Positions 1 to 64,000 of a stretch of DNA of 64,000 nt are shown one piece after another. The notes under the pieces are model-generated. The model saw only the letters and a list, made by a program, of their open reading frames with translations, had not been told where the DNA came from and searched no databases. Source of the DNA: Yersinia bercovieri ATCC 43970. GTDB lineage: Bacteria; Pseudomonadota; Gammaproteobacteria; Enterobacterales; Enterobacteriaceae. Every line of letters starts with the position of its first letter. Within the stretch, counting starts at the first letter, position 1. The position numbers and the translations under genes are program-made. The stretch covers positions 9,928 through 73,927 of the forward strand of contig NZ_CP054045.1 in assembly GCF_013282745.1 (NCBI RefSeq). The letters are read 5' to 3'.

Positions 1-2
1 AA

Positions 3-644
3 AATGCCCTTCAGGTAATAACGTTGCAGAGCACAATTCAGACCCAAGCCGCAGATTATGATAATCAAATATATCAATTGGAAATTCAGAAAAATGATTT
101 AGCCCGCCAACTCGCTGATGCTGACGCCAGTGGGACATTGGTTGTGACTTCGCCGGTTGAGGGATTGGTTGATTCATTGAGTGTAACACAAGGGCAGATG
201 ATTAACGTTGGTGATAGTCTGCTGCAAATTATACCTGGGGAGGCTAGCCACTATGTTTTGGTTCTATGGATACCAAGCCATGCGGCTCCGTATATCTCCA
301 TCGGTGACAAAGTGAATATCCGCTACGATGCATTTCCTGCGGAAAAATTTGGTCAGTTTCCCGGTAAGATCCTTTCTATTTCTGGCACCCCAGCTACTCA
401 ACAGGAAATGGCAACTTATCCCGCAGCGCCGCCAAAAACACCTGATATTCCACAAACTTGGTATAAAGTGATTGTATTACCGGAAAACAGTTCTTTCAGT
501 TATCAAGGTCGCCGTTTGGATGCTGAAAGCGGCATGAAAGCCACCAGTACGTTATTCCTCGAAAAGCGAAGACTCTATCAGTGGATACTCTCGCCTCTTT
601 ATGACATCAGAAATAGCGCAGGGGGGCCGGTCAATGGAAAATGA
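3..644 (+). CDS. cvaA: Microcin/colicin V secretion membrane fusion protein (HlyD/CvaA family), 5' truncated
   Basis: The reading frame is open from the first bases, so the N-terminus lies outside the window; about 213 residues remain. The visible part starts in the periplasmic coiled coil, continues with a lipoyl/barrel-sandwich segment (TSPVEGLVDSLSVTQGQMI) and a beta-barrel region, and lacks the N-terminal membrane anchor. HlyD-family adaptors link an inner-membrane ABC exporter to TolC. The stop overlaps the start of the C39-peptidase ABC transporter by 11 bp, the same order as cvaA-cvaB of colicin V, which supports a role in export of a double-glycine peptide. The substrate gene is not visible here. 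Family call is firm; the specific name is by analogy. Confidence 0.85.
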   Translation, partial: NALQVITLQSTIQTQAADYDNQIYQLEIQKNDLARQLADADASGTLVVTSPVEGLVDSLSVTQGQMINVGDSLLQIIPGEASHYVLVLWIPSHAAPYISIGDKVNIRYDAFPAEKFGQFPGKILSISGTPATQQEMATYPAAPPKTPDIPQTWYKVIVLPENSSFSYQGRRLDAESGMKATSTLFLEKRRLYQWILSPLYDIRNSAGGPVNGK

Positions 645-2769
645 TGCCCTGACTTGGCTTAAGGATCATCTAAGCCTGTCATTCCGTCGCAAGGTGCCGG
701 TAATGCTACAAACAGAGGCCGCAGAATGTGGGCTGGCTTGCCTGACGATGATCGCCAGTTATCACGGTCGGAGAACAAATATCCTCGCACTGCGGCAGGA
801 TTTTGGTATTTCGGCTCGTGGGGCTACTCTCACGACATTGACAGGCATAACAGGGGCGTTAGGCTTGGCATCAAGAGCACTCTCGTTGGATCTTGATGAG
901 CTTAACCAACTCTCGCTGCCTTGTCTTTTACACTGGGATTTCAACCACTTTGTGGTGCTGACTCAGATCAAAGGTGAAAGTGTTGTTATCCATGATCCCG
1001 CTATCGGCAGAAGGGTCGTTAAACGAAAAGAGTTATCAGAGCACTTCACTGGCGTTGCCTTGGAATTGTGGCCTGAAACGGGGTTTATTCGCGAAAATCG
1101 GCAGGTACGGATAAAAATCTCAGAACTACTGCGCAACATCAGCGGCTTTAGAAGTGCTTTGCTAAAGATATTCTGCCTCTCACTGATCATTGAATTTATC
1201 AGTCTGTTACTGCCTGTTGGCACACAATTGGTCATGGATCATGTTATTCCCGCCACTGATTTTGGCTTACTCAGCTTAATTTGTTTGAGCTTATTCGTCA
1301 TAACGCTACTTCAGGCCAGCGTTATTGTATGGCGGAGTTGGTCGGTCATTATTATGGACACACTGACTGATATTCAGTGGAAGGATGGCCTGTTCCGCCA
1401 TCTGTTACGTTTACCTTTGTCTTGGTTTGAAAAACGCAAACTGGGTGATATACAATCGCGGTTTGGCTCGTTAGGCACCATGCGTCTGACATTTATACAT
1501 GATATCACCGGCAGTATTATTAATGGCATTATGGTGATCGGTTCACTGGCCATGTTAATACTTTATGGACATTCGCTGGTTTTTATTGTGCTTGGTTTTA
1601 CTGCCCTCTATGTTTTACTGCGGATGTTCACGTTCTCCCGTTATAAGCAGCTTTCAGAAGAGCGCTTAATAAAAGACGCTAATGCGAGTTCTTACCTGAC
1701 TGAGACATTATTTGGTATTGCTACCGTTCGCGCTCAGGGCATTGCTGGGCTGCGTCGCCGCAATTGGCTCACATTGACTACCGATGCGGCTAATGCATCG
1801 GTGACACTTAATAAATTTGATATGCTATTTAGCATTGTCAGTACATTTATTAACACCTGCGATAACCTTGTCATTCTCTGGCTGGGCATTTCTTTCGTCA
1901 TGGAAAGACAAATGACTATCGGGACTTTTGTGGCTTTTGGGACGTTCCGTGCTATTTTTTCTGATCGGGCACTTTCTCTCACCGATATATTTTTGCATTT
2001 TCGCATGCTTTCCATGCATAACGAACGTGTTGCCGATATCGCTTTAACCAAAGCAGAGTACAACGCACCTGAAAGGGACATATTTCCACCTGGGGTTGCA
2101 CTCAGTCTGTTCGCAGAAAACCTGTCTTTTCGTTATGATAATCAGTCACCTTATACTTTCAGTAATTTAAATTTGTCGCTTAATGCAGGGGAGAGCGTGG
2201 CGATTATCGGCCCTTCTGGCTGTGGTAAAACAACACTGATGAAACTGCTCTGCGGGCTAACAAAACCGACTGAAGGGAAAATATTAGCTAGCGGAAAAGA
2301 TATCCATGGGGTTGGTGTGAATAATTACTGCAAAGTCGTCGCCTGTATTTTGCAGGAAGACAGATTGTTTGCTGGCTCTCTGCGGGAGAATATATCTGGA
2401 TTCAGTGTAGTAGAAGATGAAGGTTGGTTAAAGGAGTGCGCACAACTGAGTTATATTTATGAAGATATTATAAATATGCCGATGGGATTCGATACCTTAA
2501 TTGGCGAACTCGGCGAGGGCCTCTCCGGTGGGCAACGACAGCGAATATTTATTGCACGGGCACTTTATCGCAAGCCTGGAATCCTATTTATGGATGAGGC
2601 AACAAGTCATTTAGATGAGCGTAATGAAGCATTGATAAATAAGGCAATTTCCAGCCTCAATATAACACGAGTTATTATTGCGCACCGGCCGTCAACCATC
2701 TCATCAGCAGATAGGACTATCATTATTAATAATGGCATTGTTGCAAATAGCCTTCAGCAGAATATCTGA
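634..2769 (+). CDS. cvaB: Bacteriocin/microcin ABC exporter with C39 peptidase (CvaB-like)
   Basis: A 711-residue peptidase-containing ABC transporter. The N-terminal C39 domain has its catalytic Cys at about residue 32 (QTEAAECGLACL) and the His/Asp pair in HFVVL and DPAIG; it cleaves double-glycine leaders. A multi-helix membrane domain follows (about 170-430). The ATPase has Walker A GPSGCGKTT (about 526), signature LSGGQRQ (about 630), Walker B ILFMDEATS (about 650) and an H-loop in IIAHRP. All catalytic motifs are present, so the protein looks functional. I chose the ATG at 634, which follows a GGGGG stretch and overlaps the upstream gene; an in-frame ATG at 601 is also possible. No double-glycine substrate gene follows within 300 bp. 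Confidence 0.93.
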   Translation: MENDALTWLKDHLSLSFRRKVPVMLQTEAAECGLACLTMIASYHGRRTNILALRQDFGISARGATLTTLTGITGALGLASRALSLDLDELNQLSLPCLLHWDFNHFVVLTQIKGESVVIHDPAIGRRVVKRKELSEHFTGVALELWPETGFIRENRQVRIKISELLRNISGFRSALLKIFCLSLIIEFISLLLPVGTQLVMDHVIPATDFGLLSLICLSLFVITLLQASVIVWRSWSVIIMDTLTDIQWKDGLFRHLLRLPLSWFEKRKLGDIQSRFGSLGTMRLTFIHDITGSIINGIMVIGSLAMLILYGHSLVFIVLGFTALYVLLRMFTFSRYKQLSEERLIKDANASSYLTETLFGIATVRAQGIAGLRRRNWLTLTTDAANASVTLNKFDMLFSIVSTFINTCDNLVILWLGISFVMERQMTIGTFVAFGTFRAIFSDRALSLTDIFLHFRMLSMHNERVADIALTKAEYNAPERDIFPPGVALSLFAENLSFRYDNQSPYTFSNLNLSLNAGESVAIIGPSGCGKTTLMKLLCGLTKPTEGKILASGKDIHGVGVNNYCKVVACILQEDRLFAGSLRENISGFSVVEDEGWLKECAQLSYIYEDIINMPMGFDTLIGELGEGLSGGQRQRIFIARALYRKPGILFMDEATSHLDERNEALINKAISSLNITRVIIAHRPSTISSADRTIIINNGIVANSLQQNI

Positions 2770-3084
2770 TAAACCGGAATATTAATATTGGTTACTTTAT
2801 AATTTTCCGTGAGTGATTATCTGTCATGAAAGCCAAATGTCGTATTTTTCAGCTACGCTCCCACTGTGCCTAGCGCACCTTTTTGTTTGTTTCCCCCTAT
2901 AAGGTTTCCTGGCGAACACTCATACACTGGCGACTTTTCCCCTGCCTATTGGCTTTACCCGCAGAGTGCCAAATAGACTCGCGGGAGCATTTGAACAGAG
3001 ATTTATGGTATTACTGTATTGACAGAATTCAAACAGTAAGTTTACGTATAAAACTCACAGTTAGTTATTAATGAAGGTGAGAAA
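2770..3084. other. Intergenic region with one copy of the 25-bp TTGGC..GCCAA motif
   Basis: No convincing gene. The 62-codon reading frame at 2883-3071 has no clear ribosome binding site and a low-complexity composition. The region holds the 25-bp motif at 2949-2973 and the ribosome binding site (GAAGGTGAG) of the next gene. It marks the switch from the exporter operon to the accessory region. Confidence 0.5.
2949..2973 (+). repeat. 25-bp dispersed motif, copy 1
   Basis: TTGGCTTTACCCGCAGAGTG followed by CCAAA; the ends TTGGC and GCCAA are inverted repeats. Related copies at 4767, 6138, 7780 and 8765, all on the same strand. Confidence 0.7.
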
Positions 3085-3318
3085 ATGAACAAAGCTCGCA
3101 GAAAGTCTCTGGCGGCAATCAGCTCTCAACTCGAAAGCCTGAAAGCCGATCTCGAAGTCCTTCGTGATGAGGAGCAAGAATACTTAGAAAACATGCCGGA
3201 AGGGTTACAGCAGTCTGAACGCGGACAGGCGTCAGAGGATGCCATAACTCAGCTTGACGATGCCTTAGATGGTGTTGATGCCGTCATCGAAACCCTTTCG
3301 GAAGTTATTGATGGTTGA
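3085..3318 (+). CDS. Small acidic coiled-coil protein, unknown function
   Basis: 77 residues with a strong ribosome binding site (GAAGGTGAGAAA) before the ATG. The protein is highly charged and acidic with a predicted long helix (SSQLESLKADLEVLRDEEQEYLEN), and then a second helix of heptad character. I recognise it as resembling hypothetical proteins common on enterobacterial plasmids but know no function. It lies 54 bp upstream of the next gene on the same strand, so the two may be cotranscribed. Confidence 0.75.
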   Translation: MNKARRKSLAAISSQLESLKADLEVLRDEEQEYLENMPEGLQQSERGQASEDAITQLDDALDGVDAVIETLSEVIDG

Positions 3319-3372
3319 CCCTATGTAGGATGGGGTTCCATGGCTGTCGAAAATATATAGGAATAGAACACC

Positions 3373-3822
3373 ATGAAAAACCGTAATCGTCTGACAAAAA
3401 AAGATGAATCTGCCCTACATATGCTCGATGTCCTTCTGGAGAACGAACGTAAGGTGGAACAGCGGTATGAGCTACCTTTCCGGGCACCACGGGAGATTCT
3501 CACCAGTCTGCAACAATGTGAACATTGCGGTGAAGATATAGCTCTGCTGATTTTCGGTGATAGCGCTTCCGATGTCCCCGGGCTGGAGGCATACGCAAGA
3601 CTGATGAAAGTGCCCGTTGTACAGACAAATCTCCCTACCTGGGTGATTACCCCACCCCTCGACCCCAGCTCTTTAGAGAACCCTTCGTTATTGTTGAAAA
3701 TTCACCCTGATAAAGGCGCACCCTGTTTGATCACTCCTGACGAATGGCTCAACATGATCCATCAAATGAGTGATAATCATTGCAAGCTATGTAGAAAGAG
3801 TGGAAAAAGGTCGAAAAATTGA
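3373..3822 (+). CDS. Unknown protein with two CxxC pairs
   Basis: 149 residues, starting at an ATG after TAGAACACC. Two cysteine pairs, CEHC (about 50-53) and CKLC (near the C-terminus), could bind a metal or form a disulfide; no signal peptide is visible. The spacing to the 77-residue gene upstream suggests a two-gene unit. I do not recognise the family. Confidence 0.7.
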   Translation: MKNRNRLTKKDESALHMLDVLLENERKVEQRYELPFRAPREILTSLQQCEHCGEDIALLIFGDSASDVPGLEAYARLMKVPVVQTNLPTWVITPPLDPSSLENPSLLLKIHPDKGAPCLITPDEWLNMIHQMSDNHCKLCRKSGKRSKN

Positions 3823-3971
3823 CAATCGGGGTTACGGTATAGCCCCATAAACCGTAGGTTTATGTTCAAATACCCCGCAGCGCCCAAGTATCAATTTTAT
3901 CCTGTTTATAAGCTAAACTGTCGTACCTTTTGCTCTACTTGTTATTTCGTCGTTTACTGTAAGGATTTGAA

Positions 3972-4664
3972 ATGAAAAGGTTATTGTTACTATCTCTTGT
4001 CGTTTTATATGGGTGTAGCACAACCCCTGTCATAGTAAAATCCTATGATAAGCCAGATAAAGGCTATGTTGTGTATACGCCAAAATCAGGTTTCCAACGT
4101 TTCGATGGATTATATTTACAAGGATTCAAAAGTTCGAGCTACAAATATTTAAATAATTGTGTTGCTACAGGCCCGTTAACACCAAATAAAATTTTACAAG
4201 CCAGTTTGTCATATGATGAAAATGATGGCGTTGTATACCTGCGCTATCCTGGTGGGCCGTCAATGGCAAGCTGCGACATTAATCAGGAGAATATAAATAT
4301 TGATGTTGAAAACTATATTAATAAAACAATGACTGTAATGGAGGAAAGTAATTCTCGGGAAGCTGATGCATTAGAAAATAAAAAATCACAGAGAAAATCT
4401 AATCCAGGAAAAGCAGCAACCGATGATTCAATACAACTCTTTGTTAAATATTGTACCTTATTGAAAGATGCAACGAATAATTCAAGTTATCTTAATGATC
4501 TACGTAGTATGAAACATGAATATATCGGAGTAAATATGAATAAATTTATTTATAACCATGCTTTATATTATGTCAATAATAGTGGTTATTATTCATACTG
4601 CGAGTCTGCCTTGCCAAAATTGAAAGCAAAAATTTACACCCTCAATATTGATCCGACAAAGTAA
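3972..4664 (+). CDS. Putative lipoprotein, unknown function
   Basis: 230 residues with a lipoprotein signal peptide: MKRLLLLSLVVLYGC, lipobox LYGC with Cys at residue 15. The mature part is hydrophilic, contains an internal charged low-complexity stretch (about 125-150), and four further cysteines. Preceded by AAGGATTTGAA, a good ribosome binding site. It has its own intergenic region and is strongly AT-rich. No family recognised. Confidence 0.75.
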   Translation: MKRLLLLSLVVLYGCSTTPVIVKSYDKPDKGYVVYTPKSGFQRFDGLYLQGFKSSSYKYLNNCVATGPLTPNKILQASLSYDENDGVVYLRYPGGPSMASCDINQENINIDVENYINKTMTVMEESNSREADALENKKSQRKSNPGKAATDDSIQLFVKYCTLLKDATNNSSYLNDLRSMKHEYIGVNMNKFIYNHALYYVNNSGYYSYCESALPKLKAKIYTLNIDPTK

Positions 4665-4766
4665 GCAAATATCATTAACACGATACGAATGGCAACAGGT
4701 AGTAGATCGGAAACTTCAAGCCATTCGTTACGAGTTGCACCACCGTCTCTCCTAAGCTCTCTAAGC

Positions 4767-4791
4767 TTGGCTTTACCCGCAAAGGGCCAAA
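4767..4791 (+). repeat. 25-bp dispersed motif, copy 2
   Basis: TTGGCTTTACCCGCAAAGGG followed by CCAAA; three differences from copy 1. Lies between two unrelated genes, about 95 bp upstream of the next start. Confidence 0.7.
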
Positions 4792-4886
4792 ACATAACCC
4801 CGCCAGTTCGAAGTGAACCACTAAAGTTGGTGGCTTTGGTTTTAATACATTAAGTGGTATTCTGTTTTTTTATATAAGGCTTCCCC

Positions 4887-5216
4887 ATGCTATATAGTCC
4901 TGATTTGCAAAATAGCCGAGTAGCAGGAGCTATTGCTTTAGCCATTATTGATGATCTAAAAGATAACAACTTTTCTTTTTCTGGTTTCCCAATGATAGAA
5001 ATTACTCAGGAAGAGAGTAAATCATTTAAAGTTACGTTATCTTTTTCGGTAAAAAACACTATAGCTTGTCATCAATTCCAATTATCTGAAGATGTGGCAC
5101 TAAAAGCAGAAAGTATATTTAAAGAAAAAAAGAGTTATCCGCGAGATATATTTGCCGCTGTTCAGGAAGCCGTGGCTCAGTTGGAATCAAAAATCAGTAA
5201 GATTCGTAGATCGTAG
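4887..5216 (+). CDS. Unknown protein, 109 residues
   Basis: Starts at ATG 4887 after TATAAGGCTTCCCC. The sequence is an alpha/beta mixture with no membrane segment or signal peptide and no motif that I recognise. Its 3' end overlaps the convergent gene on the other strand by about 40 bp as annotated, but if that gene really ends near 5280 (see its entry) there is no overlap. Confidence 0.65.
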   Translation: MLYSPDLQNSRVAGAIALAIIDDLKDNNFSFSGFPMIEITQEESKSFKVTLSFSVKNTIACHQFQLSEDVALKAESIFKEKKSYPRDIFAAVQEAVAQLESKISKIRRS

Positions 5217-5704
5217 ACAAAAAGGCCAAAAATGTAAAAAACTCGGCCAGGTAAATACTGGCCGTTTGTCCCGCCAAGCTTAACTCCCCCCCACCAACGC
5301 TTTACCCATCCCCACACTCGTTTAGCCCATATCAACAGACGGCCCCCATCAGACTGCGCGGTATACGCTCCCGTCTGGTTATTGCCACCTCCGACCTGTA
5401 TCTGTACTAGCCCACCATTGATAGTGCAATTTTCCAGTAAAGCGGCGGGTGTCTCGGTGTGTTCTTGATGATTTTTAATGTGCAATTTTCTCCGCCCTTC
5501 CGTTGTAATTCCCTGGAGCATAAACCCATAAATTCCATCACGGTCATTTCTGACAGGACGCGGCTCTGCCCACCCTTGCGCGCATAGATGGTCAAAATGG
5601 AAGAGCACCGTATCTTTATCGTAATGGTGCAAATCAGTAATTTGCACAATGCCGTTCTGTGCAAGATTTAAAATTTTGTCTGTTAACGCATTATCAATTT
5701 GCAT
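5177..5704 (-). CDS. Winged-helix-like unknown protein with Trp-rich C-terminus; probable frameshift near the 3' end
   Basis: 175 residues as read. The first 75 residues (NALTDKILNLAQNGIVQITD...) resemble a winged-helix fold; the C-terminal part has an aromatic, basic amphipathic segment (LIWAKRVWGWVKRWWGG). A strong Rho-independent terminator for this strand (5263-5235) lies inside the last 30 codons. One extra G in the G7 run (5286-5292) would stop translation at 5280-5282, just before that terminator. The last 35 residues are therefore probably an artefact of a 1-base indel or of a real mutation. Confidence 0.65.
   Translation of the reverse strand: MQIDNALTDKILNLAQNGIVQITDLHHYDKDTVLFHFDHLCAQGWAEPRPVRNDRDGIYGFMLQGITTEGRRKLHIKNHQEHTETPAALLENCTINGGLVQIQVGGGNNQTGAYTAQSDGGRLLIWAKRVWGWVKRWWGGVKLGGTNGQYLPGRVFYIFGLFVYDLRILLIFDSN
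5235..5263 (-). terminator. Rho-independent terminator
   Basis: On the minus strand: GGCCAG, 7-nt loop, CTGGCC, then GAGTTTTTT. It sits inside the annotated 3' end of the minus-strand gene, which argues that the gene should stop earlier. Confidence 0.8.
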
Positions 5705-6162
5705 ACGGATACCTTATAAGATGTAATCTGATTTAACTTAATTGAGTGTCGCTGGGTTGTATTATCATTTTTAAAAAAATCAGTATATCATGTTTTTTAA
5801 TCCTGTTTTGGCAGGAGGAAATCGCCGTAAATATGCAAGCAAATTTTGCATACAAATATGCTTGCAACGATTTCAATTTACCTGTTAATAGGTTTTTTCA
5901 AAACCTAAAAGGTAGATTGATTTTTTACTAGCGCAATAAACCCCGTGAAGACAATATATTTCCCTCCTCTGTTTCTTATTTTCCTTTCATGCTGAAAGCA
6001 TAACGTAGGGATATCTGGTTATGTTTCCGTGGGAAGGAAAAATTCTGACATACGCTTTCCTTTATTGCCGGAGTAACCGGTTAACGGCATGAAACATGCC
6101 AGTGGCCCCTCGCTTTCTCTCTACTGGCTATGTCTGTTGTGTTTACCCCTAGAGTGCCAAAA
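5705..6162. other. Non-coding stretch with inverted repeat
   Basis: No gene supported; the 61-codon frame at 5746-5931 has no protein-like character. An inverted repeat GCAAGCA...TGCTTGC is present around 5838-5868. A 25-bp motif copy lies at 6138-6162. Confidence 0.4.
6138..6162 (+). repeat. 25-bp dispersed motif, copy 3 (degenerate)
   Basis: TTGTGTTTACCCCTAGAGTG followed by CCAAA; the right half matches the consensus, the left half is changed. Confidence 0.5.
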
Positions 6163-6188
6163 CTCAAAACCGCCCAAAATGGCGGCTT
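6163..6188 (-). terminator. Terminator of the 70-residue gene
   Basis: Minus strand: CCGCC, ATTTTG loop, GGCGG, then TTTTGAGTTTT. It follows the stop of the 6211-6423 gene. Confidence 0.7.
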
Positions 6189-6210
6189 TGCTGCATCAGT
6201 TTAGGCCAGA

Positions 6211-6423
6211 TCAAGACTTGAAGAGGCAAACCCACTCAATAATCTCATCAAGCTGTTTGCTGTCCAAATCAGTACAATTCGCAAAAATTGCAGCAGCTAC
6301 AAGTCCTTGTTTCTTCTCCGTTGTAGAACCTACACTCGGTTTACCGTCCATTCCTTGATGCCCTTCATCTGTTAGAACTCTCCTGCCGCTATGAGTTACA
6401 AACTGTTCAGCTTTGATTTGCAT
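6211..6423 (-). CDS. Small unknown protein
   Basis: 70 residues; a good ribosome binding site (AAGGAATGAAACG) precedes the ATG, and a terminator follows, so the gene is probably real. The C-terminal half (LVAAAIFANCTDLDSKQL...) looks like two helices; no motif recognised. Lies 73 bp downstream of the next minus-strand gene and may be cotranscribed with it. Confidence 0.6.
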   Translation of the reverse strand: MQIKAEQFVTHSGRRVLTDEGHQGMDGKPSVGSTTEKKQGLVAAAIFANCTDLDSKQLDEIIEWVCLFKS

Positions 6424-6496
6424 CGTTTCATTCCTTATTTATGGTGCTTCGTATTATGATAGCCGTCATGGTTTATATGTAGCTTATCTTTATCGA

Positions 6497-6724
6497 TTAA
6501 CCCTGCTTAAGCTCTCGTTTTTTAGCTTGTTTAACGGCCTCTTCAATGATTTCATCTTCTTGCAAACCAGTAACATACGCCAGTGCAGCAACGGTAATGT
6601 CACCACCTTCGATAAACTCCCTCACTTCATCGGAGGATAGAGATTCCAAATTATCATAGGCAACAGAAAGCGCATCAGCGGTACGGTACAGTAATTTTTT
6701 TCTCTCAAAACTCAGTCTTGCCAT
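6497..6724 (-). CDS. Small unknown alpha-helical protein
   Basis: 75 residues, mostly helical and charged (MARLSFERKKLLYRTADALS...). The ATG follows GAGGGTCTAAAG, a good ribosome binding site. It lies between the RelB-like gene (7662-6820) and the 70-residue gene, all on the minus strand. Function unknown. Confidence 0.6.
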   Translation of the reverse strand: MARLSFERKKLLYRTADALSVAYDNLESLSSDEVREFIEGGDITVAALAYVTGLQEDEIIEEAVKQAKKRELKQG

Positions 6725-6819
6725 CTTTAGACCCTCTTGTTAATCGTGGGTTGTGACATATGTCTGTCAAGGCTATCAGCTTCTTGGCTGACACTCAGTA
6801 TCACTTATTTATCATCATA

Positions 6820-7662
6820 TTAGTCATGATTTTGTATTTCCTTATTAAGGGAGTCAGGTATATCGGTTTGGCAATTATTGATGATGATCTCTGCCTGTTC
6901 ACGCGAGAATCCAAAGGGTATCAACGCATGATGTAAGGCTCCCGCATCAAGCCCCTGGCTATTGTCCCTAACCCTGAATCGAATCCCTTGTTTACGGCCT
7001 GTCATGACTAGATTAATGACCGCCGTCTGGAATAAAGTGCCTTCCTCCAGCGCTTCCGTGAGACGGGCCTCAAAGGTGTCCCAATGCTTTATTGCTATAT
7101 TATTTTCAATCAATATAACCTGAAAATGACGGATAATGTCTTTCCCTATACTTAATACCCGTCCGAACGATATGACCGCGATATTGATATAGGCGGCCAA
7201 TTCATTTAGCAAAACATATTCCGCGCCAGAATAGTTAACACTATGGTCTAATCTATTGGCGATATATAAGGCATCCCCACAGGCCGCTAATAGAGACTTA
7301 TATTCATCGCGGGGGACAGAATTTTCGATAGCCTCATCGAAACTATTAAACAAATCAGTGAAACCTCGTAATGTAGAGATAATAATCCTACAGTGATTGG
7401 GATATATTGGGTTGTTATTTTTTTGGTTGCTCGCCAAATCTCTAATGACCCAATAGGCAAGATTGAATTTATCAAGAATTTCTTTTCTCAGCTCTTCTGG
7501 AGTTTTCAGTTTCTCGATCACAACAAAAGGAAGTTTCTTATTCTGGACGATATATTTACAGGTATTAATAATTACTTCGGTTTGAGATGTCCCCAATTCG
7601 CTGAGCACATCATCAAAGCTCTGTTTTAATTCATCATCAATACGTATCGTAATTGTTGCCAT
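6820..7662 (-). CDS. Unknown protein with RelB/RHH-like N-terminal DNA-binding domain
   Basis: 280 residues from the ATG at 7662, chosen because AGGGAGAAAGGC precedes it; a longer frame to 7803 exists but would translate through the operator. Residues 1-45 (MATITIRIDDELKQSFDDVL) look like the ribbon-helix-helix of RelB/DinJ antitoxins. The remaining 230 residues are not familiar and are far longer than an antitoxin. A perfect palindrome upstream (7698-7717) plus a second half-site suggests autoregulation by the N-terminal domain. No matching toxin gene is adjacent. Confidence 0.7.
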   Translation of the reverse strand: MATITIRIDDELKQSFDDVLSELGTSQTEVIINTCKYIVQNKKLPFVVIEKLKTPEELRKEILDKFNLAYWVIRDLASNQKNNNPIYPNHCRIIISTLRGFTDLFNSFDEAIENSVPRDEYKSLLAACGDALYIANRLDHSVNYSGAEYVLLNELAAYINIAVISFGRVLSIGKDIIRHFQVILIENNIAIKHWDTFEARLTEALEEGTLFQTAVINLVMTGRKQGIRFRVRDNSQGLDAGALHHALIPFGFSREQAEIIINNCQTDIPDSLNKEIQNHD

Positions 7663-7697
7663 TGCCTTTCTCCCTGCGGTATGTGCCCTTATTAAAT

Positions 7698-7747
7698 GTA
7701 CTGCAAAAATGCAGTACGCGCAAGTTGATAATGCATTTTTGCAGTAC
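7698..7747. promoter_or_regulatory. Paired operator upstream of the RelB-like gene
   Basis: GTACTGCA-AAAA-TGCAGTAC at 7698-7717 is a perfect inverted repeat. A second, imperfect copy (TGCATTTTTGCAGTAC) is at 7732-7747. Position just upstream of an RHH-type gene suggests autorepression (inference). Confidence 0.6.
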
Positions 7748-7779
7748 AGTTTACGTTGATGCTGCTTTCCCCCCCGCTT

Positions 7780-7804
7780 CCAGGGTTTACGCGAAGAGTG
7801 CAAA
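7780..7804 (+). repeat. 25-bp dispersed motif, copy 4 (degenerate)
   Basis: CAGGGTTTACGCGAAGAGTG followed by CAAA; the centre and right part match the consensus. A weaker relative (TTGTGTTTACCCGT) is at about 7867. Confidence 0.45.
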
Positions 7805-7943
7805 ACACTAACCAGCTGTTGCCAGTGGCGCTTTAATGGTTGTATGTCACTTCCCTAGTAGTGCGTTTGTGTTTACCCGTAAAAACCACCCAAAATTAAC
7901 TGGTAAGGCGGCTATTTTAGCAATTGATGGCACACTATAGCCA

Positions 7944-8645
7944 CTACGGAGAAGTTTTCTTTACGGGTGGTGTAGATCTTACGTTGTGTACGAAAATATC
8001 ATCATAATTTAATTCATATAGTTCTGAAAATAATTTAGATAATTGTCTATGCAAAATAATATATTTCTTTGAGGCTTCGACCGTCAAGTGGTAGTTTTTA
8101 TACATGATGGTGTTATTTATTTCAACCAGCTCCAGTCTTAATTTAGAGTTACATTTTCCGATATTGGATAATAGTGGTATTACTTTAAGTTCATTTACGC
8201 TAGTGTTAAATAATTTTAACGTTCTAATTAGTGACCATGTAGTTATATAAGATTGAAACGCTTTTTCATCCAACTTATTAAGATATTCACGTAAATCTTT
8301 AAGCCATGCTTCATCTTTTTCACTATAAATAGTTATATCCTCAAGTATGGTACAGCGTGATTTTATAAAATCTGTAGTAAGTTTCATTTCAGTTAATGAT
8401 TCTAAAATATTTTCTGCTTTTTTGAATGCGACATCATTAACTTTATTGCTCAACCATTTGTTAACTTTAAATGCAGACCATAAAGCAAGTAAGAAAGTAC
8501 ACATGGCAATTAGCGCCGTTAAAGCTGGTGCAGTTATCCTTGTTGGATCTTTATAGAGGCCCCATAAAACAACCACAGTCGCGAACATACCTAAAAAAAA
8601 GAAAAATACATGAGAAAGGAGATAATTTAATTTCAATTTTTTCAT
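7944..8645 (-). CDS. Putative inner-membrane protein, unknown function
   Basis: 233 residues from the ATG at 8645 (MKKLKLN); a frame start 12 bp earlier is possible. Two hydrophobic segments near the N-terminus (about 8-28 and 38-58) would place the long helical C-terminal part in the cytoplasm. Very AT-rich. A GC-poor stem with T5 downstream (about 7890-7915) may end transcription. No family recognised. Confidence 0.65.
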   Translation of the reverse strand: MKKLKLNYLLSHVFFFFLGMFATVVVLWGLYKDPTRITAPALTALIAMCTFLLALWSAFKVNKWLSNKVNDVAFKKAENILESLTEMKLTTDFIKSRCTILEDITIYSEKDEAWLKDLREYLNKLDEKAFQSYITTWSLIRTLKLFNTSVNELKVIPLLSNIGKCNSKLRLELVEINNTIMYKNYHLTVEASKKYIILHRQLSKLFSELYELNYDDIFVHNVRSTPPVKKTSP

Positions 8646-8657
8646 TATGACGTCCAA

Positions 8658-9048
8658 AAATTTGTATTACTGATTATATTACCATGAGAATCACTTGTCA
8701 TACTCTTGTTCTAATACCTGCCAAGGCGACTTTGCGACGCTGTACGTCACCGCTGTTGCATCACTTGGCTTTACGCGGAGAGTGCCAAACTCGGACGAGT
8801 CCCCTACTCCCGCGCGGAATGTCTGCTATAATCCGTTCTGTCTCAGGGGCTTGCATACCGCCAGAGACCGACAATCGGGGCGTGTCGGGCGCGTTACGCT
8901 CCGGTTGTCACCCTTTTTAACTTGGCTTTTCCCGTCTATAGCGAAAACTCCCAAAACCCGCCGTGACCGATCACCTATTTATTGTGATCGTACATCGACC
9001 TGAATTGCGTCAAAATAGTCTCATTCAGGACAAATTGCGGATAATGAA
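8658..9048. promoter_or_regulatory. GC-richer non-coding region upstream of resD with 40-bp dyad
   Basis: No gene supported; three overlapping reading frames here (8684-9253) lack initiation signals. It holds the 25-bp motif copy at 8765-8789, a weaker relative at about 8922, and a 40-bp dyad at 8870-8909 whose 14-nt arms pair with two wobbles (GACAATCGGGGCGT / ACGCTCCGGTTGTC). The dyad is a candidate recombination site for the adjacent recombinase, or a terminator (T5 follows). Confidence 0.45.
8765..8789 (+). repeat. 25-bp dispersed motif, copy 5
   Basis: TTGGCTTTACGCGGAGAGTG followed by CCAAA; two differences from copy 1. Confidence 0.7.
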
Positions 9049-9819
9049 ATGTCGAGCATCATTCCTCACGATTTGGGGCAGATTTCACGTAGCGCGATCC
9101 GCGCACCGGCTCCGCTGTTTAGCTATGGTCATGCCCTGGCGTTACGTGAAAAAGTGCTGGCCTCCGGTGATGCGGAATTGCCACTCTATCTGCTGGCCCC
9201 CGAAGTCACGGTATTGCTCTCCTATCTGCCTGACTTACGGCAACGGCTGCTGATAGAAACGCTGTGGAACACCGGCGCACGATTAAACGAAGCCCTGGCC
9301 CTGACGCCCGCCTGTTTTCACATCGAGGGCGACTCGCCGTTTGTGGTACTGAAGACGCTGAAGCAACGGCAAAAAGGACGGGGCCGCCCGAAAGAGGGCC
9401 AGGCACTGAAACGCATCGTGCCGCTGCTCGATGAAAACTATGTGCGCCTGGTACACGAATACCTGGCTACGTTCCGGCCCAGGAAATATGCACCGCTGTG
9501 GGTGAACGAGCACGGCGACACCATCAGTGATGAAACCCCGCGCAGCTGGTTACGTGCCGCCGTGACACGCGCAAGGCGTGACGGTGTCACCTTTAGTCTG
9601 CCGGTCATTACCCCGAAAACCTTTCGGCACTCGTTCGCCATGCATTTAGTGCAAAGCGGTGTGGCCTTTAAAGTGGTGCAAACCTTTATGGGCCACAAAG
9701 ACGCGGCAAGCACAGAAGTGTATACGCGAATATTTGCGCTGGATGTGGGGGCGCAGTATGGGGTGAGATTTAGTATGGCACCGGCTGACGCAATGGATCT
9801 TGTGCGCCGCAGGTCGTGA
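9049..9819 (+). CDS. resD: ResD-like tyrosine recombinase (plasmid multimer resolution)
   Basis: 256 residues. The N-terminal half (PRDL-like start, ALREKVLASGDAELPLYLL) closely resembles ResD of F, as far as I recall that sequence. Catalytic residues: Arg78 (TGARLNEAL), Arg193 (TFRHSF), His in FMGHK, and Tyr225 (STEVYTRIF). The box II histidine that precedes Arg193 by three residues is Lys here (TPKTFRH). Such enzymes resolve plasmid dimers at an adjacent site. The gene is richer in GC than its neighbours, suggesting a separate origin. Confidence 0.88.
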   Translation: MSSIIPHDLGQISRSAIRAPAPLFSYGHALALREKVLASGDAELPLYLLAPEVTVLLSYLPDLRQRLLIETLWNTGARLNEALALTPACFHIEGDSPFVVLKTLKQRQKGRGRPKEGQALKRIVPLLDENYVRLVHEYLATFRPRKYAPLWVNEHGDTISDETPRSWLRAAVTRARRDGVTFSLPVITPKTFRHSFAMHLVQSGVAFKVVQTFMGHKDAASTEVYTRIFALDVGAQYGVRFSMAPADAMDLVRRRS

Positions 9820-9871
9820 CAGCATGATTTTACGGGTGGCGACAGAGCCACTTCACTCTGAGGTAACAATC

Positions 9872-10078
9872 ATGAGGCCAGAAATTTATGTGGGTGCGCC
9901 AGTGATGCGCAAAGAAGGAAGTATGCAGACTATGACCGTTATGTCTGTAATGGGAGATTACTGTTGGTGCAGCTGGCAGTATGACAACGGACAACCAGGC
10001 AATGAGCGGTTCAGGATACACGAACTGGAGCTGGCAACGCTAACGCTGAGTAACGGGACAATGTTGTTCGGGCTTTAA
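9872..10078 (+). CDS. YodC-like (DUF2158) small protein
   Basis: 68 residues from the ATG at 9872, which has GAGGTAAC before it. The pattern V(G)APVMRKEGS...MTVMSV...WCSWQYDNG...ERFRIHELE matches small DUF2158/YodC proteins (beta-rich, YodC of E. coli), whose function is unknown. It lies 52 bp after resD and may be cotranscribed. Followed by a 34-bp perfect palindrome. Confidence 0.65.
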   Translation: MRPEIYVGAPVMRKEGSMQTMTVMSVMGDYCWCSWQYDNGQPGNERFRIHELELATLTLSNGTMLFGL

Positions 10079-10110
10079 TTTTTCGCTGTCATTAGCGTGC
10101 AAAAAGGAGA

Positions 10111-10144
10111 GGCCCTGATTTTGTGCATGCACAAAATCAGGGCC
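10111..10144. repeat. 34-bp perfect palindrome containing motif A (site 1)
   Basis: The core TTTTGTGCATGCACAAAA (10119-10136) is flanked by GGCCCTGA / TCAGGGCC, giving 17-nt self-complementary arms. It lies between convergent genes and could also end transcription in both directions. Confidence 0.85.
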
Positions 10145-10153
10145 TTGAACTGA

Positions 10154-10570
10154 TCATTCCCGAACTAAGTATTTTTCGAGCGCATCATGACCTTCTTTGT
10201 CTACTATGGCTTTTAGCGCCTTATTCATTCGTCCAGACCCCTTATAGATAATCTTCCTTCCATTAATCAAATAGGTTTTTGGTTCTACAGTTGGCGAACG
10301 TCGGCTTACCATATGTTTTTCTAGATCATCAAGGCCAATGCCTTCATTTCTGAGTAGTTTTGCCGTCTCTTTGATTTTGGCTTGTCGCTCTGCTTCCTGC
10401 CGTTTTTTGATATCTTCATCAGCTATTACATCTTCCAAAACTGCTTTCGCATCTGAAATTAGGATGTTTATCTGATCAGCAGTCATAAGGCGCAATACTT
10501 TTTTTCTACGCGTTAACTGATTAAGAAATTGAGAAACATCTTCAGCTGTAATTTTTTGAGTGTCATTCAT
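10154..10570 (-). CDS. H-NS-family nucleoid-associated protein (divergent)
   Basis: 138 residues. A charged N-terminal coiled coil (about 35-80, DEDIKKRQEAERQAKIKETAKLLRNEGIGLDDL) is followed by a short linker and a C-terminal module (TYLINGRKIIYKGSGRMNKAL). This parallels the H-NS arrangement of oligomerisation helix, linker and small DNA-binding domain, although the canonical QGR core reads KGSGR. Plasmid H-NS homologues damp the cost of AT-rich plasmids and silence transfer genes. It follows the 141-residue gene on the same strand with a 9-bp gap. Function inferred. Confidence 0.6.
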   Translation of the reverse strand: MNDTQKITAEDVSQFLNQLTRRKKVLRLMTADQINILISDAKAVLEDVIADEDIKKRQEAERQAKIKETAKLLRNEGIGLDDLEKHMVSRRSPTVEPKTYLINGRKIIYKGSGRMNKALKAIVDKEGHDALEKYLVRE

Positions 10571-10579
10571 GCAATATAC

Positions 10580-11005
10580 CTACTTAGAAAATGGCTTCGC
10601 TATGGGGACAAAATCATCCCCTTGCAGCACATAAAAATCGCAGTCCTCAACCCTTAGACGTTGGAACGTTTTAGCATCAACAAGAGGGAATCCGTCTGAA
10701 ATATCATTGGGTTCTTGCGAAATGAGCACTGGCACTGGTTCTGAATTAGTTCCTATTACTGCGTAAAGCGCTGTGTAATAAGGTAAAACCTGCTTAATCT
10801 TGTTATCTATCTTGGCGAATATATTTTTATTGCGGTAAATCTGAGTCGTGATTTTCCCGTCACCAAATTCAGGTGCCGGGATATCATCAACGACATGCTC
10901 AGCTGTAATTTTTGCGATATCACTTTTTACCCTTGAAAAGCCGGTTAGCAAATTGACTACTTTATTTTTCTTCTGTTCTTCTTGCTTCGATTTGATTTTA
11001 CTCAT
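10580..11005 (-). CDS. Unknown protein, first gene of the H-NS-like operon
   Basis: 141 residues with a basic N-terminus (MSKIKSKQEEQKKNK) and no signal peptide or membrane segment. The C-terminal half looks beta-rich (YYTALYAVIGTNSEPVPVLI). It shares an operon with the H-NS-like gene and is divergent from the lytic transglycosylase gene, with a motif B operator in the 119-bp gap. No family recognised. Confidence 0.65.
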   Translation of the reverse strand: MSKIKSKQEEQKKNKVVNLLTGFSRVKSDIAKITAEHVVDDIPAPEFGDGKITTQIYRNKNIFAKIDNKIKQVLPYYTALYAVIGTNSEPVPVLISQEPNDISDGFPLVDAKTFQRLRVEDCDFYVLQGDDFVPIAKPFSK

Positions 11006-11085
11006 CGCTCATTTACCAGAACCAAGTTTAGTTAATTTTGGCATAGTTTTTTTATGCCATCAAATTGCATTTATGCTAATCTTTG

Positions 11086-11105
11086 ATGATACAAATTTAT
11101 ATCAT
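11086..11105. promoter_or_regulatory. Motif B operator (ATGATA-N8-TATCAT) before the transglycosylase gene
   Basis: ATGATACAAATTTATATCAT, 20 bp before the ATG. Identical to the copy before the main transfer operon at 43298. Confidence 0.8.
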
Positions 11106-11124
11106 AGACTAACAGAGGGTTGAA

Positions 11125-11757
11125 ATGAGAAAATTAATATTAGTCTCTTTATTTTCTTCTTCGTTTTTAATTCCCCTTCCAAGTTACGCATTTATGGACT
11201 GCTTCATAAGTGCAGGGCAACAGTATGGTGTATCGCCATTGTTGATCCAGGCAATTGCGGAAGGTGAGTCTAAGTATAACAATCGCGCCATAAACTTGAA
11301 AAACTCAGATAGAACAACTGACGCCACTATGATGCAAATTAATTCTTGGTGGCATGATAAACCGGTTTTCACAGATAACAAGCTTAGCAGACAAAAACTA
11401 ATGGAAGATCCGTGCCTTAGTATAAATTTTGGGGCATGGGTACTTGCGGGTAATTTTTCTATAGGTGGTGTGAATTGGAACTCCGTGGGTGCCTATAACG
11501 CTGGTTGGGACAAAAGTAAGGCAACAGCAAGGCAAAACTACGTTAATAAAATTAGACCCATCTATGAGCGCCTAAAGCGTGAGTCTGGTGTTTCGCCATC
11601 CTCATCAGAAATGAATGATTCAAATTTAGGTTTGCTTACTGCCGAATTATCCCCTCCTTCTCAGAACCATAGTAAATCAAGCTCAAATACAGAACTTGTC
11701 ACTAAGTCATTTTTCCATTCAAGAGACAGCGATATGAAACTAGTAGGTGGTATGTGA
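11125..11757 (+). CDS. Conjugation-associated lytic transglycosylase (SLT family)
   Basis: 210 residues with a signal peptide (cleavage after SYA, about residue 23) and an SLT domain. Catalytic Glu48 lies in AEGESKYN; the pattern MMQINSWW and GAYNAG are classical family motifs. These periplasmic enzymes open peptidoglycan for assembly of the transfer apparatus (VirB1, F orf169, PilT). The motif B operator links it to the transfer genes. The C-terminal 55 residues are Ser-rich and probably flexible. It overlaps the next gene by 4 bp. Confidence 0.9.
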   Translation: MRKLILVSLFSSSFLIPLPSYAFMDCFISAGQQYGVSPLLIQAIAEGESKYNNRAINLKNSDRTTDATMMQINSWWHDKPVFTDNKLSRQKLMEDPCLSINFGAWVLAGNFSIGGVNWNSVGAYNAGWDKSKATARQNYVNKIRPIYERLKRESGVSPSSSEMNDSNLGLLTAELSPPSQNHSKSSSNTELVTKSFFHSRDSDMKLVGGM

Positions 11758-12161
11758 TGAACGATAAATCATTACTTTTGTATTCTGCATTTCCTGTTGT
11801 CGTTAGTTTAAATAAATTATTCGGAATTATTATTTTTCCAACGAGTCTTTTGATTTTCTTAAATCTAGTCAATGTCGTTATTCTTCATTTTATTTTACGC
11901 CTAGTTTTTGTAACGTCTTGGAAATTTGGAACCTATTTACATCTATGTACGCTTTTACTTTTAGCCGCAATCTTAACTATTCAAACGAACGGGGGTGATC
12001 CTTTGTTGCTCTCCAAATCATTTTGGTTTGAGGCCACAATTTTTAGCGGTGCCTGGCTGTTGCTCTTCTATTCCCTGTTCACTGAGCCTGAAATTAAGAC
12101 GGTAAAGAGTTTCAATTTAGTGCATGCACAAAAAAATGAAAATGGTGATAACGATGAATAG
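11754..12161 (+). CDS. Small integral membrane protein
   Basis: 135 residues with four hydrophobic stretches (about 18-35, 37-55, 62-77, 92-108) and a charged C-terminus. It starts within the end of the transglycosylase gene (ATGA overlap). Motif A (site 2) is part of its coding sequence and gives the residues LVHAQK. Probably a transfer accessory protein by operon context; family unknown. Confidence 0.7.
   Translation: MMNDKSLLLYSAFPVVVSLNKLFGIIIFPTSLLIFLNLVNVVILHFILRLVFVTSWKFGTYLHLCTLLLLAAILTIQTNGGDPLLLSKSFWFEATIFSGAWLLLFYSLFTEPEIKTVKSFNLVHAQKNENGDNDE
12116..12133. repeat. Motif A site 2, inside a gene
   Basis: TTTAGTGCATGCACAAAA, one mismatch to the consensus, coding for LVHAQK near the end of the 135-residue membrane protein. 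Confidence 0.75.
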
Positions 12162-12429
12162 TACCGTTCTAGGTTTTGTACTCATAGTCTTGGGCGCAGG
12201 GCTTCTAACTTTGATAGGTTGTTTTGTAAACAGTAAGGATCAAGTATCCAAAGGCAGTAAAAATATCCGAACATCCATACTTCCTGCCGACTTAGAAAAA
12301 AAACGCATGATAGAACGCGAACAAACCGCCTCTCTTGTCTCGGTTCCTGAAGAATCTAAGGTGTCTGCAACTCTCCCTACTAATTCAGAACCGGAAACCA
12401 AACCCACTACAGCCAATATCCCGAACTAA
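12154..12429 (+). CDS. Small membrane-anchored protein
   Basis: 91 residues from the ATG at 12154, which overlaps the end of the upstream gene; in-frame ATGs at 12124, 12136 and 12142 are alternatives. One N-terminal hydrophobic helix (LGFVLIVLGAGLLTLIGCFV) is followed by a hydrophilic tail rich in Pro, Thr and Glu. Part of the four-gene unit starting with the transglycosylase. Function unknown. Confidence 0.6.
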   Translation: MNSTVLGFVLIVLGAGLLTLIGCFVNSKDQVSKGSKNIRTSILPADLEKKRMIEREQTASLVSVPEESKVSATLPTNSEPETKPTTANIPN

Positions 12430-12443
12430 ATGGAGTCGATAAA

Positions 12444-12956
12444 ATGGGTGATACAATAACTCTTAAATTTATGGTTATTATTTTTATTGTGATCTGCGTC
12501 CTCATTTTCAAACCGAAAAAATTTAACCGGCATAAAATGAAGATCAATAGCGCAAAAACCGTTATAAGAAAATTAGCAGCTTTTAATAATGACGCGCAAA
12601 AAATGGCCTACCTTAAAAAAATTGACCCTTATGTTTTTGAAGAGCTAATTCTAACTGGTTTTGAGTATCAAGGTCATGCAATAGAACGCAATAAATGTTA
12701 TAGCGGTGATGGGGGTATTGATGGACGTATTTGGATAGGTCATCAATTATGCCTAATTCAAGCTAAACGTTATAACGGGGCAATTCAAAAACAACATGTT
12801 ATAAACTTTATAAATGTGGTTAACTCCCAAGGTTGTAAGGGCGTTTTTTGCCATACAGGTACAACTCCTGATAGCGTTAAACAAATAGTTAAAGAATCTG
12901 GTTGCATTGAGCTTGTAAGTGGTAGTCGTCTACTCAATTTGATTTCTATCCGTTAA
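12444..12956 (+). CDS. Membrane-anchored Mrr-like nuclease-domain protein
   Basis: 170 residues: one N-terminal membrane helix (about 6-22), then an Mrr_cat/restriction endonuclease-like fold. Conserved elements seen: DPYVFEELILTGFEYQG, GDGGIDGRIW (about 89-97; active-site Asp) and LCLIQAKRY (about 105; the Q-x-K part of the D-QxK site). Such proteins may cut or bind DNA at the membrane; a role near the transfer channel is an inference from operon context. Last gene of the transglycosylase operon, followed by a bidirectional terminator. Confidence 0.75.
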   Translation: MGDTITLKFMVIIFIVICVLIFKPKKFNRHKMKINSAKTVIRKLAAFNNDAQKMAYLKKIDPYVFEELILTGFEYQGHAIERNKCYSGDGGIDGRIWIGHQLCLIQAKRYNGAIQKQHVINFINVVNSQGCKGVFCHTGTTPDSVKQIVKESGCIELVSGSRLLNLISIR

Positions 12957-12959
12957 TGC

Positions 12960-12997
12960 AAAGCAGCTGCGAGATAGTTATATTCCGCAGCTGCTTT
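12960..12997. terminator. Bidirectional terminator between convergent genes
   Basis: 12-bp perfect stem AAAGCAGCTGCG / CGCAGCTGCTTT with a 14-nt loop, placed between the Mrr-like gene (+) and traI (-). Confidence 0.75.
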
Positions 12998-13000
12998 AAT

Positions 13001-16000
13001 TCATAATGACCGTTGTTTAGTTGGTCTATTTTTTTCCGGTTGCTGATTTTTATTCGGAAACTCAGGAGTCTTAATCTCTTTTTTGGCTGTAACTTCTACA
13101 AACTTCGATACGGCCTTACTAACAGCTAACTCTAAGCGTGTAATTCTCTTCTCAAACGGACTAAGTGACTTTCCCCATAGCTCATCAAAATTCTTAATGT
13201 CAGCCTGAGTTACAGATACTTTTTTATTATCTAGTGCCATTTTCTGAAAGCCTGTGTTTGCTCTCAGTGTATCAAATAGCTTTTCTTTATTATCTGTAAT
13301 AACAGTCAGGTTGTGTGTAGAACGCGATAACGTGTTATGTAAGGCATTTTGCGTAGCAAAGTTTTTTTTCCATGATTCCATAATAGTAATAACTTGTTTG
13401 TATGCAGAATCTTTTACCTGATAATGATTATGAGTATATCCCCATTCATAGTGTTTCCATTGCTGTGCGTTTAATGTTATTTGCTGTCCATTGTTTAATG
13501 TCAGGATTAAATCCCCCGTGCTTACATTAATATCCTTAACTATGGCTTCAGTATTTTTTGGCAGATACCCTCCTTTGTCTGTTTGCTTTTTCTTTGGCAA
13601 TGGAAACGCTCTGGTGAGCCTAATTCGTTCACCCTTAACAATTTCTCTATTTTCTACTGCATATGAAATGAATCCATTCCCCTTACTTGTTGGGATATCC
13701 TTTGTTTTAATACTTAATATTTTACCTTCAGCTAAAGATTTTATTTCTAAGATATTATTTTTCTTATCCACATCTACAATTGTGAATTTATCACCTTTAG
13801 TTCCATTCTGCGTAGTTGATTCCGATTCTAATACCATGCCTACTTTATAGAATCTAGCTTCCTTCTTCTCAAAGGGATCTAAAGTAACCTGGCGATACAC
13901 AGTAGTTTCAGTTCCATTATAGGCAAGTGATTTTTCGGCTTTTAATCCCTCCCTTATCATACTGTTTACTGCATGCCGCGTATGATGATCGGGTAAAATA
14001 ATCGCTGTTTGTGCTCGTTCCTCCGTACTGAGGTTGAGATAGGTATCTTTAACCACGCCTATTCGCGCTATTTTTGCCTCGGCCTTTATCTGGCTATCAA
14101 CTTCATGAACCATTGGTGATAGAGCAGAGAGGGACTCTTCTATCCTGCCTTTCACTAAGGCATCTGACGCTTTATTAATTTCGGGATTATGTGCCATCAC
14201 AGCTGCATTAAAGTTAACTGTATGCATTCCGTGATGGTTTAGTAGAGTCGGTACAGCCCCCCAAGACAACGCATTTTCATTTTTGTCGGCTACCATAATC
14301 AACCTTGCCCCAGAGAAACGCGCCAGTCGCTGTAGGCGAAGCGTTTCCTCTGCCCCTAATGTTGATATGTTCTCTACATACCAAAGCTGCCTACGCCCCT
14401 TAAGCGGCTCTCCTTTAGCAATGCTTGCCTCTATTCGATCCATATGAGAAAAAATAGACATGGCATTCTTCATGCCATCATCTTTCATCTGCTTCACCCC
14501 TGTATTATTGGTACTAAAAGCATGAACTTTGTATTCTTGGTGCTCTGCAATCGACTTACCTACAGTTCGTAGTAAATTCTTGTGGCCTGTATTATCAGAA
14601 CCTAGAACTAAAATTCCTTCATCTTTGCTATTGAATATAGTTTCAAGAGCAAACAAAGAACTCTCATTTATTGGCATAATATCTTCAGACAATGCGCGTT
14701 CATTCCTTGAGTCTACATAGCTCTTAATCACACCTTTAGGTGCTAATTTTGCTAACCTCCCTTTCCCTTGCTGAAGATGGACGACTAACTCACGTTCAAT
14801 AAGAACGTTATTTCTTGAGGTATAATAGTGTTCAGACCCTTCTCCTTTTTTTTGAATTGAAGACAAAGCTAAATTACCTTCCTGGCGTAGATGAGCTATT
14901 GCATCACTAATATCGTTGGCATCATAAATACCGAGTGTCCATTTCATCGCTTCTTTGAGTAAGTCGGTATGACTAAATACCGCTTGTTTAGCTGATAGTT
15001 TCTCGGAAGCTGTTTTTACCTCCATAATAGCTTGGTGAAGCTTCCGATTATCCTTCGGTATATTCTTCTCATCATTAGCCTCTCTTTTCATCTGACCTGT
15101 AGAAAAGCCTTCCAGTGCCGTTGTTTTATCACTATCTTTCTTATTTATAGCATCGAGCAACTTAGCTTTATTATCTGTGAAAATCTTTGCGATATGCTTA
15201 GCTCGGGATATTGATACATAAAATGACTTATTATTAACCAATTTATTTTTACTTGCGACTAATAATGCATACACACGATCACATGTTTTACCTTGCGCTT
15301 TATAGGATGTAAGTGAATAGCTATAATCAACATTCAAACGTTGGTTTGCATCAAGTTCAAATATCTGCCCATCGTTCTCTCTAATCGCCTGATATGTTCC
15401 TTTACTACTATCCGTACTAATAACTTCTAGCATATCTCCATTTTTTAAACCTAGTCCTTTTCTTGATTTAGTCCATTGCAACTTGTCACCCTTTGATATT
15501 TTTAGGTTTTCCTCCTCAAATACATCAAGCTGATATCTATCTTTTTCGTCTAGCTCTCCTGGCCTAAAAACATGAACATCTTTGTTATCAGAACTAATCG
15601 TTAATTCATTATCCAGGTGATTAAAAAGTGTTATTTTATAAAATCCAGGTTTAATTCCTTGGGTTTCTTTTTGAAACTCTATCAGATGTTCTGTTTTATA
15701 ATATCTTGTGTCACGCATTTTAGCGTGATTCATTCTTGAATTTAATAAAACTCTGGTAGATATCTCATCCTTAGAAACAACACCTTCCTCTTGTAATTCT
15801 CTTCTTATTGTTGAGTTATATTTGCGTCTTGTTTTATTCTCTGGAATTATAACTAATGTTTTTTCTCTCTCTTCACTAGTGAGTGATAGCCATTCCGTTG
15901 CCATTTTTCCAAGCGGATTTTCATCAACATCTACATTTTTACCCATCCAATTTAGTGATTCAGAAAAGTTATTATTTATTGCATCTTTCACAGCATTAAG

Positions 16001-17971
16001 TAATTCTTCATTTTTTTGGCGAATGATAGTCTTAACACTTGCTACCTGCATCCCAAATGCCTGCATAATAATGAATGGTTTGCCCGCCTCTACTGCCGCG
16101 TGTTGATCTTTATCGCCTAACAGGAATAATTTAGCCCCTGAGTTTTTAGCTGCTATAAGCAAATCTTGAACATGCTTTGCATTTAAAAGACTACCCTCAT
16201 CTACCAATATTATTTGTTTACTTTCTATATCTTCAGGTTTACGAGTAAACAAGTAACTATCTACTGTTGATGTTACTATCCCTGTATCTTTATGAAGTGT
16301 TTCCACCGCTGAACCTGTTGGTGCAAGCCCTTTAATTATGTATCCCTGGTTAGTAGCGTATTCAATAACACATGATAGTAATGTTGTTTTCCCCGTACCC
16401 GCGTATCCTTGAATACCGCTAACAAGATCCTTGCTCAAAAGCATATCCTGGATAGCTTGACGCTGATCATCTGAGAAAGTAAATTTTTGTCCTAATAATT
16501 CTGTTTGTCTTTGTTCAAATGCATCTATGTGAGTCTTAACTCCTTTTAAGTCACCAATTGCTTGATAAGTATCCTTACCATTGAGCATAGTTGTTACTAT
16601 GAAACGCTCACGGCTGAGCGCTTCTTTTGTTGTAAAACCAGTCTTTCTTGGAATTAACTCACCTACATCAATTAGTCTGTCAATATCCAAATCAATGTCG
16701 GCTTTGCTAGAGTTCTCCAACCCAAGCCTCAATTTCATCGCTTCTTTCAGCAACGCTTTATATGAGAATACAGACTCATTTTCAGCTAAAACCTTATAGG
16801 CTAATCTAACGTCATTTAGACTTTGGCTATCGTAGTCAAAGTGTCTGCTCTCTTCTAAGTGTATGTGCTCTTGTTGTGATAAAAAATCGGTTGTATCTCC
16901 CTTCTCTGCAAAAGCTTCAGATTGCTCTTTATGATTTTCATAAAAGGATTCCTTTGCCTCCGGTCGTTCTTTTGTCTTGCTTGTTGACTCTGTTTTGCTT
17001 TCAGGGGCCGGTGACTCGATTCCGTTGTTATCATGGATATCACGCTCCCCCCTGTTCTGCTGTTGAATTTGCTGCTCTTTGGCATTACTTATAAATAAAT
17101 CAATATCGAAACCAGATTCTGTGACTGTAGTTTTCCAAATTTCATTACGTTCTTCTTGAGCAATAGATGTTTTCTTATCACGGGTAAATAACGTAGCCTT
17201 CTCGATGGATTTTTGATCGAATAGCCCCCTTTGGTTTATTGCAGCTTGTATTTGTTGCCGTCTCTTTGAAAAAGACCCCTTTAATGGATCGGGGATACCT
17301 TTGATATCAAAGAAGCCTTTTTCCCTATCAGTGACTTCAATTTCATATCCTAAGCCTCTTGCCTTACTAGCATAGCTAGAACGGTACACCAGTCCCGCCA
17401 TCATCTTTGCACGGTACATTTCTACCGGCTCTAGGCTCTTCCATTTTCCTTCGCTATCAAGGACTGCATTAATTACTGGATTATGCGTATGCAATTGAGG
17501 GTCATGAGATCTTGACTCGGTATGTATAAAAGATGCATATAAAAGATTATCTACTTTCTCTAGGTGAGTTTTCCCGTCTTTATACGTTCGAGTAGCAGCA
17601 TAATTCTTTTCAAGAAATTTCATTGCTTCAATGACACTTTCCTGATGGGCCTGAATAAGCCTTTTATCATCCCCCACCAAGGCTAATATAGAAGCACCTT
17701 TGGGAGCACTGAATGTAAAATCCCAACCTGGTACATGTTCTAAATCTCCATTAACTTTCGTGCGCCCGAGCTGAATATCAGCTTTTATTTTTCCTTCAAG
17801 TAATTCTATAAATCTATCTGTATCGACAGCCCCTGACAAACCTAACTCTTCAGCCCCCTTACCTCCCCACTCACTGTGAACTTCGCCAGTATCTTTATTA
17901 TAATAACTATCATGGCTAAGATAGTAATTACCCGCCTCTTTAACATTACCTATTTTTTTAAGACTGAGCAT
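13001..17971 (-). CDS. traI: MOB-F conjugative relaxase-helicase (TraI/TrwC)
   Basis: 1656 residues. The relaxase domain (1-300) has the tyrosine pairs Tyr16/17 and Tyr23/24, an Asp at 84, and the metal-binding histidines His150, His161 and His163 (HDPQLHTH). The last three match TrwC numbering as I recall it. The helicase follows: Walker A GYAGTGKTT (about 527), Walker B IILVDEG and the late SISRAKH motif. A second, degenerate helicase-like half (VLGSDNTGHKN, about 1127) resembles the duplicated organisation of F TraI. The protein nicks oriT, stays bound to the 5' end and unwinds the strand. It lies directly downstream of traD (start and end abut). Confidence 0.95.
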   Translation of the reverse strand: MLSLKKIGNVKEAGNYYLSHDSYYNKDTGEVHSEWGGKGAEELGLSGAVDTDRFIELLEGKIKADIQLGRTKVNGDLEHVPGWDFTFSAPKGASILALVGDDKRLIQAHQESVIEAMKFLEKNYAATRTYKDGKTHLEKVDNLLYASFIHTESRSHDPQLHTHNPVINAVLDSEGKWKSLEPVEMYRAKMMAGLVYRSSYASKARGLGYEIEVTDREKGFFDIKGIPDPLKGSFSKRRQQIQAAINQRGLFDQKSIEKATLFTRDKKTSIAQEERNEIWKTTVTESGFDIDLFISNAKEQQIQQQNRGERDIHDNNGIESPAPESKTESTSKTKERPEAKESFYENHKEQSEAFAEKGDTTDFLSQQEHIHLEESRHFDYDSQSLNDVRLAYKVLAENESVFSYKALLKEAMKLRLGLENSSKADIDLDIDRLIDVGELIPRKTGFTTKEALSRERFIVTTMLNGKDTYQAIGDLKGVKTHIDAFEQRQTELLGQKFTFSDDQRQAIQDMLLSKDLVSGIQGYAGTGKTTLLSCVIEYATNQGYIIKGLAPTGSAVETLHKDTGIVTSTVDSYLFTRKPEDIESKQIILVDEGSLLNAKHVQDLLIAAKNSGAKLFLLGDKDQHAAVEAGKPFIIMQAFGMQVASVKTIIRQKNEELLNAVKDAINNNFSESLNWMGKNVDVDENPLGKMATEWLSLTSEEREKTLVIIPENKTRRKYNSTIRRELQEEGVVSKDEISTRVLLNSRMNHAKMRDTRYYKTEHLIEFQKETQGIKPGFYKITLFNHLDNELTISSDNKDVHVFRPGELDEKDRYQLDVFEEENLKISKGDKLQWTKSRKGLGLKNGDMLEVISTDSSKGTYQAIRENDGQIFELDANQRLNVDYSYSLTSYKAQGKTCDRVYALLVASKNKLVNNKSFYVSISRAKHIAKIFTDNKAKLLDAINKKDSDKTTALEGFSTGQMKREANDEKNIPKDNRKLHQAIMEVKTASEKLSAKQAVFSHTDLLKEAMKWTLGIYDANDISDAIAHLRQEGNLALSSIQKKGEGSEHYYTSRNNVLIERELVVHLQQGKGRLAKLAPKGVIKSYVDSRNERALSEDIMPINESSLFALETIFNSKDEGILVLGSDNTGHKNLLRTVGKSIAEHQEYKVHAFSTNNTGVKQMKDDGMKNAMSIFSHMDRIEASIAKGEPLKGRRQLWYVENISTLGAEETLRLQRLARFSGARLIMVADKNENALSWGAVPTLLNHHGMHTVNFNAAVMAHNPEINKASDALVKGRIEESLSALSPMVHEVDSQIKAEAKIARIGVVKDTYLNLSTEERAQTAIILPDHHTRHAVNSMIREGLKAEKSLAYNGTETTVYRQVTLDPFEKKEARFYKVGMVLESESTTQNGTKGDKFTIVDVDKKNNILEIKSLAEGKILSIKTKDIPTSKGNGFISYAVENREIVKGERIRLTRAFPLPKKKQTDKGGYLPKNTEAIVKDINVSTGDLILTLNNGQQITLNAQQWKHYEWGYTHNHYQVKDSAYKQVITIMESWKKNFATQNALHNTLSRSTHNLTVITDNKEKLFDTLRANTGFQKMALDNKKVSVTQADIKNFDELWGKSLSPFEKRITRLELAVSKAVSKFVEVTAKKEIKTPEFPNKNQQPEKNRPTKQRSL

Positions 17972-20044
17972 TTAGTCTCCAAATTTAAAAGTATCGATGG
18001 TAATTGATGGGGAGGCGTTCTTATTTACCTCTTCGGCTGCTTTTGATATTGCTTCTTCAATTTTATTTTGTGGGGAGTTAAACGGTTTGTTTTCTGAGTC
18101 ACTATCTGTCGTCGATGAATTGCCTGTTGTCGCTTGTTTGCGAGCTGCATCTTGTTTTTCTTTTATGGCCTTATGTGCTTCCCAGCTTAAAAGATCATTG
18201 ATGTTATTTGCTTTCGCATGCTTAATAACCCCTTCAACAGTGCTCTTCGCATCTGTCTCTTTTTCTATATGGAACTCAGTCTGGAATGTTTGTGCTTTAA
18301 ATATATCCGTTTCCTCTATCGCATTAGCAATTGTAGGCATGTTGTCGTGTTTATATTCAAGTTTGGTTACCGGTAAACCATTCCCCATTCTTATTAGGCA
18401 GTGCAAATCTTCCAGACCTTGAATTTGACTATAAAGAAGCAGTTCACGTTCTTGTGTCGTTCTATTAACATTGGTAGTATCACGAACATCTGCTGCACCA
18501 ATTGAAAAGTTCTCTGTTGCCTCTTCAATTTCACTATTACCAAGTTGTTTTGCAATCCAACTGGCACCATCAGAACCTTTAATGCTAAAGCCCATAAATA
18601 CACCGGCTGCATCTGTTAATGTCTTAGTTCTATGTTCGCCATATTTCTCTAATAGTTGGCTATTACTCTGAAACCCAAGAATTGGTACAGCACCAAATTT
18701 TCTTCCTGTGCCTGAAAAATCAAGTAATGAAGGGATTGGATGTAGTGTCGGTATTTCGTCAAAAGCACAAAGAATTCGACGCACATCAGATGGTTCGAGA
18801 GAGAGAATTGCTGAACATGCAGACTCTATCCACATGGTTAAAGCAGACATCATAGTGACTTTTAAATCATCTCTGACAGTTAGGAATACCCAGCGTCTAT
18901 CATCTTCATTACGCGCCCAATCTCTAAAAGAAAATTGCGGCCCTGTCATATGTGAAAGGTATTTCAAATTGCGAGTATATGCAGTTATTACCGCTCTGAG
19001 TGAACCCGCCATTTTCTCAACATCAAGGTTGAATACTGTCCTTGCATCCTGATGAGCAACGACCTGTGCCAGCTTGTCATCGCTCATCCGTAGAATAATA
19101 TTCATAAGATGCTCATGGGAAGGTGTTTCTGTGCGATTACCTAACTCATCCATTATGGATGAAAACACTAATTGAGGTGCCATAGACCAAAATGGATCAC
19201 CTTTATCAACCGGAGGAATAGCAGCCTGGGATAACCGGTTGTAAGCAATTTCATTTCTTCCCTCATTCCACAAAGTCCAAGAATGAGTACGTTTGTCGAA
19301 TGGATTTAATATTACGTCGAAGCCTTTGCGATAAAATCGTTTGGTAAACTCCCCCGAAATATCATAGATGACGGCTTTGTCATTATGGATGCGTCCCTGC
19401 CGTAATATGTCTCTAATTACCGTTGATTTACCTACCCCTGGTGAGCCAGCTAAAAGAATGCTTGTACACTCCTGCGCGGGAAGTAACGGAACATTATTAA
19501 GTGAGTATCGGCTTGGCAAATGTGCTGTTTTCAATTTCTCCTTCACAGCTGAGATCAGTTCTTCTTTATTGCCTATAGCGGCCCCTCTTATATGCTCATC
19601 TTTAGCATCATTCTTACCTCTCTTTCTTAAGTACCGAAACAAAAACACTGCAACTAGCGCTGATAAAAATAATGATGCAATGGCACCTAAGTAAATTTTC
19701 CCCTTGATAATCTCAAAGTGGTTCTTCATTGTTGGACTGCTAACAATTTGCCCGTGCGTAACCGTCACTGATTTACCACTAGGCAGAATCAATTGTGTTT
19801 TCACATTTTTATCCAGCAAATATTCAACTCGAAATGCTGATATTGCATATTGAGATCCCATCTTCAAATCCGTCTCAGATGAGAGAAAATAACCTATACC
19901 AACACTACCGATGACATACGCCAATAAAACAATTTTTATATATCTCGAAAGTATTTGGTGAAGCATTCTCAAGAAGTGAGTTAGTGTTTGTCCCCCTCTT
20001 GTCAACTCAACTAAAGAACCATCATTTTTCTTTCTATCTAACAT
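17972..20044 (-). CDS. traD: Type IV coupling protein (TraD/TrwB)
   Basis: 690 residues. Two N-terminal membrane helices (about 35-53 and 118-138), Walker A AGSPGVGKST (about 200), and Walker B ILCAFDEIPTLHP. The hexameric ATPase at the inner membrane passes the relaxase-DNA complex to the secretion channel. The C-terminal 100 residues are charged and of low complexity, as usual for specificity tails. The start is 1 bp from the end of the accessory gene and the stop abuts traI, giving a tight three-gene operon as in R388 trwABC. Confidence 0.94.
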   Translation of the reverse strand: MLDRKKNDGSLVELTRGGQTLTHFLRMLHQILSRYIKIVLLAYVIGSVGIGYFLSSETDLKMGSQYAISAFRVEYLLDKNVKTQLILPSGKSVTVTHGQIVSSPTMKNHFEIIKGKIYLGAIASLFLSALVAVFLFRYLRKRGKNDAKDEHIRGAAIGNKEELISAVKEKLKTAHLPSRYSLNNVPLLPAQECTSILLAGSPGVGKSTVIRDILRQGRIHNDKAVIYDISGEFTKRFYRKGFDVILNPFDKRTHSWTLWNEGRNEIAYNRLSQAAIPPVDKGDPFWSMAPQLVFSSIMDELGNRTETPSHEHLMNIILRMSDDKLAQVVAHQDARTVFNLDVEKMAGSLRAVITAYTRNLKYLSHMTGPQFSFRDWARNEDDRRWVFLTVRDDLKVTMMSALTMWIESACSAILSLEPSDVRRILCAFDEIPTLHPIPSLLDFSGTGRKFGAVPILGFQSNSQLLEKYGEHRTKTLTDAAGVFMGFSIKGSDGASWIAKQLGNSEIEEATENFSIGAADVRDTTNVNRTTQERELLLYSQIQGLEDLHCLIRMGNGLPVTKLEYKHDNMPTIANAIEETDIFKAQTFQTEFHIEKETDAKSTVEGVIKHAKANNINDLLSWEAHKAIKEKQDAARKQATTGNSSTTDSDSENKPFNSPQNKIEEAISKAAEEVNKNASPSITIDTFKFGD

Positions 20045-20045
20045 A

Positions 20046-20375
20046 TTAATCCCCTAGCCCAAGCGATTTTACTATCTGCTCTGTTTGTAACTTAGAAATA
20101 GAGAAGACCTGCTCATTAGCCAATATGATTGCTTCATCAGTGCTCATTTGTGGGTTCAGTTGCTTCACAATCATCACAACAAGATTATTCAAAGTATTCA
20201 TTGTTGATGCGGATACTTTTATATTCGCCTCTATCTTTTTTTCACTTGAAATTGATAAAGACTCATATCCTTTTAACGCCATTTGTTTAGCAAATTCATG
20301 TTTTGAAATACCCTTTGCCTTTCCTGCATGTAGAAAAGCCTTGTCCATTTCATCGGTTAATCTGAAACCTATCAT
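20046..20375 (-). CDS. Relaxosome accessory DNA-binding protein (TrwA-like)
   Basis: 109 residues. The N-terminus MIGFRLTDEMDKAFLHAGKAKGISKHEFAKQMALKG has the pattern of a ribbon-helix-helix protein; the C-terminal half is helical. Position before the coupling protein and relaxase, next to oriT, matches trwA of R388, which binds oriT and represses its own operon. A motif B operator lies 21 bp upstream. Sequence similarity to TrwA itself is not obvious to me, so the assignment rests on fold pattern and context. Confidence 0.7.
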   Translation of the reverse strand: MIGFRLTDEMDKAFLHAGKAKGISKHEFAKQMALKGYESLSISSEKKIEANIKVSASTMNTLNNLVVMIVKQLNPQMSTDEAIILANEQVFSISKLQTEQIVKSLGLGD

Positions 20376-20395
20376 CTTAATTCCCTCGCCATATG

Positions 20396-20415
20396 ATGAT
20401 ACAAGTTTATATCAT
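20396..20415. promoter_or_regulatory. Motif B operator before the relaxosome operon
   Basis: ATGATACAAGTTTATATCAT, 21 bp upstream of the trwA-like start. One difference from the copies at 11086 and 43298. Confidence 0.8.
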
Positions 20416-20440
20416 GACAAAATGAAATGGGAGATTTCTT

Positions 20441-20470
20441 ATCACTTAGCGCGTTAACGCGCTAAGTGAT
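20441..20470. repeat. 30-bp perfect palindrome in the oriT region
   Basis: Arms ATCACTTAGCGCGTT / AACGCGCTAAGTGAT with no loop. Could be a protein binding site for relaxosome assembly or a cruciform. Confidence 0.75.
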
Positions 20471-20879
20471 TGAATTTAATATTGAATTAATGCAAGCTGA
20501 TAACGACTAAATAGTATACTGTTAACACTCCAATCCCTTATCTGGCGCGGTCTGCGGGAAAAGCATGTTTACATGCGTCGGGTGTGATAAAAATTTTCTT
20601 GCCCTAACCCCCTATGCCCTGATTTTGCCTTTTCTTTTGGGTTCGTCCTTTCTGCTTTGTGCCACCAGATCGCGCACAGCGACCTAGAGGCGATCCTTAT
20701 GCCGGTGAGTAGGGCTTTATTTGATTTAGGTTTGCAGGTTGCATAGTCCTTTGCGTGTTGTTCTGCACATGTCCTGTGTCTTACTCTGTGCTTCTTTTTA
20801 CTCTCAAATTGTTGCACTCCCTTGGAGTTTTTATGCACTCCTGACTTGTTCAAAATATCTCTGTATTTGTGGTCGTACT

Positions 20880-21513
20880 GCCGCGCTTCGCTGGGCTAAG
20901 GGTGACGCCGAATGTTGATACGCTGGCGGTCATGCTGCCGCGCTCCGCTGGGGCTAAGGGTGAATGCCGGATGTTGATGCGCTGGCACTCATGCCGCCGC
21001 GCTCCACTGGGGTCAAGAGTGACGCCGGATACAGATGCGCTGGCGCTCATGTCGCCGCGCTCCACTGGGGTCAAGAGTGACGCCGGATACAGATGCGCTG
21101 GCGCTCATGTCGCCGCGCTCCGCTGGGCTAAGGGTGACGCCGGATACTGATGCGCTGGCAGTCATGCTGCCGCGCTCCGCTGGGGCTAAGGGTGACGCCG
21201 GATGTTGATGCGCTGGCGGTCATGCTGCCGCGCTCCGCTGGGGCTAAGGGTGAACGCCGGATGTTGATGCGCTGGCGGTCATGCTGCCGCGCTCCGCTGG
21301 GGCTAAGGGTGAATGCCGGAGTTAATGCGCTGGCGCTCAAGCCGCCGTGCTCCGCTGGGGTCAAGGGTGACGCCGGATGTTGATGCGCTGGCGGTCATGC
21401 CGCCGTGCTCTGCTGGGGCCAAGGGTGACGCCGGATACTGATGCGCTGGCGCTCATGCTGCCGCGCTCCGCTGGGGCTAAGGGTGACACCGGATACTGAT
21501 GCGCTGGCGGTCG
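20880..21513. repeat. Eleven tandem copies of a 57-60-bp GC-rich repeat
   Basis: The unit begins CCGCGCTCCGCTGGGGCTAA and continues to a GATGCGCTGGCGGTCATG-type end. Eleven copies, 57-60 bp each, with substitutions and 1-2 bp indels; copies 3 and 4 are identical. The period is not a multiple of three and varies, so the several frames running through it cannot encode a repeat protein. It is much richer in GC than the flanks. It sits between oriT and the first leading-region gene. Confidence 0.85.
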
Positions 21514-21564
21514 CTAAACTAGAAGCTTTATGATCCAAGGTTGAAAAAATAGAAACAAAAAACT

Positions 21565-21584
21565 ATGATACAAATTGATATCAT
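21565..21584. promoter_or_regulatory. Motif B operator before the 76-residue gene
   Basis: ATGATACAAATTGATATCAT, 22 bp before ATG 21607. Confidence 0.8.
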
Positions 21585-21606
21585 TAGTAAACAAGGAAAT
21601 GTCACT

Positions 21607-21837
21607 ATGGCGAAAATAATTGAACAGTCTAAAGCAACAAAAAAAAGGATCGCTTTTGCGTGTCCAGGGGATATAAAAGATGACTTTGACAAAGCAAAAA
21701 AAGAGTTATTGAATTATGGATTCACGATAGATATACAAGAGGATATTCTAAAAGTAATTAAGGATGCCACATTAAAAATGACAAAACAAATAGAAGAACT
21801 CGAATCTAAAACTCTTAATGCACAAGTTAACCAATAG
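21607..21837 (+). CDS. Small coiled-coil protein next to oriT
   Basis: 76 residues from the ATG at 21607; an earlier in-frame ATG at 21565 lies within the operator and is unlikely. Basic N-terminus (MAKIIEQSKATKKRIAFACP) and long C-terminal helix (DATLKMTKQIEELESK). The motif B operator and the location on the other side of oriT recall stbA of R388, but I see no sequence resemblance. Could be a DNA-binding accessory protein. Confidence 0.65.
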   Translation: MAKIIEQSKATKKRIAFACPGDIKDDFDKAKKELLNYGFTIDIQEDILKVIKDATLKMTKQIEELESKTLNAQVNQ

Positions 21838-21850
21838 AGATATGCAACAA

Positions 21851-21876
21851 AAGCCTGATGATTATTCAGGCTTTTT
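21851..21876 (+). terminator. Rho-independent terminator
   Basis: AGCCTGA, TGATTAT loop, TCAGGCT, TTTT, directly after the 76-residue gene; may also serve the convergent gene at 21894. Confidence 0.85.
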
Positions 21877-21893
21877 GTTTTAAATTATTAGAC

Positions 21894-22367
21894 TCAATTA
21901 TAAATATACTTCCTCACTAAATTAAGTATTTCAATATGCTTAATTGTCACTCGATTCCTAAATGTAAAATATTTGTATCTACATTCTCCAACATGATAAC
22001 GAACATATATTGACGTTATATTTCCAACATACATCGCTCGTAACTTAAATGTGCAATGCCCCTCCCCTCCGGCCCAATCAAGAGGCGGTAAAACATTAAG
22101 GAACTCATTGTATTTCTCTTCACTTATCTCTATTACACTTGTTATTGCACTTTCTTCAATCGCCTTTTCTACAGCATCAAATGATAGCAAAACCATTGTT
22201 GGGTGTTGCTGTCTCAACTGCTCAAGTGTTTGCTTAGTATAAGCACAAATATAAGCTCCATCCTTCCAAGTTGCCACACCTGTAGCCCATAAATTCCCAG
22301 GTATATAAAACCTCTTTTCCGGCATATTATATTTAGTTTCTTCGGTAGTAGTTTCTAACTGTTCCAT
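21894..22367 (-). CDS. Unknown leading-region protein, 157 residues
   Basis: No signal peptide or membrane segment. The C-terminal part (LPPLDWAGGEGHCTFKLRAMYVGNITSIYVRY) has a beta-rich character and resembles DUF1419-type plasmid proteins in outline, but I cannot confirm this. It is the gene nearest oriT on the leading side and the last of a minus-strand series read toward oriT, where anti-defence or anti-SOS genes are often found. Confidence 0.65.
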   Translation of the reverse strand: MEQLETTTEETKYNMPEKRFYIPGNLWATGVATWKDGAYICAYTKQTLEQLRQQHPTMVLLSFDAVEKAIEESAITSVIEISEEKYNEFLNVLPPLDWAGGEGHCTFKLRAMYVGNITSIYVRYHVGECRYKYFTFRNRVTIKHIEILNLVRKYIYN

Positions 22368-22426
22368 TAGTAAAATCCCCTTAACTTAAAAATCACCATA
22401 TCAATAACTGATAGGTAGAAGAAATA

Positions 22427-22633
22427 TCATTCAGTGAATTCTGTTGCGTATCCCGCTTTCATGCCTGTAATTAAACCTGATTTTTTACTTACTTTTCTTT
22501 CAAACCCTAATTCATCACTTATAAACCACATCGTTTTAGTTTCACGCTTCAACGGATATTCTTTAAATAGAACCCAGTAAACCCTATATTCATTGACATC
22601 TTTACCTAAGAAAGTACAAGTTAATTTTTTCAT
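22427..22633 (-). CDS. Small unknown protein
   Basis: 68 residues from the ATG at 22633, preceded by AAGGTGTTAATA. An alternative start at 22678 overlaps the stop of the upstream gene (TAATG), which would indicate translational coupling. Either way it belongs to the transcription unit that begins with leader repeat copy 1. No family recognised. Confidence 0.6.
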   Translation of the reverse strand: MKKLTCTFLGKDVNEYRVYWVLFKEYPLKRETKTMWFISDELGFERKVSKKSGLITGMKAGYATEFTE

Positions 22634-22677
22634 TATTAACACCTTATTAGTTAATTTAACAGGTGTATACTCAGCCA

Positions 22678-22950
22678 TTAAATCAACCATGTATTCCAAG
22701 ATAATTCATCACATGCTGCTATTAAATTTCCATCTTGAAAATATATCGTGTAGATATCAGGGGCATTCCTGCTTGCTAAAGTGATTGAGCTTGCATTAAT
22801 AAAATCTAGAGATTCAACTGTATTGGTATTTTGACCATATTCAGTTATATAACGGTAAATATCATTAAACTCGATCATTTCATCTTTTTGATGTTCGAAA
22901 ATTATTTCCCTGGCGTTTGCTGCCGCTTTTGAATTTGTCTGTTGTTCCAT
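22678..22950 (-). CDS. Unknown protein with shared MEQQTNSKAAANAREII leader (copy 1)
   Basis: 90 residues from the ATG at 22950, after GAGGGGCAAACCAA. The first 17 residues are identical to those of the genes at 24966 and 30352; the rest (EFNDIYRYITEYGQNTNT...) is unrelated to them. The frame is open far upstream (to 23211), but that part belongs to the repeated 516-bp leader and is the same in all copies. The N-terminus recalls Icd-like phage genes read behind C4-regulated leaders. Body function unknown. Confidence 0.65.
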   Translation of the reverse strand: MEQQTNSKAAANAREIIFEHQKDEMIEFNDIYRYITEYGQNTNTVESLDFINASSITLASRNAPDIYTIYFQDGNLIAACDELSWNTWLI

Positions 22951-23413
22951 TTGGTTTGCCCCTCTAGTGATTGATGATTGTTTCCCCGTGTCTCGCCGCC
23001 GAAAACGCGTAGTACACCGACCAGTTAAGACGAACTGCAATAGCGACAAGAAAGCCGCAGCGCAAGCGAACGCAGTGAGTGCGAACGGGTGACGCTGGCG
23101 GCGTAAGCGAACTATTGTTGGACGTCCTGGTTGGGGTACAACAGCGGGGCGGTGAGATTCGGGGCAACAAATTTCACTGAACGTGCAAACGAAATGGGAC
23201 AACCTCGGCAACGTTTCCGCGCAGCGGGGCCGGTGACGTCATTTGCGGCGCTGGCGTAGCCAGCAAGTGCCGCGTGGCGGTTTATAGCCATCAGACCCTA
23301 GCCGGAGGCCAGAAACCCGCTGGCGGGGTTCTGCGAAGCTTGGCGGGGAACCCGCTTAGCTGAGTGGAGCTGACGATTGGCCCCACTGGGGCCATGAGCC
23401 GAAGTGTGGCCCC
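22898..23413 (-). repeat. 516-bp hairpin-rich leader repeat, copy 1
   Basis: Almost identical to 24914-25430 and 30299-30814. Read on the minus strand it contains several stems (GGCCCCAGTGGGGCC type; AACCCCGCCAGCGGGTT; GCTGGCTACGCCAGC), then a conserved frame, then GAGGGGCAAACCAA and the start of a gene. It is GC-rich in an AT-rich neighbourhood. Candidates: C4-type antisense RNA leader or single-strand promoter (see findings). Confidence 0.9.
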
Positions 23414-23668
23414 AAGTATAAAATCTGCGTATTTGAAATGAAAATAATCAGGGGTAATGAAGACATCTAAGCAAAATGCATAATCCCTGATAATGAGAGA
23501 GTTAACTTATAATTGACAATACTTAATCCATAATGCACCGCCGCGCCGTAGGCGCAGCAGTGATTTATTTTATTTTTTCGCCCTGTAGTGGTAGATCTCC
23601 AAGGCGCTTGAAATTGCTTAATGAGATATGTCTTAGCCTATAAGTTTTACTTTATATTAGCTAAAAAA
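23414..23668. other. Intergenic, no gene seen
   Basis: AT-rich 255 bp after the end of the 284-residue gene and upstream of leader copy 1. It should contain the promoter that reads into leader copy 1. A short inverted GC element (GCCGCGCCGTAGGCGCAGCAG) lies near 23540. Confidence 0.4.
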
Positions 23669-24523
23669 TCATAAGTGTTTAATTTTCCAAGATTCTAAAG
23701 ATTCCTCTATACAATCCCAAAATAGCCCTTCATTTTTTTCTTTACTTTTTAATTCCAAAAAACCTCTAATTAATTCCAAAATTGATTCATGAGCATCAAT
23801 ATCTCTTGTTTTTACCACTAAATAGACTTCATCAATAAATACATATGTATATTTACTCGTAGATAACTCATCATTACTTTTTATTTCAAAGGCTATATAT
23901 TCGCCATTATTAATTATAGTGTTATTATCAATGACTTTCAATGCTGAGTGATATTCAGCAAAGCTAATTTCTTTAATTATTCCTGTTGCTATAATAAAAT
24001 CACGTTCACTTTTTAAGACAATATCCCTTACTTCACTATTTTCCCTGTATCGATAACCAACGATAGCATGACCAACTTCTTGACTCTGATTTCTAATGTA
24101 ATCAGCCAAGTTATAATCAGTTCGCAATGCTACATTTGCTGAATTTTCTAATTTATTAATTTTTTCATTAATAACATCAATTTCCTCACACGTTGTAGCT
24201 GCCGCTACCCAAAGAATCGATTTTCTATATGACTGCCCACAAAGCACTCTATCACCTTGTCTATCTATGATCTCAAAAGACATCGGCATAAAAATTGTTA
24301 TATCACTTCCAATTTCATACAAGTTTTCCTTATGGATTCTTTCAATTATTTTTACAGCATCACTAATAGTTAAAGCTGTACCTAAATAATATTCAGCATA
24401 CAACTTGTGCATTTTCCCATGTTCTTCACCATAGCTATATAATTTATAAGGAGTAGCAATATATTGTAGTGGCTGGTCTTTATTAGTATTTTCTGAGTCT
24501 GCCGAATTCATTTTATTGACCAT
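23669..24523 (-). CDS. Unknown protein, 284 residues
   Basis: Soluble, acidic, with no signal peptide or membrane segment; start ATG at 24523 follows CGAGGTAAATTAA. An in-frame ATG five codons on is possible. It lies 44 bp downstream of the copy-2 leader gene and is probably cotranscribed with it. Two internal aromatic-rich segments (IATPYKLYSYGEEHGKMHKLYAEYY) have no match I know. Candidate anti-defence gene by position only. Confidence 0.7.
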   Translation of the reverse strand: MVNKMNSADSENTNKDQPLQYIATPYKLYSYGEEHGKMHKLYAEYYLGTALTISDAVKIIERIHKENLYEIGSDITIFMPMSFEIIDRQGDRVLCGQSYRKSILWVAAATTCEEIDVINEKINKLENSANVALRTDYNLADYIRNQSQEVGHAIVGYRYRENSEVRDIVLKSERDFIIATGIIKEISFAEYHSALKVIDNNTIINNGEYIAFEIKSNDELSTSKYTYVFIDEVYLVVKTRDIDAHESILELIRGFLELKSKEKNEGLFWDCIEESLESWKIKHL

Positions 24524-24567
24524 TTAATTTACCTCGTTATAGGTTTAATGTCCCGCTCAGAGTGTTA

Positions 24568-24966
24568 CTAGTCATCTCTATCTAGCCGATACATTGCTTC
24601 CTCGAAAGCTAAATTTGTAGCTAGTGATTGACGCGCATAATCCCAAGCATTCACGCCTAGCTCACCATACATTCGCTGTGAAATAATTCGTGCTTGTAAC
24701 CAATATTTAGCTATATCCCATAAGATAAGAGGCTTAGTTCGCTCCCAATCAGTCACTTCATTAACTACGTTCATTGCTAGGCGTGTCAAAGTGCCACACA
24801 CTAACTCTGCTAAGTCATACTCAGGCATTTCCTCAAAACCAAGTTGTATCAACTGCGCGACTAAAGCCCGCTGCTCGTCTACTACAGCGCTAATTTTCTG
24901 AATTTGTTGGTTTAAAATTATTTCCCTGGCGTTTGCTGCCGCTTTTGAATTTGTCTGTTGTTCCAT
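24568..24966 (-). CDS. Unknown protein with shared MEQQTNSKAAANAREII leader (copy 2)
   Basis: 132 residues from the ATG at 24966. The first 17 residues are the conserved leader; the body (VVDEQRALVAQLIQLGFEEMPEYDLAELV...) is all-helical and unlike the copy 1 body. The continuous upstream frame to 25227 lies inside the 516-bp repeat. First gene of a two-gene unit with the 284-residue gene. Function unknown. Confidence 0.65.
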   Translation of the reverse strand: MEQQTNSKAAANAREIILNQQIQKISAVVDEQRALVAQLIQLGFEEMPEYDLAELVCGTLTRLAMNVVNEVTDWERTKPLILWDIAKYWLQARIISQRMYGELGVNAWDYARQSLATNLAFEEAMYRLDRDD

Positions 24967-25430
24967 TTGGTTTGCCCCTCTAGTGATTGATGATTGTTTC
25001 CCCGTGTCTCGCCGCCGAAAACGCGTAGTACACCGACCAGTTAAGACGAACTGCAATAGCGACAAGAAAGCCGCAGCGCAAGCGAACGCAGTGAGTGCGA
25101 ACGGGTGACGCTGGCGGCGTAAGCGAACTATTGTTGGGCGTCCTGGTTGGGGTACAACAGCGGGGCGGTGAGATTCGGGGCAACAAATTTCACTGAACGT
25201 GCAAACGAAATGGGACAACTTCGGCAACGTCTCCGCGCAGCGGGGCCGGTGACGTCATTTGCGGCGCTGGCGTAGCCAGCAAGTGCCGCGTGGCGGTTTA
25301 TAGCCATCAGACCCTAGCCGGAGGCCAGAAACCCGCTGGCGGGGTTCTGCGAAGCTTGGCGGGGAACCCGCTTAGCTGAGTGGGGCTGACGATTGGCCCC
25401 AGCTGGGGCCATGAGCCGAAGTGTGGCCCC
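24914..25430 (-). repeat. 516-bp hairpin-rich leader repeat, copy 2
   Basis: 517 bp; differs from copy 1 at only a handful of positions and by one inserted base in the GGCCCCAGCTGGGGCC stem. Ends within the 18th codon of the downstream gene. Confidence 0.9.
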
Positions 25431-25441
25431 TGATTTAAGTA

Positions 25442-25744
25442 TTATTGATTAGCAGGCAATTGGAAAACAAAAGTACCACCTAGGGCGGCGGCATAACGGC
25501 TTAATGTTGCCAAATTTGGCACACTCCCGCCATTTTCCATGCGGCTAATATTTTGCTTCTGTGTTCCAATTTTCTGAGCAACATCTTGCTGAGTAAGATG
25601 CAAAGCCTTCCGCGCATCTTTTAACTGTTGCATTAAAGCCTTACGGATCTGGATTTCGTTATAGGCTTCAAGTGTTGCACTATCTTCTAAAAGCAGGGCT
25701 TTAGCTTCAGAAAATGGAATGATATCGAGATCATGATCAGACAT
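25442..25744 (-). CDS. higA: HigA-type antitoxin (XRE HTH)
   Basis: 100 residues with a C-terminal XRE helix-turn-helix (LTQQDVAQKIGTQKQNISRMENGG, about 50-73). It overlaps the toxin gene by 8 bp; toxin-first order is typical of higBA. The protein should neutralise HigB and repress the operon through the palindromes upstream of the toxin gene. Family call is firm. Confidence 0.88.
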   Translation of the reverse strand: MSDHDLDIIPFSEAKALLLEDSATLEAYNEIQIRKALMQQLKDARKALHLTQQDVAQKIGTQKQNISRMENGGSVPNLATLSRYAAALGGTFVFQLPANQ

Positions 25745-26069
25745 TTTTCAGGCTCCGTTTAATATCGTTCATTCGTTGATAAGCTAATTCAAGAGACGGC
25801 TTTGGAGTTTTTTGGGTTTTCTTGTGCAAGACGTGGACAACGTAAAACTGTTTCCCAACCGTAAAAAAGAAAAACCCTCTTGCTATCCCTTCCTGAGCAC
25901 TGACTCTTAACTCCTTAAGTCCATTTCCAACATCCCTAACCTTTGGCTCTTTCAGGTTTGTACCTAACTGCTCCAGTTCTTCTATGGCCTCAATCATTTC
26001 AGCTTTAAGGCCAGTGGGAAGTTTGGATAACTCTTTAAGAGCCACTTTTATAATGTTTGCTGAAAACAT
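25737..26069 (-). CDS. higB: HigB-type toxin (RelE/Gp49 family)
   Basis: 110 residues. Pattern LPTGLKAEMIEAIEELEQLG...KELRVSAQEGIARGFFFFTVGKQFYVVHVLHKKTQKTPKPSLELAYQRM is that of phage-derived Gp49-like HigB toxins, ribosome-dependent mRNA endonucleases of the RelE fold. The basic KKTQKTP loop is present. Together with higA it stabilises the plasmid by post-segregational killing. Two operators lie just upstream. Confidence 0.88.
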   Translation of the reverse strand: MFSANIIKVALKELSKLPTGLKAEMIEAIEELEQLGTNLKEPKVRDVGNGLKELRVSAQEGIARGFFFFTVGKQFYVVHVLHKKTQKTPKPSLELAYQRMNDIKRSLKNV

Positions 26070-26082
26070 ATTATTCGTCCAT

Positions 26083-26136
26083 GTAATCCAATAAGATTAC
26101 TTTAGCACAAAAGGAAAAGTAATCCAACTAGATTAC
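26083..26136. promoter_or_regulatory. higBA double operator
   Basis: Two copies of GTAATC-N6-GATTAC (26083-26100 and 26119-26136) 14 and 50 bp upstream of the higB start; expected HigA/HigBA binding sites. Confidence 0.75.
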
Positions 26137-26188
26137 TTTAATGTAAGATAATTTTCCGGCTTCAACCTAAGTAATCAATGTTGCTACT

Positions 26189-26206
26189 TTTTGTGCATGC
26201 ACAAAA
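26189..26206. repeat. Motif A site 3
   Basis: Perfect TTTTGTGCATGCACAAAA, beside the terminator of the DUF3560 gene. Confidence 0.85.
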
Positions 26207-26226
26207 TTGGAGGGGTTGCCCCCTCC
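26203..26226 (-). terminator. Terminator after the ArdC/DUF3560 gene
   Basis: Minus strand: GGAGGGGGCAACCCCTCC followed by AATTTTG. Confidence 0.7.
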
Positions 26227-26231
26227 TACAT

Positions 26232-27617
26232 TTAGAAGGTTTTTTGTAATTCGGCTATCAGATACTTAGTAGAAGCCAGTGCGTTGCCGGTGATTTTTCT
26301 TACCCATGAATTATTACGTGTAGGGCTAAAATTAAATGAGTAACGCCTCATCAGCTTGCAGATTTCCGCAGACGGTTTAGCATCAAATTTGATTAGAATT
26401 CTGTTTTCATCCATATCATAGGTGACAGCAAAACCATTGAATTCTTGCATGGCCGGCACATCTATTGTTCTAACTTTTTTCAGCTCATTTAAGCGTTTTT
26501 CTGTTGCTTTAATTCTTTGATTACTGTTTGTCAGTTGATAGGATGCAAAACCTATAACCCCCATGCAATCTGGCTTTAATGATGCATTAATAGATGCTTC
26601 GCTAAACCCAATTTCAAACAAACTCAACCGCTTACTTTCATCATCTGATTTTGAACGAATTACCTTATTAGCCGCAATCATTTGGCTATGTGCCTTTTTC
26701 TGTTTGGCTAATTTTTCCTCTAACTTCTCAATCGCGCTAGGATCATCACTTGATATACCAGCAGAACCGACCGCCGCCGCCCGACGATCGTAATATTCAG
26801 CTTTTTCACTAAGGGCTACAGACTGCCCCATTTTATTCCAACTCTTATCTAACGCGGCACGGTGGCGACGTTCTGAATGATGTCCTACTAAAATAGGCTG
26901 TCCAAAAGGGATCATTTCCGTTAACCGGTGACTTTGCTCATATGCTTCATTACTCAATCGGCGACTTTTAAGCGCCCGACTCTCTAGGCGGTCGCGCTTT
27001 TCCTCTAATCGCTGTTCATAACTGTTAGGCAAATTATCTAAGCGAGCTGCTTTCTGCGCTGCAATTTCATCGCTGATATAGGCATAGTGATGATTTAAAT
27101 CATCGACTAATTTTTGTGCGTGTTCTTTATTCAGCACTTTACCAATCTGCACCCGATGCCCTGTTAATAACTCCGCGTAAATATATGAATCAAAATAGGA
27201 AACTGAAGTCAGAAATGAAAATTTTCCACTGATATTTTCAGGTAAAGGAAAATCTATCCCCTTAAACATGTGGGCTTCTGGCTGAGCTTCTGGCTGGCTC
27301 TGAGGATCAGATAAAAGTTGAGTCTGAGAAATATGGAATACCCGTGTTTTTTGAGGTTTGCTAACGTCTTTTTCCTCTCCTGTTTCTGGGTCTATTTTTT
27401 TGCAATGAATAACAGTACAAATAGCTATTCCACGCTCACCTTTTTTAACTACACGGCCCAACGCTTTCCATGCGTTAAATGTAAATACATTCTCACGAGG
27501 TTTTATTTCTTCAACCTCTATTCCCCGTTCTAAAAAACCATCTATGATGGCTTTATAATTAGCTGTGCTTTGGTTGCTGACTGCACGAGTTAATGATTCA
27601 ATCTGTAATTCTTTCAT
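26232..27617 (-). CDS. ArdC-like N-terminal / DUF3560 leading-region protein
   Basis: 461 residues. The N-terminal 95 residues (TANYKAIIDGFLERGI...NVFTFNAWKALGRVVKKGERGIAI) resemble the ssDNA-binding ArdC N-terminal domain (DUF1738). The middle (GHHSERRHRAALDKSWNKMGQSV...AEYYDRRA) matches DUF3560. The C-terminus is not familiar. ArdC proteins bind incoming single strands and protect them from host restriction, which suits a leading-region position. The zinc-peptidase part of ArdC is not apparent. A motif C operator and a conserved leader precede the start. Confidence 0.75.
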   Translation of the reverse strand: MKELQIESLTRAVSNQSTANYKAIIDGFLERGIEVEEIKPRENVFTFNAWKALGRVVKKGERGIAICTVIHCKKIDPETGEEKDVSKPQKTRVFHISQTQLLSDPQSQPEAQPEAHMFKGIDFPLPENISGKFSFLTSVSYFDSYIYAELLTGHRVQIGKVLNKEHAQKLVDDLNHHYAYISDEIAAQKAARLDNLPNSYEQRLEEKRDRLESRALKSRRLSNEAYEQSHRLTEMIPFGQPILVGHHSERRHRAALDKSWNKMGQSVALSEKAEYYDRRAAAVGSAGISSDDPSAIEKLEEKLAKQKKAHSQMIAANKVIRSKSDDESKRLSLFEIGFSEASINASLKPDCMGVIGFASYQLTNSNQRIKATEKRLNELKKVRTIDVPAMQEFNGFAVTYDMDENRILIKFDAKPSAEICKLMRRYSFNFSPTRNNSWVRKITGNALASTKYLIAELQKTF

Positions 27618-27625
27618 TATTATTA

Positions 27626-27648
27626 CTCCGGTTATGGGCGATTACCCT
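27626..27648 (-). promoter_or_regulatory. Conserved 5' leader (CATAACCGGAG type), DUF3560 gene
   Basis: Minus strand: AGGGTAATCGCCCATAACCG then GAG. Also present before 28067, 29629, 34098 and (changed) 39510. Confidence 0.75.
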
Positions 27649-27661
27649 ACTAGCTGTAATA

Positions 27662-27679
27662 TTACCATGTAAATGGTAA
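27662..27679. promoter_or_regulatory. Motif C operator (TTACC-N8-GGTAA)
   Basis: TTACCATGTAAATGGTAA, 45 bp upstream of the DUF3560 gene. Confidence 0.75.
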
Positions 27680-27728
27680 TATTACAGCTTTAATTTAAAC
27701 TTTAGTTACATTACGCCTAACTTAAAAA

Positions 27729-28067
27729 TTAACCATAAGAAGAATATGAAACTGGTTTATTATCATATTTAAGATGCGCATTTTCAGAATCACAGATTCT
27801 GACTAATACCCCATCGCCATTGTCTTTCACTCGCCGAGTAAATTTATCACCTTTAAAATCATTTAATATAAACTGCTTTTCGCCAGAAAAATTAGAACCA
27901 TGTGAAATAATTTCTGAGCGTATTTCACAAAGAACAACGGTAGACTTTCCCTTTACTTCGGTAACCTGATAATAATTTACGTTTGTTTGTTCATATCCCC
28001 AAACTGAATAGAACACATCATCTACATTTATTTTATTTTTGCCCACAGTGATTGATTTTGTAGTCAT
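27729..28067 (-). CDS. Unknown leading-region protein, 112 residues
   Basis: Beta-rich protein (VDDVFYSVWGYEQTNVNYYQV...), similar in outline to small hypothetical proteins often carried next to DUF3560/ArdC genes on plasmids; no function known to me. It has its own motif C operator and conserved leader. Confidence 0.7.
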   Translation of the reverse strand: MTTKSITVGKNKINVDDVFYSVWGYEQTNVNYYQVTEVKGKSTVVLCEIRSEIISHGSNFSGEKQFILNDFKGDKFTRRVKDNGDGVLVRICDSENAHLKYDNKPVSYSSYG

Positions 28068-28075
28068 TTGTATAT

Positions 28076-28098
28076 CTCCGGTTATGGGTGAATACCCT
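28076..28098 (-). promoter_or_regulatory. Conserved 5' leader, 112-residue gene
   Basis: Minus strand: AGGGTATTCACCCATAACCG then GAG, 9 bp before the start codon. Confidence 0.75.
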
Positions 28099-28107
28099 AG
28101 ATATATA

Positions 28108-28125
28108 TTACCACATATAAGGTAA
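28108..28125. promoter_or_regulatory. Motif C operator
   Basis: TTACCACATATAAGGTAA. Confidence 0.75.
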
Positions 28126-28150
28126 TAATCAAATGTATGATTTTAATATA

Positions 28151-28164
28151 CGTTAGCGCTAACG
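28151..28164. repeat. Palindrome CGTTAGCGCTAACG, copy 1
   Basis: Perfect 14-bp palindrome; the only other copy is at 56683-56696. Both lie within 50 bp of a motif A site. Confidence 0.7.
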
Positions 28165-28188
28165 TTTTTATTTTACTGAACTTAATTT

Positions 28189-28207
28189 GAAGGGGTAAAC
28201 CCCCTCC
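28189..28207 (-). terminator. Hairpin after the methyltransferase gene
   Basis: Minus strand: GGAGGGGGTTTACCCCTTC. No T-run follows, so termination is not certain. Confidence 0.5.
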
Positions 28208-28211
28208 AAAA

Positions 28212-28229
28212 TTTTGTGCATGCACAAAC
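28212..28229. repeat. Motif A site 4
   Basis: TTTTGTGCATGCACAAAC, one mismatch; touches the stop codon of the methyltransferase gene. Confidence 0.8.
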
Positions 28230-29629
28230 TAAGCGACTTTTAGAAGGTGTGGCTGCCCCTTGAGGGCCTTGATCATACTTTTAGCTAACGCTGCAAATGC
28301 TGCATAAAAGGCAGAATATACAACTCCTTGCCCTAAAACCTCATGTGTTAAGGTATTAGATAAGCGCGGATTTAGGTATTTTTCAGGGAAATCTTTTACT
28401 CTGGCGTGTTCAACAGGCGTTAACAGACGCGATAAGTGAGGATTAGTAGGATGCTTAATGAAAGGCTCAGTTGAGCGCCCTTTATGATACCCGCGCCCGA
28501 TAGTACCGCACTTATTATTATCACCGGTCAAAAGCTGGCGCTTGAATCCCTTACCAGCCTTTAGATCACGAATTTCTTTATCCGCAAGATATGAATATTC
28601 TTTCCATGCGGTATGGTCATCTGCAATAGGTTCAAAAATATCATTTAATGTTTGAATGCACTCTTTTTTATAAAACGCTATCTCATCATCGAAATAAGAA
28701 ACAACATTAGTTAGCCCCACTGACACACCAATAACTAACATACGCTTTCTTTCTTCAATTGAACCGTAATCACGGCTATCTATAATAACTTCATGCAAGG
28801 CATACCCTAAATGGTTTGCTACACTGCGAATTACAGCCATACTCTCAGTATTAAGATACTCACATACATTTTCAATGACAAAAGCCGCTGGGTTACTTGA
28901 CTCTAGAAACTTGAGAAAATAAAAAAACATGCTGCCAGCATCGGGATGTTCTTCAGCTGAAGCTAGCTTGTTTTTTGTTCTTCCTGATTTGCTTGCACCT
29001 GTGCATGGAATACCAGCAAATAAGAGGTCTACTTTCATTTTATTTTTAATGTCAACATCTTGGATTGCAGACTCAATAATAATACTTTCTGCATCGAACA
29101 TATCAGGATTCATTTCTATTGATGCATCAATGTATTTTCTTTCTCTCTCTACGATAACTGAATTTTTCAGCTTAATGCCATTTGATTTAAATCCATCATG
29201 TGCAGATCTCGCTAGAACACCGTAACCATAGAATAACTCACATACATTCATTGTTTCGCTAGCGTTAATTTTATTTAAAAAGGTTTCTTCACGCTGTTTG
29301 ATCCGATTACGTAAGTGATGGCTTGTAATAACAATTTTTTGTGACGTCACAACAACACGAATTAATTGATCTTGCTCGAAAAAATCAATCATAGACTTAC
29401 AACGAACGCTTGTAACTTCAATGACAGGATCAGCCCTTTCTCCTTTCATTCTGCGACTAACACTGTATTCACCATCATTGCACTTAGTGATAATGATAGA
29501 ATCTTCATTTGTGATAATACTGTATGAGTCATTAGGTTGAAAGCCGTTACGTGATAATTTACCGCCCTCAAGCCAGATTCTTAAATTACCCTTATTCTCG
29601 CCAATTTTACTATTAATAATAGTTGTCAT
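28229..29629 (-). CDS. Solitary DNA (cytosine-5) methyltransferase with SymE/AbrB-like N-terminus
   Basis: 466 residues. C5-MTase motifs: I (VCELFYGYGVLARSA, about 127), IV (LLFAGIPCTGASKSGR; catalytic Cys about 209), VI (AFVIENV, about 250), VIII (SRDYGSIEERKR) and X (HEVLGQGVVYSAF). The first 45 residues (LRIWLEGGKLSRNGF, then IIITK) resemble the SymE/AbrB-like fold. No restriction enzyme gene is adjacent, so the enzyme is an orphan that could protect incoming DNA. Motif C and the conserved leader precede the gene. Confidence 0.85.
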   Translation of the reverse strand: MTTIINSKIGENKGNLRIWLEGGKLSRNGFQPNDSYSIITNEDSIIITKCNDGEYSVSRRMKGERADPVIEVTSVRCKSMIDFFEQDQLIRVVVTSQKIVITSHHLRNRIKQREETFLNKINASETMNVCELFYGYGVLARSAHDGFKSNGIKLKNSVIVERERKYIDASIEMNPDMFDAESIIIESAIQDVDIKNKMKVDLLFAGIPCTGASKSGRTKNKLASAEEHPDAGSMFFYFLKFLESSNPAAFVIENVCEYLNTESMAVIRSVANHLGYALHEVIIDSRDYGSIEERKRMLVIGVSVGLTNVVSYFDDEIAFYKKECIQTLNDIFEPIADDHTAWKEYSYLADKEIRDLKAGKGFKRQLLTGDNNKCGTIGRGYHKGRSTEPFIKHPTNPHLSRLLTPVEHARVKDFPEKYLNPRLSNTLTHEVLGQGVVYSAFYAAFAALAKSMIKALKGQPHLLKVA

Positions 29630-29634
29630 TTTAT

Positions 29635-29657
29635 CTCCGGTTGTGGGTTATCACCCT
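29635..29657 (-). promoter_or_regulatory. Conserved 5' leader, methyltransferase gene
   Basis: Minus strand: AGGGTGATAACCCACAACCG then GAG; contains the perfect dyad GGGT-GATA-ACCC. Confidence 0.75.
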
Positions 29658-29668
29658 ATATATCAATA

Positions 29669-29686
29669 TTGTCATTTAAAAGGTAA
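29669..29686. promoter_or_regulatory. Motif C operator (one arm degenerate)
   Basis: TTGTCATTTAAAAGGTAA. Confidence 0.6.
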
Positions 29687-29733
29687 TAAATAAAGATCGG
29701 TTAAGCGACCTTTATTTGTTTTAGTGATTATTA

Positions 29734-30024
29734 TTATTCAGTTAATAGGTCAACTGATGTGTCCATTGTAAGAAACCAATCAGCTAAAAAAAGATTTTTA
29801 TTTCCAAAGTCCTGCTTAAAATCTTGTAATGAAATCCCGTAAGATATAAGCATTCGCCCCATATCAACTACTGATTGTAGAATATTTATCTTTGGTTTTT
29901 CCTCGTCGTAACAATAAATAAAATTATCAACAATAGTGAATAAAAGTGAGGTATTAGGGTAACGGTGATATATGTCACCATTGTTATGTACATAAGTATC
30001 AGCAATGATTTTTTTATTAACCAT
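29734..30024 (-). CDS. Unknown small protein, 96 residues
   Basis: Hydrophilic, no motif recognised. It follows the 61-residue gene by 9 bp on the same strand. Start ATG at 30024 with AGACTATAAATATGG-type upstream sequence and no strong ribosome binding site, so it may be coupled to the gene before it. Confidence 0.6.
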   Translation of the reverse strand: MVNKKIIADTYVHNNGDIYHRYPNTSLLFTIVDNFIYCYDEEKPKINILQSVVDMGRMLISYGISLQDFKQDFGNKNLFLADWFLTMDTSVDLLTE

Positions 30025-30033
30025 ATTTATAGT

Positions 30034-30219
30034 CTACCCATGAGTTTTTATTTTGTTTTCATTGGTGAATGATTTATTGGCTTGTCTCACTTTATCCATA
30101 ACTAAACTAAATTCTTTTCCGCTTATTGGTGGCAGTTTAAAAGACTCTTTAACGTCACCATTAATACTATTTACAATCAGAGAAACTAATGATTCAATAC
30201 GTTCAGATGTCATATACAA
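30034..30219 (-). CDS. Unknown small protein, 61 residues
   Basis: Helical (ERIESLVSLIVNSINGDVKES), start ATG at 30213 or 30219, with AGGAGTTGTAT upstream as a good ribosome binding site. First gene after leader repeat copy 3 and its hairpin, so it may be read from that leader. Function unknown. Confidence 0.6.
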   Translation of the reverse strand: MYMTSERIESLVSLIVNSINGDVKESFKLPPISGKEFSLVMDKVRQANKSFTNENKIKTHG

Positions 30220-30246
30220 CTCCTATTCAACTGTATGTGATATTTG

Positions 30247-30271
30247 CCTGACACGTTGCAACCGTGTCAGG
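30247..30271. terminator. Perfect inverted repeat after leader copy 3
   Basis: CCTGACACG-TTGCAAC-CGTGTCAGG. On the plus strand T-rich sequence follows; on the minus strand it sits just after the 18-codon leader ORF and could attenuate transcription into the next genes. Confidence 0.55.
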
Positions 30272-30294
30272 CACCATCTTTTTTCACTTCTGGT

Positions 30295-30351
30295 TTATAA
30301 AATTATTTCCCTGGCGTTTGCTGCCGCTTTTGAATTTGTCTGTTGTTCCAT
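30295..30351 (-). pseudogene. Truncated leader ORF (18 codons)
   Basis: Conserved N-terminus of the copy 1 and copy 2 genes followed by a stop. Either a functional leader peptide or the remnant of a gene whose body was lost. The ATG is at 30351 or one base beyond, within the repeat. Confidence 0.5.
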
Positions 30352-30814
30352 TTGGTTTGCCCCTCTAGTGATTGATGATTGTTTCCCCGTGTCTCGCCGC
30401 CGAAAACGCGTAGTACACCGACCAGTTAAGACGAACTGCAATAGCGACAAGAAAGCCGCAGCGCAAGCGAACGCAGTGAGTGCGAACGGGTGACGCTGGC
30501 GGCGTAAGCGAACTATTGTTGGGCGTCCTGGTTGGGGTACAACAGCGGGGCGGTGAGATTCGGGGCAACAAATTTCACTGAACGTGCAAACGAAATGGGA
30601 CAACCTCGGCAACGTCTCCGCGCAGCGGGGTCGATGACGTCATTTGCGGCGCTGGCGTAGCCAGCAAGTGCCGCGTGGCGGTTTATAGCCATCAGACCCT
30701 AGCCGAAGGCCAGAAACCCGCTCGCGGGGTTCTGCGAAGCTTGGCGGGGAACCCGCTTAGCTGAGTGGAGCTGACGATTGGCCCCTGCTGGGGCCATGAG
30801 CCGAAGGTGGCCCC
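30299..30814 (-). repeat. 516-bp hairpin-rich leader repeat, copy 3
   Basis: Same as copies 1 and 2, but the downstream frame stops at once: the ATG at 30352 encodes MEQQTNSKAAANAREIIL and then TAA (30295-30297). It is a leader without a body. Confidence 0.9.
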
Positions 30815-30942
30815 GTCTCATGCGCAATAGCTGTAACAACCAGACTCAATACGACAACACAACATAGCGCCCTGACGTTTTAAGCTATATATTGATGCAT
30901 GAAACGATTGAAATAAATTAAGTTTATAATAAGGATATTTAC

Positions 30943-31608
30943 ATGGCATCAATAAAATTTAATTTCAGCAAATTACAAAAAATATATGTCGATGCATGGG
31001 AAAGAAAAGACCCAACTATTGCATTCGAAATTAGGATAGGTGCTGGTTGCTTTGTCTTTATGATGTTTTTATCCAAAGAAGATACTGATAAAAACGACAG
31101 GCTATTTATTTACTTTCGAAACATAGAGACCCTTCACCAAATTAAGCTGTATGGCTATCATCTAGGTGGAAATTTCGAGGCTTATATTTCTGCAAAGGAA
31201 GAGGATTTAATTAGAAAAGAATTACGATTACAAGGCAGAGGAAATCCCTTTAACTTCAATGAATTTCTCAATGAACTAAATGAAAGCATCCCTCAATTCT
31301 TGTCCCCAACAACGAAGGGTGAAACATTAAGGAACACATGGGAATATATAAAAGATGATATGAGAAACATCATCGACGAGGCAGATAGAACCATCCTTAT
31401 AGGTCTGAAGAAGCTTCCAGAAAAAAGTAGACCTAAAGATAAAACTCTGAGGAAACTATACCTATACATTAACGGCTGTGATAATGATATATCAGATTTC
31501 ATCGAATCTATTAAAGAAAGAAATATTACATTAGCATGGACTAATGACCCAACGCGCACAGCAAAAACATTTGCACAACTCCTAACTGATTTCTCTAATA
31601 TGCAATGA
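30943..31608 (+). CDS. Unknown protein, 221 residues
   Basis: Soluble protein with a good ribosome binding site (AAGGATATTTAC). N-terminal half beta-rich (IAFEIRIGAGCFVFMMFLS), C-terminal half helical. It is one of few plus-strand genes in this region, divergent from leader copy 3. No family recognised. Confidence 0.7.
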   Translation: MASIKFNFSKLQKIYVDAWERKDPTIAFEIRIGAGCFVFMMFLSKEDTDKNDRLFIYFRNIETLHQIKLYGYHLGGNFEAYISAKEEDLIRKELRLQGRGNPFNFNEFLNELNESIPQFLSPTTKGETLRNTWEYIKDDMRNIIDEADRTILIGLKKLPEKSRPKDKTLRKLYLYINGCDNDISDFIESIKERNITLAWTNDPTRTAKTFAQLLTDFSNMQ

Positions 31609-31794
31609 AAAGTCGCCTCAATACCCGCTGTTGGACGTTTTGAACGGGAGGCTAGATTCTACTCCTAAGCAGCGATTAGGCTGAATGATTTTTCCCTTAC
31701 ACGCGACCCCAATTGCATCAATTTGGGGTCAGTTCACAAACGGTAAAACAGTGAGTAAAGCCTGATCGGGTATCCGTCATGGTCGAAATTTATC
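31609..31794. other. Intergenic with inverted repeat
   Basis: Between convergent genes. GACCCCAA...TTGGGGTC (31707-31732) is a stem with a short loop; it may end transcription, though no T-run follows. Confidence 0.4.
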
Positions 31795-32112
31795 TTAGAG
31801 AGTAGAAAGTAGTTTTTGGTGAAGTTCTTTGGCAAGTACCTTACCGCTATCAGTTAGCATAAAAGCTAAGTTTAACGATTCATTTCTATACTTCGCTAAC
31901 AACTTGTTTTTGCACAACGTGTGACATGATACTCGAAAATTATTTACGTATATGTCCATTGATTTAGTCTTGTTTATCATAGAATATAAATCCATTATGG
32001 GTGTGGGCCTAATCGCCTCACCTTGGAAACTCTGACGGTTTTCAATGATATACAAAGCTACTAAAGTTGTTTGCTGAACTGACGATATTCTCACAACGCA
32101 TTGCCTCATCAT
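31795..32112 (-). CDS. Small winged-helix-like regulator
   Basis: About 105 residues from the ATG at 32112; a GTG at 32094 with GAGG nine bases upstream is an equally good start. The pattern TTLVALYIIENRQSF...IMDLYSMINKTKSM...YVNNFRVSCHTLCKNKLL...FMLTDSGKVLAKEL is that of a MarR/PadR-like winged helix with a final beta-wing. A 37-bp palindrome lies 70 bp upstream. Target unknown. Confidence 0.6.
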   Translation of the reverse strand: MMRQCVVRISSVQQTTLVALYIIENRQSFQGEAIRPTPIMDLYSMINKTKSMDIYVNNFRVSCHTLCKNKLLAKYRNESLNLAFMLTDSGKVLAKELHQKLLSTL

Positions 32113-32182
32113 GCAACTTATTATCGAGGTGCTACAACACAGTAGCGACACCTCGGATATAACGCTTCTATAGTAACAAGAG

Positions 32183-32219
32183 ATGCCCACTAATCATATC
32201 TAATATGATTAGTGGGCAT
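32183..32219. repeat. 37-bp perfect inverted repeat
   Basis: 17-nt arms (ATGCCCACTAATCATAT and its complement) around CTA. Lies between the PD-(D/E)XK-like gene and the winged-helix gene; operator or terminator. Confidence 0.7.
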
Positions 32220-32263
32220 TGTAGCACTTTCAATGGCGGTATTTTTGTGCAACTTTCTCCTTG

Positions 32264-32914
32264 TTAGTCATGAGTCAGTTCCCCGTATTTTTCTTTGTAT
32301 CGAGCCAACCAAAACCGGTCAGTTCGTGTGCGCTTCAGCTCTTCGTTTAGCTTATTTACTTCGTTAGCTAATCTTGAAGCTTCACGCGTTGCACCTCTCA
32401 CCATTGTTTTCGCTTCCTCTGGATCTCCAAACCGTACCAAGGAGTGAGCCAGCATATCCAGTTCAAAGCGCAGATCGGCATCGTGTCGCCAGAAGTTGGA
32501 CATCTGACGCGCCACACCGTAACCGCTGAATATATGGCAGCAGACGTGACCGGCTTTTATTTTTACATGACCGCGCTTATTGACCCACAGTAGCCCCCAG
32601 GCATTAGGTAAATCAGCTATATCGATTATTCCTTCTGGACAGATGTAATATCGGTACGTTCCCATTCCGGCAGTTTGGCCATTGCGGTGCGGTTTAGAAC
32701 GGTCGGCTAAAAAGTCAGAGCGGCTAATTTTTGATTCAACGACAATTGAGCCACCGTCAAAACCCCAGCGGTAGCCGAACACATCAGCACGCTCTCCGCC
32801 GTAAAGCCCGCCAACCTCCGTTAGCGCAACCTGGCAACCTGGCCCATTATTACTTTGTGGGCGTTTCAGCCACTTCACAGCTATCAAGTTGAGTTCATTG
32901 TGAGTGATAGACAT
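32264..32914 (-). CDS. PD-(D/E)XK nuclease-like (MmcB-type) protein
   Basis: 216 residues. The pattern GGERADVFGYRW...SIVVESKISRSDFLAD gives Asp44, Glu60 and Lys62, the D...ExK core of this fold; the segment YYICPEG...LPNAWGLLWVNKRGHVKI continues the pattern of MmcB-like DNA repair proteins and phage relatives. A C-terminal helix of about 50 residues is charged. It starts directly after the 207-residue gene (adjacent stop and start). Role in DNA entry or repair is an inference. Confidence 0.7.
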   Translation of the reverse strand: MSITHNELNLIAVKWLKRPQSNNGPGCQVALTEVGGLYGGERADVFGYRWGFDGGSIVVESKISRSDFLADRSKPHRNGQTAGMGTYRYYICPEGIIDIADLPNAWGLLWVNKRGHVKIKAGHVCCHIFSGYGVARQMSNFWRHDADLRFELDMLAHSLVRFGDPEEAKTMVRGATREASRLANEVNKLNEELKRTRTDRFWLARYKEKYGELTHD

Positions 32915-33538
32915 CTACTCCCCTCGCATAACAGCTGAAATCACGTAATCTCCGAAATCTGTCGTTTCATGATAATTGCGCTTAATTTTGCGCAGAACAC
33001 CAATAACAACAAGCCGCTGCACTTGTTCAGGCTCAAGGTCATGACCCCCAGAGTCCGGATCGTCACAACACTCAGTAAAGCGCTTGAGCGCGGAAATATC
33101 ATCATGTGTGACAAATGAACGCCAAGGCTGGAATAGGTGGTTAGAGGTCAAAAGCGCCTGGGTTGTTACTGGGACTTCTGCTTTAATTATATCTACTGCT
33201 TTAGCATGAGTTATATTACCAACCATTTTTTTATCAAACCAAACCTGCAAGTCTGAGATCGATATATCAGCAGGAATCTCGAGACTAGACTCATCTATGG
33301 CACCCTCGATAGTGCCATCAAGCCAACGTTGCGCCTCAGACATATTATTGAGTTGTAAGCAGTGAAGGGCTATTTGAGCACCTAAAAAAGTGCGAAATAA
33401 CAACCATGAATTTGACAACTCCCTGGCTGACGTTTCTATCAGGCTCGAATTCTCAATAACTAGATGGCGTAGTTTAGCGTTTACAATATCAAACTGAGTT
33501 TTAAGATCCTTTAGTTCAGTGCTTTTAGTTTTACTCAT
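32915..33538 (-). CDS. Unknown protein, 207 residues
   Basis: Mostly helical soluble protein with an N-terminal coiled coil (TELKDLKTQFDIVNAKLRHLVIENSSL) and a C-terminal part (LVVIGVLRKIKRNYHETTDFGDYVI) reminiscent of small phage/plasmid proteins. The stop abuts the start of the PD-(D/E)XK-like gene, so the two probably act together. Confidence 0.65.
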   Translation of the reverse strand: MSKTKSTELKDLKTQFDIVNAKLRHLVIENSSLIETSARELSNSWLLFRTFLGAQIALHCLQLNNMSEAQRWLDGTIEGAIDESSLEIPADISISDLQVWFDKKMVGNITHAKAVDIIKAEVPVTTQALLTSNHLFQPWRSFVTHDDISALKRFTECCDDPDSGGHDLEPEQVQRLVVIGVLRKIKRNYHETTDFGDYVISAVMRGE

Positions 33539-33580
33539 TCGTTAATTCTCCATAAGGTACTGAAATTATTTATTTGTTTC

Positions 33581-33769
33581 CTATTTATGTCTCTTGGGAA
33601 TTTTGTGCATATTCCCTTTAATTTTAATTTTGACGGCGGCAGGATACATTGACGTAATTACATGGATGTTATTCTTGATTACACTATCGATATTATCTGA
33701 TTGAGATTTCACGACTACTTTCCCCAAAGGGAACCCCATTCTATTCAAACAAATCATTGAAACTCTCAT
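33581..33769 (-). CDS. Small unknown basic protein
   Basis: 62 residues, basic C-terminus (KIKIKGNMHKIPKRHK). Its start overlaps the stop of the 110-residue gene by 4 bp (ATGA), which is the main support for it being real. Confidence 0.55.
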   Translation of the reverse strand: MRVSMICLNRMGFPLGKVVVKSQSDNIDSVIKNNIHVITSMYPAAVKIKIKGNMHKIPKRHK

Positions 33770-34098
33770 GCTAAAGCCCCTCTTTCAGATAACATTGCCA
33801 AAAGTGCAGCTTTTTCATGCAATATGAATAACTGTGGTAGTTCTTCAACTTCAATAATTGGATTGATTCGACATACGGATATTTTGTTAATTAAAACTTC
33901 TATTCCAGAAGTTAGTTCACATTCACAATTTTTGATGGCACTAATAATAATCTTTTTATCAAAACAATTTAAGGCACCAAGTTTTTTTATCACATAAAAT
34001 ACATCAACTAACTTATCAAACTTAAGAGTTATTAATTCACAAATTGAATGAAACTCAATGGAATGGCCTTTAACTTTCATTATGTATTTCATCTTCAC
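33766..34098 (-). CDS. Unknown leading-region protein, 110 residues
   Basis: Soluble, five cysteines, no familiar motif. The start codon has GGAGGTGAAG before it, part of the conserved leader, and a motif C operator lies 33 bp further up. Heads a two-gene unit with the 62-residue gene. Confidence 0.65.
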   Translation of the reverse strand: MKMKYIMKVKGHSIEFHSICELITLKFDKLVDVFYVIKKLGALNCFDKKIIISAIKNCECELTSGIEVLINKISVCRINPIIEVEELPQLFILHEKAALLAMLSERGALA

Positions 34099-34121
34099 CT
34101 CCGGTTATGAGCGATTGCCCT
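34099..34121 (-). promoter_or_regulatory. Conserved 5' leader, 110-residue gene
   Basis: Minus strand: AGGGCAATCGCTCATAACCG then GAG. Confidence 0.75.
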
Positions 34122-34131
34122 ACAATCAATA

Positions 34132-34149
34132 TTACCATTTATACGGTAA
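34132..34149. promoter_or_regulatory. Motif C operator
   Basis: TTACCATTTATACGGTAA. Confidence 0.75.
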
Positions 34150-34302
34150 TAAACAAGTAAAAAGTACAGATATCTGTTATAGTTTTTTAACCAGAAAAAA
34201 AGTTGCCGCGTCAAAATACGACATATGTCAAATTATTAGAATTATCACTGTAGAAATTTAGTTAATAACTACTAAACAACTAATTAAAAATAGGAATAGA
34301 TT

Positions 34303-34482
34303 ATGAATACAATATTTACAGACCCTTACTACGAATCTGCTGAAGGTGAATTAGTTACGAAGAAACGAGCACTATTAGAACTCAAAAAACATGGTATTGA
34401 AGATCCAACTGAATTTTTTAATGAGCTAAATGAAAAAGAACACTATGACGCTCAAGAAGTTCTTCGATGGCTGGGTTATTAA
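34303..34482 (+). CDS. Small acidic protein, 59 residues
   Basis: Start ATG after TAGGAATAGATT, a good ribosome binding site. The translation (MNTIFTDPYYESAEGELVTK...HYDAQEVLRWLGY) is acidic and helical, and looks like a real protein. No family known. It ends 49 bp before the tandem repeats. Confidence 0.65.
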   Translation: MNTIFTDPYYESAEGELVTKKRALLELKKHGIEDPTEFFNELNEKEHYDAQEVLRWLGY

Positions 34483-34530
34483 ATCTATCATTCATATATA
34501 AAGCACTTTTAAAACCAACAGCCGATACCA

Positions 34531-34566
34531 ATGCCACCAATGCCACCAATGCCACCAATGCCACCG
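34531..34566 (+). repeat. 9-bp microsatellite, four copies
   Basis: ATGCCACCA repeated four times, the last ending in G. It starts the 197-bp repeat array. Confidence 0.85.
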
Positions 34567-34710
34567 TTGTCACCGTTTTCCACATGAGCCGAGCCAGCCA
34601 GTAAGCCCCCACCAAAGGGGGCGATGTGGCGGGAGCGTCCCCGCGCGGAACAAGCACGGGGCGGCGATTGTGGTAAACGTTGGCAACTATTATCACTGAG
34701 TGCCTCCTGA

Positions 34711-34728
34711 TTTTGTGCATGCACAAAA
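34711..34728. repeat. Motif A site 5
   Basis: Perfect; palindromy extends to GATTTTG...CAAAATC. Confidence 0.85.
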
Positions 34729-34908
34729 TCACCTAATACTAACAGTCGAAACCAGAGCCGCCGTTGTCACCGTTTTCCACATGAGCCGAGCCAGCCAGTA
34801 AGCCCCCCACCAAAGGGGGCGATGTGGCGGGAGCGTCCCCGCGCTGAGCAAGCACGGGGCGGCGATTGTGGTAAACGTTGGCAACTATTATCACTGAGTG
34901 CCTCCTGA

Positions 34909-34926
34909 TTTTGTGCATGCACAAAA
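34909..34926. repeat. Motif A site 6
   Basis: Perfect; second copy within the tandem repeat array. Confidence 0.85.
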
Positions 34927-35098
34927 TCACCTAATACTAACAGTCGAAACCAGAGCCGCCGTTGTCACCGTTTTCCACATGAGCCGAGCCAGCCAGTAAG
35001 CCCCCCACCAAAGGGGGCGATGTGGCGGGAGTGTCCCCGTGCGGAGCAAGCACGGGGCGGCGATTGTGGTAAACGTTGACAACAAAACAAAAAACCCA

Positions 35099-35116
35099 TT
35101 ACCGTTTGAATGGTAA
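35099..35116. promoter_or_regulatory. Motif C operator, plus-strand gene
   Basis: TTACCGTTTGAATGGTAA, 42 bp before the gene at 35158. This gene lacks the CATAACCGGAG leader. Confidence 0.7.
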
Positions 35117-35157
35117 TGAGTTATATGTTTAAATAATCTATTAATTGCGAGGTTGCT

Positions 35158-35598
35158 ATGTATTATATAAATGATTTAACTAAAAAAAAATCAATATTAC
35201 GTATTAAGTCCAGCCAGGATGCAAAAACATTTTTAACCTGGGCTAAAGAATATTCACCGTCATGTGATTTTGTAATAAGTGATAATTATATATCTGTTAT
35301 TGAATCAGAATTATCATTAGAATATTTTGGGTTTTCTATAGAAATTTTTTGCACATTATTAATCACATTAAAAAATAAGAAATCATCCTTAGATAGTAAT
35401 CATAAGCTATTGTTTGAAACTCTTTTAAAAAAACCCAACGATACAATCTATAACTGCGCAATTAACTCAGGTGTAAATGCAACTCATGCATATAGGCCAA
35501 TAAATCAGTTAAAAGAATATTGTGCTAAAACATCAAGTTTGACTGGAGGGCGAAACCCATTCGTGTTTTTCACCTCAGTTAGAAATGACTTATCATGA
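35158..35598 (+). CDS. Unknown protein, 146 residues
   Basis: AT-rich gene with GCGAGGTTGCT before its ATG. The sequence has a helix-turn-helix-like C-terminal part (LLKKPNDTIYNCAINSGVNATHAYRPINQLKEYC) and might be a DNA-binding regulator, but this is weak. Overlaps the end of the convergent gene by 6 bp. Confidence 0.6.
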   Translation: MYYINDLTKKKSILRIKSSQDAKTFLTWAKEYSPSCDFVISDNYISVIESELSLEYFGFSIEIFCTLLITLKNKKSSLDSNHKLLFETLLKKPNDTIYNCAINSGVNATHAYRPINQLKEYCAKTSSLTGGRNPFVFFTSVRNDLS

Positions 35599-36126
35599 AA
35601 CGCAGACATCAATTTCAGTTGTATTTTTAGTTAAGTTAGTAGTTATAATTAAGTTAAGATGTCTAAATTTATATGTTGATACATAATTACCTGACTTCTC
35701 CTTTAATGACAGTTTTGATTGGTTGATAGTTTCAATTTCAGTCTCCGAAAAATCACAATATCTGTGCCTGGTTACGTAGATATCCAGGCAAATGCTATGA
35801 CTCTTACAGATATCCTTGGCTGCATCAGACAAGTGGGTTAACTCACTTAAACTTAAGCGATTTTCATCACCTAAATTTGTCAAGCATTGCTCTATTTTCA
35901 TAGTCCCTATCGTGGTTTGAACGTACTCCATCATGGCTGTAAGGTCTGCGTCTGAAAGGCACCTGGTCTGTTGGAATGATGACTCTAATAAATATAAAAA
36001 ACAGTGATGCGAACGATCAAAAATCTTTATTAATTGATCTGCAAAATCACCCAATTTATACGGTCTACTTTCCATGCTTAAAAAACTCTTTGAATATGTG
36101 GCTTCTCTCCAACTACACTCTTTCAC
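35593..36126 (-). CDS. Unknown protein, 177 residues
   Basis: Starts at a GTG (36126) with GGGATGGGAATAAA before it; an internal ATG at 36075 is possible. Seven cysteines, helical middle region, no signal peptide. No family recognised. Confidence 0.6.
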   Translation of the reverse strand: MKECSWREATYSKSFLSMESRPYKLGDFADQLIKIFDRSHHCFLYLLESSFQQTRCLSDADLTAMMEYVQTTIGTMKIEQCLTNLGDENRLSLSELTHLSDAAKDICKSHSICLDIYVTRHRYCDFSETEIETINQSKLSLKEKSGNYVSTYKFRHLNLIITTNLTKNTTEIDVCVS

Positions 36127-36247
36127 TTTATTCCCATCCCTAATTATTAATGCTATATTAAATAAGGTAAGCGCTGAACTTTAATATTATTACGCTAACT
36201 AATTATATCTTTGTTCTTAATCAGACAAAAGCTGCAAGGTGCTATTT

Positions 36248-36532
36248 ATGCGAACTAAGTCGCAAGCTGAAAAGAAGAGTCAAATTGATAAATTAAAATA
36301 TATCCCTATGCCCATTATGTGCCATATTGACGATAGAATATTTGTTGCTGAAAAATTGAGTATGCTTCACGAACGTTATAGAGAACGTATTGCTGGCTTA
36401 TATACTAAAGTTTTCTTTTTAAATTTACATGACCCTAAAATATCAGATTTAAAAAGGCTAGGTCATGCCAGGCAAAAAGCTAACCAATGGATATTAGAGT
36501 TTATTAATGGAATAATTGAAAATAATTCGTAG
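36248..36532 (+). CDS. Unknown protein, 94 residues
   Basis: ATG at 36248 has AAGGTG six bases upstream, better than the GTG at 36239. Basic, helical protein. Overlaps the 3' end of the par operon third gene by 29 bp on the opposite strand. Confidence 0.6.
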   Translation: MRTKSQAEKKSQIDKLKYIPMPIMCHIDDRIFVAEKLSMLHERYRERIAGLYTKVFFLNLHDPKISDLKRLGHARQKANQWILEFINGIIENNS

Positions 36533-37250
36533 ACTTTTTAATTTTATATTTTCCTTCAAAACATATTAACAAATCATCTTTAAGCAATTCATCTAACACA
36601 GCACTAACATCGGTAATCAAAGGAACCGAGCTTTTTGCACTTATCGATATAGCGATGTTGACGTTACTGAACCCGTCTTGGTCATCATAGACAGATAAAA
36701 AACAGTACGCTCTTAGTGCTAATTCTGGATTTGAATACTTATCAAAATATTCTTTCGATGGCTCCTGGTTTACTTCTCTAACTTTATCCCTAAATTGCTG
36801 ATATTTATTGGCAGCAATAAGCCATTTGCTAGCTTCATTTACATCATAATAATCAGGCACCTGATCCATATCTCGGCCTGAATCAGTGAACGTTCTCGCC
36901 CAGGAACACCAATCAAGATCATTGGTAGGTTGTACTTTTTGACTCTCCAAATAGTGCCAAGCTGTTTTCGCAGCCCAAAGTGGGGTGGTCTTATTTCTCA
37001 TCCAACTAAACAACGTATTCGAATAAATCGGCTTATCCAATTGCCTATATCCTAACTCGAACGCCAATTTACCTAGAAGTGTTCCAGCTTCCTCTTTTGA
37101 TAAACCTTGGTTCATTGCGCAAGTTTGCACAAACAGGGAAATTGGAATCCCACGGTCTTTATTTGTCAGGGCTGCATAATATGTAGCTGCATGCTGTTCT
37201 TGTAAAGAGATCGGGTCGCCCCGATCCTCTTGCTTAGCGGATGAAGTCAT
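36504..37250 (-). CDS. Third gene of the par operon, unknown
   Basis: 248 residues, 2 bp downstream of parB and so surely cotranscribed. The N-terminal half (TCAMNQGLSKEEAGTLLGKLAFELGYRQLDKPIYSNTLFSWMRN) contains a possible helix-turn-helix; the rest is helical. Perhaps a partition accessory or replication regulator. No family known to me. Confidence 0.65.
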   Translation of the reverse strand: MTSSAKQEDRGDPISLQEQHAATYYAALTNKDRGIPISLFVQTCAMNQGLSKEEAGTLLGKLAFELGYRQLDKPIYSNTLFSWMRNKTTPLWAAKTAWHYLESQKVQPTNDLDWCSWARTFTDSGRDMDQVPDYYDVNEASKWLIAANKYQQFRDKVREVNQEPSKEYFDKYSNPELALRAYCFLSVYDDQDGFSNVNIAISISAKSSVPLITDVSAVLDELLKDDLLICFEGKYKIKKSTNYFQLFH

Positions 37251-37252
37251 AT

Positions 37253-38644
37253 TTATTGACCGCCTTCAAAGTAGCCAGTTAAGGTAAACTCTTCCGCTGC
37301 TATCTCTTTAATTGAACTATCAGATAAAAGTTTGATCACCACATGATTTGGCTGCTCTGCTTTTTTCATCAAAATCACACAGTCGGTATCATTCCAGCGT
37401 CCCGCAACTTGTAACTCAATTTTCTTAACTGGCTTATTCTTTTTATCTTTGCCACTTCCTGCTGCCCCACTATTCTCTGTACCATTGGTGCTTAATTTTA
37501 TATCTATCACAGATAGAAGCATTTCAGCATCCATACTTTCTTCTTCAGTCAGAGAGCGGCGTTGCGTTAGGATATTCTCAGCCACTGATTTTAACGACAC
37601 GAGAGCTGCAAGTTCGGCGGCCTCTTTACTCGCAAACTTCAAGTTAGATGAAGTTGAAGGTGCGACATTAAACTCATGTGCAAAAGTAGTCTCAGCTGTA
37701 GAGATCCATTGATTATCTACAGGCTGCAAATATATGAATGCTTCACCCGTTTCTCCTCCCATCACTTCAATTTTTTGTGCATGCACAAAATCAAAAGCCA
37801 CTTCATCATTGTGGTTTTTAGTCGCAACATTTTCTTTTGAAGTAACTTCATTTGTTAGACTTTGACTATTAACCGCTTGGTGTCCTGAATCTTTAGTGCT
37901 GTCTGTAGGTGCTTTCAGCACATCTAGAGACATTGCTTTCAACACTTTCTGTGCACTACTGCGATCTACTTCTCCACTGTCAATAAAGGCTCGGCATAAA
38001 CTTTCATTGGCTTTATGGATTTTTAATAAAGAGTTGAGCGTCCAGGGATCAACCGTTTCACCATTTTGATATACTTTAATTAGGTAGTCCGGTAACTCAG
38101 CAAGAGCTTGCACTTTGGATACCCAAGCCCCTGTTTGACCAATACTCTTCGCTATAGACTCTTGAGTCAGGGTCTTGCCTTCAGCTTTTGCCAACGCCTT
38201 ACATTCAATTATCCAATTAGCAACATCGAGTAAATTCATATTATCTCGGGCAACATTATTAGTGCCTTGTTCCCAATAATTTTCGAAATCACTACGATTT
38301 TGCAAACTTGGATCTATTATTATCTTCAACTTCCAATCAGGCTTAGCCTCTTTAGCTTTTATACCTGCAAGGGTACGCGTAGCACCATGATGAATGCGAT
38401 AACCTTTATCATCCTTGGGATATACGGTACAAGGCTCACGCTGTCCCTGGCGCTCATCTAAGAACTCTTTGACATAGGACTCAATCAGCGCTTCATTATA
38501 TTTTTTTCGTGGATTTACTACGACATAACACTCTTCAGGATCAACGTAGAACACCTGACCGGCAATGTTTTTTTGATTAGCGGAAGCTGAACGCGAAATT
38601 GATTCAAGCGCTGGAATATTTAAAGTAATAGGTTTCTTGCTCAT
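37253..38644 (-). CDS. parB: ParB-family partition protein
   Basis: 463 residues. ParB/Srx-type core: VDPEECYVVVNPRKKYNEALIESYV, then the box-II-like RIHHGATRTLAGIKA, and a KorB-type helix-turn-helix (TQESIAKSIGQTGAWVSKVQALAELPDYLIKVY, about 160-195). The long C-terminal third is plasmid-specific. It overlaps parA by 4 bp. ParB binds a centromere and is moved by ParA. The gene contains a motif A site that encodes DFVHAQK (about residues 284-290). Family call is firm. Confidence 0.88.
   Translation of the reverse strand: MSKKPITLNIPALESISRSASANQKNIAGQVFYVDPEECYVVVNPRKKYNEALIESYVKEFLDERQGQREPCTVYPKDDKGYRIHHGATRTLAGIKAKEAKPDWKLKIIIDPSLQNRSDFENYWEQGTNNVARDNMNLLDVANWIIECKALAKAEGKTLTQESIAKSIGQTGAWVSKVQALAELPDYLIKVYQNGETVDPWTLNSLLKIHKANESLCRAFIDSGEVDRSSAQKVLKAMSLDVLKAPTDSTKDSGHQAVNSQSLTNEVTSKENVATKNHNDEVAFDFVHAQKIEVMGGETGEAFIYLQPVDNQWISTAETTFAHEFNVAPSTSSNLKFASKEAAELAALVSLKSVAENILTQRRSLTEEESMDAEMLLSVIDIKLSTNGTENSGAAGSGKDKKNKPVKKIELQVAGRWNDTDCVILMKKAEQPNHVVIKLLSDSSIKEIAAEEFTLTGYFEGGQ
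37773..37790. repeat. Motif A site 7, inside parB
   Basis: Perfect 18-bp palindrome within the coding sequence. Confidence 0.85.
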
Positions 38645-39510
38645 TGTGCCACCCCTAAGAAAATATGGTTTAAGACATTCTTAACTTCTTTAGCTGCTAG
38701 ACGGGCATTACCATCATCAAATTTCCAGACAGGGATCGCTGTATCTGTCGATATGCCGAAGGTTTCACGGTCGTTAATGCACGGTGTCAAATTCACGTCT
38801 AGCTGTTTAAGTTGTGCTAGATAGTCTTTATGGCGGCTTCTACGAGAGTTAAATTTGTTTGGAATGACAATATAAGAGGGCTTCGTCATATTCTGACCTG
38901 GATTATTAGCATTAATATTGTCAATAAGTTCATTGGTTATAGAAATGGCGTCACCTACACCGCCTATTGAAAGCCCCCCCATCTCAGTAACTAAAACAGC
39001 ATGAGTGCATGCCAGCAGACCTGCTTGTTGCCGGTTACCTTCTCCTGGCGGGGTATCAATTACAATCACGTCGAAATCATCACGTAAAGATTGCAAATGG
39101 AAGTATGGATAAACAACGATGCCATCACTCATTGGACGCGAATCAATGCCTTTCATTTCATGTTCAGCAGGCAATAGCCAGATATTCGGGTGGTTGGGCA
39201 TTTCATAAATCGGCTTTGTAATGCCTTCATCACTGAAGAGATCACTGGCCCGCGCAAACTCAGATAAATCAGGGATAACATTTTCGAAAAACATTTTCGT
39301 TATATGTTTATCAAAATCAATTACCAACACTTTTAAGCCAAGGCTAGCTAAATACCAAGCTTCATGCGCGGTGACTGTCGTTTTACCAACCCCACCTTTA
39401 TCATTAGAGTTACCAAAGATGGGACGAGCAGTACGAATAGCTTCTACAATTTTCTTATGTAACAAGCTAGCAGACGAAAGACTTTTCTTGCTCTTAACAG
39501 ACTGAACCAT
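38641..39510 (-). CDS. parA: ParA-family partition ATPase
   Basis: 289 residues. Deviant Walker A NDKGGVGKTT (Lys38, Lys43), Walker A' VLVIDFDKH, Walker B VIVIDTPPGEGN. There is no large N-terminal DNA-binding domain, only about 30 extra residues. It positions plasmid copies together with ParB. A changed copy of the CATAACCGGAG leader lies just upstream, and three motif A sites lie 200-300 bp upstream. Confidence 0.93.
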   Translation of the reverse strand: MVQSVKSKKSLSSASLLHKKIVEAIRTARPIFGNSNDKGGVGKTTVTAHEAWYLASLGLKVLVIDFDKHITKMFFENVIPDLSEFARASDLFSDEGITKPIYEMPNHPNIWLLPAEHEMKGIDSRPMSDGIVVYPYFHLQSLRDDFDVIVIDTPPGEGNRQQAGLLACTHAVLVTEMGGLSIGGVGDAISITNELIDNINANNPGQNMTKPSYIVIPNKFNSRRSRHKDYLAQLKQLDVNLTPCINDRETFGISTDTAIPVWKFDDGNARLAAKEVKNVLNHIFLGVAQ

Positions 39511-39519
39511 TAATGAAAT

Positions 39520-39542
39520 CTCCGGTTATGGATGATTATCCT
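39520..39542 (-). promoter_or_regulatory. Conserved 5' leader, parA (diverged)
   Basis: Minus strand: AGGATAATCATCCATAACCG then GAG. Links parA to the leading-region genes; no good motif C copy is seen here. Confidence 0.65.
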
Positions 39543-39710
39543 GCGCCTCCGATGGCGTTCTCATGATAGATATTACACTTATCTGTCATATTAGCAACTG
39601 AGTTTTGTAGGATTTATTCTAAAAAATTGACCACAATCACAAACTTATCTCTTGACAGTCATTTGCATAAAACACTGTCTATACAGCAAGTTAATCAGAA
39701 AATTTCAATA

Positions 39711-39728
39711 TTTTGTGCATGCACAAAA
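39711..39728. repeat. Motif A site 8
   Basis: Perfect; first of the three-site cluster upstream of parA. Confidence 0.85.
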
Positions 39729-39757
39729 CTCACATCTAAAATTTCACTTTGCTAAAT

Positions 39758-39775
39758 TTTTGTGCATGCACAAAA
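39758..39775. repeat. Motif A site 9
   Basis: Perfect; second of the cluster. Confidence 0.85.
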
Positions 39776-39797
39776 CAACGCTCATAATCAGACTCAA

Positions 39798-39815
39798 ATT
39801 TGTGCATGCACAAAA
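39798..39815. repeat. Motif A site 10
   Basis: ATTTGTGCATGCACAAAA, one mismatch; third of the cluster. Confidence 0.8.
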
Positions 39816-39849
39816 ATTTGTACTCATCTAACAAAAAACATCATCAGTC

Positions 39850-39882
39850 CTTGATACAAATTTATATCATATCTATGATACA
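39850..39882. promoter_or_regulatory. Motif B operator plus half-site
   Basis: TTGATACAAATTTATATCAT (39850-39869) and ATGATACAG (39874-39882), upstream of the 91-residue gene at 39911. Confidence 0.75.
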
Positions 39883-39910
39883 GAAAAGTGTTATTTTTAA
39901 GAGGTTAAAA

Positions 39911-40186
39911 ATGGCTATCAAAACCAAGCACTATATCCCCAACAAACAACGTTATCAGAACTATGTAAATCGACTAAAAGAACAAGGTGGCGCTATAAAG
40001 AAAATATACTTTGAGAAAGAAGAACTGGAACAAATAGAGCAATTGAAAAATAAACTAATGCTGTCCGACAAAGCAACCGTGTCAGATATTGTCAAAGCAG
40101 TCATACTTATTGCATCAGAAGGTGAATTATATACATCTAGTGGAATAGTTAATATTTCTGCACTGACAACAATAAATAAAGCATGA
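39911..40186 (+). CDS. Small RHH-like protein, candidate regulator
   Basis: 91 residues from the ATG at 39911 (AAGAGGTTAAAA upstream). Basic N-terminus, then IKKIYFEKEELEQIEQLKNKL...ATVSDIVKAVILIA, a strand-helix-helix pattern like ribbon-helix-helix proteins. Preceded by motif B, so it may repress its own transcription and that of the transfer operons. A longer frame to 39800 runs through operator sequence and is rejected. Confidence 0.6.
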   Translation: MAIKTKHYIPNKQRYQNYVNRLKEQGGAIKKIYFEKEELEQIEQLKNKLMLSDKATVSDIVKAVILIASEGELYTSSGIVNISALTTINKA

Positions 40187-40352
40187 ATGATGACCAAACA
40201 GCAAAATAGAGTAATCAGTAAAATGAAAACCGTCACATCCGTGATAACGCTATCCAAACCTAGCTTCTAAGACTCGACATATCATACCGACAAAAATAAC
40301 GTCGAATAATAAAGAACACTCAAATCAAATAATCAATAATCCTCAGCGCACA

Positions 40353-41753
40353 TCAGCTAAACGACACTTCCCCTGCGGGGGGCGGATATACAATAGTACC
40401 GAATGACGCTAAAACACGTTGCGCCGTCCTTCTCGAACACCCAGCCATCGACGCAACAGATAATGACGAAATAACACTTGTTCCCCGTGAGAGTAATGTT
40501 TGAATAGCATTAAATATTGCTATCCTATTGCGCTCACTTCTCTTCCTGGCTGAATTGATCCCTGACTCTATTTGCCTTTTCTTTATTTCATCGACAGTTA
40601 AACCAAGTGACACATTCCAGCGTTTGGTTTCACCTAATAGAAAATCAGGAATAGGGATACCGGCCCCTGCAAAATACTTCACAAGCGTTGACTTCTTATA
40701 CCTATATATGGTTTTTACAGCACTCGATAAATACTGTTCTAGCTCACTTGGAGTCAGTCCTATATGCTTATCGTTAAGCTCTCGAATTAACTCCCAAGCC
40801 TTATTAATTGACGTAATGCGGCGTAGTGCAACAAAGGCGATAAACGCAACGCTATCACGCTGACCTGACTTAATTCGCTTAGAACTTCTGATAAAGCTGG
40901 ATAGGTGCCAATAGATACGGCTCCACCAATTAGCAATACTGTGTCTAGCCGGTGTACTGTTTTCTGGCTCCGTAGATCTTGGTAACGGTGTCTCGTTGGG
41001 AACTACTGATGCACTTACCCGTATTGATTCCATCACTGTTGGCGAATAAACAACATCCAACTTAGATGCCAAACTTTTGAAAGAATATTGTTGTTCTGAC
41101 AACCAAATCTTAACGCGCTTCCCGCTAGCAGAATGCTTCGAACCTGGTAACCGTAAAAACCTGGTCATGTCATGGGATGCACCTGTATCTACATGCCATA
41201 GATCACCACCAGTAAACCTATCAGTAAGCTTCTTAGAGATAGACTCCCATGCTAGTTTCTGTGCGGGAAAAGCATCTATCATTTCATAGAACCAATATAG
41301 ATGAAGACCTCCTGAGCCACTCTCTACAATGGCGTTAGGGGTTGGTGTACCTGAAGCCGCCACCTGCTGCAATACCTCATCAAGAACCTGCTGAGATTCA
41401 CTGGCAGTCAGCATCCGTTCAATAGAAGTATCTATCTCGACATAGTTTGCACACAGCCCTGATAGCAGCGCTTTTTTACGCCAATCAAAAAACGTATTGG
41501 GGGTAAAGTAGAGATCTTCATCTGTATTGGTTTGAAGGTAGAAAGAAGATAGAGAAGAGATAACTTTGCGTTGCCGCTTAGTTTGACCTACAGGGACATA
41601 TAAATGGCGACCGTTCTCATTCGAGTTACGCCGCCACAACCACCGGCAGTATTGGGAAGGTGTTAAGCCGCCAAGAGCATCAAAAAATGCACCTGGAGTC
41701 TCTTCGTAATACATATTTGTATCACATGTAAAGCTTTTTGCGGCCAAAACCAT
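40353..41753 (-). CDS. Primase-polymerase-like plasmid replication protein
   Basis: About 466 residues. The central part has features of the archaeo-eukaryotic primase fold: NYVEIDTSIERM, IVESGSGGLHLYWFY, and DLWHVDTGASHDMTRFLRLPGSKH. A C-terminal helix-turn-helix-like segment (VASMAGCSRRTAQRVLASFG) could bind the origin. The start is uncertain: ATG 41753 (weak TGGGT before it), ATG 41714, or TTG 41807. A candidate antisense RNA overlaps the upstream region. Replication role is inferred from family features and from the adjacent par locus. Confidence 0.7.
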   Translation of the reverse strand: MVLAAKSFTCDTNMYYEETPGAFFDALGGLTPSQYCRWLWRRNSNENGRHLYVPVGQTKRQRKVISSLSSFYLQTNTDEDLYFTPNTFFDWRKKALLSGLCANYVEIDTSIERMLTASESQQVLDEVLQQVAASGTPTPNAIVESGSGGLHLYWFYEMIDAFPAQKLAWESISKKLTDRFTGGDLWHVDTGASHDMTRFLRLPGSKHSASGKRVKIWLSEQQYSFKSLASKLDVVYSPTVMESIRVSASVVPNETPLPRSTEPENSTPARHSIANWWSRIYWHLSSFIRSSKRIKSGQRDSVAFIAFVALRRITSINKAWELIRELNDKHIGLTPSELEQYLSSAVKTIYRYKKSTLVKYFAGAGIPIPDFLLGETKRWNVSLGLTVDEIKKRQIESGINSARKRSERNRIAIFNAIQTLLSRGTSVISSLSVASMAGCSRRTAQRVLASFGTIVYPPPAGEVSFS

Positions 41754-41794
41754 AACATTTACCCAAAAATATTGGAAATGTGGTAGTGCCGCAC

Positions 41795-41822
41795 TTGGTT
41801 TACCCAAGTTTTTTGCTATAAT
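41795..41822 (+). promoter_or_regulatory. Promoter for candidate antisense RNA
   Basis: TTGGTT, 16 bp, TATAAT (41817-41822) on the plus strand, pointing away from rep. Confidence 0.5.
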
Positions 41823-41828
41823 GACCCT

Positions 41829-41952
41829 AAGCCTCGATTCTGTGCCGTCGCCAAACAGAGCAGATTCGAAGTTAAATGGAGTATGTTTTATAGCGCGGTA
41901 ACACTACCGCCAACTTTCACGCCCCTGATGAAAATCAGGGGCGTAATATTTT
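41829..41952 (+). ncRNA. Candidate antisense RNA to the rep leader
   Basis: About 120 nt from the TATAAT promoter to a strong terminator. It contains a stem GCGGTA-ACAC-TACCGC (about 41897-41912) and ends in CGCCCCTGAT-GAAA-ATCAGGGGCG (41920-41943) followed by TAATATTTT. No reading frame. Its position opposite the upstream region of rep is that of copy-number control RNAs. Not proven. Confidence 0.5.
41920..41952 (+). terminator. Strong hairpin terminator
   Basis: 10-bp perfect stem with a GAAA tetraloop and a U-rich tail on the plus strand. Confidence 0.8.
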
Positions 41953-41961
41953 GTGCTTTAT

Positions 41962-42237
41962 CTAATCGATAGATTTACCCATCAAGTAATGAGCCTCCGG
42001 TAAGCGTTCCTCAATATAACGCTGTGCTGCGCTGACTGACGCAAATCGCCTTGCCCCAACTTTAGATTTATCGCTATAGCCATTGGTTAGCAAACGAGCA
42101 TTATCGCCACAGAGCGTTTTAAAATGGATCTCCCACGGACGCAAGAAAGTAGTAGGATCAAGAACGATGTCGAGCTGAGTAACGAAACGTTCCTCAACGA
42201 GCAATTTAGCCGTCTTAAGTGACCAACCATAGCGCAT
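41962..42237 (-). CDS. Small unknown protein upstream of rep
   Basis: 91 residues from the ATG at 42237, preceded by GGGAGAGATCGC; a frame start at 42282 is possible. Beta/alpha protein (MRYGWSLKTAKLLVEERF...) with the C-terminus SAAQRYIEERLPEAHYLMG. It lies just upstream of rep on the same strand; could be a replication accessory or leader protein. No family known. Confidence 0.65.
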   Translation of the reverse strand: MRYGWSLKTAKLLVEERFVTQLDIVLDPTTFLRPWEIHFKTLCGDNARLLTNGYSDKSKVGARRFASVSAAQRYIEERLPEAHYLMGKSID

Positions 42238-42336
42238 GCGATCTCTCCCCAAAAACCCATAAATATTACTATATTGAACCAATTAAATATAGCATAGTCA
42301 GTAAAATATGCAGATTTCTGGATCGAGGATCATTCT

Positions 42337-42690
42337 ATGGCTAATGAACAAACTAACAACGTTCGAATGATGAAGCATGTAACGCTTGAACGGTTAAGTA
42401 AGGTTATTGCGAATAATCTGAAACTACTCGCTAAATCCAGAAACCTCTCTCTTTATGAGCTACAAAATCAAATAGTTGGGGCTTTTCTTCTTAAACATGC
42501 AGAAACAGAAATAAGATACGTGCCATCAACCCATGATGATAAAAATCGCTATAATGTATTCGTAAGTAATAGCGTGTTTGCTCAGATCCAAAATCGAGGT
42601 ATCGAGGATCAAAAGAGCAATGCAGAGATTGTTTACAACGCTATCATTTGTTATGCCAGGGTCAACGGACTGAACAATAAGTTGCTTTAA
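42337..42690 (+). CDS. Putative DNA-binding protein, 117 residues
   Basis: Start follows CGAGGATCATTCT. Helical N-terminus (TLERLSKVIANNLKLLAKSRNLSLYELQ) and a second helical region with the outline of an RHH/Arc-like domain. First of two small genes ahead of the transfer operon; may regulate transfer or bind oriT as TraY/TraM-type proteins do (inference). Confidence 0.6.
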   Translation: MANEQTNNVRMMKHVTLERLSKVIANNLKLLAKSRNLSLYELQNQIVGAFLLKHAETEIRYVPSTHDDKNRYNVFVSNSVFAQIQNRGIEDQKSNAEIVYNAIICYARVNGLNNKLL

Positions 42691-42800
42691 TGCACAAAAC
42701 TAAAACGCTAATAGCAACTAAAAGTATAGCTATCATTCCTGCTTTTAGGCAGTGATAAGGATACATCACAAAATAAAACAACTACAACAAAGGAAATCAT

Positions 42801-43121
42801 ATGGGTACGCCAAACGATCATTTAAAATTCTTTAGACTTCGAATTGATGAAGATATCATAGAAAAAATTAATCGTGAAACGCAAATCAAAGATGGAATGA
42901 AGCAAGACCTTATTTCTGATGCTGCTGATTGGTTCGCAACACAACGTAGTAAAGGGGAGATTCCCCCTCGCTATTTCGCAAGTCCAACGTGTGCCGAATA
43001 TGAACCCATCTGGATCAGAAAAGAAACTGCAAAGAGAATTCAAGAACTTGCAAAAACTGATGGAACAAATGCTTCAAGAGTTCTTTATACAGCACTTGCA
43101 AGATATGTAGAAAAAAAGTGA
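42801..43121 (+). CDS. Putative double-RHH regulator, 106 residues
   Basis: Two strand-helix-helix units: LKFFRLRIDEDIIEKINRE (N-terminal) and EPIWIRKETAKRIQELAKTDGTNASRVLYTALARYV (C-terminal). This resembles duplicated ribbon-helix-helix proteins such as TraY. Ribosome binding site AAAGGAAATCAT. Followed by a strong terminator that isolates it from the transfer operon. Candidate binder of motif B. Confidence 0.65.
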   Translation: MGTPNDHLKFFRLRIDEDIIEKINRETQIKDGMKQDLISDAADWFATQRSKGEIPPRYFASPTCAEYEPIWIRKETAKRIQELAKTDGTNASRVLYTALARYVEKK

Positions 43122-43125
43122 AAAA

Positions 43126-43151
43126 AGCCCACTCCTAGAGTGGGCTTTTTT
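43126..43151 (+). terminator. Rho-independent terminator
   Basis: AGCCCACTC-CTA-GAGTGGGCT followed by TTTTT. Confidence 0.9.
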
Positions 43152-43221
43152 GTGCTCCCTCCCTCTCAAAAACCTCACCTATTAATTCCAAAAACACTCT
43201 TCAAATTTTGAATAACTAATG

Positions 43222-43241
43222 ATGATACAAAAAAGTTTCAT
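43222..43241. promoter_or_regulatory. Motif B-like site, degenerate
   Basis: ATGATACAAAAAAGTTTCAT, 76 bp upstream of the main copy. Confidence 0.5.
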
Positions 43242-43297
43242 AAAAAAATGAAATGATGTTTGCCTGAAGAAATGAAGTAGCTATAATCACCCCATTG

Positions 43298-43317
43298 ATG
43301 ATACAAATTTATATCAT
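43298..43317. promoter_or_regulatory. Motif B operator before the main transfer operon
   Basis: ATGATACAAATTTATATCAT, 16 bp before the ATG at 43333. Confidence 0.85.
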
Positions 43318-43332
43318 GAGAATGGAGGGGAA

Positions 43333-43650
43333 ATGAAAGGCAAGGCAACACTCAAGATAGCATTTGTTGCAGGGATAGGGGTTCTATCGAACGCGGCCCT
43401 TGCTGATACGATCATTCAAAAATGGTCTGGTGAGTTTTTGATTGTATCCAATGCCGAAGCAAAACGAATTTTTGATTTGAATCTGACTGGATTTTTAGAG
43501 CTACCCACACTGGCTGACCGACCTACAGTGATTACAACTCCTCGTAAAAGTACATTTTTGAAGAGTGACAAAAAGAAAAGCGGAACAGTTATCGAACATA
43601 AAGATACTGATTCTATTTTTATTCGTTTGGAGCGTGAAAATGCAAATTAG
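43333..43650 (+). CDS. Periplasmic unknown protein, first gene of the transfer operon
   Basis: 105 residues with a signal peptide (MKGKATLKIAFVAGIGVLSNAALA). The mature part (DTIIQKWSGEFLIVSNAEAKRIFDLN) is hydrophilic with a basic segment. Ribosome binding site GGAGGGGAA. The end overlaps the start of dsbC by 11 bp. No family recognised. Confidence 0.75.
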   Translation: MKGKATLKIAFVAGIGVLSNAALADTIIQKWSGEFLIVSNAEAKRIFDLNLTGFLELPTLADRPTVITTPRKSTFLKSDKKKSGTVIEHKDTDSIFIRLERENAN

Positions 43651-44518
43651 CAAAATGTTTAAACCTGCGTTATTAAGTCTATTTATTCTCTCCGGTTTTG
43701 TGCATGCACAAAACGCATCTGGTGTAGCAGCATTGAATGCAACCGAGACACCGGCATTTAAAAAGCTTCAAGAAGCTCAAGCTGGTTCAATTGCTGAAGT
43801 TAAAGCCGCGCAAGATGAGTTTAAACAGACTTTTTCTCAAATGAATTTCACTAACTTTGCTGAGTCTCCAGTGAAAGGAATTTATGAATTACATACTGGC
43901 GGCAATGTTATTTATTTCACCCCTAAATCGGAAGACCGAAAAGGGGTAATTATTTTTGGTGAGATGTGGGATTCAAATGGTGTAAGCCTGACGAATGAAA
44001 GCAAATTAAAAGCAATCAAAAGTGAATGGAAAAAACTTCCAGTGGGTAGTGCTATTTCAATCGGTGATAAAAATGCACCTTCCTATTATGAAATAACTGA
44101 CCCTGATTGCCCTTACTGCCATTCCTATCATGAATGGATAAAAGATTACGCCAAAACTAATCCTGTACAACGCAATCTTATCTTTATGTTAAACCCTGGT
44201 CATCCAGAAGCACCGGCGAAAATTGAACACATCATTTGTTCTAAAGATAAAGAACAGGCAATTAACGATATGTTCGAACAAAAACCCGTTGCACTTGAAA
44301 AATGCCCCGAAGCAAAAGGCATTATTCAACAACATCAAGACATCGTTAAAGCATTAGGTGTGAACGGTACACCATCATTTGTATTTGATGTTAACGAAGA
44401 ACCTGAACTCATCGTTGGATTTAATAAAAGTAAAGTTATGGAGGCAATAACTACAGCAACAGACAAAGTAAAAGCTAAAGCCAACGAGTTAATAAAACAA
44501 AACTCGCCCCAAAAATAG
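43640..44518 (+). CDS. dsbC: DsbC-like thiol:disulfide isomerase of the transfer system
   Basis: 292 residues with a signal peptide ending SGFVHA|Q, whose last residues are encoded by motif A site 11. The mature protein has the thioredoxin-type active site DCPYCHSY (Cys157, Cys160) and a cis-Pro loop (NGTPSFVF). It would fold the cysteine-rich TraN, TraU and TraH proteins in the periplasm, the role played by TrbB/DsbC in F-like systems. Start chosen at 43640 because the earlier frame lacks a signal peptide in phase. Confidence 0.9.
   Translation: MQISKMFKPALLSLFILSGFVHAQNASGVAALNATETPAFKKLQEAQAGSIAEVKAAQDEFKQTFSQMNFTNFAESPVKGIYELHTGGNVIYFTPKSEDRKGVIIFGEMWDSNGVSLTNESKLKAIKSEWKKLPVGSAISIGDKNAPSYYEITDPDCPYCHSYHEWIKDYAKTNPVQRNLIFMLNPGHPEAPAKIEHIICSKDKEQAINDMFEQKPVALEKCPEAKGIIQQHQDIVKALGVNGTPSFVFDVNEEPELIVGFNKSKVMEAITTATDKVKAKANELIKQNSPQK
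43696..43713. repeat. Motif A site 11, inside dsbC
   Basis: Perfect; encodes FVHAQN at the signal peptidase site. Confidence 0.85.
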
Positions 44519-44574
44519 TAATAACCAATAAACATCTTTGAACTTAAAACTAATCTACGTTAAGGAATTAAAAC

Positions 44575-44943
44575 ATGATTTTATCACTAAGCACACATGT
44601 TCACGAGAATACGCAATCTACTTTTATTAAATTAAAAACTTGGTACTTAAGTCTTAACGCTCCACAGCGGTTTACCTTGGGTTTATTACTAACGTTGATA
44701 CCTACGGTTGCAATGGCCTGGACAGCTCCCACAGCAGGTGACTTTGGTTATCAAATTTATGATGTAGGCATCAATAAAATTGCCAAAGGCCCAATAGGTT
44801 TTGCCGGTGGTGCTTTCCTTATTGCTGCGGGTGCAATGAAAATCAATGAATCATGGCCTAAAGCAATTGCATTCGTGTTGGCGGGTTCTTGCTTAATCAA
44901 AGTAGAAGAATTAACAACTTCACTCGGCGCTCTTATTCACTAA
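44575..44943 (+). CDS. traA: TraA-like propilin
   Basis: 122 residues. A long leader ends at VAMA (about residue 46), as in F propilin, followed by a short mature protein with two hydrophobic helices (ALVGFAGGAFLIAAGAM-type and AIAFVLAGSCLIKVEEL). Position just before traL and traE confirms the assignment. It is the pilus subunit, stored in the inner membrane. Confidence 0.85.
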   Translation: MILSLSTHVHENTQSTFIKLKTWYLSLNAPQRFTLGLLLTLIPTVAMAWTAPTAGDFGYQIYDVGINKIAKGPIGFAGGAFLIAAGAMKINESWPKAIAFVLAGSCLIKVEELTTSLGALIH

Positions 44944-44959
44944 AAATTCAGAGGTAGCT

Positions 44960-45232
44960 ATGGATTATAATGGCAGATTATATAAATACCCCCACTTACC
45001 AATTCAGGTATTTTGGTTTGACCGTGATGAGTGGTTGTTATTGATCGCATCATACATTGGTGCTATGCAAATTGGTGGTATTAGTTATTTTATTTTTTTT
45101 ACCGCCACAACCATAGCTATCTCTATTAAGCGTAGTCATGGTCGAGGATACTTTCGCCATTTCCTATATAAATTTGGATTAGTTGAATACAAATTATATC
45201 CAGACTCCACCGCTGAAAAATTTGACGAGTAA
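44960..45232 (+). CDS. traL: TraL pilus assembly protein
   Basis: 90 residues; aromatic N-terminus (YKYPHLPIQVFWFDRDEWLLL) and one or two membrane helices, then a basic stretch. VirB3-like inner-membrane component. Preceded by AGAGGTAGCT. Order A-L-E-K-B is that of F. Confidence 0.9.
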   Translation: MDYNGRLYKYPHLPIQVFWFDRDEWLLLIASYIGAMQIGGISYFIFFTATTIAISIKRSHGRGYFRHFLYKFGLVEYKLYPDSTAEKFDE

Positions 45233-45241
45233 GGGTATTCT

Positions 45242-45892
45242 ATGAGCATCGGGAATTTTAAATTCAAGCGTAATAACGAAAGAACTCGTCAAAGAGGGAT
45301 CGCAATTAATGAATCTCAGCGAGATGAAGCAGATAAAAAGAAAACTAAATTTATTCTCTACGCCATTTTGGTCTTAACAGCGCTGACATATTACGAAGTC
45401 AGTAATTCGGCGGATAACGCAAAAATCGTTATTGCACCTTTCGCTAGCGTAGATTCTGGTGATTTTTGGGTGACCGGAACAACAGCATCAGAGAGTTATG
45501 TTAATCGTATGGCTAAACTGGTCACCGCCTATTATGGGACGGTTTCGCCCACCACGGTGAAAAACTCTAACGCTTCTCTCCTGGCGATGGTTCATCCAAC
45601 AAGAAGTGAAGCAATGAGGAAGAAATTCAACGAACGAGAGAAGAAGGTCACTCAGTTTACTACTGTCTCATTTATTACTGAATTAAACCCTGAAAAACCA
45701 ATCCAGGTAACGACTAACCCTGAAGTTGAATATAAGGAACATGGCTCTCTACCTGTTTATCGCATGGATATCCCTGTTACCAAAAGAAAAATCATTGGTG
45801 AGACATCTCCAAATCCTGAAACAGCAAAATACACCGTAGATTACACCATCGAATCAAATCAATTTTGGCTGCTTGATATAACGGGCTTATAA
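45242..45892 (+). CDS. traE: TraE pilus assembly protein
   Basis: 216 residues, one N-terminal membrane helix (about 36-55), periplasmic beta-rich domain of the VirB8-like TraE family. Starts 9 bp after traL and ends 1 bp before traK. Confidence 0.9.
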   Translation: MSIGNFKFKRNNERTRQRGIAINESQRDEADKKKTKFILYAILVLTALTYYEVSNSADNAKIVIAPFASVDSGDFWVTGTTASESYVNRMAKLVTAYYGTVSPTTVKNSNASLLAMVHPTRSEAMRKKFNEREKKVTQFTTVSFITELNPEKPIQVTTNPEVEYKEHGSLPVYRMDIPVTKRKIIGETSPNPETAKYTVDYTIESNQFWLLDITGL

Positions 45893-45893
45893 A

Positions 45894-46682
45894 ATGAATA
45901 AACTACTCCTAATTTGTGCTCTCAGTCTTACCTCTGCTGTGGCGACGGCAAAAGTAAATAACATCAGTACCCAACGGGTTCTTCCTGAAGTCTCGACCAC
46001 TGTTACATTAAGCAACCGTGATGTTAATCGCATTGTTTGTGAATCTGGCGAAGCTGTGAAGCCCGTTTTTAGTAAAGAAAAACCCATGAAAGTAGAAATT
46101 GGTGCTGACAGAAAAACCTTCTTTGTTAAGTTCCTATTTCTACAGAGTGCGGGAGGAAACCAATATTACTCCGAACCAACAGAATTATACTTAACCTGTG
46201 GTAACGCTACATTTGAACTTATTATTAACCCACAACATGAAGCTGCCAGAAAGGTTTTATTGGGTTCAGGAACAGCCAATACCATTAAAGAGAATCAAAA
46301 GTTATTTTCAGCCCTGTCTTTGGAAGAAACTGCAACGCAATTATCAATTAGCGTGATGAAAGATGCTAACGATTCTGGTCTTGGACTTCCTCCAACCTTT
46401 GAACAGCAAGCAATAAATGGCAGTTGGGAAAAAGCATCGGCTGATCGTCGCGGTGTAGCTGTTCCTATCGAATTAAAAAAAGACAGAGAAGTGAATGTTG
46501 AAGGAACAGGTTTAAAAGCGACTCAATTCACCATTCGAGCCTTACGTAATGTTCAACTATCAGAAATGATGTTTTTAAATACTCGCTACGGAAAAAATAT
46601 ATTCGCCATAACATTAGAATCTTTGTCATTAAGTTCAGGGCAAATGACTTCGCTCGTTATTATTGAAAGGGAAGGTCTATGA
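45894..46682 (+). CDS. traK: TraK outer-membrane-complex protein
   Basis: 262 residues with a signal peptide (MNKLLLICALSLTSAVATA). Contains TVTLSNRDVNRIVCESG, a typical start of the VirB9/secretin-like TraK domain. Forms the outer core with TraV and TraB. Overlaps traB by 4 bp. Confidence 0.9.
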   Translation: MNKLLLICALSLTSAVATAKVNNISTQRVLPEVSTTVTLSNRDVNRIVCESGEAVKPVFSKEKPMKVEIGADRKTFFVKFLFLQSAGGNQYYSEPTELYLTCGNATFELIINPQHEAARKVLLGSGTANTIKENQKLFSALSLEETATQLSISVMKDANDSGLGLPPTFEQQAINGSWEKASADRRGVAVPIELKKDREVNVEGTGLKATQFTIRALRNVQLSEMMFLNTRYGKNIFAITLESLSLSSGQMTSLVIIEREGL

Positions 46683-47929
46683 TGAGTAACAAAAATATAG
46701 TTGAGAACAATAAAACCACCCTTTTGGATAAGTCTAAGTCTTGGTATTACTCTAAGTCTTCAGCTGACAGAAAAAAAATCGTTAAGTATGGCACTATTGC
46801 CAGTTTCATAATTATTATCTTTGGTTTCTACTACGCTTCAGGTAAGGCCGAAACAATAAATAAGCCAATACCTAAAACATCAGTTGTTGCTGATATAGCC
46901 GAAGATAAGTTATTAAAAGATGATGTTGTCGCACAATTGCAAGGCGATATAAAAGATAGTAATGCAAAAATCACTGACGATGTAGCAAAAAAAATACAGG
47001 ACATGATCAATAAGGGGGAGTTTAAACTTGCTCCCACACCACCAGTAAACTTAGCTGAAGCAAATATTTCTCCTGTTAAAGAGAATAATGAACTGGGTTC
47101 AACTACTGGAAATCCGGTTGAATTTTCATATCCTCAACCCTTAAGTGAGTCTTCACCGGTATCTTCAGACAATAGTACACCGGTAGATGGGACTACGCCG
47201 CCCGATGCTGGCCCTATTTGGCTAGGTGATATTGCGATAGATAACAGTGCATTTACCCAGCCTCCGGCAGAGGTAAATACCGAAAAAAAGAACCAGATCC
47301 AGTTGCCGGTTGGATTTATGAAAGCCCACCTTTTAGTAGGCGTTAATGCGTTAACCGGCGAATTTGGCGCAGAAAATCCCCAAACAGTAATGTTTAGGGT
47401 TCAAGCACCGGCGCAATTGCCTAACTTCATTAAAATGAATCTTTCTGGTTGCTTCTCTGTGGCTAACGTCACCGGCAACCTATCGATGGAACGTATCATT
47501 GCACTGCCAATCAGCATGCATTGTATAACCAGAGACAAGAGGTTCATCGTTGAAGGATCAATAAAAGGATTTGTCTCTGATCGTGATGGTAAACGTGATA
47601 TGTCCGCTCGTGTCGTTTCCCGTGCGGGGCCATTGCTTGCTTCTACTATATTTGCAAAAAGCATTGAGGGTTTTGCTAACGTAGTTGGCTCACAAGGTGT
47701 TACCCAAAACGTCTCCGCTTTAGGCTCCGTGAATACCATTAAAAATGAAGATCTCGCTAAGACGGCAGCAACACAAGGTTTAGCCGGTGGCTTAAGTGAA
47801 GTCGGGAAATATCTATTAGACCTCGCCAAACAAACAGCACCAGCCCTGGAAACAGGTTCGGGTAAAGATGTCATGTTGTTTATTCAAGAAACCGCAACGC
47901 TTGAAATTAAAGAAGTTCGGATTAAATAA
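46679..47929 (+). CDS. traB: TraB (VirB10-like) channel protein
   Basis: 416 residues: N-terminal cytoplasmic part, membrane helix (about 40-56), Pro-rich periplasmic linker (about 115-200), and the conserved C-terminal barrel domain (GFMKAHLLVGVNALTG...MERIIALPISMHCITRDKRFIVEGSIKGFVSDRDGK). Spans both membranes. Start overlaps traK. Confidence 0.92.
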   Translation: MMSNKNIVENNKTTLLDKSKSWYYSKSSADRKKIVKYGTIASFIIIIFGFYYASGKAETINKPIPKTSVVADIAEDKLLKDDVVAQLQGDIKDSNAKITDDVAKKIQDMINKGEFKLAPTPPVNLAEANISPVKENNELGSTTGNPVEFSYPQPLSESSPVSSDNSTPVDGTTPPDAGPIWLGDIAIDNSAFTQPPAEVNTEKKNQIQLPVGFMKAHLLVGVNALTGEFGAENPQTVMFRVQAPAQLPNFIKMNLSGCFSVANVTGNLSMERIIALPISMHCITRDKRFIVEGSIKGFVSDRDGKRDMSARVVSRAGPLLASTIFAKSIEGFANVVGSQGVTQNVSALGSVNTIKNEDLAKTAATQGLAGGLSEVGKYLLDLAKQTAPALETGSGKDVMLFIQETATLEIKEVRIK

Positions 47930-47952
47930 CTCAATTCAAATAGGGTAACAGT

Positions 47953-48459
47953 ATGAAACTCATTAAGATCGCAATTATTCTTCCTGTATTGATTTTATCT
48001 GGATGCGGTATTCTTCCTTATCACAATGATTTCGCCTGTAAATTAGAAGATGGATATGGGAAATGTATTTCCTCAGCTGACGCATATGATGAGGCGGTTA
48101 CGGGTATTAATAAAGGCAAGGAAATCACAGACAGTGGAGTAAAGGATGACCCAAAGGCATCTGCCGCTAAAGCGGCTACCGGTGCTACTGCCGCCAATAG
48201 CTCTGTGGCCTATGACAAATATCGTGACCGTGTTTATCAGCAACTCACACAATTAATTGCGCAGCCACAAACACCGGTAGTGAAGCCAGCTAAAGTGGTC
48301 AGAACTTTAATTATGTCTTACTCCCCGAGCATGGACGGTTCTGTTGCCTATATGCCTCGCTATGTTTTCTCTATGCTTGAGGGTTCTCAGTTTGTCCTCA
48401 CTGGCTATCAATTACAAGCAGACGCTCAATCACCCGAGTTCTTAATGGGGGCGAAATAA
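47953..48459 (+). CDS. traV: TraV lipoprotein
   Basis: 168 residues with a lipobox LSGC (Cys18) and two more cysteines in DFACKLEDGYGKCISS, the TraV signature. VirB7-like anchor of the outer core complex. Ala-rich middle. Overlaps traC by one base. Confidence 0.9.
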   Translation: MKLIKIAIILPVLILSGCGILPYHNDFACKLEDGYGKCISSADAYDEAVTGINKGKEITDSGVKDDPKASAAKAATGATAANSSVAYDKYRDRVYQQLTQLIAQPQTPVVKPAKVVRTLIMSYSPSMDGSVAYMPRYVFSMLEGSQFVLTGYQLQADAQSPEFLMGAK

Positions 48460-51032
48460 TGTTAAATGTAATTGGGGATTTAATGGATAAGTATATCTTC
48501 TTACGTAATCATACTACGGCAGATAATATCCTTGACTTAAATGATCGAGACTCTCTTTCAAGCTTTCTTCCATTTGTTTCTTACAAAGAAGAAATAGAAA
48601 CTGAATCAGGTGAGAAAATTAAGTCAAAAGCATTTTTTAATATCGATAACACAATAGGTTGGATTTGGGAATTAACTCCGCTGCCATTTGTCGGTGAAGA
48701 TCAGCTTGGCAAACTGCACAATATTGTTAAAACACGTTACCCCAAAGGCACCGTAGGACAATGGATACTTTATCCTGACCATAATTTAGACGATATACTT
48801 GATGAGTATGCCGCCTGTCGCGTTCAGGGTGACCCTATTACCGATATGAACGTTAAAAATACCACTCAATATTTACGTAATGGTGCAGAGAGTGGTATTC
48901 ACCCCCAGATGAATGGTATCCCTGTTCGTAATTTTCGTGTTTTTTATACACTAAAATGTGAAGAGATGATTAGGGAAGATTTGCTCTCCTCGATTGAGCA
49001 GATCTTTGACACCGCAGGTATGGCCCCGCGTAGACTTGGGGCCACCGAACTTATTCGCTGGATGAGTGAGTTTTTCTGCGGAAAAAAATTTTCCGGTGAG
49101 TACGATCCACAACGACCACTCGCTAAGCAGATGATGTCTAATGATCCTGCTTACGACCGTTCATTTGACAACGATGGATATCATGAACCCCTACAAGATT
49201 TTTCTGTAACACCCAATATCCTTGGTCATCGCTACGGTACATGCCTATTTCCTAACGTTATTCCACAGAAAGACAATAACCCACTTCGTACTAACGAGCT
49301 ATTCGGTGGGTATAAGGGGGTTATTGATGATCGGGGCCAGATTAAGTACCCATTCCTTTATACACTCACCATTATCTACGATGATTTGCAAACTGAGATT
49401 GCTAATAAAGCGTCTCAAACCATGTTCCAGAGAGTTGGCGCTGGGTTAGTCTTTGCGCTAAAAGAACGCATTAATGAATTTTCTCAAATGCAACAAACTC
49501 TCGCTCAAGGCGGTGATTTTGCCTATTTCATTCCACAGCTTTGGGTTTTTGGTAAGACTAAAAAGGACGTTAGGGCCGCTGTTTCTGAGGCTAAGGACTT
49601 ATGGGGAAATCATAAATTTGAGTTAATGCCTGAGACTAACATGTCCAAGGTGATGTACCTAACTGCACTACCTTTCGGCTTTTATAATATAGATAACAAT
49701 CTAAAAAACATGGATCGCTTCTTTTTTTCTGATTATGAAAATATTGCCCGATTCTTACCAGTTCAGGGCGACTTCAGGGGGGGCGGAAAACCAATACAAA
49801 CTTATATTGGCAGAAAGGGACAGTTTATTGGCCTGGATATGTTTGATAAACGTGTCAACTCTCATAACTTCTATGTGGTGGCTGAAACTGGTGGTGGTAA
49901 GTCATTTTTACTTAATGACCTACTTGATTCCTACGCATCATGTGGGGCAAAAATAAGAATTGCGGATCTCGGGGCTTCTTATAAAAAGCTAACTCATATA
50001 CGGAAAGGACGGTATATAGACTTTGCCTTAGATAAACCAATGTGTATGAATCCTTCTGATTTTTATGCCAAAGATATTGAAGACCTTGAGCAAAGTATAT
50101 CGGCAGCAGTAATTATTTACTCTTCCTGTGCTTATTCATTTACTGGTCAGACTGTAAATGAAGTAGAAGCCAATTTACTTGATCAAGCTTGCCATGCAAG
50201 CCACAAAAAAGGTAATCAAGAAAGCGGCGTTGACGATATCATTGCTTTTTTAAGAAGTGGCGAGTGGAAATCAGGGCAAGATATATCCGCTTCAGCTGTT
50301 CAAGAAATAGAGAGCCAAGCACAACACTTAGCATTCCAGTTAAAAAGTTTTAGCAGCATTGGGCAATTTAAAGAATTTTTCATTGGAAAATCTGAATTTA
50401 ATATTTCTCAAGATGAATTTGTCTGCGTCGATTTAGAGAAGTTGAAAAGTCAGAAACAATTATTCTTCCCTATGATCATGCAAGTTATGAATGCCATGAC
50501 CCAAGACTTGTACCTTTCTGATCGCAGCCAAAAAAGTTTTATTCTGTTTGAAGAGATTGCCTCAATGGTTAAACAGCAGGGTAATATTTCTATGGACGGA
50601 CTCGCCTCGATGGTTGAAGAAGGCTACCGTAGAGCACGTAAATATCGTGGTGCATTTGGCATTGTACTTCAATCCCCACTTGATCTCTTACTGCTAAAAG
50701 GGCTGGGCCAAGTTGCGCAAGCTAACGCCCCGTTCAAGTATTACCTTGAATCTAAAATGTACGCTGAAGCAGTATCAAAAGGCGTCCTACCTGGTATTAA
50801 AGGTGGCTTCCCACTCACACTCCTAGAATCAGTCAAAAATGCACGTCCTCGCTATGGTGAGGTCTTCATTGATAGTCCTTTAGGAATGGGCGTAGCGCGT
50901 CTTTGCGTCGATAAATGGCGTTATTGGATTAATACCTCGGACGGTGATGACGTAGCCCAATACAACACTCTTATCCAGCGTGGATTCCAACCTGTGGATG
51001 CTTTGCGCCAGTTATCCGGCGTGACGCTATAA
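48459..51032 (+). CDS. traC: TraC (VirB4-like) ATPase
   Basis: 857 residues. N-terminal TraC_F domain, Walker A VAETGGGKSFL (about 476), Walker B FILFEEIAS (about 700). Peripheral inner-membrane ATPase that drives pilus assembly. Usual length for the family (F: about 875). The next gene begins 2 bp after its stop. Confidence 0.95.
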   Translation: MLNVIGDLMDKYIFLRNHTTADNILDLNDRDSLSSFLPFVSYKEEIETESGEKIKSKAFFNIDNTIGWIWELTPLPFVGEDQLGKLHNIVKTRYPKGTVGQWILYPDHNLDDILDEYAACRVQGDPITDMNVKNTTQYLRNGAESGIHPQMNGIPVRNFRVFYTLKCEEMIREDLLSSIEQIFDTAGMAPRRLGATELIRWMSEFFCGKKFSGEYDPQRPLAKQMMSNDPAYDRSFDNDGYHEPLQDFSVTPNILGHRYGTCLFPNVIPQKDNNPLRTNELFGGYKGVIDDRGQIKYPFLYTLTIIYDDLQTEIANKASQTMFQRVGAGLVFALKERINEFSQMQQTLAQGGDFAYFIPQLWVFGKTKKDVRAAVSEAKDLWGNHKFELMPETNMSKVMYLTALPFGFYNIDNNLKNMDRFFFSDYENIARFLPVQGDFRGGGKPIQTYIGRKGQFIGLDMFDKRVNSHNFYVVAETGGGKSFLLNDLLDSYASCGAKIRIADLGASYKKLTHIRKGRYIDFALDKPMCMNPSDFYAKDIEDLEQSISAAVIIYSSCAYSFTGQTVNEVEANLLDQACHASHKKGNQESGVDDIIAFLRSGEWKSGQDISASAVQEIESQAQHLAFQLKSFSSIGQFKEFFIGKSEFNISQDEFVCVDLEKLKSQKQLFFPMIMQVMNAMTQDLYLSDRSQKSFILFEEIASMVKQQGNISMDGLASMVEEGYRRARKYRGAFGIVLQSPLDLLLLKGLGQVAQANAPFKYYLESKMYAEAVSKGVLPGIKGGFPLTLLESVKNARPRYGEVFIDSPLGMGVARLCVDKWRYWINTSDGDDVAQYNTLIQRGFQPVDALRQLSGVTL

Positions 51033-51033
51033 G

Positions 51034-53085
51034 ATGAGGTTCAGGATGAATAAACTTTCAATAATCATATGGGCGGCCTTGCTGCCCTGTTTTTTTGTGC
51101 ATGCACAAAAACAAGAAAGCATCAGTAAAGCCTCACAAGACAAAGTTGATTCAATTGCCAATGATATTAGCGGTGTCGTCAAAGGTAAAACCAACTCAGC
51201 TTCAACTATTAATAACTCCTTATTGAGTCCAATGAACGGACAAGGCCAGATGTCTACTTTCGATGGGAAACAGTCATTTGATGGTAAGGCGGTCTGTAAA
51301 GGTACATCTGAGTTTATGAAAATGCTGGTTCAACCAGGCGCTGGCGGTGACGTAACCATTCTGAATGTTATGCAAGATACCAATATGGACGGCAAGCTTG
51401 ATATCACAATGGCCCCTAATTGGAACGTATCCGCAGTATGCTCCAATGGGTTTATGACTTGTACTGACCCCAATAACACTACTACCTGTACATCCTGGGC
51501 GTGGACTGCTGACAGTAAGAGCTACCAGTTAGGACGCAAGCGAGTAGCCCTAACAGATCTGGGTGGTTGTTACTGCATCAATAATAAATGCGGCAGCAAT
51601 TTGGCTTGGACGAACATGGGGCAAATTCTCCGTAACCTTGGCGGTGGGGCGTCTCAAGCCTTGGCTGCTGTCAATCCTTGGTACACCCTTTCTGATGTCA
51701 AGATTGACGGTGTTATCGCGTCATTTGTTGGTGGTGACGCGGGTTCATGCAATGTTGGCGACTCTACCGGCTTCTTTAACAGCCCCGATGGTTCCCAGCT
51801 ACTGACATACCAGAACAACGAAACAAAAATGAAGGACGATGCGGCTAATTCAACTCAAAGTTCTGATGCGTATAAAGCCATCGTTAATGGCAGTTTAAAC
51901 CCAAATGAAACTTCTGAAACCCGACGTTGCGAAGTGCGCCGTAATGTTGGCATCGATGAGCCAACTCTAGATGAAATCATCAAGTTTGATGGCGGTGAAG
52001 GGCAGGTAACTCAATGCGGAACCGACTGTCTTCAGTTGGTACTGGGAAGACTCGGCAACGACTACTGGCAAGGTAGTTGTAGCTATTATGAGGTTAAAAG
52101 TAATTTCATTTTAAAAGATCCCTCCCGTATTAAAACAGCAACCTTAATCAATGCCGTATTTGATGACTGGATGCAAGTTTGGGTAGGTGACAAGGTTGCA
52201 TGGAATGGCCCTTACGGTAACTGGACTGATGCTGGCCCCGTGCCTGGGGCATGTGAGCTAGTGACAAGTTGGAACGTAAATCCAAACATGGATTTTGCGC
52301 AGTATATGAAAAATCCTGGCCCCCTTCAGTTCAAAATCCGTGTTGAAGTTAGCGGGGCGGGAGAAGGGTATGCATTGTTACGCGTTAAGACGGATATGAG
52401 CTGCAAATTAGGAGCTGAATCTATTTCTGATACTTGTACTGCCTATGAAAATGACTCGACCTGTAAGCTGGTAGAGGAAGAAATTGACGGCATCAAGTCA
52501 TTTATTGGTGGCATAAATACTGGCCTTAAGCCCTTATCACAAACACACAAGATAAATGGTAACTTCTGTAGCATTGAAGTTAAACGCGATTGGTTCACTA
52601 AAAAGAGAGTCTATCGTTGCAATACAAAAAATGATTACGATACATCTAAAATTATTGAGCGTAAGGGATATATCGAAGACAACGTAAAACCGGATCACTA
52701 TAAAGACAAAATGTTTTCAGAAAATGGAAAAGTCACATTAGGTGAAGGTGATTTATTTTGGCCTAAATTACCTACGGTCAATGAATGCGTCAATGTCTGT
52801 AAAACGAGAAAAGAGAAAACCACCCCTGATATGTCAGTCTCTGGTCAAGTTGATAAAAATAAAACTCCAGGCCAGAAAGTATATAATTATTACTATCACG
52901 AATGTGGGACTGATAATAAATGTGTAACCGATTTCGATGAGGATGTAGTTAAAGCCTGTCAGTGTATTAATGAGTTTGCAGAAGCAGCAGCTATTATGCA
53001 AACAATGCGGCAAGCAGGACAAGACATGATATGTAGCTCAGGCGAAATAAAAAACCCTAATGGCACTCCTGTGGAATCAAATTGA
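51034..53085 (+). CDS. traN: TraN-like cysteine-rich protein, N-terminal type (first of two)
   Basis: 683 residues (or 679 from the ATG at 51046). A signal peptide ends CFFVHA|Q, encoded by motif A site 12. The mature protein is rich in cysteine with TraN-like segments: GGCYCINNKCG, NPWYTLSDVKIDGVIASFVGG and GNYGNWTDAG-type. It lacks the conserved TraN C-terminus, which is found in the next gene. TraN is an outer-membrane protein that stabilises mating pairs and helps choose recipients. Confidence 0.8.
   Translation: MRFRMNKLSIIIWAALLPCFFVHAQKQESISKASQDKVDSIANDISGVVKGKTNSASTINNSLLSPMNGQGQMSTFDGKQSFDGKAVCKGTSEFMKMLVQPGAGGDVTILNVMQDTNMDGKLDITMAPNWNVSAVCSNGFMTCTDPNNTTTCTSWAWTADSKSYQLGRKRVALTDLGGCYCINNKCGSNLAWTNMGQILRNLGGGASQALAAVNPWYTLSDVKIDGVIASFVGGDAGSCNVGDSTGFFNSPDGSQLLTYQNNETKMKDDAANSTQSSDAYKAIVNGSLNPNETSETRRCEVRRNVGIDEPTLDEIIKFDGGEGQVTQCGTDCLQLVLGRLGNDYWQGSCSYYEVKSNFILKDPSRIKTATLINAVFDDWMQVWVGDKVAWNGPYGNWTDAGPVPGACELVTSWNVNPNMDFAQYMKNPGPLQFKIRVEVSGAGEGYALLRVKTDMSCKLGAESISDTCTAYENDSTCKLVEEEIDGIKSFIGGINTGLKPLSQTHKINGNFCSIEVKRDWFTKKRVYRCNTKNDYDTSKIIERKGYIEDNVKPDHYKDKMFSENGKVTLGEGDLFWPKLPTVNECVNVCKTRKEKTTPDMSVSGQVDKNKTPGQKVYNYYYHECGTDNKCVTDFDEDVVKACQCINEFAEAAAIMQTMRQAGQDMICSSGEIKNPNGTPVESN
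51093..51110. repeat. Motif A site 12, inside the first traN gene
   Basis: Perfect; encodes FVHAQK at the signal peptidase site. Confidence 0.85.
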
Positions 53086-53092
53086 GGCTGGC

Positions 53093-54670
53093 ATGATTAA
53101 AATATTTCTAATCGTATTTTCTATATTATTTTCCAGTGGTTCGCTTGCTGCTTCAAATCTTATTTGTGGCATTGACAAAAATAATGATGGTTACTTAGGA
53201 GATGAAGGTGAGACAGCAACTTGCATCGGCAATGACCCAGGTCTCTGCCCCATTGGGAAACTGTCATGTGACAAGTTAGATCAGAATATCGCTGTACCGC
53301 CGAACAAAGTTTGCCCAACAGGTACGACTCTGCAAGGTTCAATGTGTATTGGTCAGTCATCTTGGAATGAGTATTACGTTCAATTAGCCTCTTCTATAAC
53401 TAGTCAAAAGCCTAATAGTCCATTTCAACCTATAGTATGGGCGGCTAGCTATAATCCTAGTTCAGATTTTTTTGATATGTATAAGAGTAGCCCTAGTGAC
53501 TCGGCACTGGTTGGTTCAGGCCAAGAGTTCAACGTTTATAAATCAACATCTAACTGTATAATGTGTAGTGACTTAATATTAGATTACACGAAATATTTTA
53601 CTGCTAAGCTTGGTAAGCATATGTTTACTGGTGGTTCCAATACTAACTGGTATTCTATTCTGATTAAAAATGGTAATCCAACATCATCTTCGCCAGTTAT
53701 TGACTGTAAAATTGCCGGATATACAGAAAAATACGGATTTATTGAATACAATGCTCAACAAGATAAATGCATTTTTAGCAATGTCACTTATACCTGTCCT
53801 GTCGGTAATGGCAATGCCTGTGTTAATGATGGTTCAGGGTATTCCTGCTCTCCAAATAAATGCATTAACGTTGATATTAATAAACCCATTGATGAAGGTG
53901 ATATTAACGGCGGTATGTTAGTTAACGATGGAAAGAAAACTGAAGACGGTATTTGCCTTGACCAATTATATATTTTTTCCGGTCGGGGCCAACGTTGTTT
54001 GCCTTCTGGTATGTCAACGGGATACAAAAATTGCTGTGCAAATAAAGGTAACGCTTTACAAGATAACGCAGGTTCACTGGTTACAATAGCTGGCGGTATG
54101 GCTACGATAAGTAAAATGTATGACGTCGCACAAAAAGGATATCAAGCCTATAACGCAGCAATTACCGCTGGCAAAACCGTTAGCCAAGCTTCTACTCTCG
54201 CCGGTTCTGCTATGCAAGGGCAGATGCTTGTTGCTTTTGACCCAACCAGCCTGGCAATCAGTGTGGCACTCCATTTTGCGATGGAATACTTCATGCAAGC
54301 TTGTGACCAAGAATCAATGGAAACAGCTATGCTCGCCAGCAGCGGCTACTGTCACTATGTTGGTGAATATTGTAAGAAGAAAGTCCCTTTGCTGGGCTGC
54401 GTTCAAAAAGCAGAAGCATACTGTTGCTTTAACAGTATGCTCGCGCGGATTATCCACGAACAAGGCAGGCCGCAGCTCAGCACTATCGGTGATTTTGGTA
54501 CGGCTAAATCCCCTCAATGTCGCGGATTTACCCCCGATGAATTCCAATCTGTTGATTTCTCTAAAATCGATTTATCGGAATACATTGAAGATATGACCAA
54601 GAAGGTTACAGACCAGATTCAAGGCGAGATAAGCGAAACTATCAAAGACTTTTATGATAAAACAAATTGA
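53093..54670 (+). CDS. traN: TraN-like cysteine-rich protein, C-terminal type (second of two)
   Basis: 525 residues from the ATG at 53093, which has GAGGCTGGC before it. It has its own signal peptide (MIKIFLIVFSILFSSGSLAA). The C-terminal 200 residues carry the hallmark of F TraN: CCANKGN, FAMEYFMQACDQ, YCKKKVPLLGCVQKAEAYCC, FNSMLARIIHEQGRPQL, and KSPQCRGFTPDEF. Together with the upstream gene it looks like one long TraN divided in two. Starts 7 bp after the previous stop. Confidence 0.88.
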   Translation: MIKIFLIVFSILFSSGSLAASNLICGIDKNNDGYLGDEGETATCIGNDPGLCPIGKLSCDKLDQNIAVPPNKVCPTGTTLQGSMCIGQSSWNEYYVQLASSITSQKPNSPFQPIVWAASYNPSSDFFDMYKSSPSDSALVGSGQEFNVYKSTSNCIMCSDLILDYTKYFTAKLGKHMFTGGSNTNWYSILIKNGNPTSSSPVIDCKIAGYTEKYGFIEYNAQQDKCIFSNVTYTCPVGNGNACVNDGSGYSCSPNKCINVDINKPIDEGDINGGMLVNDGKKTEDGICLDQLYIFSGRGQRCLPSGMSTGYKNCCANKGNALQDNAGSLVTIAGGMATISKMYDVAQKGYQAYNAAITAGKTVSQASTLAGSAMQGQMLVAFDPTSLAISVALHFAMEYFMQACDQESMETAMLASSGYCHYVGEYCKKKVPLLGCVQKAEAYCCFNSMLARIIHEQGRPQLSTIGDFGTAKSPQCRGFTPDEFQSVDFSKIDLSEYIEDMTKKVTDQIQGEISETIKDFYDKTN

Positions 54671-54685
54671 TTTCTAGGACTTGAT

Positions 54686-54919
54686 ATGAAAATGAAACTC
54701 AAAGATTTTTATTATCAAATAAAACCAGATGTGAGTATTGATAGTGCTTGCATCATTTCTAATGTCATAGATGAAATATCAGCAGTCAATACTACGTTTG
54801 ATACCAATTCTAATGATCTGGTCGATATGGCAGAGGCCCATTCGTCAACCTATAGAAGCCTTTCCATTGAACAAACACGAATGGTTAACTCCGTATTTAA
54901 CATACCTTTGTTTCTATAG
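54686..54919 (+). CDS. Small unknown protein after traN
   Basis: 77 residues, acidic, helical; ATG at 54686 follows TTCTAGGACTTGAT. In the traN operon, 15 bp after its stop. No family recognised. Confidence 0.6.
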   Translation: MKMKLKDFYYQIKPDVSIDSACIISNVIDEISAVNTTFDTNSNDLVDMAEAHSSTYRSLSIEQTRMVNSVFNIPLFL

Positions 54920-54958
54920 AACGCACCTAAGATAGACTAAAAAAACATGCATCACACA

Positions 54959-54991
54959 GTAAGGGATACATAAAAAACATGTATCCCTTAC
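54959..54991. terminator. Inverted repeat ending the first transfer operon
   Basis: 13-bp perfect stem GTAAGGGATACAT / ATGTATCCCTTAC with an AAAAAAC loop. No T-run, so it may be an attenuator or operator instead. Confidence 0.5.
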
Positions 54992-54999
54992 ATAAATGA

Positions 55000-55019
55000 A
55001 TGATACAAATTACTATCAG
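55000..55019. promoter_or_regulatory. Motif B-like site 1 before traW-traU
   Basis: ATGATACAAATTACTATCAG; right arm changed. Confidence 0.6.
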
Positions 55020-55037
55020 TAATCTCATTTTTAAACT

Positions 55038-55057
55038 ATGATAAATATATATATCAT
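55038..55057. promoter_or_regulatory. Motif B operator before traW-traU
   Basis: ATGATAAATATATATATCAT, 17 bp before the ATG at 55075. Shows that the second transfer operon is controlled like the first. Confidence 0.75.
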
Positions 55058-55074
55058 AGTGAAATGAGGGAAGT

Positions 55075-56658
55075 ATGAAATCATCACTCTCAGTATCGGC
55101 TTTTTTCGTGGCGATGCTGCTATCTTCACATGTTGAAGCCTCACAGAACGTTATCGGTCAACTTTATAGCATCAGTGAACCCGATGCTTTGGAACAAATT
55201 CAAGAGCGTGTTGCTAACGTCGATTGGCAAAAAGAACTCAACAAAGATCGTGAAAAGTGGGGCGCATTCAAAGGGGTTCCACTACCAACCACTCAGGAAG
55301 ATAAAACTCGTAAGGTGATACCGTTCTATTCTGCACCTTTTGAAGTGAAAGATAAGGATGGACGTTTACTATTTCCGAAAGGCTACACTTTTAACCCACT
55401 GGTACATGTTCGACTCCCGCAACGTTTAATTATTGTAGAAAAAGGACAAGAAGACTGGCTTAAGTCAATAGCAACTGAATCTGACATGATCATTTATGCA
55501 AGTGGTGACGTTATTGAAGTTAGCCAGCGTATCGGTAGAAATGCCTTCATCCTCGATAAGAACTTACAACAACGCCTTGATATCAAAGTTGTCCCTTCCA
55601 TCATTCAACAGGAAGGGGAGCACTTAATCATTCAAGAGTTTTCTAAACAGCATGTTGAAAATGCTAAAGATAAGGCTCTGCTTGATTTTAATGGCAAAAA
55701 ACTGGCGTGGTCAGTAGTCGGTTCGGTAATGGATTTCTTAGTCTCTCCCGCACACGCAACCTGCAAATCATCATTTATAAACCCAATTACAGATATTAGC
55801 TGGAGCTGTATTTTCCCCATGCGGATAGCTGGGGTACAGGTTGTTGGCGGTGAAGAGAACCCCTCGAATAGTCAAAGTCCTGTTTGTGTCTGTAAAGGGG
55901 CCGCACTCCCGATGATTGGCCTTAAAACTTCCTTTTGGGAACCTAAGCGCATAATCGATACGGTCAGTGACCCTTATTGCATGATGCCGCTAGGAACTCA
56001 ACTGAGTAAACCCGTGCCTGGCACTCTTGCCGGCGGCTACATCGAAACCAATACCAGTAAACGCGTATTTCAACAGGCACATTACTTTATTTTTCCTGCC
56101 TGGAAAATTTTGAATATGTTCTATGACATCCCCTGCCTAGATGACGAAGGTTTTGATGTCGCCATGATGACGGAGATCTTACCGCAATGGAACAATGAAG
56201 CACTCAGTCTGATTATTAACCCTGAAGCCCTGCTTTTTGCTAATCCGGTGGCAACAATTGCCTGTTCTGCCGATGCAATCGCTGGCACTTATGGCATGCC
56301 TCTTAATGCATTGTTCTGGTGTATGGGGAGTTGGGGGAACGTCTATCCTCTGTCTGGTTCGATCACTAGCACCGATTTCGTCGAAGCTAATGCTGGTATC
56401 GCTGCTCGCTCAATTTTCACTATGGGCCGGTTAGGTTTGTTGTGGAATACCTCAGATGATGGCTGCTATCGCGAACTGGCCCCTATCTGGAAAAAAGACC
56501 GCTTTAAGTTACAGCTTATGAGGCCAACCCGCGCTAATGCATGTCTGCCTATAGGACGTGAGGGTTTGTTATGGACTGGCGGCAAACATGACCCACTTAA
56601 AGATAATTTCATGTGGATGATGTTTGAAAAGAAAGATTGTTGCATCAGGGCTTACTAA
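55075..56658 (+). CDS. TraW-TraU fusion protein
   Basis: 527 residues. Residues 1-205 are TraW-like: signal peptide (cleavage after VEA), IGQLYSISEPDALEQIQERV, and FNPLVHVRLPQRLIIVEKGQEDW. Residues 230-527 are TraU: CKSSFINPITDISWSCIFPMRIAGV, CVCKG, ADAIAGTYG-type and MWMMFEKKDCCIRAY. Between them (about 213-229) is AWSVVGSVMDFLVSPAHA, which looks like the former TraU signal peptide. Both parts act in the periplasm in F, in pilus assembly and DNA transfer. The frame is uninterrupted. Whether the internal site is cut to give two proteins is open. Confidence 0.9.
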   Translation: MKSSLSVSAFFVAMLLSSHVEASQNVIGQLYSISEPDALEQIQERVANVDWQKELNKDREKWGAFKGVPLPTTQEDKTRKVIPFYSAPFEVKDKDGRLLFPKGYTFNPLVHVRLPQRLIIVEKGQEDWLKSIATESDMIIYASGDVIEVSQRIGRNAFILDKNLQQRLDIKVVPSIIQQEGEHLIIQEFSKQHVENAKDKALLDFNGKKLAWSVVGSVMDFLVSPAHATCKSSFINPITDISWSCIFPMRIAGVQVVGGEENPSNSQSPVCVCKGAALPMIGLKTSFWEPKRIIDTVSDPYCMMPLGTQLSKPVPGTLAGGYIETNTSKRVFQQAHYFIFPAWKILNMFYDIPCLDDEGFDVAMMTEILPQWNNEALSLIINPEALLFANPVATIACSADAIAGTYGMPLNALFWCMGSWGNVYPLSGSITSTDFVEANAGIAARSIFTMGRLGLLWNTSDDGCYRELAPIWKKDRFKLQLMRPTRANACLPIGREGLLWTGGKHDPLKDNFMWMMFEKKDCCIRAY

Positions 56659-56682
56659 TGAAAAAACTATTGATCACCATAT

Positions 56683-56696
56683 CGTTAGCGCTAACG
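56683..56696. repeat. Palindrome CGTTAGCGCTAACG, copy 2
   Basis: Inside the trbC signal peptide coding sequence, 5 bp before motif A site 13. Same as 28151-28164. Confidence 0.7.
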
Positions 56697-56701
56697 ACTA
56701 A

Positions 56702-56719
56702 TTTTGTGCATGCACAAGA
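56702..56719. repeat. Motif A site 13, inside trbC
   Basis: TTTTGTGCATGCACAAGA, one mismatch; encodes FVHAQE. Confidence 0.8.
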
Positions 56720-57375
56720 GATTGCTCTCTCACCTGAAATGATGAAAGCGGCACAATCCGCAGTTGATCATCGGGTTAGCAATAAAGAAATGAACAGTTT
56801 TGCCGAAAACATAGCTAGCTACTCCAAATCATCAGAATTTAAGCAGCAGCAACAAGACCTACAGCAGCAGGTTTTTAAAACAGCCGGTTTAGACCCTGAT
56901 AAACAGCAACAAGAAGAACGTCCTGAATTGGTCAAAGACCAACTGGTGCTATTTGTGTCTAGCAGTATGCCTATCCATACCCTACGAAACTATGCGCGGG
57001 ATTTGTCTAAAGTCGGGGGGTTATGGTATTACGAGGCGCGGTTGGTGGAATTAGTCGTATTGCCGACACCATGAAGCTGAGCCGCGAGATCCTGGCGGTT
57101 AACCAGACCTGCGATACAACATCATGCAAAATGTGGTCAACTCAAGTTCTGATTGATCCGGTTCTATTTAAAAAATATGACATTAAAGTTGTTCCTGCGC
57201 TGATCTTCCAGCCAGATATGAATATTAATAGTTATTGTGATGGTCTGGAATTAATGAAGAAAGCAGAGACTATTATTTATGGTGATGCCTCTATTGCTAA
57301 AATGCTAGAAGCCATGAATCGAATCACTCCGAATAAAAAGTATGAATCACTTATCAAAGTCATTCGGGGGCTATA

Positions 57376-57840
57376 ATGGATACTTATAATAGAGAATACT
57401 TTAATGTCATGATTATTATTTCAATCATGTTTATTATTTACTCTGCTTTCAAATATATCAATATTCCACTGACCAGTAGTGTGTTACCCCATGCCTTTAT
57501 TAAAACGGGTGTTCACCCAAAGCAAGCGGGTGACTACGTTATTTTCACTTTAGAGCACCCATATTTACCTCACGTTAAAGATCAACTAACCAAGCGAATT
57601 GGTTGTATCGAAGGGCAAAGGCTTGAGCGAATTAACCAACACTTCTATTGCGATGGTCAGCTTATTGCCATTGCTTTAGAACGTGATATTCAAGGGGCGC
57701 CTCTCCCCGTATTCTCTTTCACTGGCATCATACCTGCCGGTAAAGCTTTTTTAGTTGGTGATACTCCTAATAGTTTCGATAGCCGCTATTGGGGGCTTTT
57801 TGATATTCAAAAAACAGAAAAACTCATCCCTATTATTTGA
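57376..57840 (+). CDS. TraF/TrhF-type S26 peptidase-like protein
   Basis: 154 residues, one N-terminal membrane helix, then a signal peptidase-like fold: GDYVIFTLEHPYLPHV, TKRIGCIEGQRL (general-base Lys region), HFYCDGQLIAIA, and GDTPNSFDSRYWG near the end. The catalytic Ser would lie in TSSVLPHAF (about 35), which is less canonical than the SxP usual in the family. In related systems this protease matures the pilin. Overlaps trbC by one base. Confidence 0.8.
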   Translation: MDTYNREYFNVMIIISIMFIIYSAFKYINIPLTSSVLPHAFIKTGVHPKQAGDYVIFTLEHPYLPHVKDQLTKRIGCIEGQRLERINQHFYCDGQLIAIALERDIQGAPLPVFSFTGIIPAGKAFLVGDTPNSFDSRYWGLFDIQKTEKLIPII

Positions 57841-57842
57841 AT

Positions 57843-57860
57843 CATTGTGCATGCACAAAA
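57843..57860. repeat. Motif A site 14
   Basis: CATTGTGCATGCACAAAA, two mismatches in the outer arm; lies between the S26-like gene and the ribosome binding site of the lipoprotein gene. Confidence 0.75.
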
Positions 57861-57871
57861 AAGGAAAAATC

Positions 57872-58270
57872 ATGAAATTCATCAATAAATCTATTGCTAA
57901 AGCATTATTAGTCACGGCCTGTTTTTCTTTTGTTTTAGCAACCACAGGATGCGCAACGGTTCTTACTGAGAAATCTGTCGCAGTCACCATTCATAGCAAT
58001 CCAGAAGGTGCCAACGTTTTCAGAAGCGGTGAATTATTGGGGCAAACACCACTGACTGTTGAGGCGACCCCACGAAGCTCTGTCTTCTCCATCACTAAAG
58101 AGGGATACGAGGGTGAAGTGTTAATGCTGGAAACTGGCGTCAACCGTGCAACGCATGGCAACGCCGCTGTATTCCCACTGTTTCCTATTACTGATGCGGT
58201 TGATTCAGTCACCGGTAACTATCAGAAAATCGAACAGACCACTGCAACCGTCACTCTAAAGAAAAAGTAA
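57872..58270 (+). CDS. PEGA-domain lipoprotein
   Basis: 132 residues from the ATG at 57872 (AAGGAAAAATC upstream). Lipobox ATTGC (Cys27). The mature part has a PEGA-type repeat (VTIHSNPEGANVFRSGELLGQTPLTVEATP). Located between the S26-like gene and traF; probably an envelope accessory of the transfer system, not a known F protein. Confidence 0.8.
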   Translation: MKFINKSIAKALLVTACFSFVLATTGCATVLTEKSVAVTIHSNPEGANVFRSGELLGQTPLTVEATPRSSVFSITKEGYEGEVLMLETGVNRATHGNAAVFPLFPITDAVDSVTGNYQKIEQTTATVTLKKK

Positions 58271-58279
58271 GGAAATAAG

Positions 58280-59143
58280 ATGATTAACTCACTTATCACT
58301 TCAGTTTTCAGCCTATTTGTTAGCTTTGGCTCTTCTGGCGCTGCGCATGCTTCTATGCCTAATCAACTTTCATTACCTGAGTCTCTTCAACCATCATCGC
58401 TGATTAAAACACCAAAACGTGGTCTTTTTTGGTATGACGTACCGACAAAAACAGAAACAAAATCTGATGAGAAATATCCACGCCCAGCCATTCCCTCAGC
58501 TGAAGCGCTATTTCAAATGCATCCTAAAGAACTAAAAGCCCTACTGGATGACACCTTAGATTATGCCGTCTTCAAACTGTCCCCTGAAGCCACAATGGAC
58601 TATTACAAAGTCCTCGATGTTGCTCGTCGCAAATCATCTGCTTTTACCAACCTTACGGGTTTCGTGATGCTGGATAAGCCAGAATTGAACGCCGCTCAAG
58701 ACTACCCCATTACCAACCCTGGTAACGCAGAGAAAAAGCGTCGTACTGACAATGATGTGACCAAAAAATTGCAAGCTGCCCGTGAAGAATACGCGTTGTT
58801 GTTCTTCACTCAACCTGCATGTGGTTTCTGTGTCCAGCAATCTCAAATACTTGAAAACTTCCAACGGGAGTCGGGCTGGATTATCAAAGAAGTCGATATC
58901 ATAAAAGAACCTCAATCGCGCACAAAATTCAATATTGACCGGACGCCGGTGACTGTATTGATTCGCAAAAACGGCGACTCAAAACAATGGATGCCGGTTT
59001 CTGTTGGTGTGGATTCTCTTAGCAATCTACGGTCGAACATTTACCGCATCACTCGTCTATTTGGCGGTGAAATTAAGCCGCAGCAATTCTATACAAACGA
59101 GCAGCAGCAAGGCGGCTTCTTTGACCCTTTAAAGCGTCAATAG
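58280..59143 (+). CDS. traF: TraF, thioredoxin-like pilus assembly protein
   Basis: 287 residues, signal peptide (cleavage after AHA, about 23). Thioredoxin-like domain in the C-terminal half with CGFC (Cys181, Cys184). Ordinary F TraF often lacks a full CxxC, so this copy may be redox-active. Starts 9 bp after the lipoprotein gene. Confidence 0.9.
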   Translation: MINSLITSVFSLFVSFGSSGAAHASMPNQLSLPESLQPSSLIKTPKRGLFWYDVPTKTETKSDEKYPRPAIPSAEALFQMHPKELKALLDDTLDYAVFKLSPEATMDYYKVLDVARRKSSAFTNLTGFVMLDKPELNAAQDYPITNPGNAEKKRRTDNDVTKKLQAAREEYALLFFTQPACGFCVQQSQILENFQRESGWIIKEVDIIKEPQSRTKFNIDRTPVTVLIRKNGDSKQWMPVSVGVDSLSNLRSNIYRITRLFGGEIKPQQFYTNEQQQGGFFDPLKRQ

Positions 59144-59152
59144 GGAACGGTC

Positions 59153-60541
59153 ATGATAAATATTAAGAAAATAGTAATTCTTACTCTGACCAGCCTATAT
59201 ATCACCGCTGCAAATGCTGATAATTGGGCTGATAAATGGTTTGATAATGCAGTCTATGATACGCCTAGCTCATTTGAGTCACAAAAGCGTGGCTATTACA
59301 CTATGGGGGGCTTCTCTGCCCGTAACAATTCATCGACTGATTACCCTATAACAATCTCCCCGCCCAAACTTAGCGTTGGTTGTGGTGGTATAGATGCATT
59401 TTTAGGGGGGTTCTCATTCCTCGATCCTGATTATCTGGTAGAAAAAGCACAACGTGCCATGCAAGCAGCTCCGTATGTTGCTTTTGATATGGCCCTTAAG
59501 ACAATGTGCAAAGAGTGTGCAGATACACTCGGCAAAATTGAGCAGATCACTAACTTCCTAAACGGTATTCAGCTGAATGAATGTGCTCTGGCAAAACCTA
59601 TTGCGACCGCTGCAATTACACAAGATGCCGAAGCTTTAAAAGGTCTTTGGACTGAAATGACCGGCACGAAAAGTTTAGATGAAGCTAGTGATAGGCTTTG
59701 GACGGAATCGACATCAAAAATTAAGGCCAATGACAATAAGCCAACTCAAGACCTGAAGAGCATGATTGAAGGCTGTCCAGCTGAGTTCAAAGACCTAATG
59801 CAACATGGCTCTATCGTCGAACGGGCCGCGCAGAAAGTAGGGCTTGGTAACTACGCAGATACTATCCGTGGGTATCTTGGGGATGTCTGGATTGAGTCTA
59901 AGACCGCTGATCGTATTCCGGTAGCCGTCTCTATACCAAGTTGCCCTCAAAACCAGAAGTACAGCCTCGATGATATGTTAACGGGCCGCTCTTTTGTCAA
60001 AACGATTAATAAACAGTGTGTTCCTTCCAGCAGTAAGCCTGTCAGAGATATTGTTTTTGCGAAAATGCAAAAAGTGCTGAATAAAATGAAAGCAGGGCAA
60101 GAGCTAGGGACGGATGAAGTTAAGTTTATTAACTCCACTAATCTGCCTGTTTATTCAATTCTTAAACAAGCGATTACCAGTAAACAAGATGATGTCATGT
60201 TGAATGTTTTGGCTGAATTAGTTGGATTGAATTACTCGTATTATATTTTCTCTGACTTATATCGGAATACCCAAAGTGCTTTTGACGCTGTTAACGAAAT
60301 GATGTCATCCCCGCTATCTGATCCGAATAATGCGAAGAAACCATGTCGTATGGATTTATTCGCACCGGCGCTATCAAAGTTTGGCGATCTTATTCAACAA
60401 GCCAGAGATAGTAGCGTCAAAGTTGAAGCGACCTATAACAGCCGGTTACAAAGCTACATGCTGAATTCCGGCTTTATCGAAACATTTCGTGAGCAAGAAA
60501 TGCGAGATCAGCGGCAACGTGCAGGGGAGCTAGCGAAATGA
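59153..60541 (+). CDS. traH: TraH pilus assembly protein
   Basis: 462 residues, signal peptide (cleavage after ANA), GGFSARN...LSVGCGGIDAFLGGFSFLDPD, a highly conserved TraH motif, and several cysteines (MCKECADTL). Periplasmic/outer-membrane-associated. Overlaps traG by 4 bp (ATGA). Confidence 0.94.
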   Translation: MINIKKIVILTLTSLYITAANADNWADKWFDNAVYDTPSSFESQKRGYYTMGGFSARNNSSTDYPITISPPKLSVGCGGIDAFLGGFSFLDPDYLVEKAQRAMQAAPYVAFDMALKTMCKECADTLGKIEQITNFLNGIQLNECALAKPIATAAITQDAEALKGLWTEMTGTKSLDEASDRLWTESTSKIKANDNKPTQDLKSMIEGCPAEFKDLMQHGSIVERAAQKVGLGNYADTIRGYLGDVWIESKTADRIPVAVSIPSCPQNQKYSLDDMLTGRSFVKTINKQCVPSSSKPVRDIVFAKMQKVLNKMKAGQELGTDEVKFINSTNLPVYSILKQAITSKQDDVMLNVLAELVGLNYSYYIFSDLYRNTQSAFDAVNEMMSSPLSDPNNAKKPCRMDLFAPALSKFGDLIQQARDSSVKVEATYNSRLQSYMLNSGFIETFREQEMRDQRQRAGELAK

Positions 60542-63500
60542 AGCCCTATCTGTTGCTACTCATCATCCTGATTCCTAGCGTTAGTTTCGCATCTCTGGAT
60601 ATGGAGTACGTCGTCCAAGGCGGTTTCTCTACTGTGGTTAATGCCTTTACACGTATTAAGTTCATGTTTAATGACCGCCAATACTCATCATTGATGGCGG
60701 CAATGGTGGTATTTGGGATCGTTTCTGGACTCATGTACCGCGCAGCCAAAGGAAGCATAGAACTACTAGAAACCGGCAAGGGTAATATGGGGCTAGGTTG
60801 GTTAGCTTACACCTTGATTGGTACGATGATATGGTTTGGTTTGATGGTGCCGAAAGGCACCATACATATTTATGATCAGACTCGTAACCAGTACCAGCCG
60901 GTAAGCGGAATTCCCGATTTTATAACCTTTGTCGCCGGTGGGACGAACCTGATTTATCAGGCATTTACTAACATGGCGAATACCAACACAGCCACGACCA
61001 CGCGTTTCAGTGGTGAAGGAATGCCAATCAAGGTGCTGATGGCGCTCATGACACGCAACGGCGCATCATTTGATCCCTATATCAGTAAATCAATAACCGA
61101 AATGTGGCGACAATGTTCACCGGTTGCTGAAACCAGAGGGTTTGACGCTAATAATTTAAAAACCGGTAATACTACATTTAATATCGTCACCACGTTAAGC
61201 GCTCTGCGTAATCCTGCGGTCTTTACTACCTGGTACTCAGCAGCTGACCCTGGAGGTTCAACCGTAAGTTGCACCACGGCCTACAGTAATCTTCAAAGCG
61301 CTATGGGTTCCCCAACAACCTACGATTCTCGGTTGAAGGATATCTGTTCCAAATTAGGCTATAACTCCGCAAATTCGGCTTCATATGTCGATTGTAAAGG
61401 ACGGATGGAAGACACATTGCAGACTGTGTACGGAAACACCACCCTGACTCTTAACGCCGCGATCGGGGGGGTTATGGTATCTCAAGCAATCAGTGATGCC
61501 TTAGTACAACAAAACCCTGAAGTAGCCGGAACTATGCTGGCTAACCGCTCAATGGTTAACTCTGCGTTATCGGATGCTTCAACCAATCCAGAATGGCTAA
61601 CAACCATAATGGCTGGGGTGATGGCAATTATCCTTTCCATGACGCCGATGCTAATACTTCTGGTTGTCACTCCTTTGATGGGCAAGGCGTTAACTCTATT
61701 ACTCGGTATGTGGATATTTCTTACTGCGTGGCAAGTAGCAGATACGCTGTTGTTACAAGCCTCCACTGATGAAATTCTAACGGTGATGTCGGAAGTAAAA
61801 TCAATGGGCTTCGGCTTGGATGCTATGCAATTAGCACCAACCAGTGCACAAAAAGCCATGACAGTTCTAGCTTCGGCCCGAACTAACGCGATCTATATTG
61901 CGACATTGTTTGCTGGGATTTTCGGGGTAAGTGCATATGGACTTACATCATTCGCCGGCAAGTCGATGCAACAACTTGATCGGGCCAGTAATGAATCAGA
62001 AAGAAGCCTTACTAATGAAGGTCGCGGTGGACTTATCGAAGGCGCGAAATCGGGGCTGGCTTCACAAAAAGCCTATGCTGATATTGGTGATATCGACATG
62101 ATGGCCAGAGGGTCGGCAACTGGTGAGCTAAGTTCAATTAAATCCAATAATGCACAAGTTGATGCACTTGGTGGCGATCTCAGTTCAGCAACGACAAGAA
62201 TGAGCCAGGTAAGCGCCGGTGCTGCTACCGGTAATGTGCGGGGAACAGAACAGGCCACACAACCTGGACAATCGGCCTTTACTGCTGCATCTGAAAGTTC
62301 TTCTGTATCGACACAAGGAGACATTGGTCGAAACCGTGGAGTTGAAGACTCAGCTTCAGCAATGAATATGAGTGTCACTGATCAGGCCACTTACAACTCA
62401 GCTATCGGTAAATCCACTGAAACCGGTGAGGCCAAAGGGACTGAGCAAGCCTTCGGCTCGCTGGATAACATTGGCAATAAAACCGCATTTAATACCGCTG
62501 TTAGTAAAGCCACTCAAGCTGGTGAATCTAAAGGGGTTATGGATGCAGCGGGTAATAACCTCAGCAATGTTGAATCTCGTCAGAGTGAAATTAGCAGCGT
62601 AAGAAGCGCTGAGAACATCGGTGAAGCCAGAGGTACAAGAGATGCCTTTGGTTCTCTCAGTGGCATAGAGAGCAGCACACAGTTCAATACGGGTGAATCT
62701 AAAGCTCAGGGGCTGGTTGATAATCAGCGCCAGCGTGATCAAGTCGAAACAATCAGTGCTGAAACAGGCAGTACAATACCTGAAGCTCGTAGACACTTAT
62801 CTGACGCTAACAGTGCTCCCGTTCAAGCTAGCTTGGCAGCTAACGGCTATGACGGTCAGAAAGTAATCGACACGGCAACCTATGATGCTCAACAGCATGT
62901 GGCTTCACAGCATGGCGAACGAGCAGCATTTGCCGAGCAGGGAGTTGTACCGCAAGAAGTTGCCGGATACACCGGCTACAAAGAAGGCTTTAATACAGTG
63001 GCCTCCAATGAAACAAACCGCAAATTGTCTGACGCTATGGACGGTGAAGATAATCGAGCAAGGGCTGAAGCCGGTGCTAACCATCATATGGCACTTAACA
63101 AAGATAATGCTGAAGGGCTGCATAAGGCTGGCATTATTAATGAAGAACAGCTCAATAGCTTAGACAGTGGCGGTCGGGCCGACTTCTCAATGATTTCCGG
63201 TAAAGATGGCAATGTGACTGGAACATCCGCTGTTCATTCAGGACAAAGTACCAGTGCAGACAGTAGCGCAACTTACAATAGCCAGAGCAGCATTAACCAA
63301 GGGCTTGATGCCGGTTCTGCCGTGAGCCAACGCAACCAGCTGTCTACAAAAGAGGGCGTTCGTAATCTTATCGATCAAAGTGAACGTAATTCACCAAAAT
63401 CAGGACAGTTTATTAATGATTTGGCGCACTTCAGTGCTGAATCCTTAACGCCATTTACCAACTCAACCAAAATGGATAGCGTACATAAATCGGCAAGTAC

Positions 63501-64000
63501 ATCACTTACCGGTGGAACACCTGGCTCGGGTATTCTTGGATTCGGGGCCAGTGCTACAGCAACAGTAGAAGGGTCTACAACCGATCAAGACCATTACAAT
63601 CAAAGAGCCGGACAATTTAAACACCAGCTCGAATCGATGTCTCAAGCAGGTATGGCAGAAGCTGATAAGCAAGGCTTGCACGGGGCCGATAAAGATAATT
63701 ACGTCAAAGATTATGTTGCCGACAACTATTCTCAATATTACCAACAGGAGTATAGAAATTCAGCGAATGAGACAATGAAGGAGTCTTCAGGATCAGCCCA
63801 AGCTGGGCGAGATAAAGACTATAATCAGCAAAACGGATTATATTCACAGCCAGGCACCTACACCGCTCCTGATAATTATCGTTCATTATCAGCACAAGAA
63901 AATGCACATATACGTTCACAACAGGGTGAAGGCCAATTAGCCAGTGATAAATTTGAATATGGTCAAGTACCACAACAAACAACCAGCGTAAGCTCCAGCG
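60538..64000 (+). CDS. traG: TraG, mating-pair stabilisation/pilus assembly protein, 3' truncated by window end
   Basis: Open from the ATG at 60538 to the end of the window, more than 1154 residues; F TraG has about 938, so this is a long variant. N-terminal part: signal-like first helix (MKPYLLLLIILIPSVSFA) and further membrane helices (about 55-70, 85-100, 360-400, 455-475). The C-terminal periplasmic/transferred part is Ser/Ala/Gln-rich and includes a repeat of the type GEAKGTEQAFGSLDNI / GEARGTRDAFGSLSGI. A G7 run at 61465-61471 stays in frame. The N-terminal region acts in pilus assembly; the C-terminal part acts in mating stabilisation and entry exclusion. Confidence 0.93.
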   Translation, partial: MKPYLLLLIILIPSVSFASLDMEYVVQGGFSTVVNAFTRIKFMFNDRQYSSLMAAMVVFGIVSGLMYRAAKGSIELLETGKGNMGLGWLAYTLIGTMIWFGLMVPKGTIHIYDQTRNQYQPVSGIPDFITFVAGGTNLIYQAFTNMANTNTATTTRFSGEGMPIKVLMALMTRNGASFDPYISKSITEMWRQCSPVAETRGFDANNLKTGNTTFNIVTTLSALRNPAVFTTWYSAADPGGSTVSCTTAYSNLQSAMGSPTTYDSRLKDICSKLGYNSANSASYVDCKGRMEDTLQTVYGNTTLTLNAAIGGVMVSQAISDALVQQNPEVAGTMLANRSMVNSALSDASTNPEWLTTIMAGVMAIILSMTPMLILLVVTPLMGKALTLLLGMWIFLTAWQVADTLLLQASTDEILTVMSEVKSMGFGLDAMQLAPTSAQKAMTVLASARTNAIYIATLFAGIFGVSAYGLTSFAGKSMQQLDRASNESERSLTNEGRGGLIEGAKSGLASQKAYADIGDIDMMARGSATGELSSIKSNNAQVDALGGDLSSATTRMSQVSAGAATGNVRGTEQATQPGQSAFTAASESSSVSTQGDIGRNRGVEDSASAMNMSVTDQATYNSAIGKSTETGEAKGTEQAFGSLDNIGNKTAFNTAVSKATQAGESKGVMDAAGNNLSNVESRQSEISSVRSAENIGEARGTRDAFGSLSGIESSTQFNTGESKAQGLVDNQRQRDQVETISAETGSTIPEARRHLSDANSAPVQASLAANGYDGQKVIDTATYDAQQHVASQHGERAAFAEQGVVPQEVAGYTGYKEGFNTVASNETNRKLSDAMDGEDNRARAEAGANHHMALNKDNAEGLHKAGIINEEQLNSLDSGGRADFSMISGKDGNVTGTSAVHSGQSTSADSSATYNSQSSINQGLDAGSAVSQRNQLSTKEGVRNLIDQSERNSPKSGQFINDLAHFSAESLTPFTNSTKMDSVHKSASTSLTGGTPGSGILGFGASATATVEGSTTDQDHYNQRAGQFKHQLESMSQAGMAEADKQGLHGADKDNYVKDYVADNYSQYYQQEYRNSANETMKESSGSAQAGRDKDYNQQNGLYSQPGTYTAPDNYRSLSAQENAHIRSQQGEGQLASDKFEYGQVPQQTTSVSSS

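What the first reader, a model, noticed from the sequence alone, without database searches (positions are those of the whole stretch)
10119..57860. Dispersed 18-bp palindrome TTTTGTGCATGCACAAAA at 14 places
Seen directly: nine perfect copies, four with one mismatch, one with two, at 10119, 12116, 26189, 28212, 34711, 34909, 37773, 39711, 39758, 39798, 43696, 51093, 56702 and 57843. An 18-mer should not recur by chance in 64 kb. Copies lie between genes, in tandem repeats, beside terminators and inside coding sequences. None is found before 10 kb in the accessory region, which argues for a backbone function. The closest known parallel is the KorB operator of RK2, a dispersed palindrome bound by a ParB-family protein.
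Basis: partly seen in the sequence, partly recalled or inferred. Interest (0 to 1): 0.87.

Follow-up and report, generated by a model that had tools for sequence, protein, structure and literature searches.

The report
Dispersed partition sites on Yersinia plasmid
A short mirror-image DNA word is scattered over a transferable Yersinia plasmid and kept in place in distant cousins; it is most likely the docking site of the plasmid's own segregation and control protein, and inside several genes it doubles as code for a protein export signal.

Summary
In detail: 14 sites in the window, a 15th elsewhere on the 73.9-kb plasmid, none (up to 2 mismatches) on the chromosome. The 14-bp core hardly changes between related plasmids while its flanks do. 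Five distant plasmids with ParB about 24-32% identical to ours carry a one-step variant, TTGCGCATGCGCAA, 10-18 times, several at the same genes (dsbC, traN, traU/trbC junction). In-gene copies mostly encode F-V/A-H-A-Q, in dsbC, traN and trbC where a signal peptide would end: a dual DNA/protein code. Other plasmids with KorB-type ParB carry their own dispersed palindromes; in NAH7 and IncC these are published ParB-bound parS sites. Binding was not tested here. A serious rival, or partner, is a small ribbon-helix-helix-like protein (window 42801-43121): four related filamentous-phage or prophage loci carry its relative with the cousins' palindrome 26-27 bp before its start codon and no ParB hit. 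A second dispersed operator (TGATA-N8-TATCA), mostly near gene starts, was also found. The core idea is a known kind; dual code, conserved positions and phage link are the new parts.

The parts
10119..10136 (.). palindrome, perfect; inside a terminator-like stem downstream of the H-NS-like gene
12116..12133 (.). palindrome, 1 mismatch; overlaps the end part of hypB and the start of hypC
26189..26206 (.). palindrome, perfect; between DUF3560 gene and relE, beside a terminator-like stem
28212..28229 (.). palindrome, 1 mismatch; at the stop codon of a cytosine methyltransferase gene
34711..34728 (.). palindrome, perfect; in 198-bp tandem repeat
34909..34926 (.). palindrome, perfect; in 198-bp tandem repeat
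37773..37790 (.). palindrome, perfect; inside parB, encodes FVHAQ after the DNA-binding half
39711..39728 (.). palindrome, perfect; about 200 bp upstream of parA
39758..39775 (.). palindrome, perfect; about 250 bp upstream of parA
39798..39815 (.). palindrome, 1 mismatch; about 290 bp upstream of parA
43696..43713 (.). palindrome, perfect; in dsbC, encodes FVHAQ after a hydrophobic N-terminal stretch (likely signal-peptide end)
51093..51110 (.). palindrome, perfect; in the first traN-like gene, encodes FVHAQ after a hydrophobic N-terminal stretch
56702..56719 (.). palindrome, 1 mismatch; 5' part of trbC just after traU
57843..57860 (.). palindrome, 2 mismatches; 11 bp after the S26 peptidase gene; by the pYE854 annotation one end overlaps the start codon of the PEGA-domain gene
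37253..38644 (-). parB, 463 aa, KorB domain; best candidate binder
   Evidence: (PF08535 E=1.8e-8)
38641..39510 (-). parA, 289 aa, partition ATPase
42801..43121 (+). 'hypO', 106 aa, tandem ribbon-helix-helix-like protein; rival or second binder
42337..42690 (+). 'hypN', 117 aa, weakly related to hypO (profile E=0.042; pYE854 copy 0.009)
39911..40186 (+). 91-aa protein divergent from parA; a TGATA operator overlaps a promoter-like site before it; RHH-like by eye only
11087..11104 (.). second dispersed operator TGATA-N8-TATCA, 21 bp before the lytic transglycosylase gene
20397..20414 (.). second operator, 22 bp before hypD-traD-mobF
21566..21583 (.). second operator
39852..39869 (.). second operator, between the palindrome array and the 91-aa gene divergent from parA
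43299..43316 (.). second operator, 17 bp before hypP-dsbC
55001..55018 (.). second operator, 57 bp before traU
55039..55056 (.). second operator, 19 bp before traU

Best explanation
The palindrome is the dispersed parS/operator site of the plasmid's KorB-domain ParB. Inferred mechanism: ParB loads at the copies upstream of parA (segregation and autoregulation) and at single copies spread over the backbone, from which a KorB-like clamp could reach nearby transcription units and couple transfer and maintenance genes to the ParB level. In-gene copies are tolerated because in one frame the site reads Phe-(Val/Ala)-His-Ala-Gln, a good signal-peptidase cleavage motif, so it can sit at the signal-peptide ends of exported transfer proteins. 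Shown: sites, conservation, positions, codon frame. Inferred: ParB binding, regulation, segregation role, cleavage at the motif. The RHH-like protein may read the same sites.
For: Plasmid-only distribution. Core 14 bp: 0 of 210, 0 of 196 and 1 of 210 substitutions against 109/2904, 119/2595 and 268/2899 in flanks, for pYE854, pWKY and p17Y0414.1 (Fisher p 7e-4, 3e-4, 1.4e-7; flanks of the three parA-side sites overlap each other). ParB has a KorB domain and matches KorB chains of the PDB (best E=7e-4). Five distant plasmids with ParB 24-32% identical to ours carry TTGCGCATGCGCAA: 16, 17, 18 and 13 sites at up to one mismatch (of Buttiauxella 91 of 121 kb were taken) and 10 exact. A copy lies 21-204 bp upstream of parA in 11 of 12 plasmids (four of these are the close Yersinia set; miss: E. 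coli pLD91). KorB-type ParB plasmids without an RHH hit also have dispersed palindromes: Serratia p75 10 exact, pEIB1 3, NAH7 3 exact and 4 with one mismatch, pRA1 7 in the 50 kb taken. In NAH7 (PMC12421886) and IncC (PMC10954446: 14 sites in R55, four in ORFs) ParB binds them by EMSA. 7 of 15 own sites have an E. coli counterpart by my reading, p about 1e-6 under a rough uniform model.
Against: No binding or footprint data for this ParB. Four phage or prophage loci have the cousins' palindrome with an RHH relative and no ParB hit. E. coli pLD91 has no copy within 5 kb upstream of parA. Arms differ among the RHH-less ParB plasmids, while the 9 plasmids examined with an RHH hit (two Aeromonas ones weak) share TTG(C/T)GCATGC(A/G)CAA. 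The CATG centre is not universal: 4 of 7 NAH7 sites have GCACGC at the centre, RK2 OB has an odd centre. Photobacterium pPHDP70 showed only 2 copies of an IncC-like palindrome. The ParB tree does not decide (weak forks).
Confidence: 0.72

Rival explanations
1. The palindrome is the operator of the plasmid's tandem ribbon-helix-helix-like protein (window 42801-43121), a global repressor; ParB uses other DNA.
For: RHH relatives in L028, L173, L185 and L199 go with 3, 4, 2 and 2 matches of TTTGYGCATGCRCAAA, one of them 26-27 bp before the RHH start codon in 4 of 4. 13 ParB queries give no tblastn hit at E<=0.01 in these four loci (the same queries but NAH7 find the window's parB). RHH relatives occur in 41 plasmid records, the same number and genera as the related ParA in rows H101-H141. 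The phage loci have no exact TGATA operator. Two Aeromonas plasmids have weak RHH-like ORFs at the same place.
Against: Serratia p75, NAH7, pEIB1 and the first 50 kb of pRA1 have no RHH hit better than E=0.58, yet have dispersed palindromes with KorB-type ParB. The window's RHH gene has no palindrome before it, whereas parA does. The four phage loci are related (RHH of L173 and L185 96% identical to L028, of L199 61%), so not independent.
Confidence: 0.13
2. Both proteins read the same sites: ParB for segregation and loading, the RHH protein as local repressor or ParB competitor; the phages took over the RHH module. (Overlaps with the best explanation; not exclusive of it.)
For: Sum of the two lines of evidence above. 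Precedents: KorA acting with KorB in RK2 (PMC11790492, passages) and a mobile element copying plasmid parS, SGI1 (PMC10954446, passages).
Against: I recall no case in which an RHH protein and a KorB-type ParB share one operator (no search made for it beyond); a change of specificity (GTG to GCG) would have to be followed by both.
Confidence: 0.4
3. Phage copies are parS mimics that hijack the ParB of co-resident plasmids, as SGI1 does with IncC. (Concerns the phage copies; compatible with the best explanation.)
For: SGI1 precedent with two parS copies (PMC10954446, passages); filamentous phages often use conjugative pili (recalled).
Against: Both host genomes (G094, G326) have no match to the Enterobacter-plasmid ParB at E<=1e-3 (without a positive control there, this shows little). 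The fixed 26-27 bp spacing to the RHH start fits an operator better.
Confidence: 0.2
4. RNA-level element (hairpin in mRNA) rather than a DNA site.
For: One copy lies in a terminator-like stem; sites could fold as short hairpins with a CATG loop (by eye, not folded).
Against: The would-be loop bases are as invariant as the stem, and copies lie both inside and outside genes.
Confidence: 0.03
5. Chance or mobile-repeat artefact.
For: Two copies (34711, 34909) sit in one tandem repeat.
Against: Shuffles and simulations, differing flanks, conservation in relatives.
Confidence: 0.01

Closest known systems
IncC/IncA plasmid parS (R55, pRA1), bound by KorB-domain ParB (PMC10954446, passages seen)
   Same: Dispersed symmetrical 14-bp core, 14 copies incl. 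one at the parA promoter, four inside ORFs, KorB-domain ParB, conserved backbone
   Different: Core is TTTCACATGTGAAA; its ParB is only a distant relative (tblastn hits to IncC-type plasmids about 28-29% over half the protein); no RHH hit in the 50 kb of pRA1 taken; no signal-peptide code mentioned in the passages seen
NAH7 (IncP-9) parS-NAH (PMC12421886, abstract and passages seen)
   Same: 18-bp dispersed palindrome, TTTCTCGCATGCGAGAAA, bound by ParB in EMSA, near par and transfer genes; absent from the transposon
   Different: Six copies, reported intergenic; different arms; MPF_T plasmid; third gene is a KorA homologue
KorB operators OB of RK2/RP4 (PMC2680271, PMC11790492, passages seen)
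   Same: Dispersed palindrome of a ParB-family regulator with T/A arms, paired at some promoters with a second operator (OA, 32/33 bp centre to centre)
   Different: Odd centre, TTTAGC(C/G)GCTAAA; clamp sliding and KorA locking not tested here
SGI1 parS mimics (PMC10954446, passages seen)
   Same: A mobile element carrying copies of a plasmid's dispersed palindrome, as the phage loci here do
   Different: Phage copies sit at an RHH gene; no ParB dependence shown

Membership tests
parABS with KorB-type ParB | parA-parB operon with KorB-domain ParB | tested here: met
parABS with KorB-type ParB | palindromic site upstream of parA | tested here: met
   3 copies 203-290 bp upstream
parABS with KorB-type ParB | multiple dispersed backbone copies | tested here: met
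   15 copies on C2, kept in relatives
parABS with KorB-type ParB | ParB binds the site | not testable with these tools
   only by analogy with NAH7 and IncC in print
parABS with KorB-type ParB | site confers stability or incompatibility | not testable with these tools
   bench work needed
RK2 KorB/OB | site sequence TTTAGC(C/G)GCTAAA | tested here: not met
   site is TTTTGTGCATGCACAAAA; RK2 itself was not held
RK2 KorB/OB | CTP clamp and KorA partner | not tested
   a second operator 52-53 bp from a palindrome at two loci is suggestive only
RHH operator | RHH-fold protein encoded nearby | tested here: inconclusive
RHH operator | site before the RHH gene's own start | tested here: inconclusive
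   yes in 4 of 4 phage loci, no in the window

The most novel reading that the evidence does not exclude
One palindrome is read three ways: by a KorB-type ParB as a dispersed centromere, by a tandem RHH repressor as an operator, and by the ribosome as a signal-peptidase cleavage motif. The RHH-palindrome module has also moved between these plasmids and filamentous phages.
Probability: 0.3. Interest if true: 0.85.

Novelty: new variant of a known kind. Interest (0 to 1): 0.62.

Why it matters
It adds a plasmid family to the small set with dispersed ParB-type sites, and shows that such sites can keep their places over great divergence. It gives a case of a DNA control site fused with a protein sorting signal: the residue at the -3 position of the likely cleavage site (Val or Ala) follows the DNA variant in several proteins at once. 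The phage module makes a testable link between plasmid regulators and filamentous phages.

Tried and rejected
Rejected: chance; a host chromosomal site; a genus-wide site (the 24 other Yersinia genomes have none); a mobile repeat as the cause of the whole set (flanks differ). In 295 family genomes TTGYGCATGCRCAA matched 17: own 14 copies, G094 3, fifteen others one each, so single copies are background; eight of these places were fetched and only L028 (G094) was followed further. A genome-contig scan with the ParB alignment confirmed no relative. In viral contigs 35 stretches matched, two with more than one copy. The phage collection has no match to the RHH protein.

Led nowhere or weak: AlphaFold of ParB alone was poor (mean pLDDT 40.5), so no fold search was made. 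The ParB tree cannot tell ParB from RHH as determinant. The third gene of the par operon (36504-37250) has no Pfam match but weak relatives in Serratia p75 and pEIB1; not followed, so it remains an untested third candidate.

Own slips: one search failed (window file not loaded; repeated). One search built a profile with the Aeromonas RHH row in a wrong frame, so its hit in the second Aeromonas plasmid (E=0.0047) is weak; the row was corrected, but the hit was not rescored by a profile without itself. first read the 91-aa ORF one base off; corrected. The ParB part was cut at 4000 characters; the phage loci were therefore searched again. Positions shared between plasmids were counted by eye. The parB copies lie in the same linker, not in the same alignment column.

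Papers: PMC12421886 abstract and passages; PMC10954446, PMC2680271 and PMC11790492 passages only; all others as search listings. Print searches for the site: the 18-mer (0 papers), GTGCATGCAC with plasmid and ParB, GCGCATGCGC (43 papers, 20 titles seen, none on plasmids). 24 papers name pYE854 (20 listed), none read for it. Most subscription journals are not held, so the original pYE854 paper was not seen.
Full report
Check of the observation. The 18-mer TTTTGTGCATGCACAAAA lies at exactly the 14 places named, 9 perfect, 4 with one mismatch and 1 with two (shuffles mean 0.18, largest 2). The window is C2:9928-73927 of a genome with two contigs; C2 is 73,927 bases. All 15 matches at up to 2 mismatches lie on C2, one of them at C2:551, outside the window. 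The other contig has none. Of 25 Yersinia genomes searched, only the window's own has the 14-mer TTGTGCATGCACAA. Of the 24 others, 21 have no match to ParB and 3 have partial ones (27-33% identity over at most 255 of 463 residues, E 3e-9 to 5e-7).

What the plasmid is. It belongs to the pYE854 family: 13 plasmid records match a 12-kb backbone stretch over at least 80%, all Yersinia. The three of them that I fetched whole, pYE854, pWKY and p17Y0414.1, are typed MOBF, MPF_F, rep_cluster_214. parA and parB lie at 38641-39510 and 37253-38644; ParB has a KorB domain (E=1.8e-8) and matches RK2 KorB chains (E=7e-4 and 2.5e-3).

Selection on the site. Against pYE854, pWKY and p17Y0414.1 the 14-bp core shows 0 of 210, 0 of 196 and 1 of 210 substitutions, the flanks 109 of 2904, 119 of 2595 and 268 of 2899. 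One site (C2:49685) could not be aligned in pWKY and was dropped there. Over all 18 bp the counts are 3 of 270, 3 of 252 and 6 of 270, so the outer two bases on each side vary more.

Distant relatives. E. coli pLD91-1-76kb, Buttiauxella pBTX_120 (91 of 121 kb taken), an E. hormaechei plasmid and Aeromonas pKAM330_2 carry TTGCGCATGCGCAA at 16, 17, 18 and 13 places with up to one mismatch, a second Aeromonas plasmid at 10 exact places. It is the most frequent 14-bp palindrome in each. Their ParBs are 24-32% identical to ours. Several sites sit at the same genes. Of the 8 plasmids (4 Yersinia, 4 others) a site lies in dsbC in 8, in the first traN-like gene in 8, at the traU/trbC junction in 8, just after the S26 peptidase gene or before traF in 7 (not Aeromonas), upstream of the gene after traG in 7 (not Aeromonas), downstream of the H-NS-like gene in 6 and inside parB in 6. 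By my reading 7 of the 15 own sites have an E. coli counterpart; under a uniform model with a 200-base window this has p about 1e-6, a rough figure because the tolerance was set by hand.

Dual code. One search read exact 14-mer sites inside frames of at least 150 codons. The commonest reading is TTT GTG CAT GCA CAA (FVHAQ) in Yersinia and TTT GCG CAT GCG CAA (FAHAQ; I or L when the first codon differs) elsewhere. In dsbC, the traN-like gene and trbC it follows a hydrophobic N-terminal stretch, where V-H-A or A-H-A before Q would be a good signal-peptidase I site (established A-X-A rule; no signal-peptide program was run). The trbC examples come from pWKY, p17Y0414.1 and the two Aeromonas plasmids; the own trbC frame is too short for that list. 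Exceptions in the same call: the PEGA-gene copies, one copy each in Buttiauxella and E. hormaechei genes and an opposite-strand Buttiauxella frame are read otherwise; in both Aeromonas traN-like genes the site lies at the very start in another frame; and the parB, Aeromonas mobF, traG-like and one further Aeromonas frame have the FVHAQ-type reading without an evident signal peptide. That the -3 residue is Val in the Yersinia proteins and Ala in the others, as the intergenic copies are GTG or GCG, speaks for selection on DNA.

KorB-type ParB elsewhere. Serratia p75 has TTTCGCATGCGAAA at 10 exact places, pEIB1 TTTTAGCATGCTAAAA at 3, NAH7 TTCTCGCATGCGAGAA at 3 exact and 4 one-mismatch places, the latter with GCACGC at the centre, and pRA1 TTTCACATGTGAAA at 7 in the first 50 kb. 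Photobacterium pPHDP70 gave no clear case (2 copies of CTTTCACATGTGAAAG). The NAH7 and IncC palindromes are ParB-bound by EMSA in print (PMC12421886; PMC10954446, where R55 has 14 copies, four in ORFs, and SGI1 carries two mimics). The nearest copy lies 21-204 bp upstream of parA in 11 of 12 plasmids, E. coli pLD91 being the miss (pPHDP70 and pRA1 not in that list). So dispersed palindromes, mostly with a CATG centre, go with this ParB type even without an RHH hit.

The ribbon-helix-helix line. A chromosomal locus with three copies (L028) holds an ORF 40% identical to the plasmid's 106-aa protein at 42801-43121. That protein looks like two RHH units in tandem: PF01402 on the C-terminal part at E=0.016, below the curated cut-off, and a CopG-family chain on the N-terminal half at E=0.089. 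Two IMG/VR contigs (L173, L185) and a phage contig of G326 (L199, RHH 61% identical to that of L028) have it too. Each has a copy of TTTGCGCATGCGCAAA, the variant of the distant plasmids rather than of the window, 26-27 bp before the RHH start codon, with 3, 4, 2 and 2 matches in all. L173 and L199 hold filamentous-phage-type genes by my reading of their ORFs. 13 ParB queries find nothing in these four loci at E<=0.01. A search of 392 family genomes found the RHH in 3: own, G094 and G326. In plasmids it occurs in 41 records, the same number and genera as the related ParA (rows H101-H141). Hence the plasmids cannot separate the two candidates; the phages favour RHH, the RHH-less plasmids favour ParB. 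Binding by both is a simple sum, but is not shown.

A second operator. TGATA-N8-TATCA (typically ATGATAYAAATTTRTATCAT) occurs 9 times on the own plasmid and 7-14 times in six relatives from Enterobacterales, where 0.1-0.2 is expected; 0 times in pKAM330_2 and NAH7, once each in pEIB1, Serratia p75 and pPHDP70. On the own plasmid it lies 21 bp before the lytic transglycosylase gene, 22 before hypD-traD-mobF, 17 before hypP-dsbC and 57 and 19 before traU; the copies at window 59 and 21566 have no such place. At two loci (parA side, and C2:606) it is 52-53 bp from a palindrome; nearest distances of 35-79 bp occur at one to three places in each of four relatives. This resembles the OA/OB pairing of RK2 (PMC2680271). 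Its regulator is unknown; the 91-aa gene next to parA with this operator over a promoter-like site is one candidate.

Verdict. Real, strongly conserved and most likely the parS/operator network of a KorB-type ParB (0.72), possibly shared with an RHH repressor. The kind is known; the conserved positions, the double use as an export signal and the phage module are the new parts.

Noticed in passing
window 11087, 20397, 21566, 39852, 43299, 55001, 55039 (also 59, and C2:606): A second dispersed inverted repeat, TGATA-N8-TATCA, mostly just before gene or operon starts and shared by six relatives from Enterobacterales; looks like the operator of a transfer regulator.
   Followed up: partly
L028:7113-7770, L173:4412-5374, L185:293-683, L199:390-1655: Phage or prophage loci carry the plasmid-type RHH gene and the distant plasmids' palindrome, without a ParB hit.
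   Followed up: partly
window 28151 and 56683 (C2:38078, 66610): A third palindrome, CGTTAGCGCTAACG, twice here and 2-3 times in three Yersinia relatives; E. hormaechei has CGTTACATGTAACG three times.
   Followed up: no
window 56637-57376: The trbC reading frame appears split into two ORFs here, while pWKY and p17Y0414.1 have one ORF of 246 codons.
   Followed up: no
L023:38646-38945 (-), Aeromonas pKAM330_2: An unannotated ORF with a weak RHH-like match (E=0.0074) near dsbC, where the Enterobacterales plasmids have their RHH gene.
   Followed up: partly
L050, L062, L100 (one metagenome bin): Four copies of TTTTTTGTGCATGCACAAAA-like palindromes on three contigs of one bin, without ParB hit.
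   Followed up: no
window 34560-35083: A 198-bp tandem repeat, 2.7 copies, that contains two of the palindromes.
   Followed up: no
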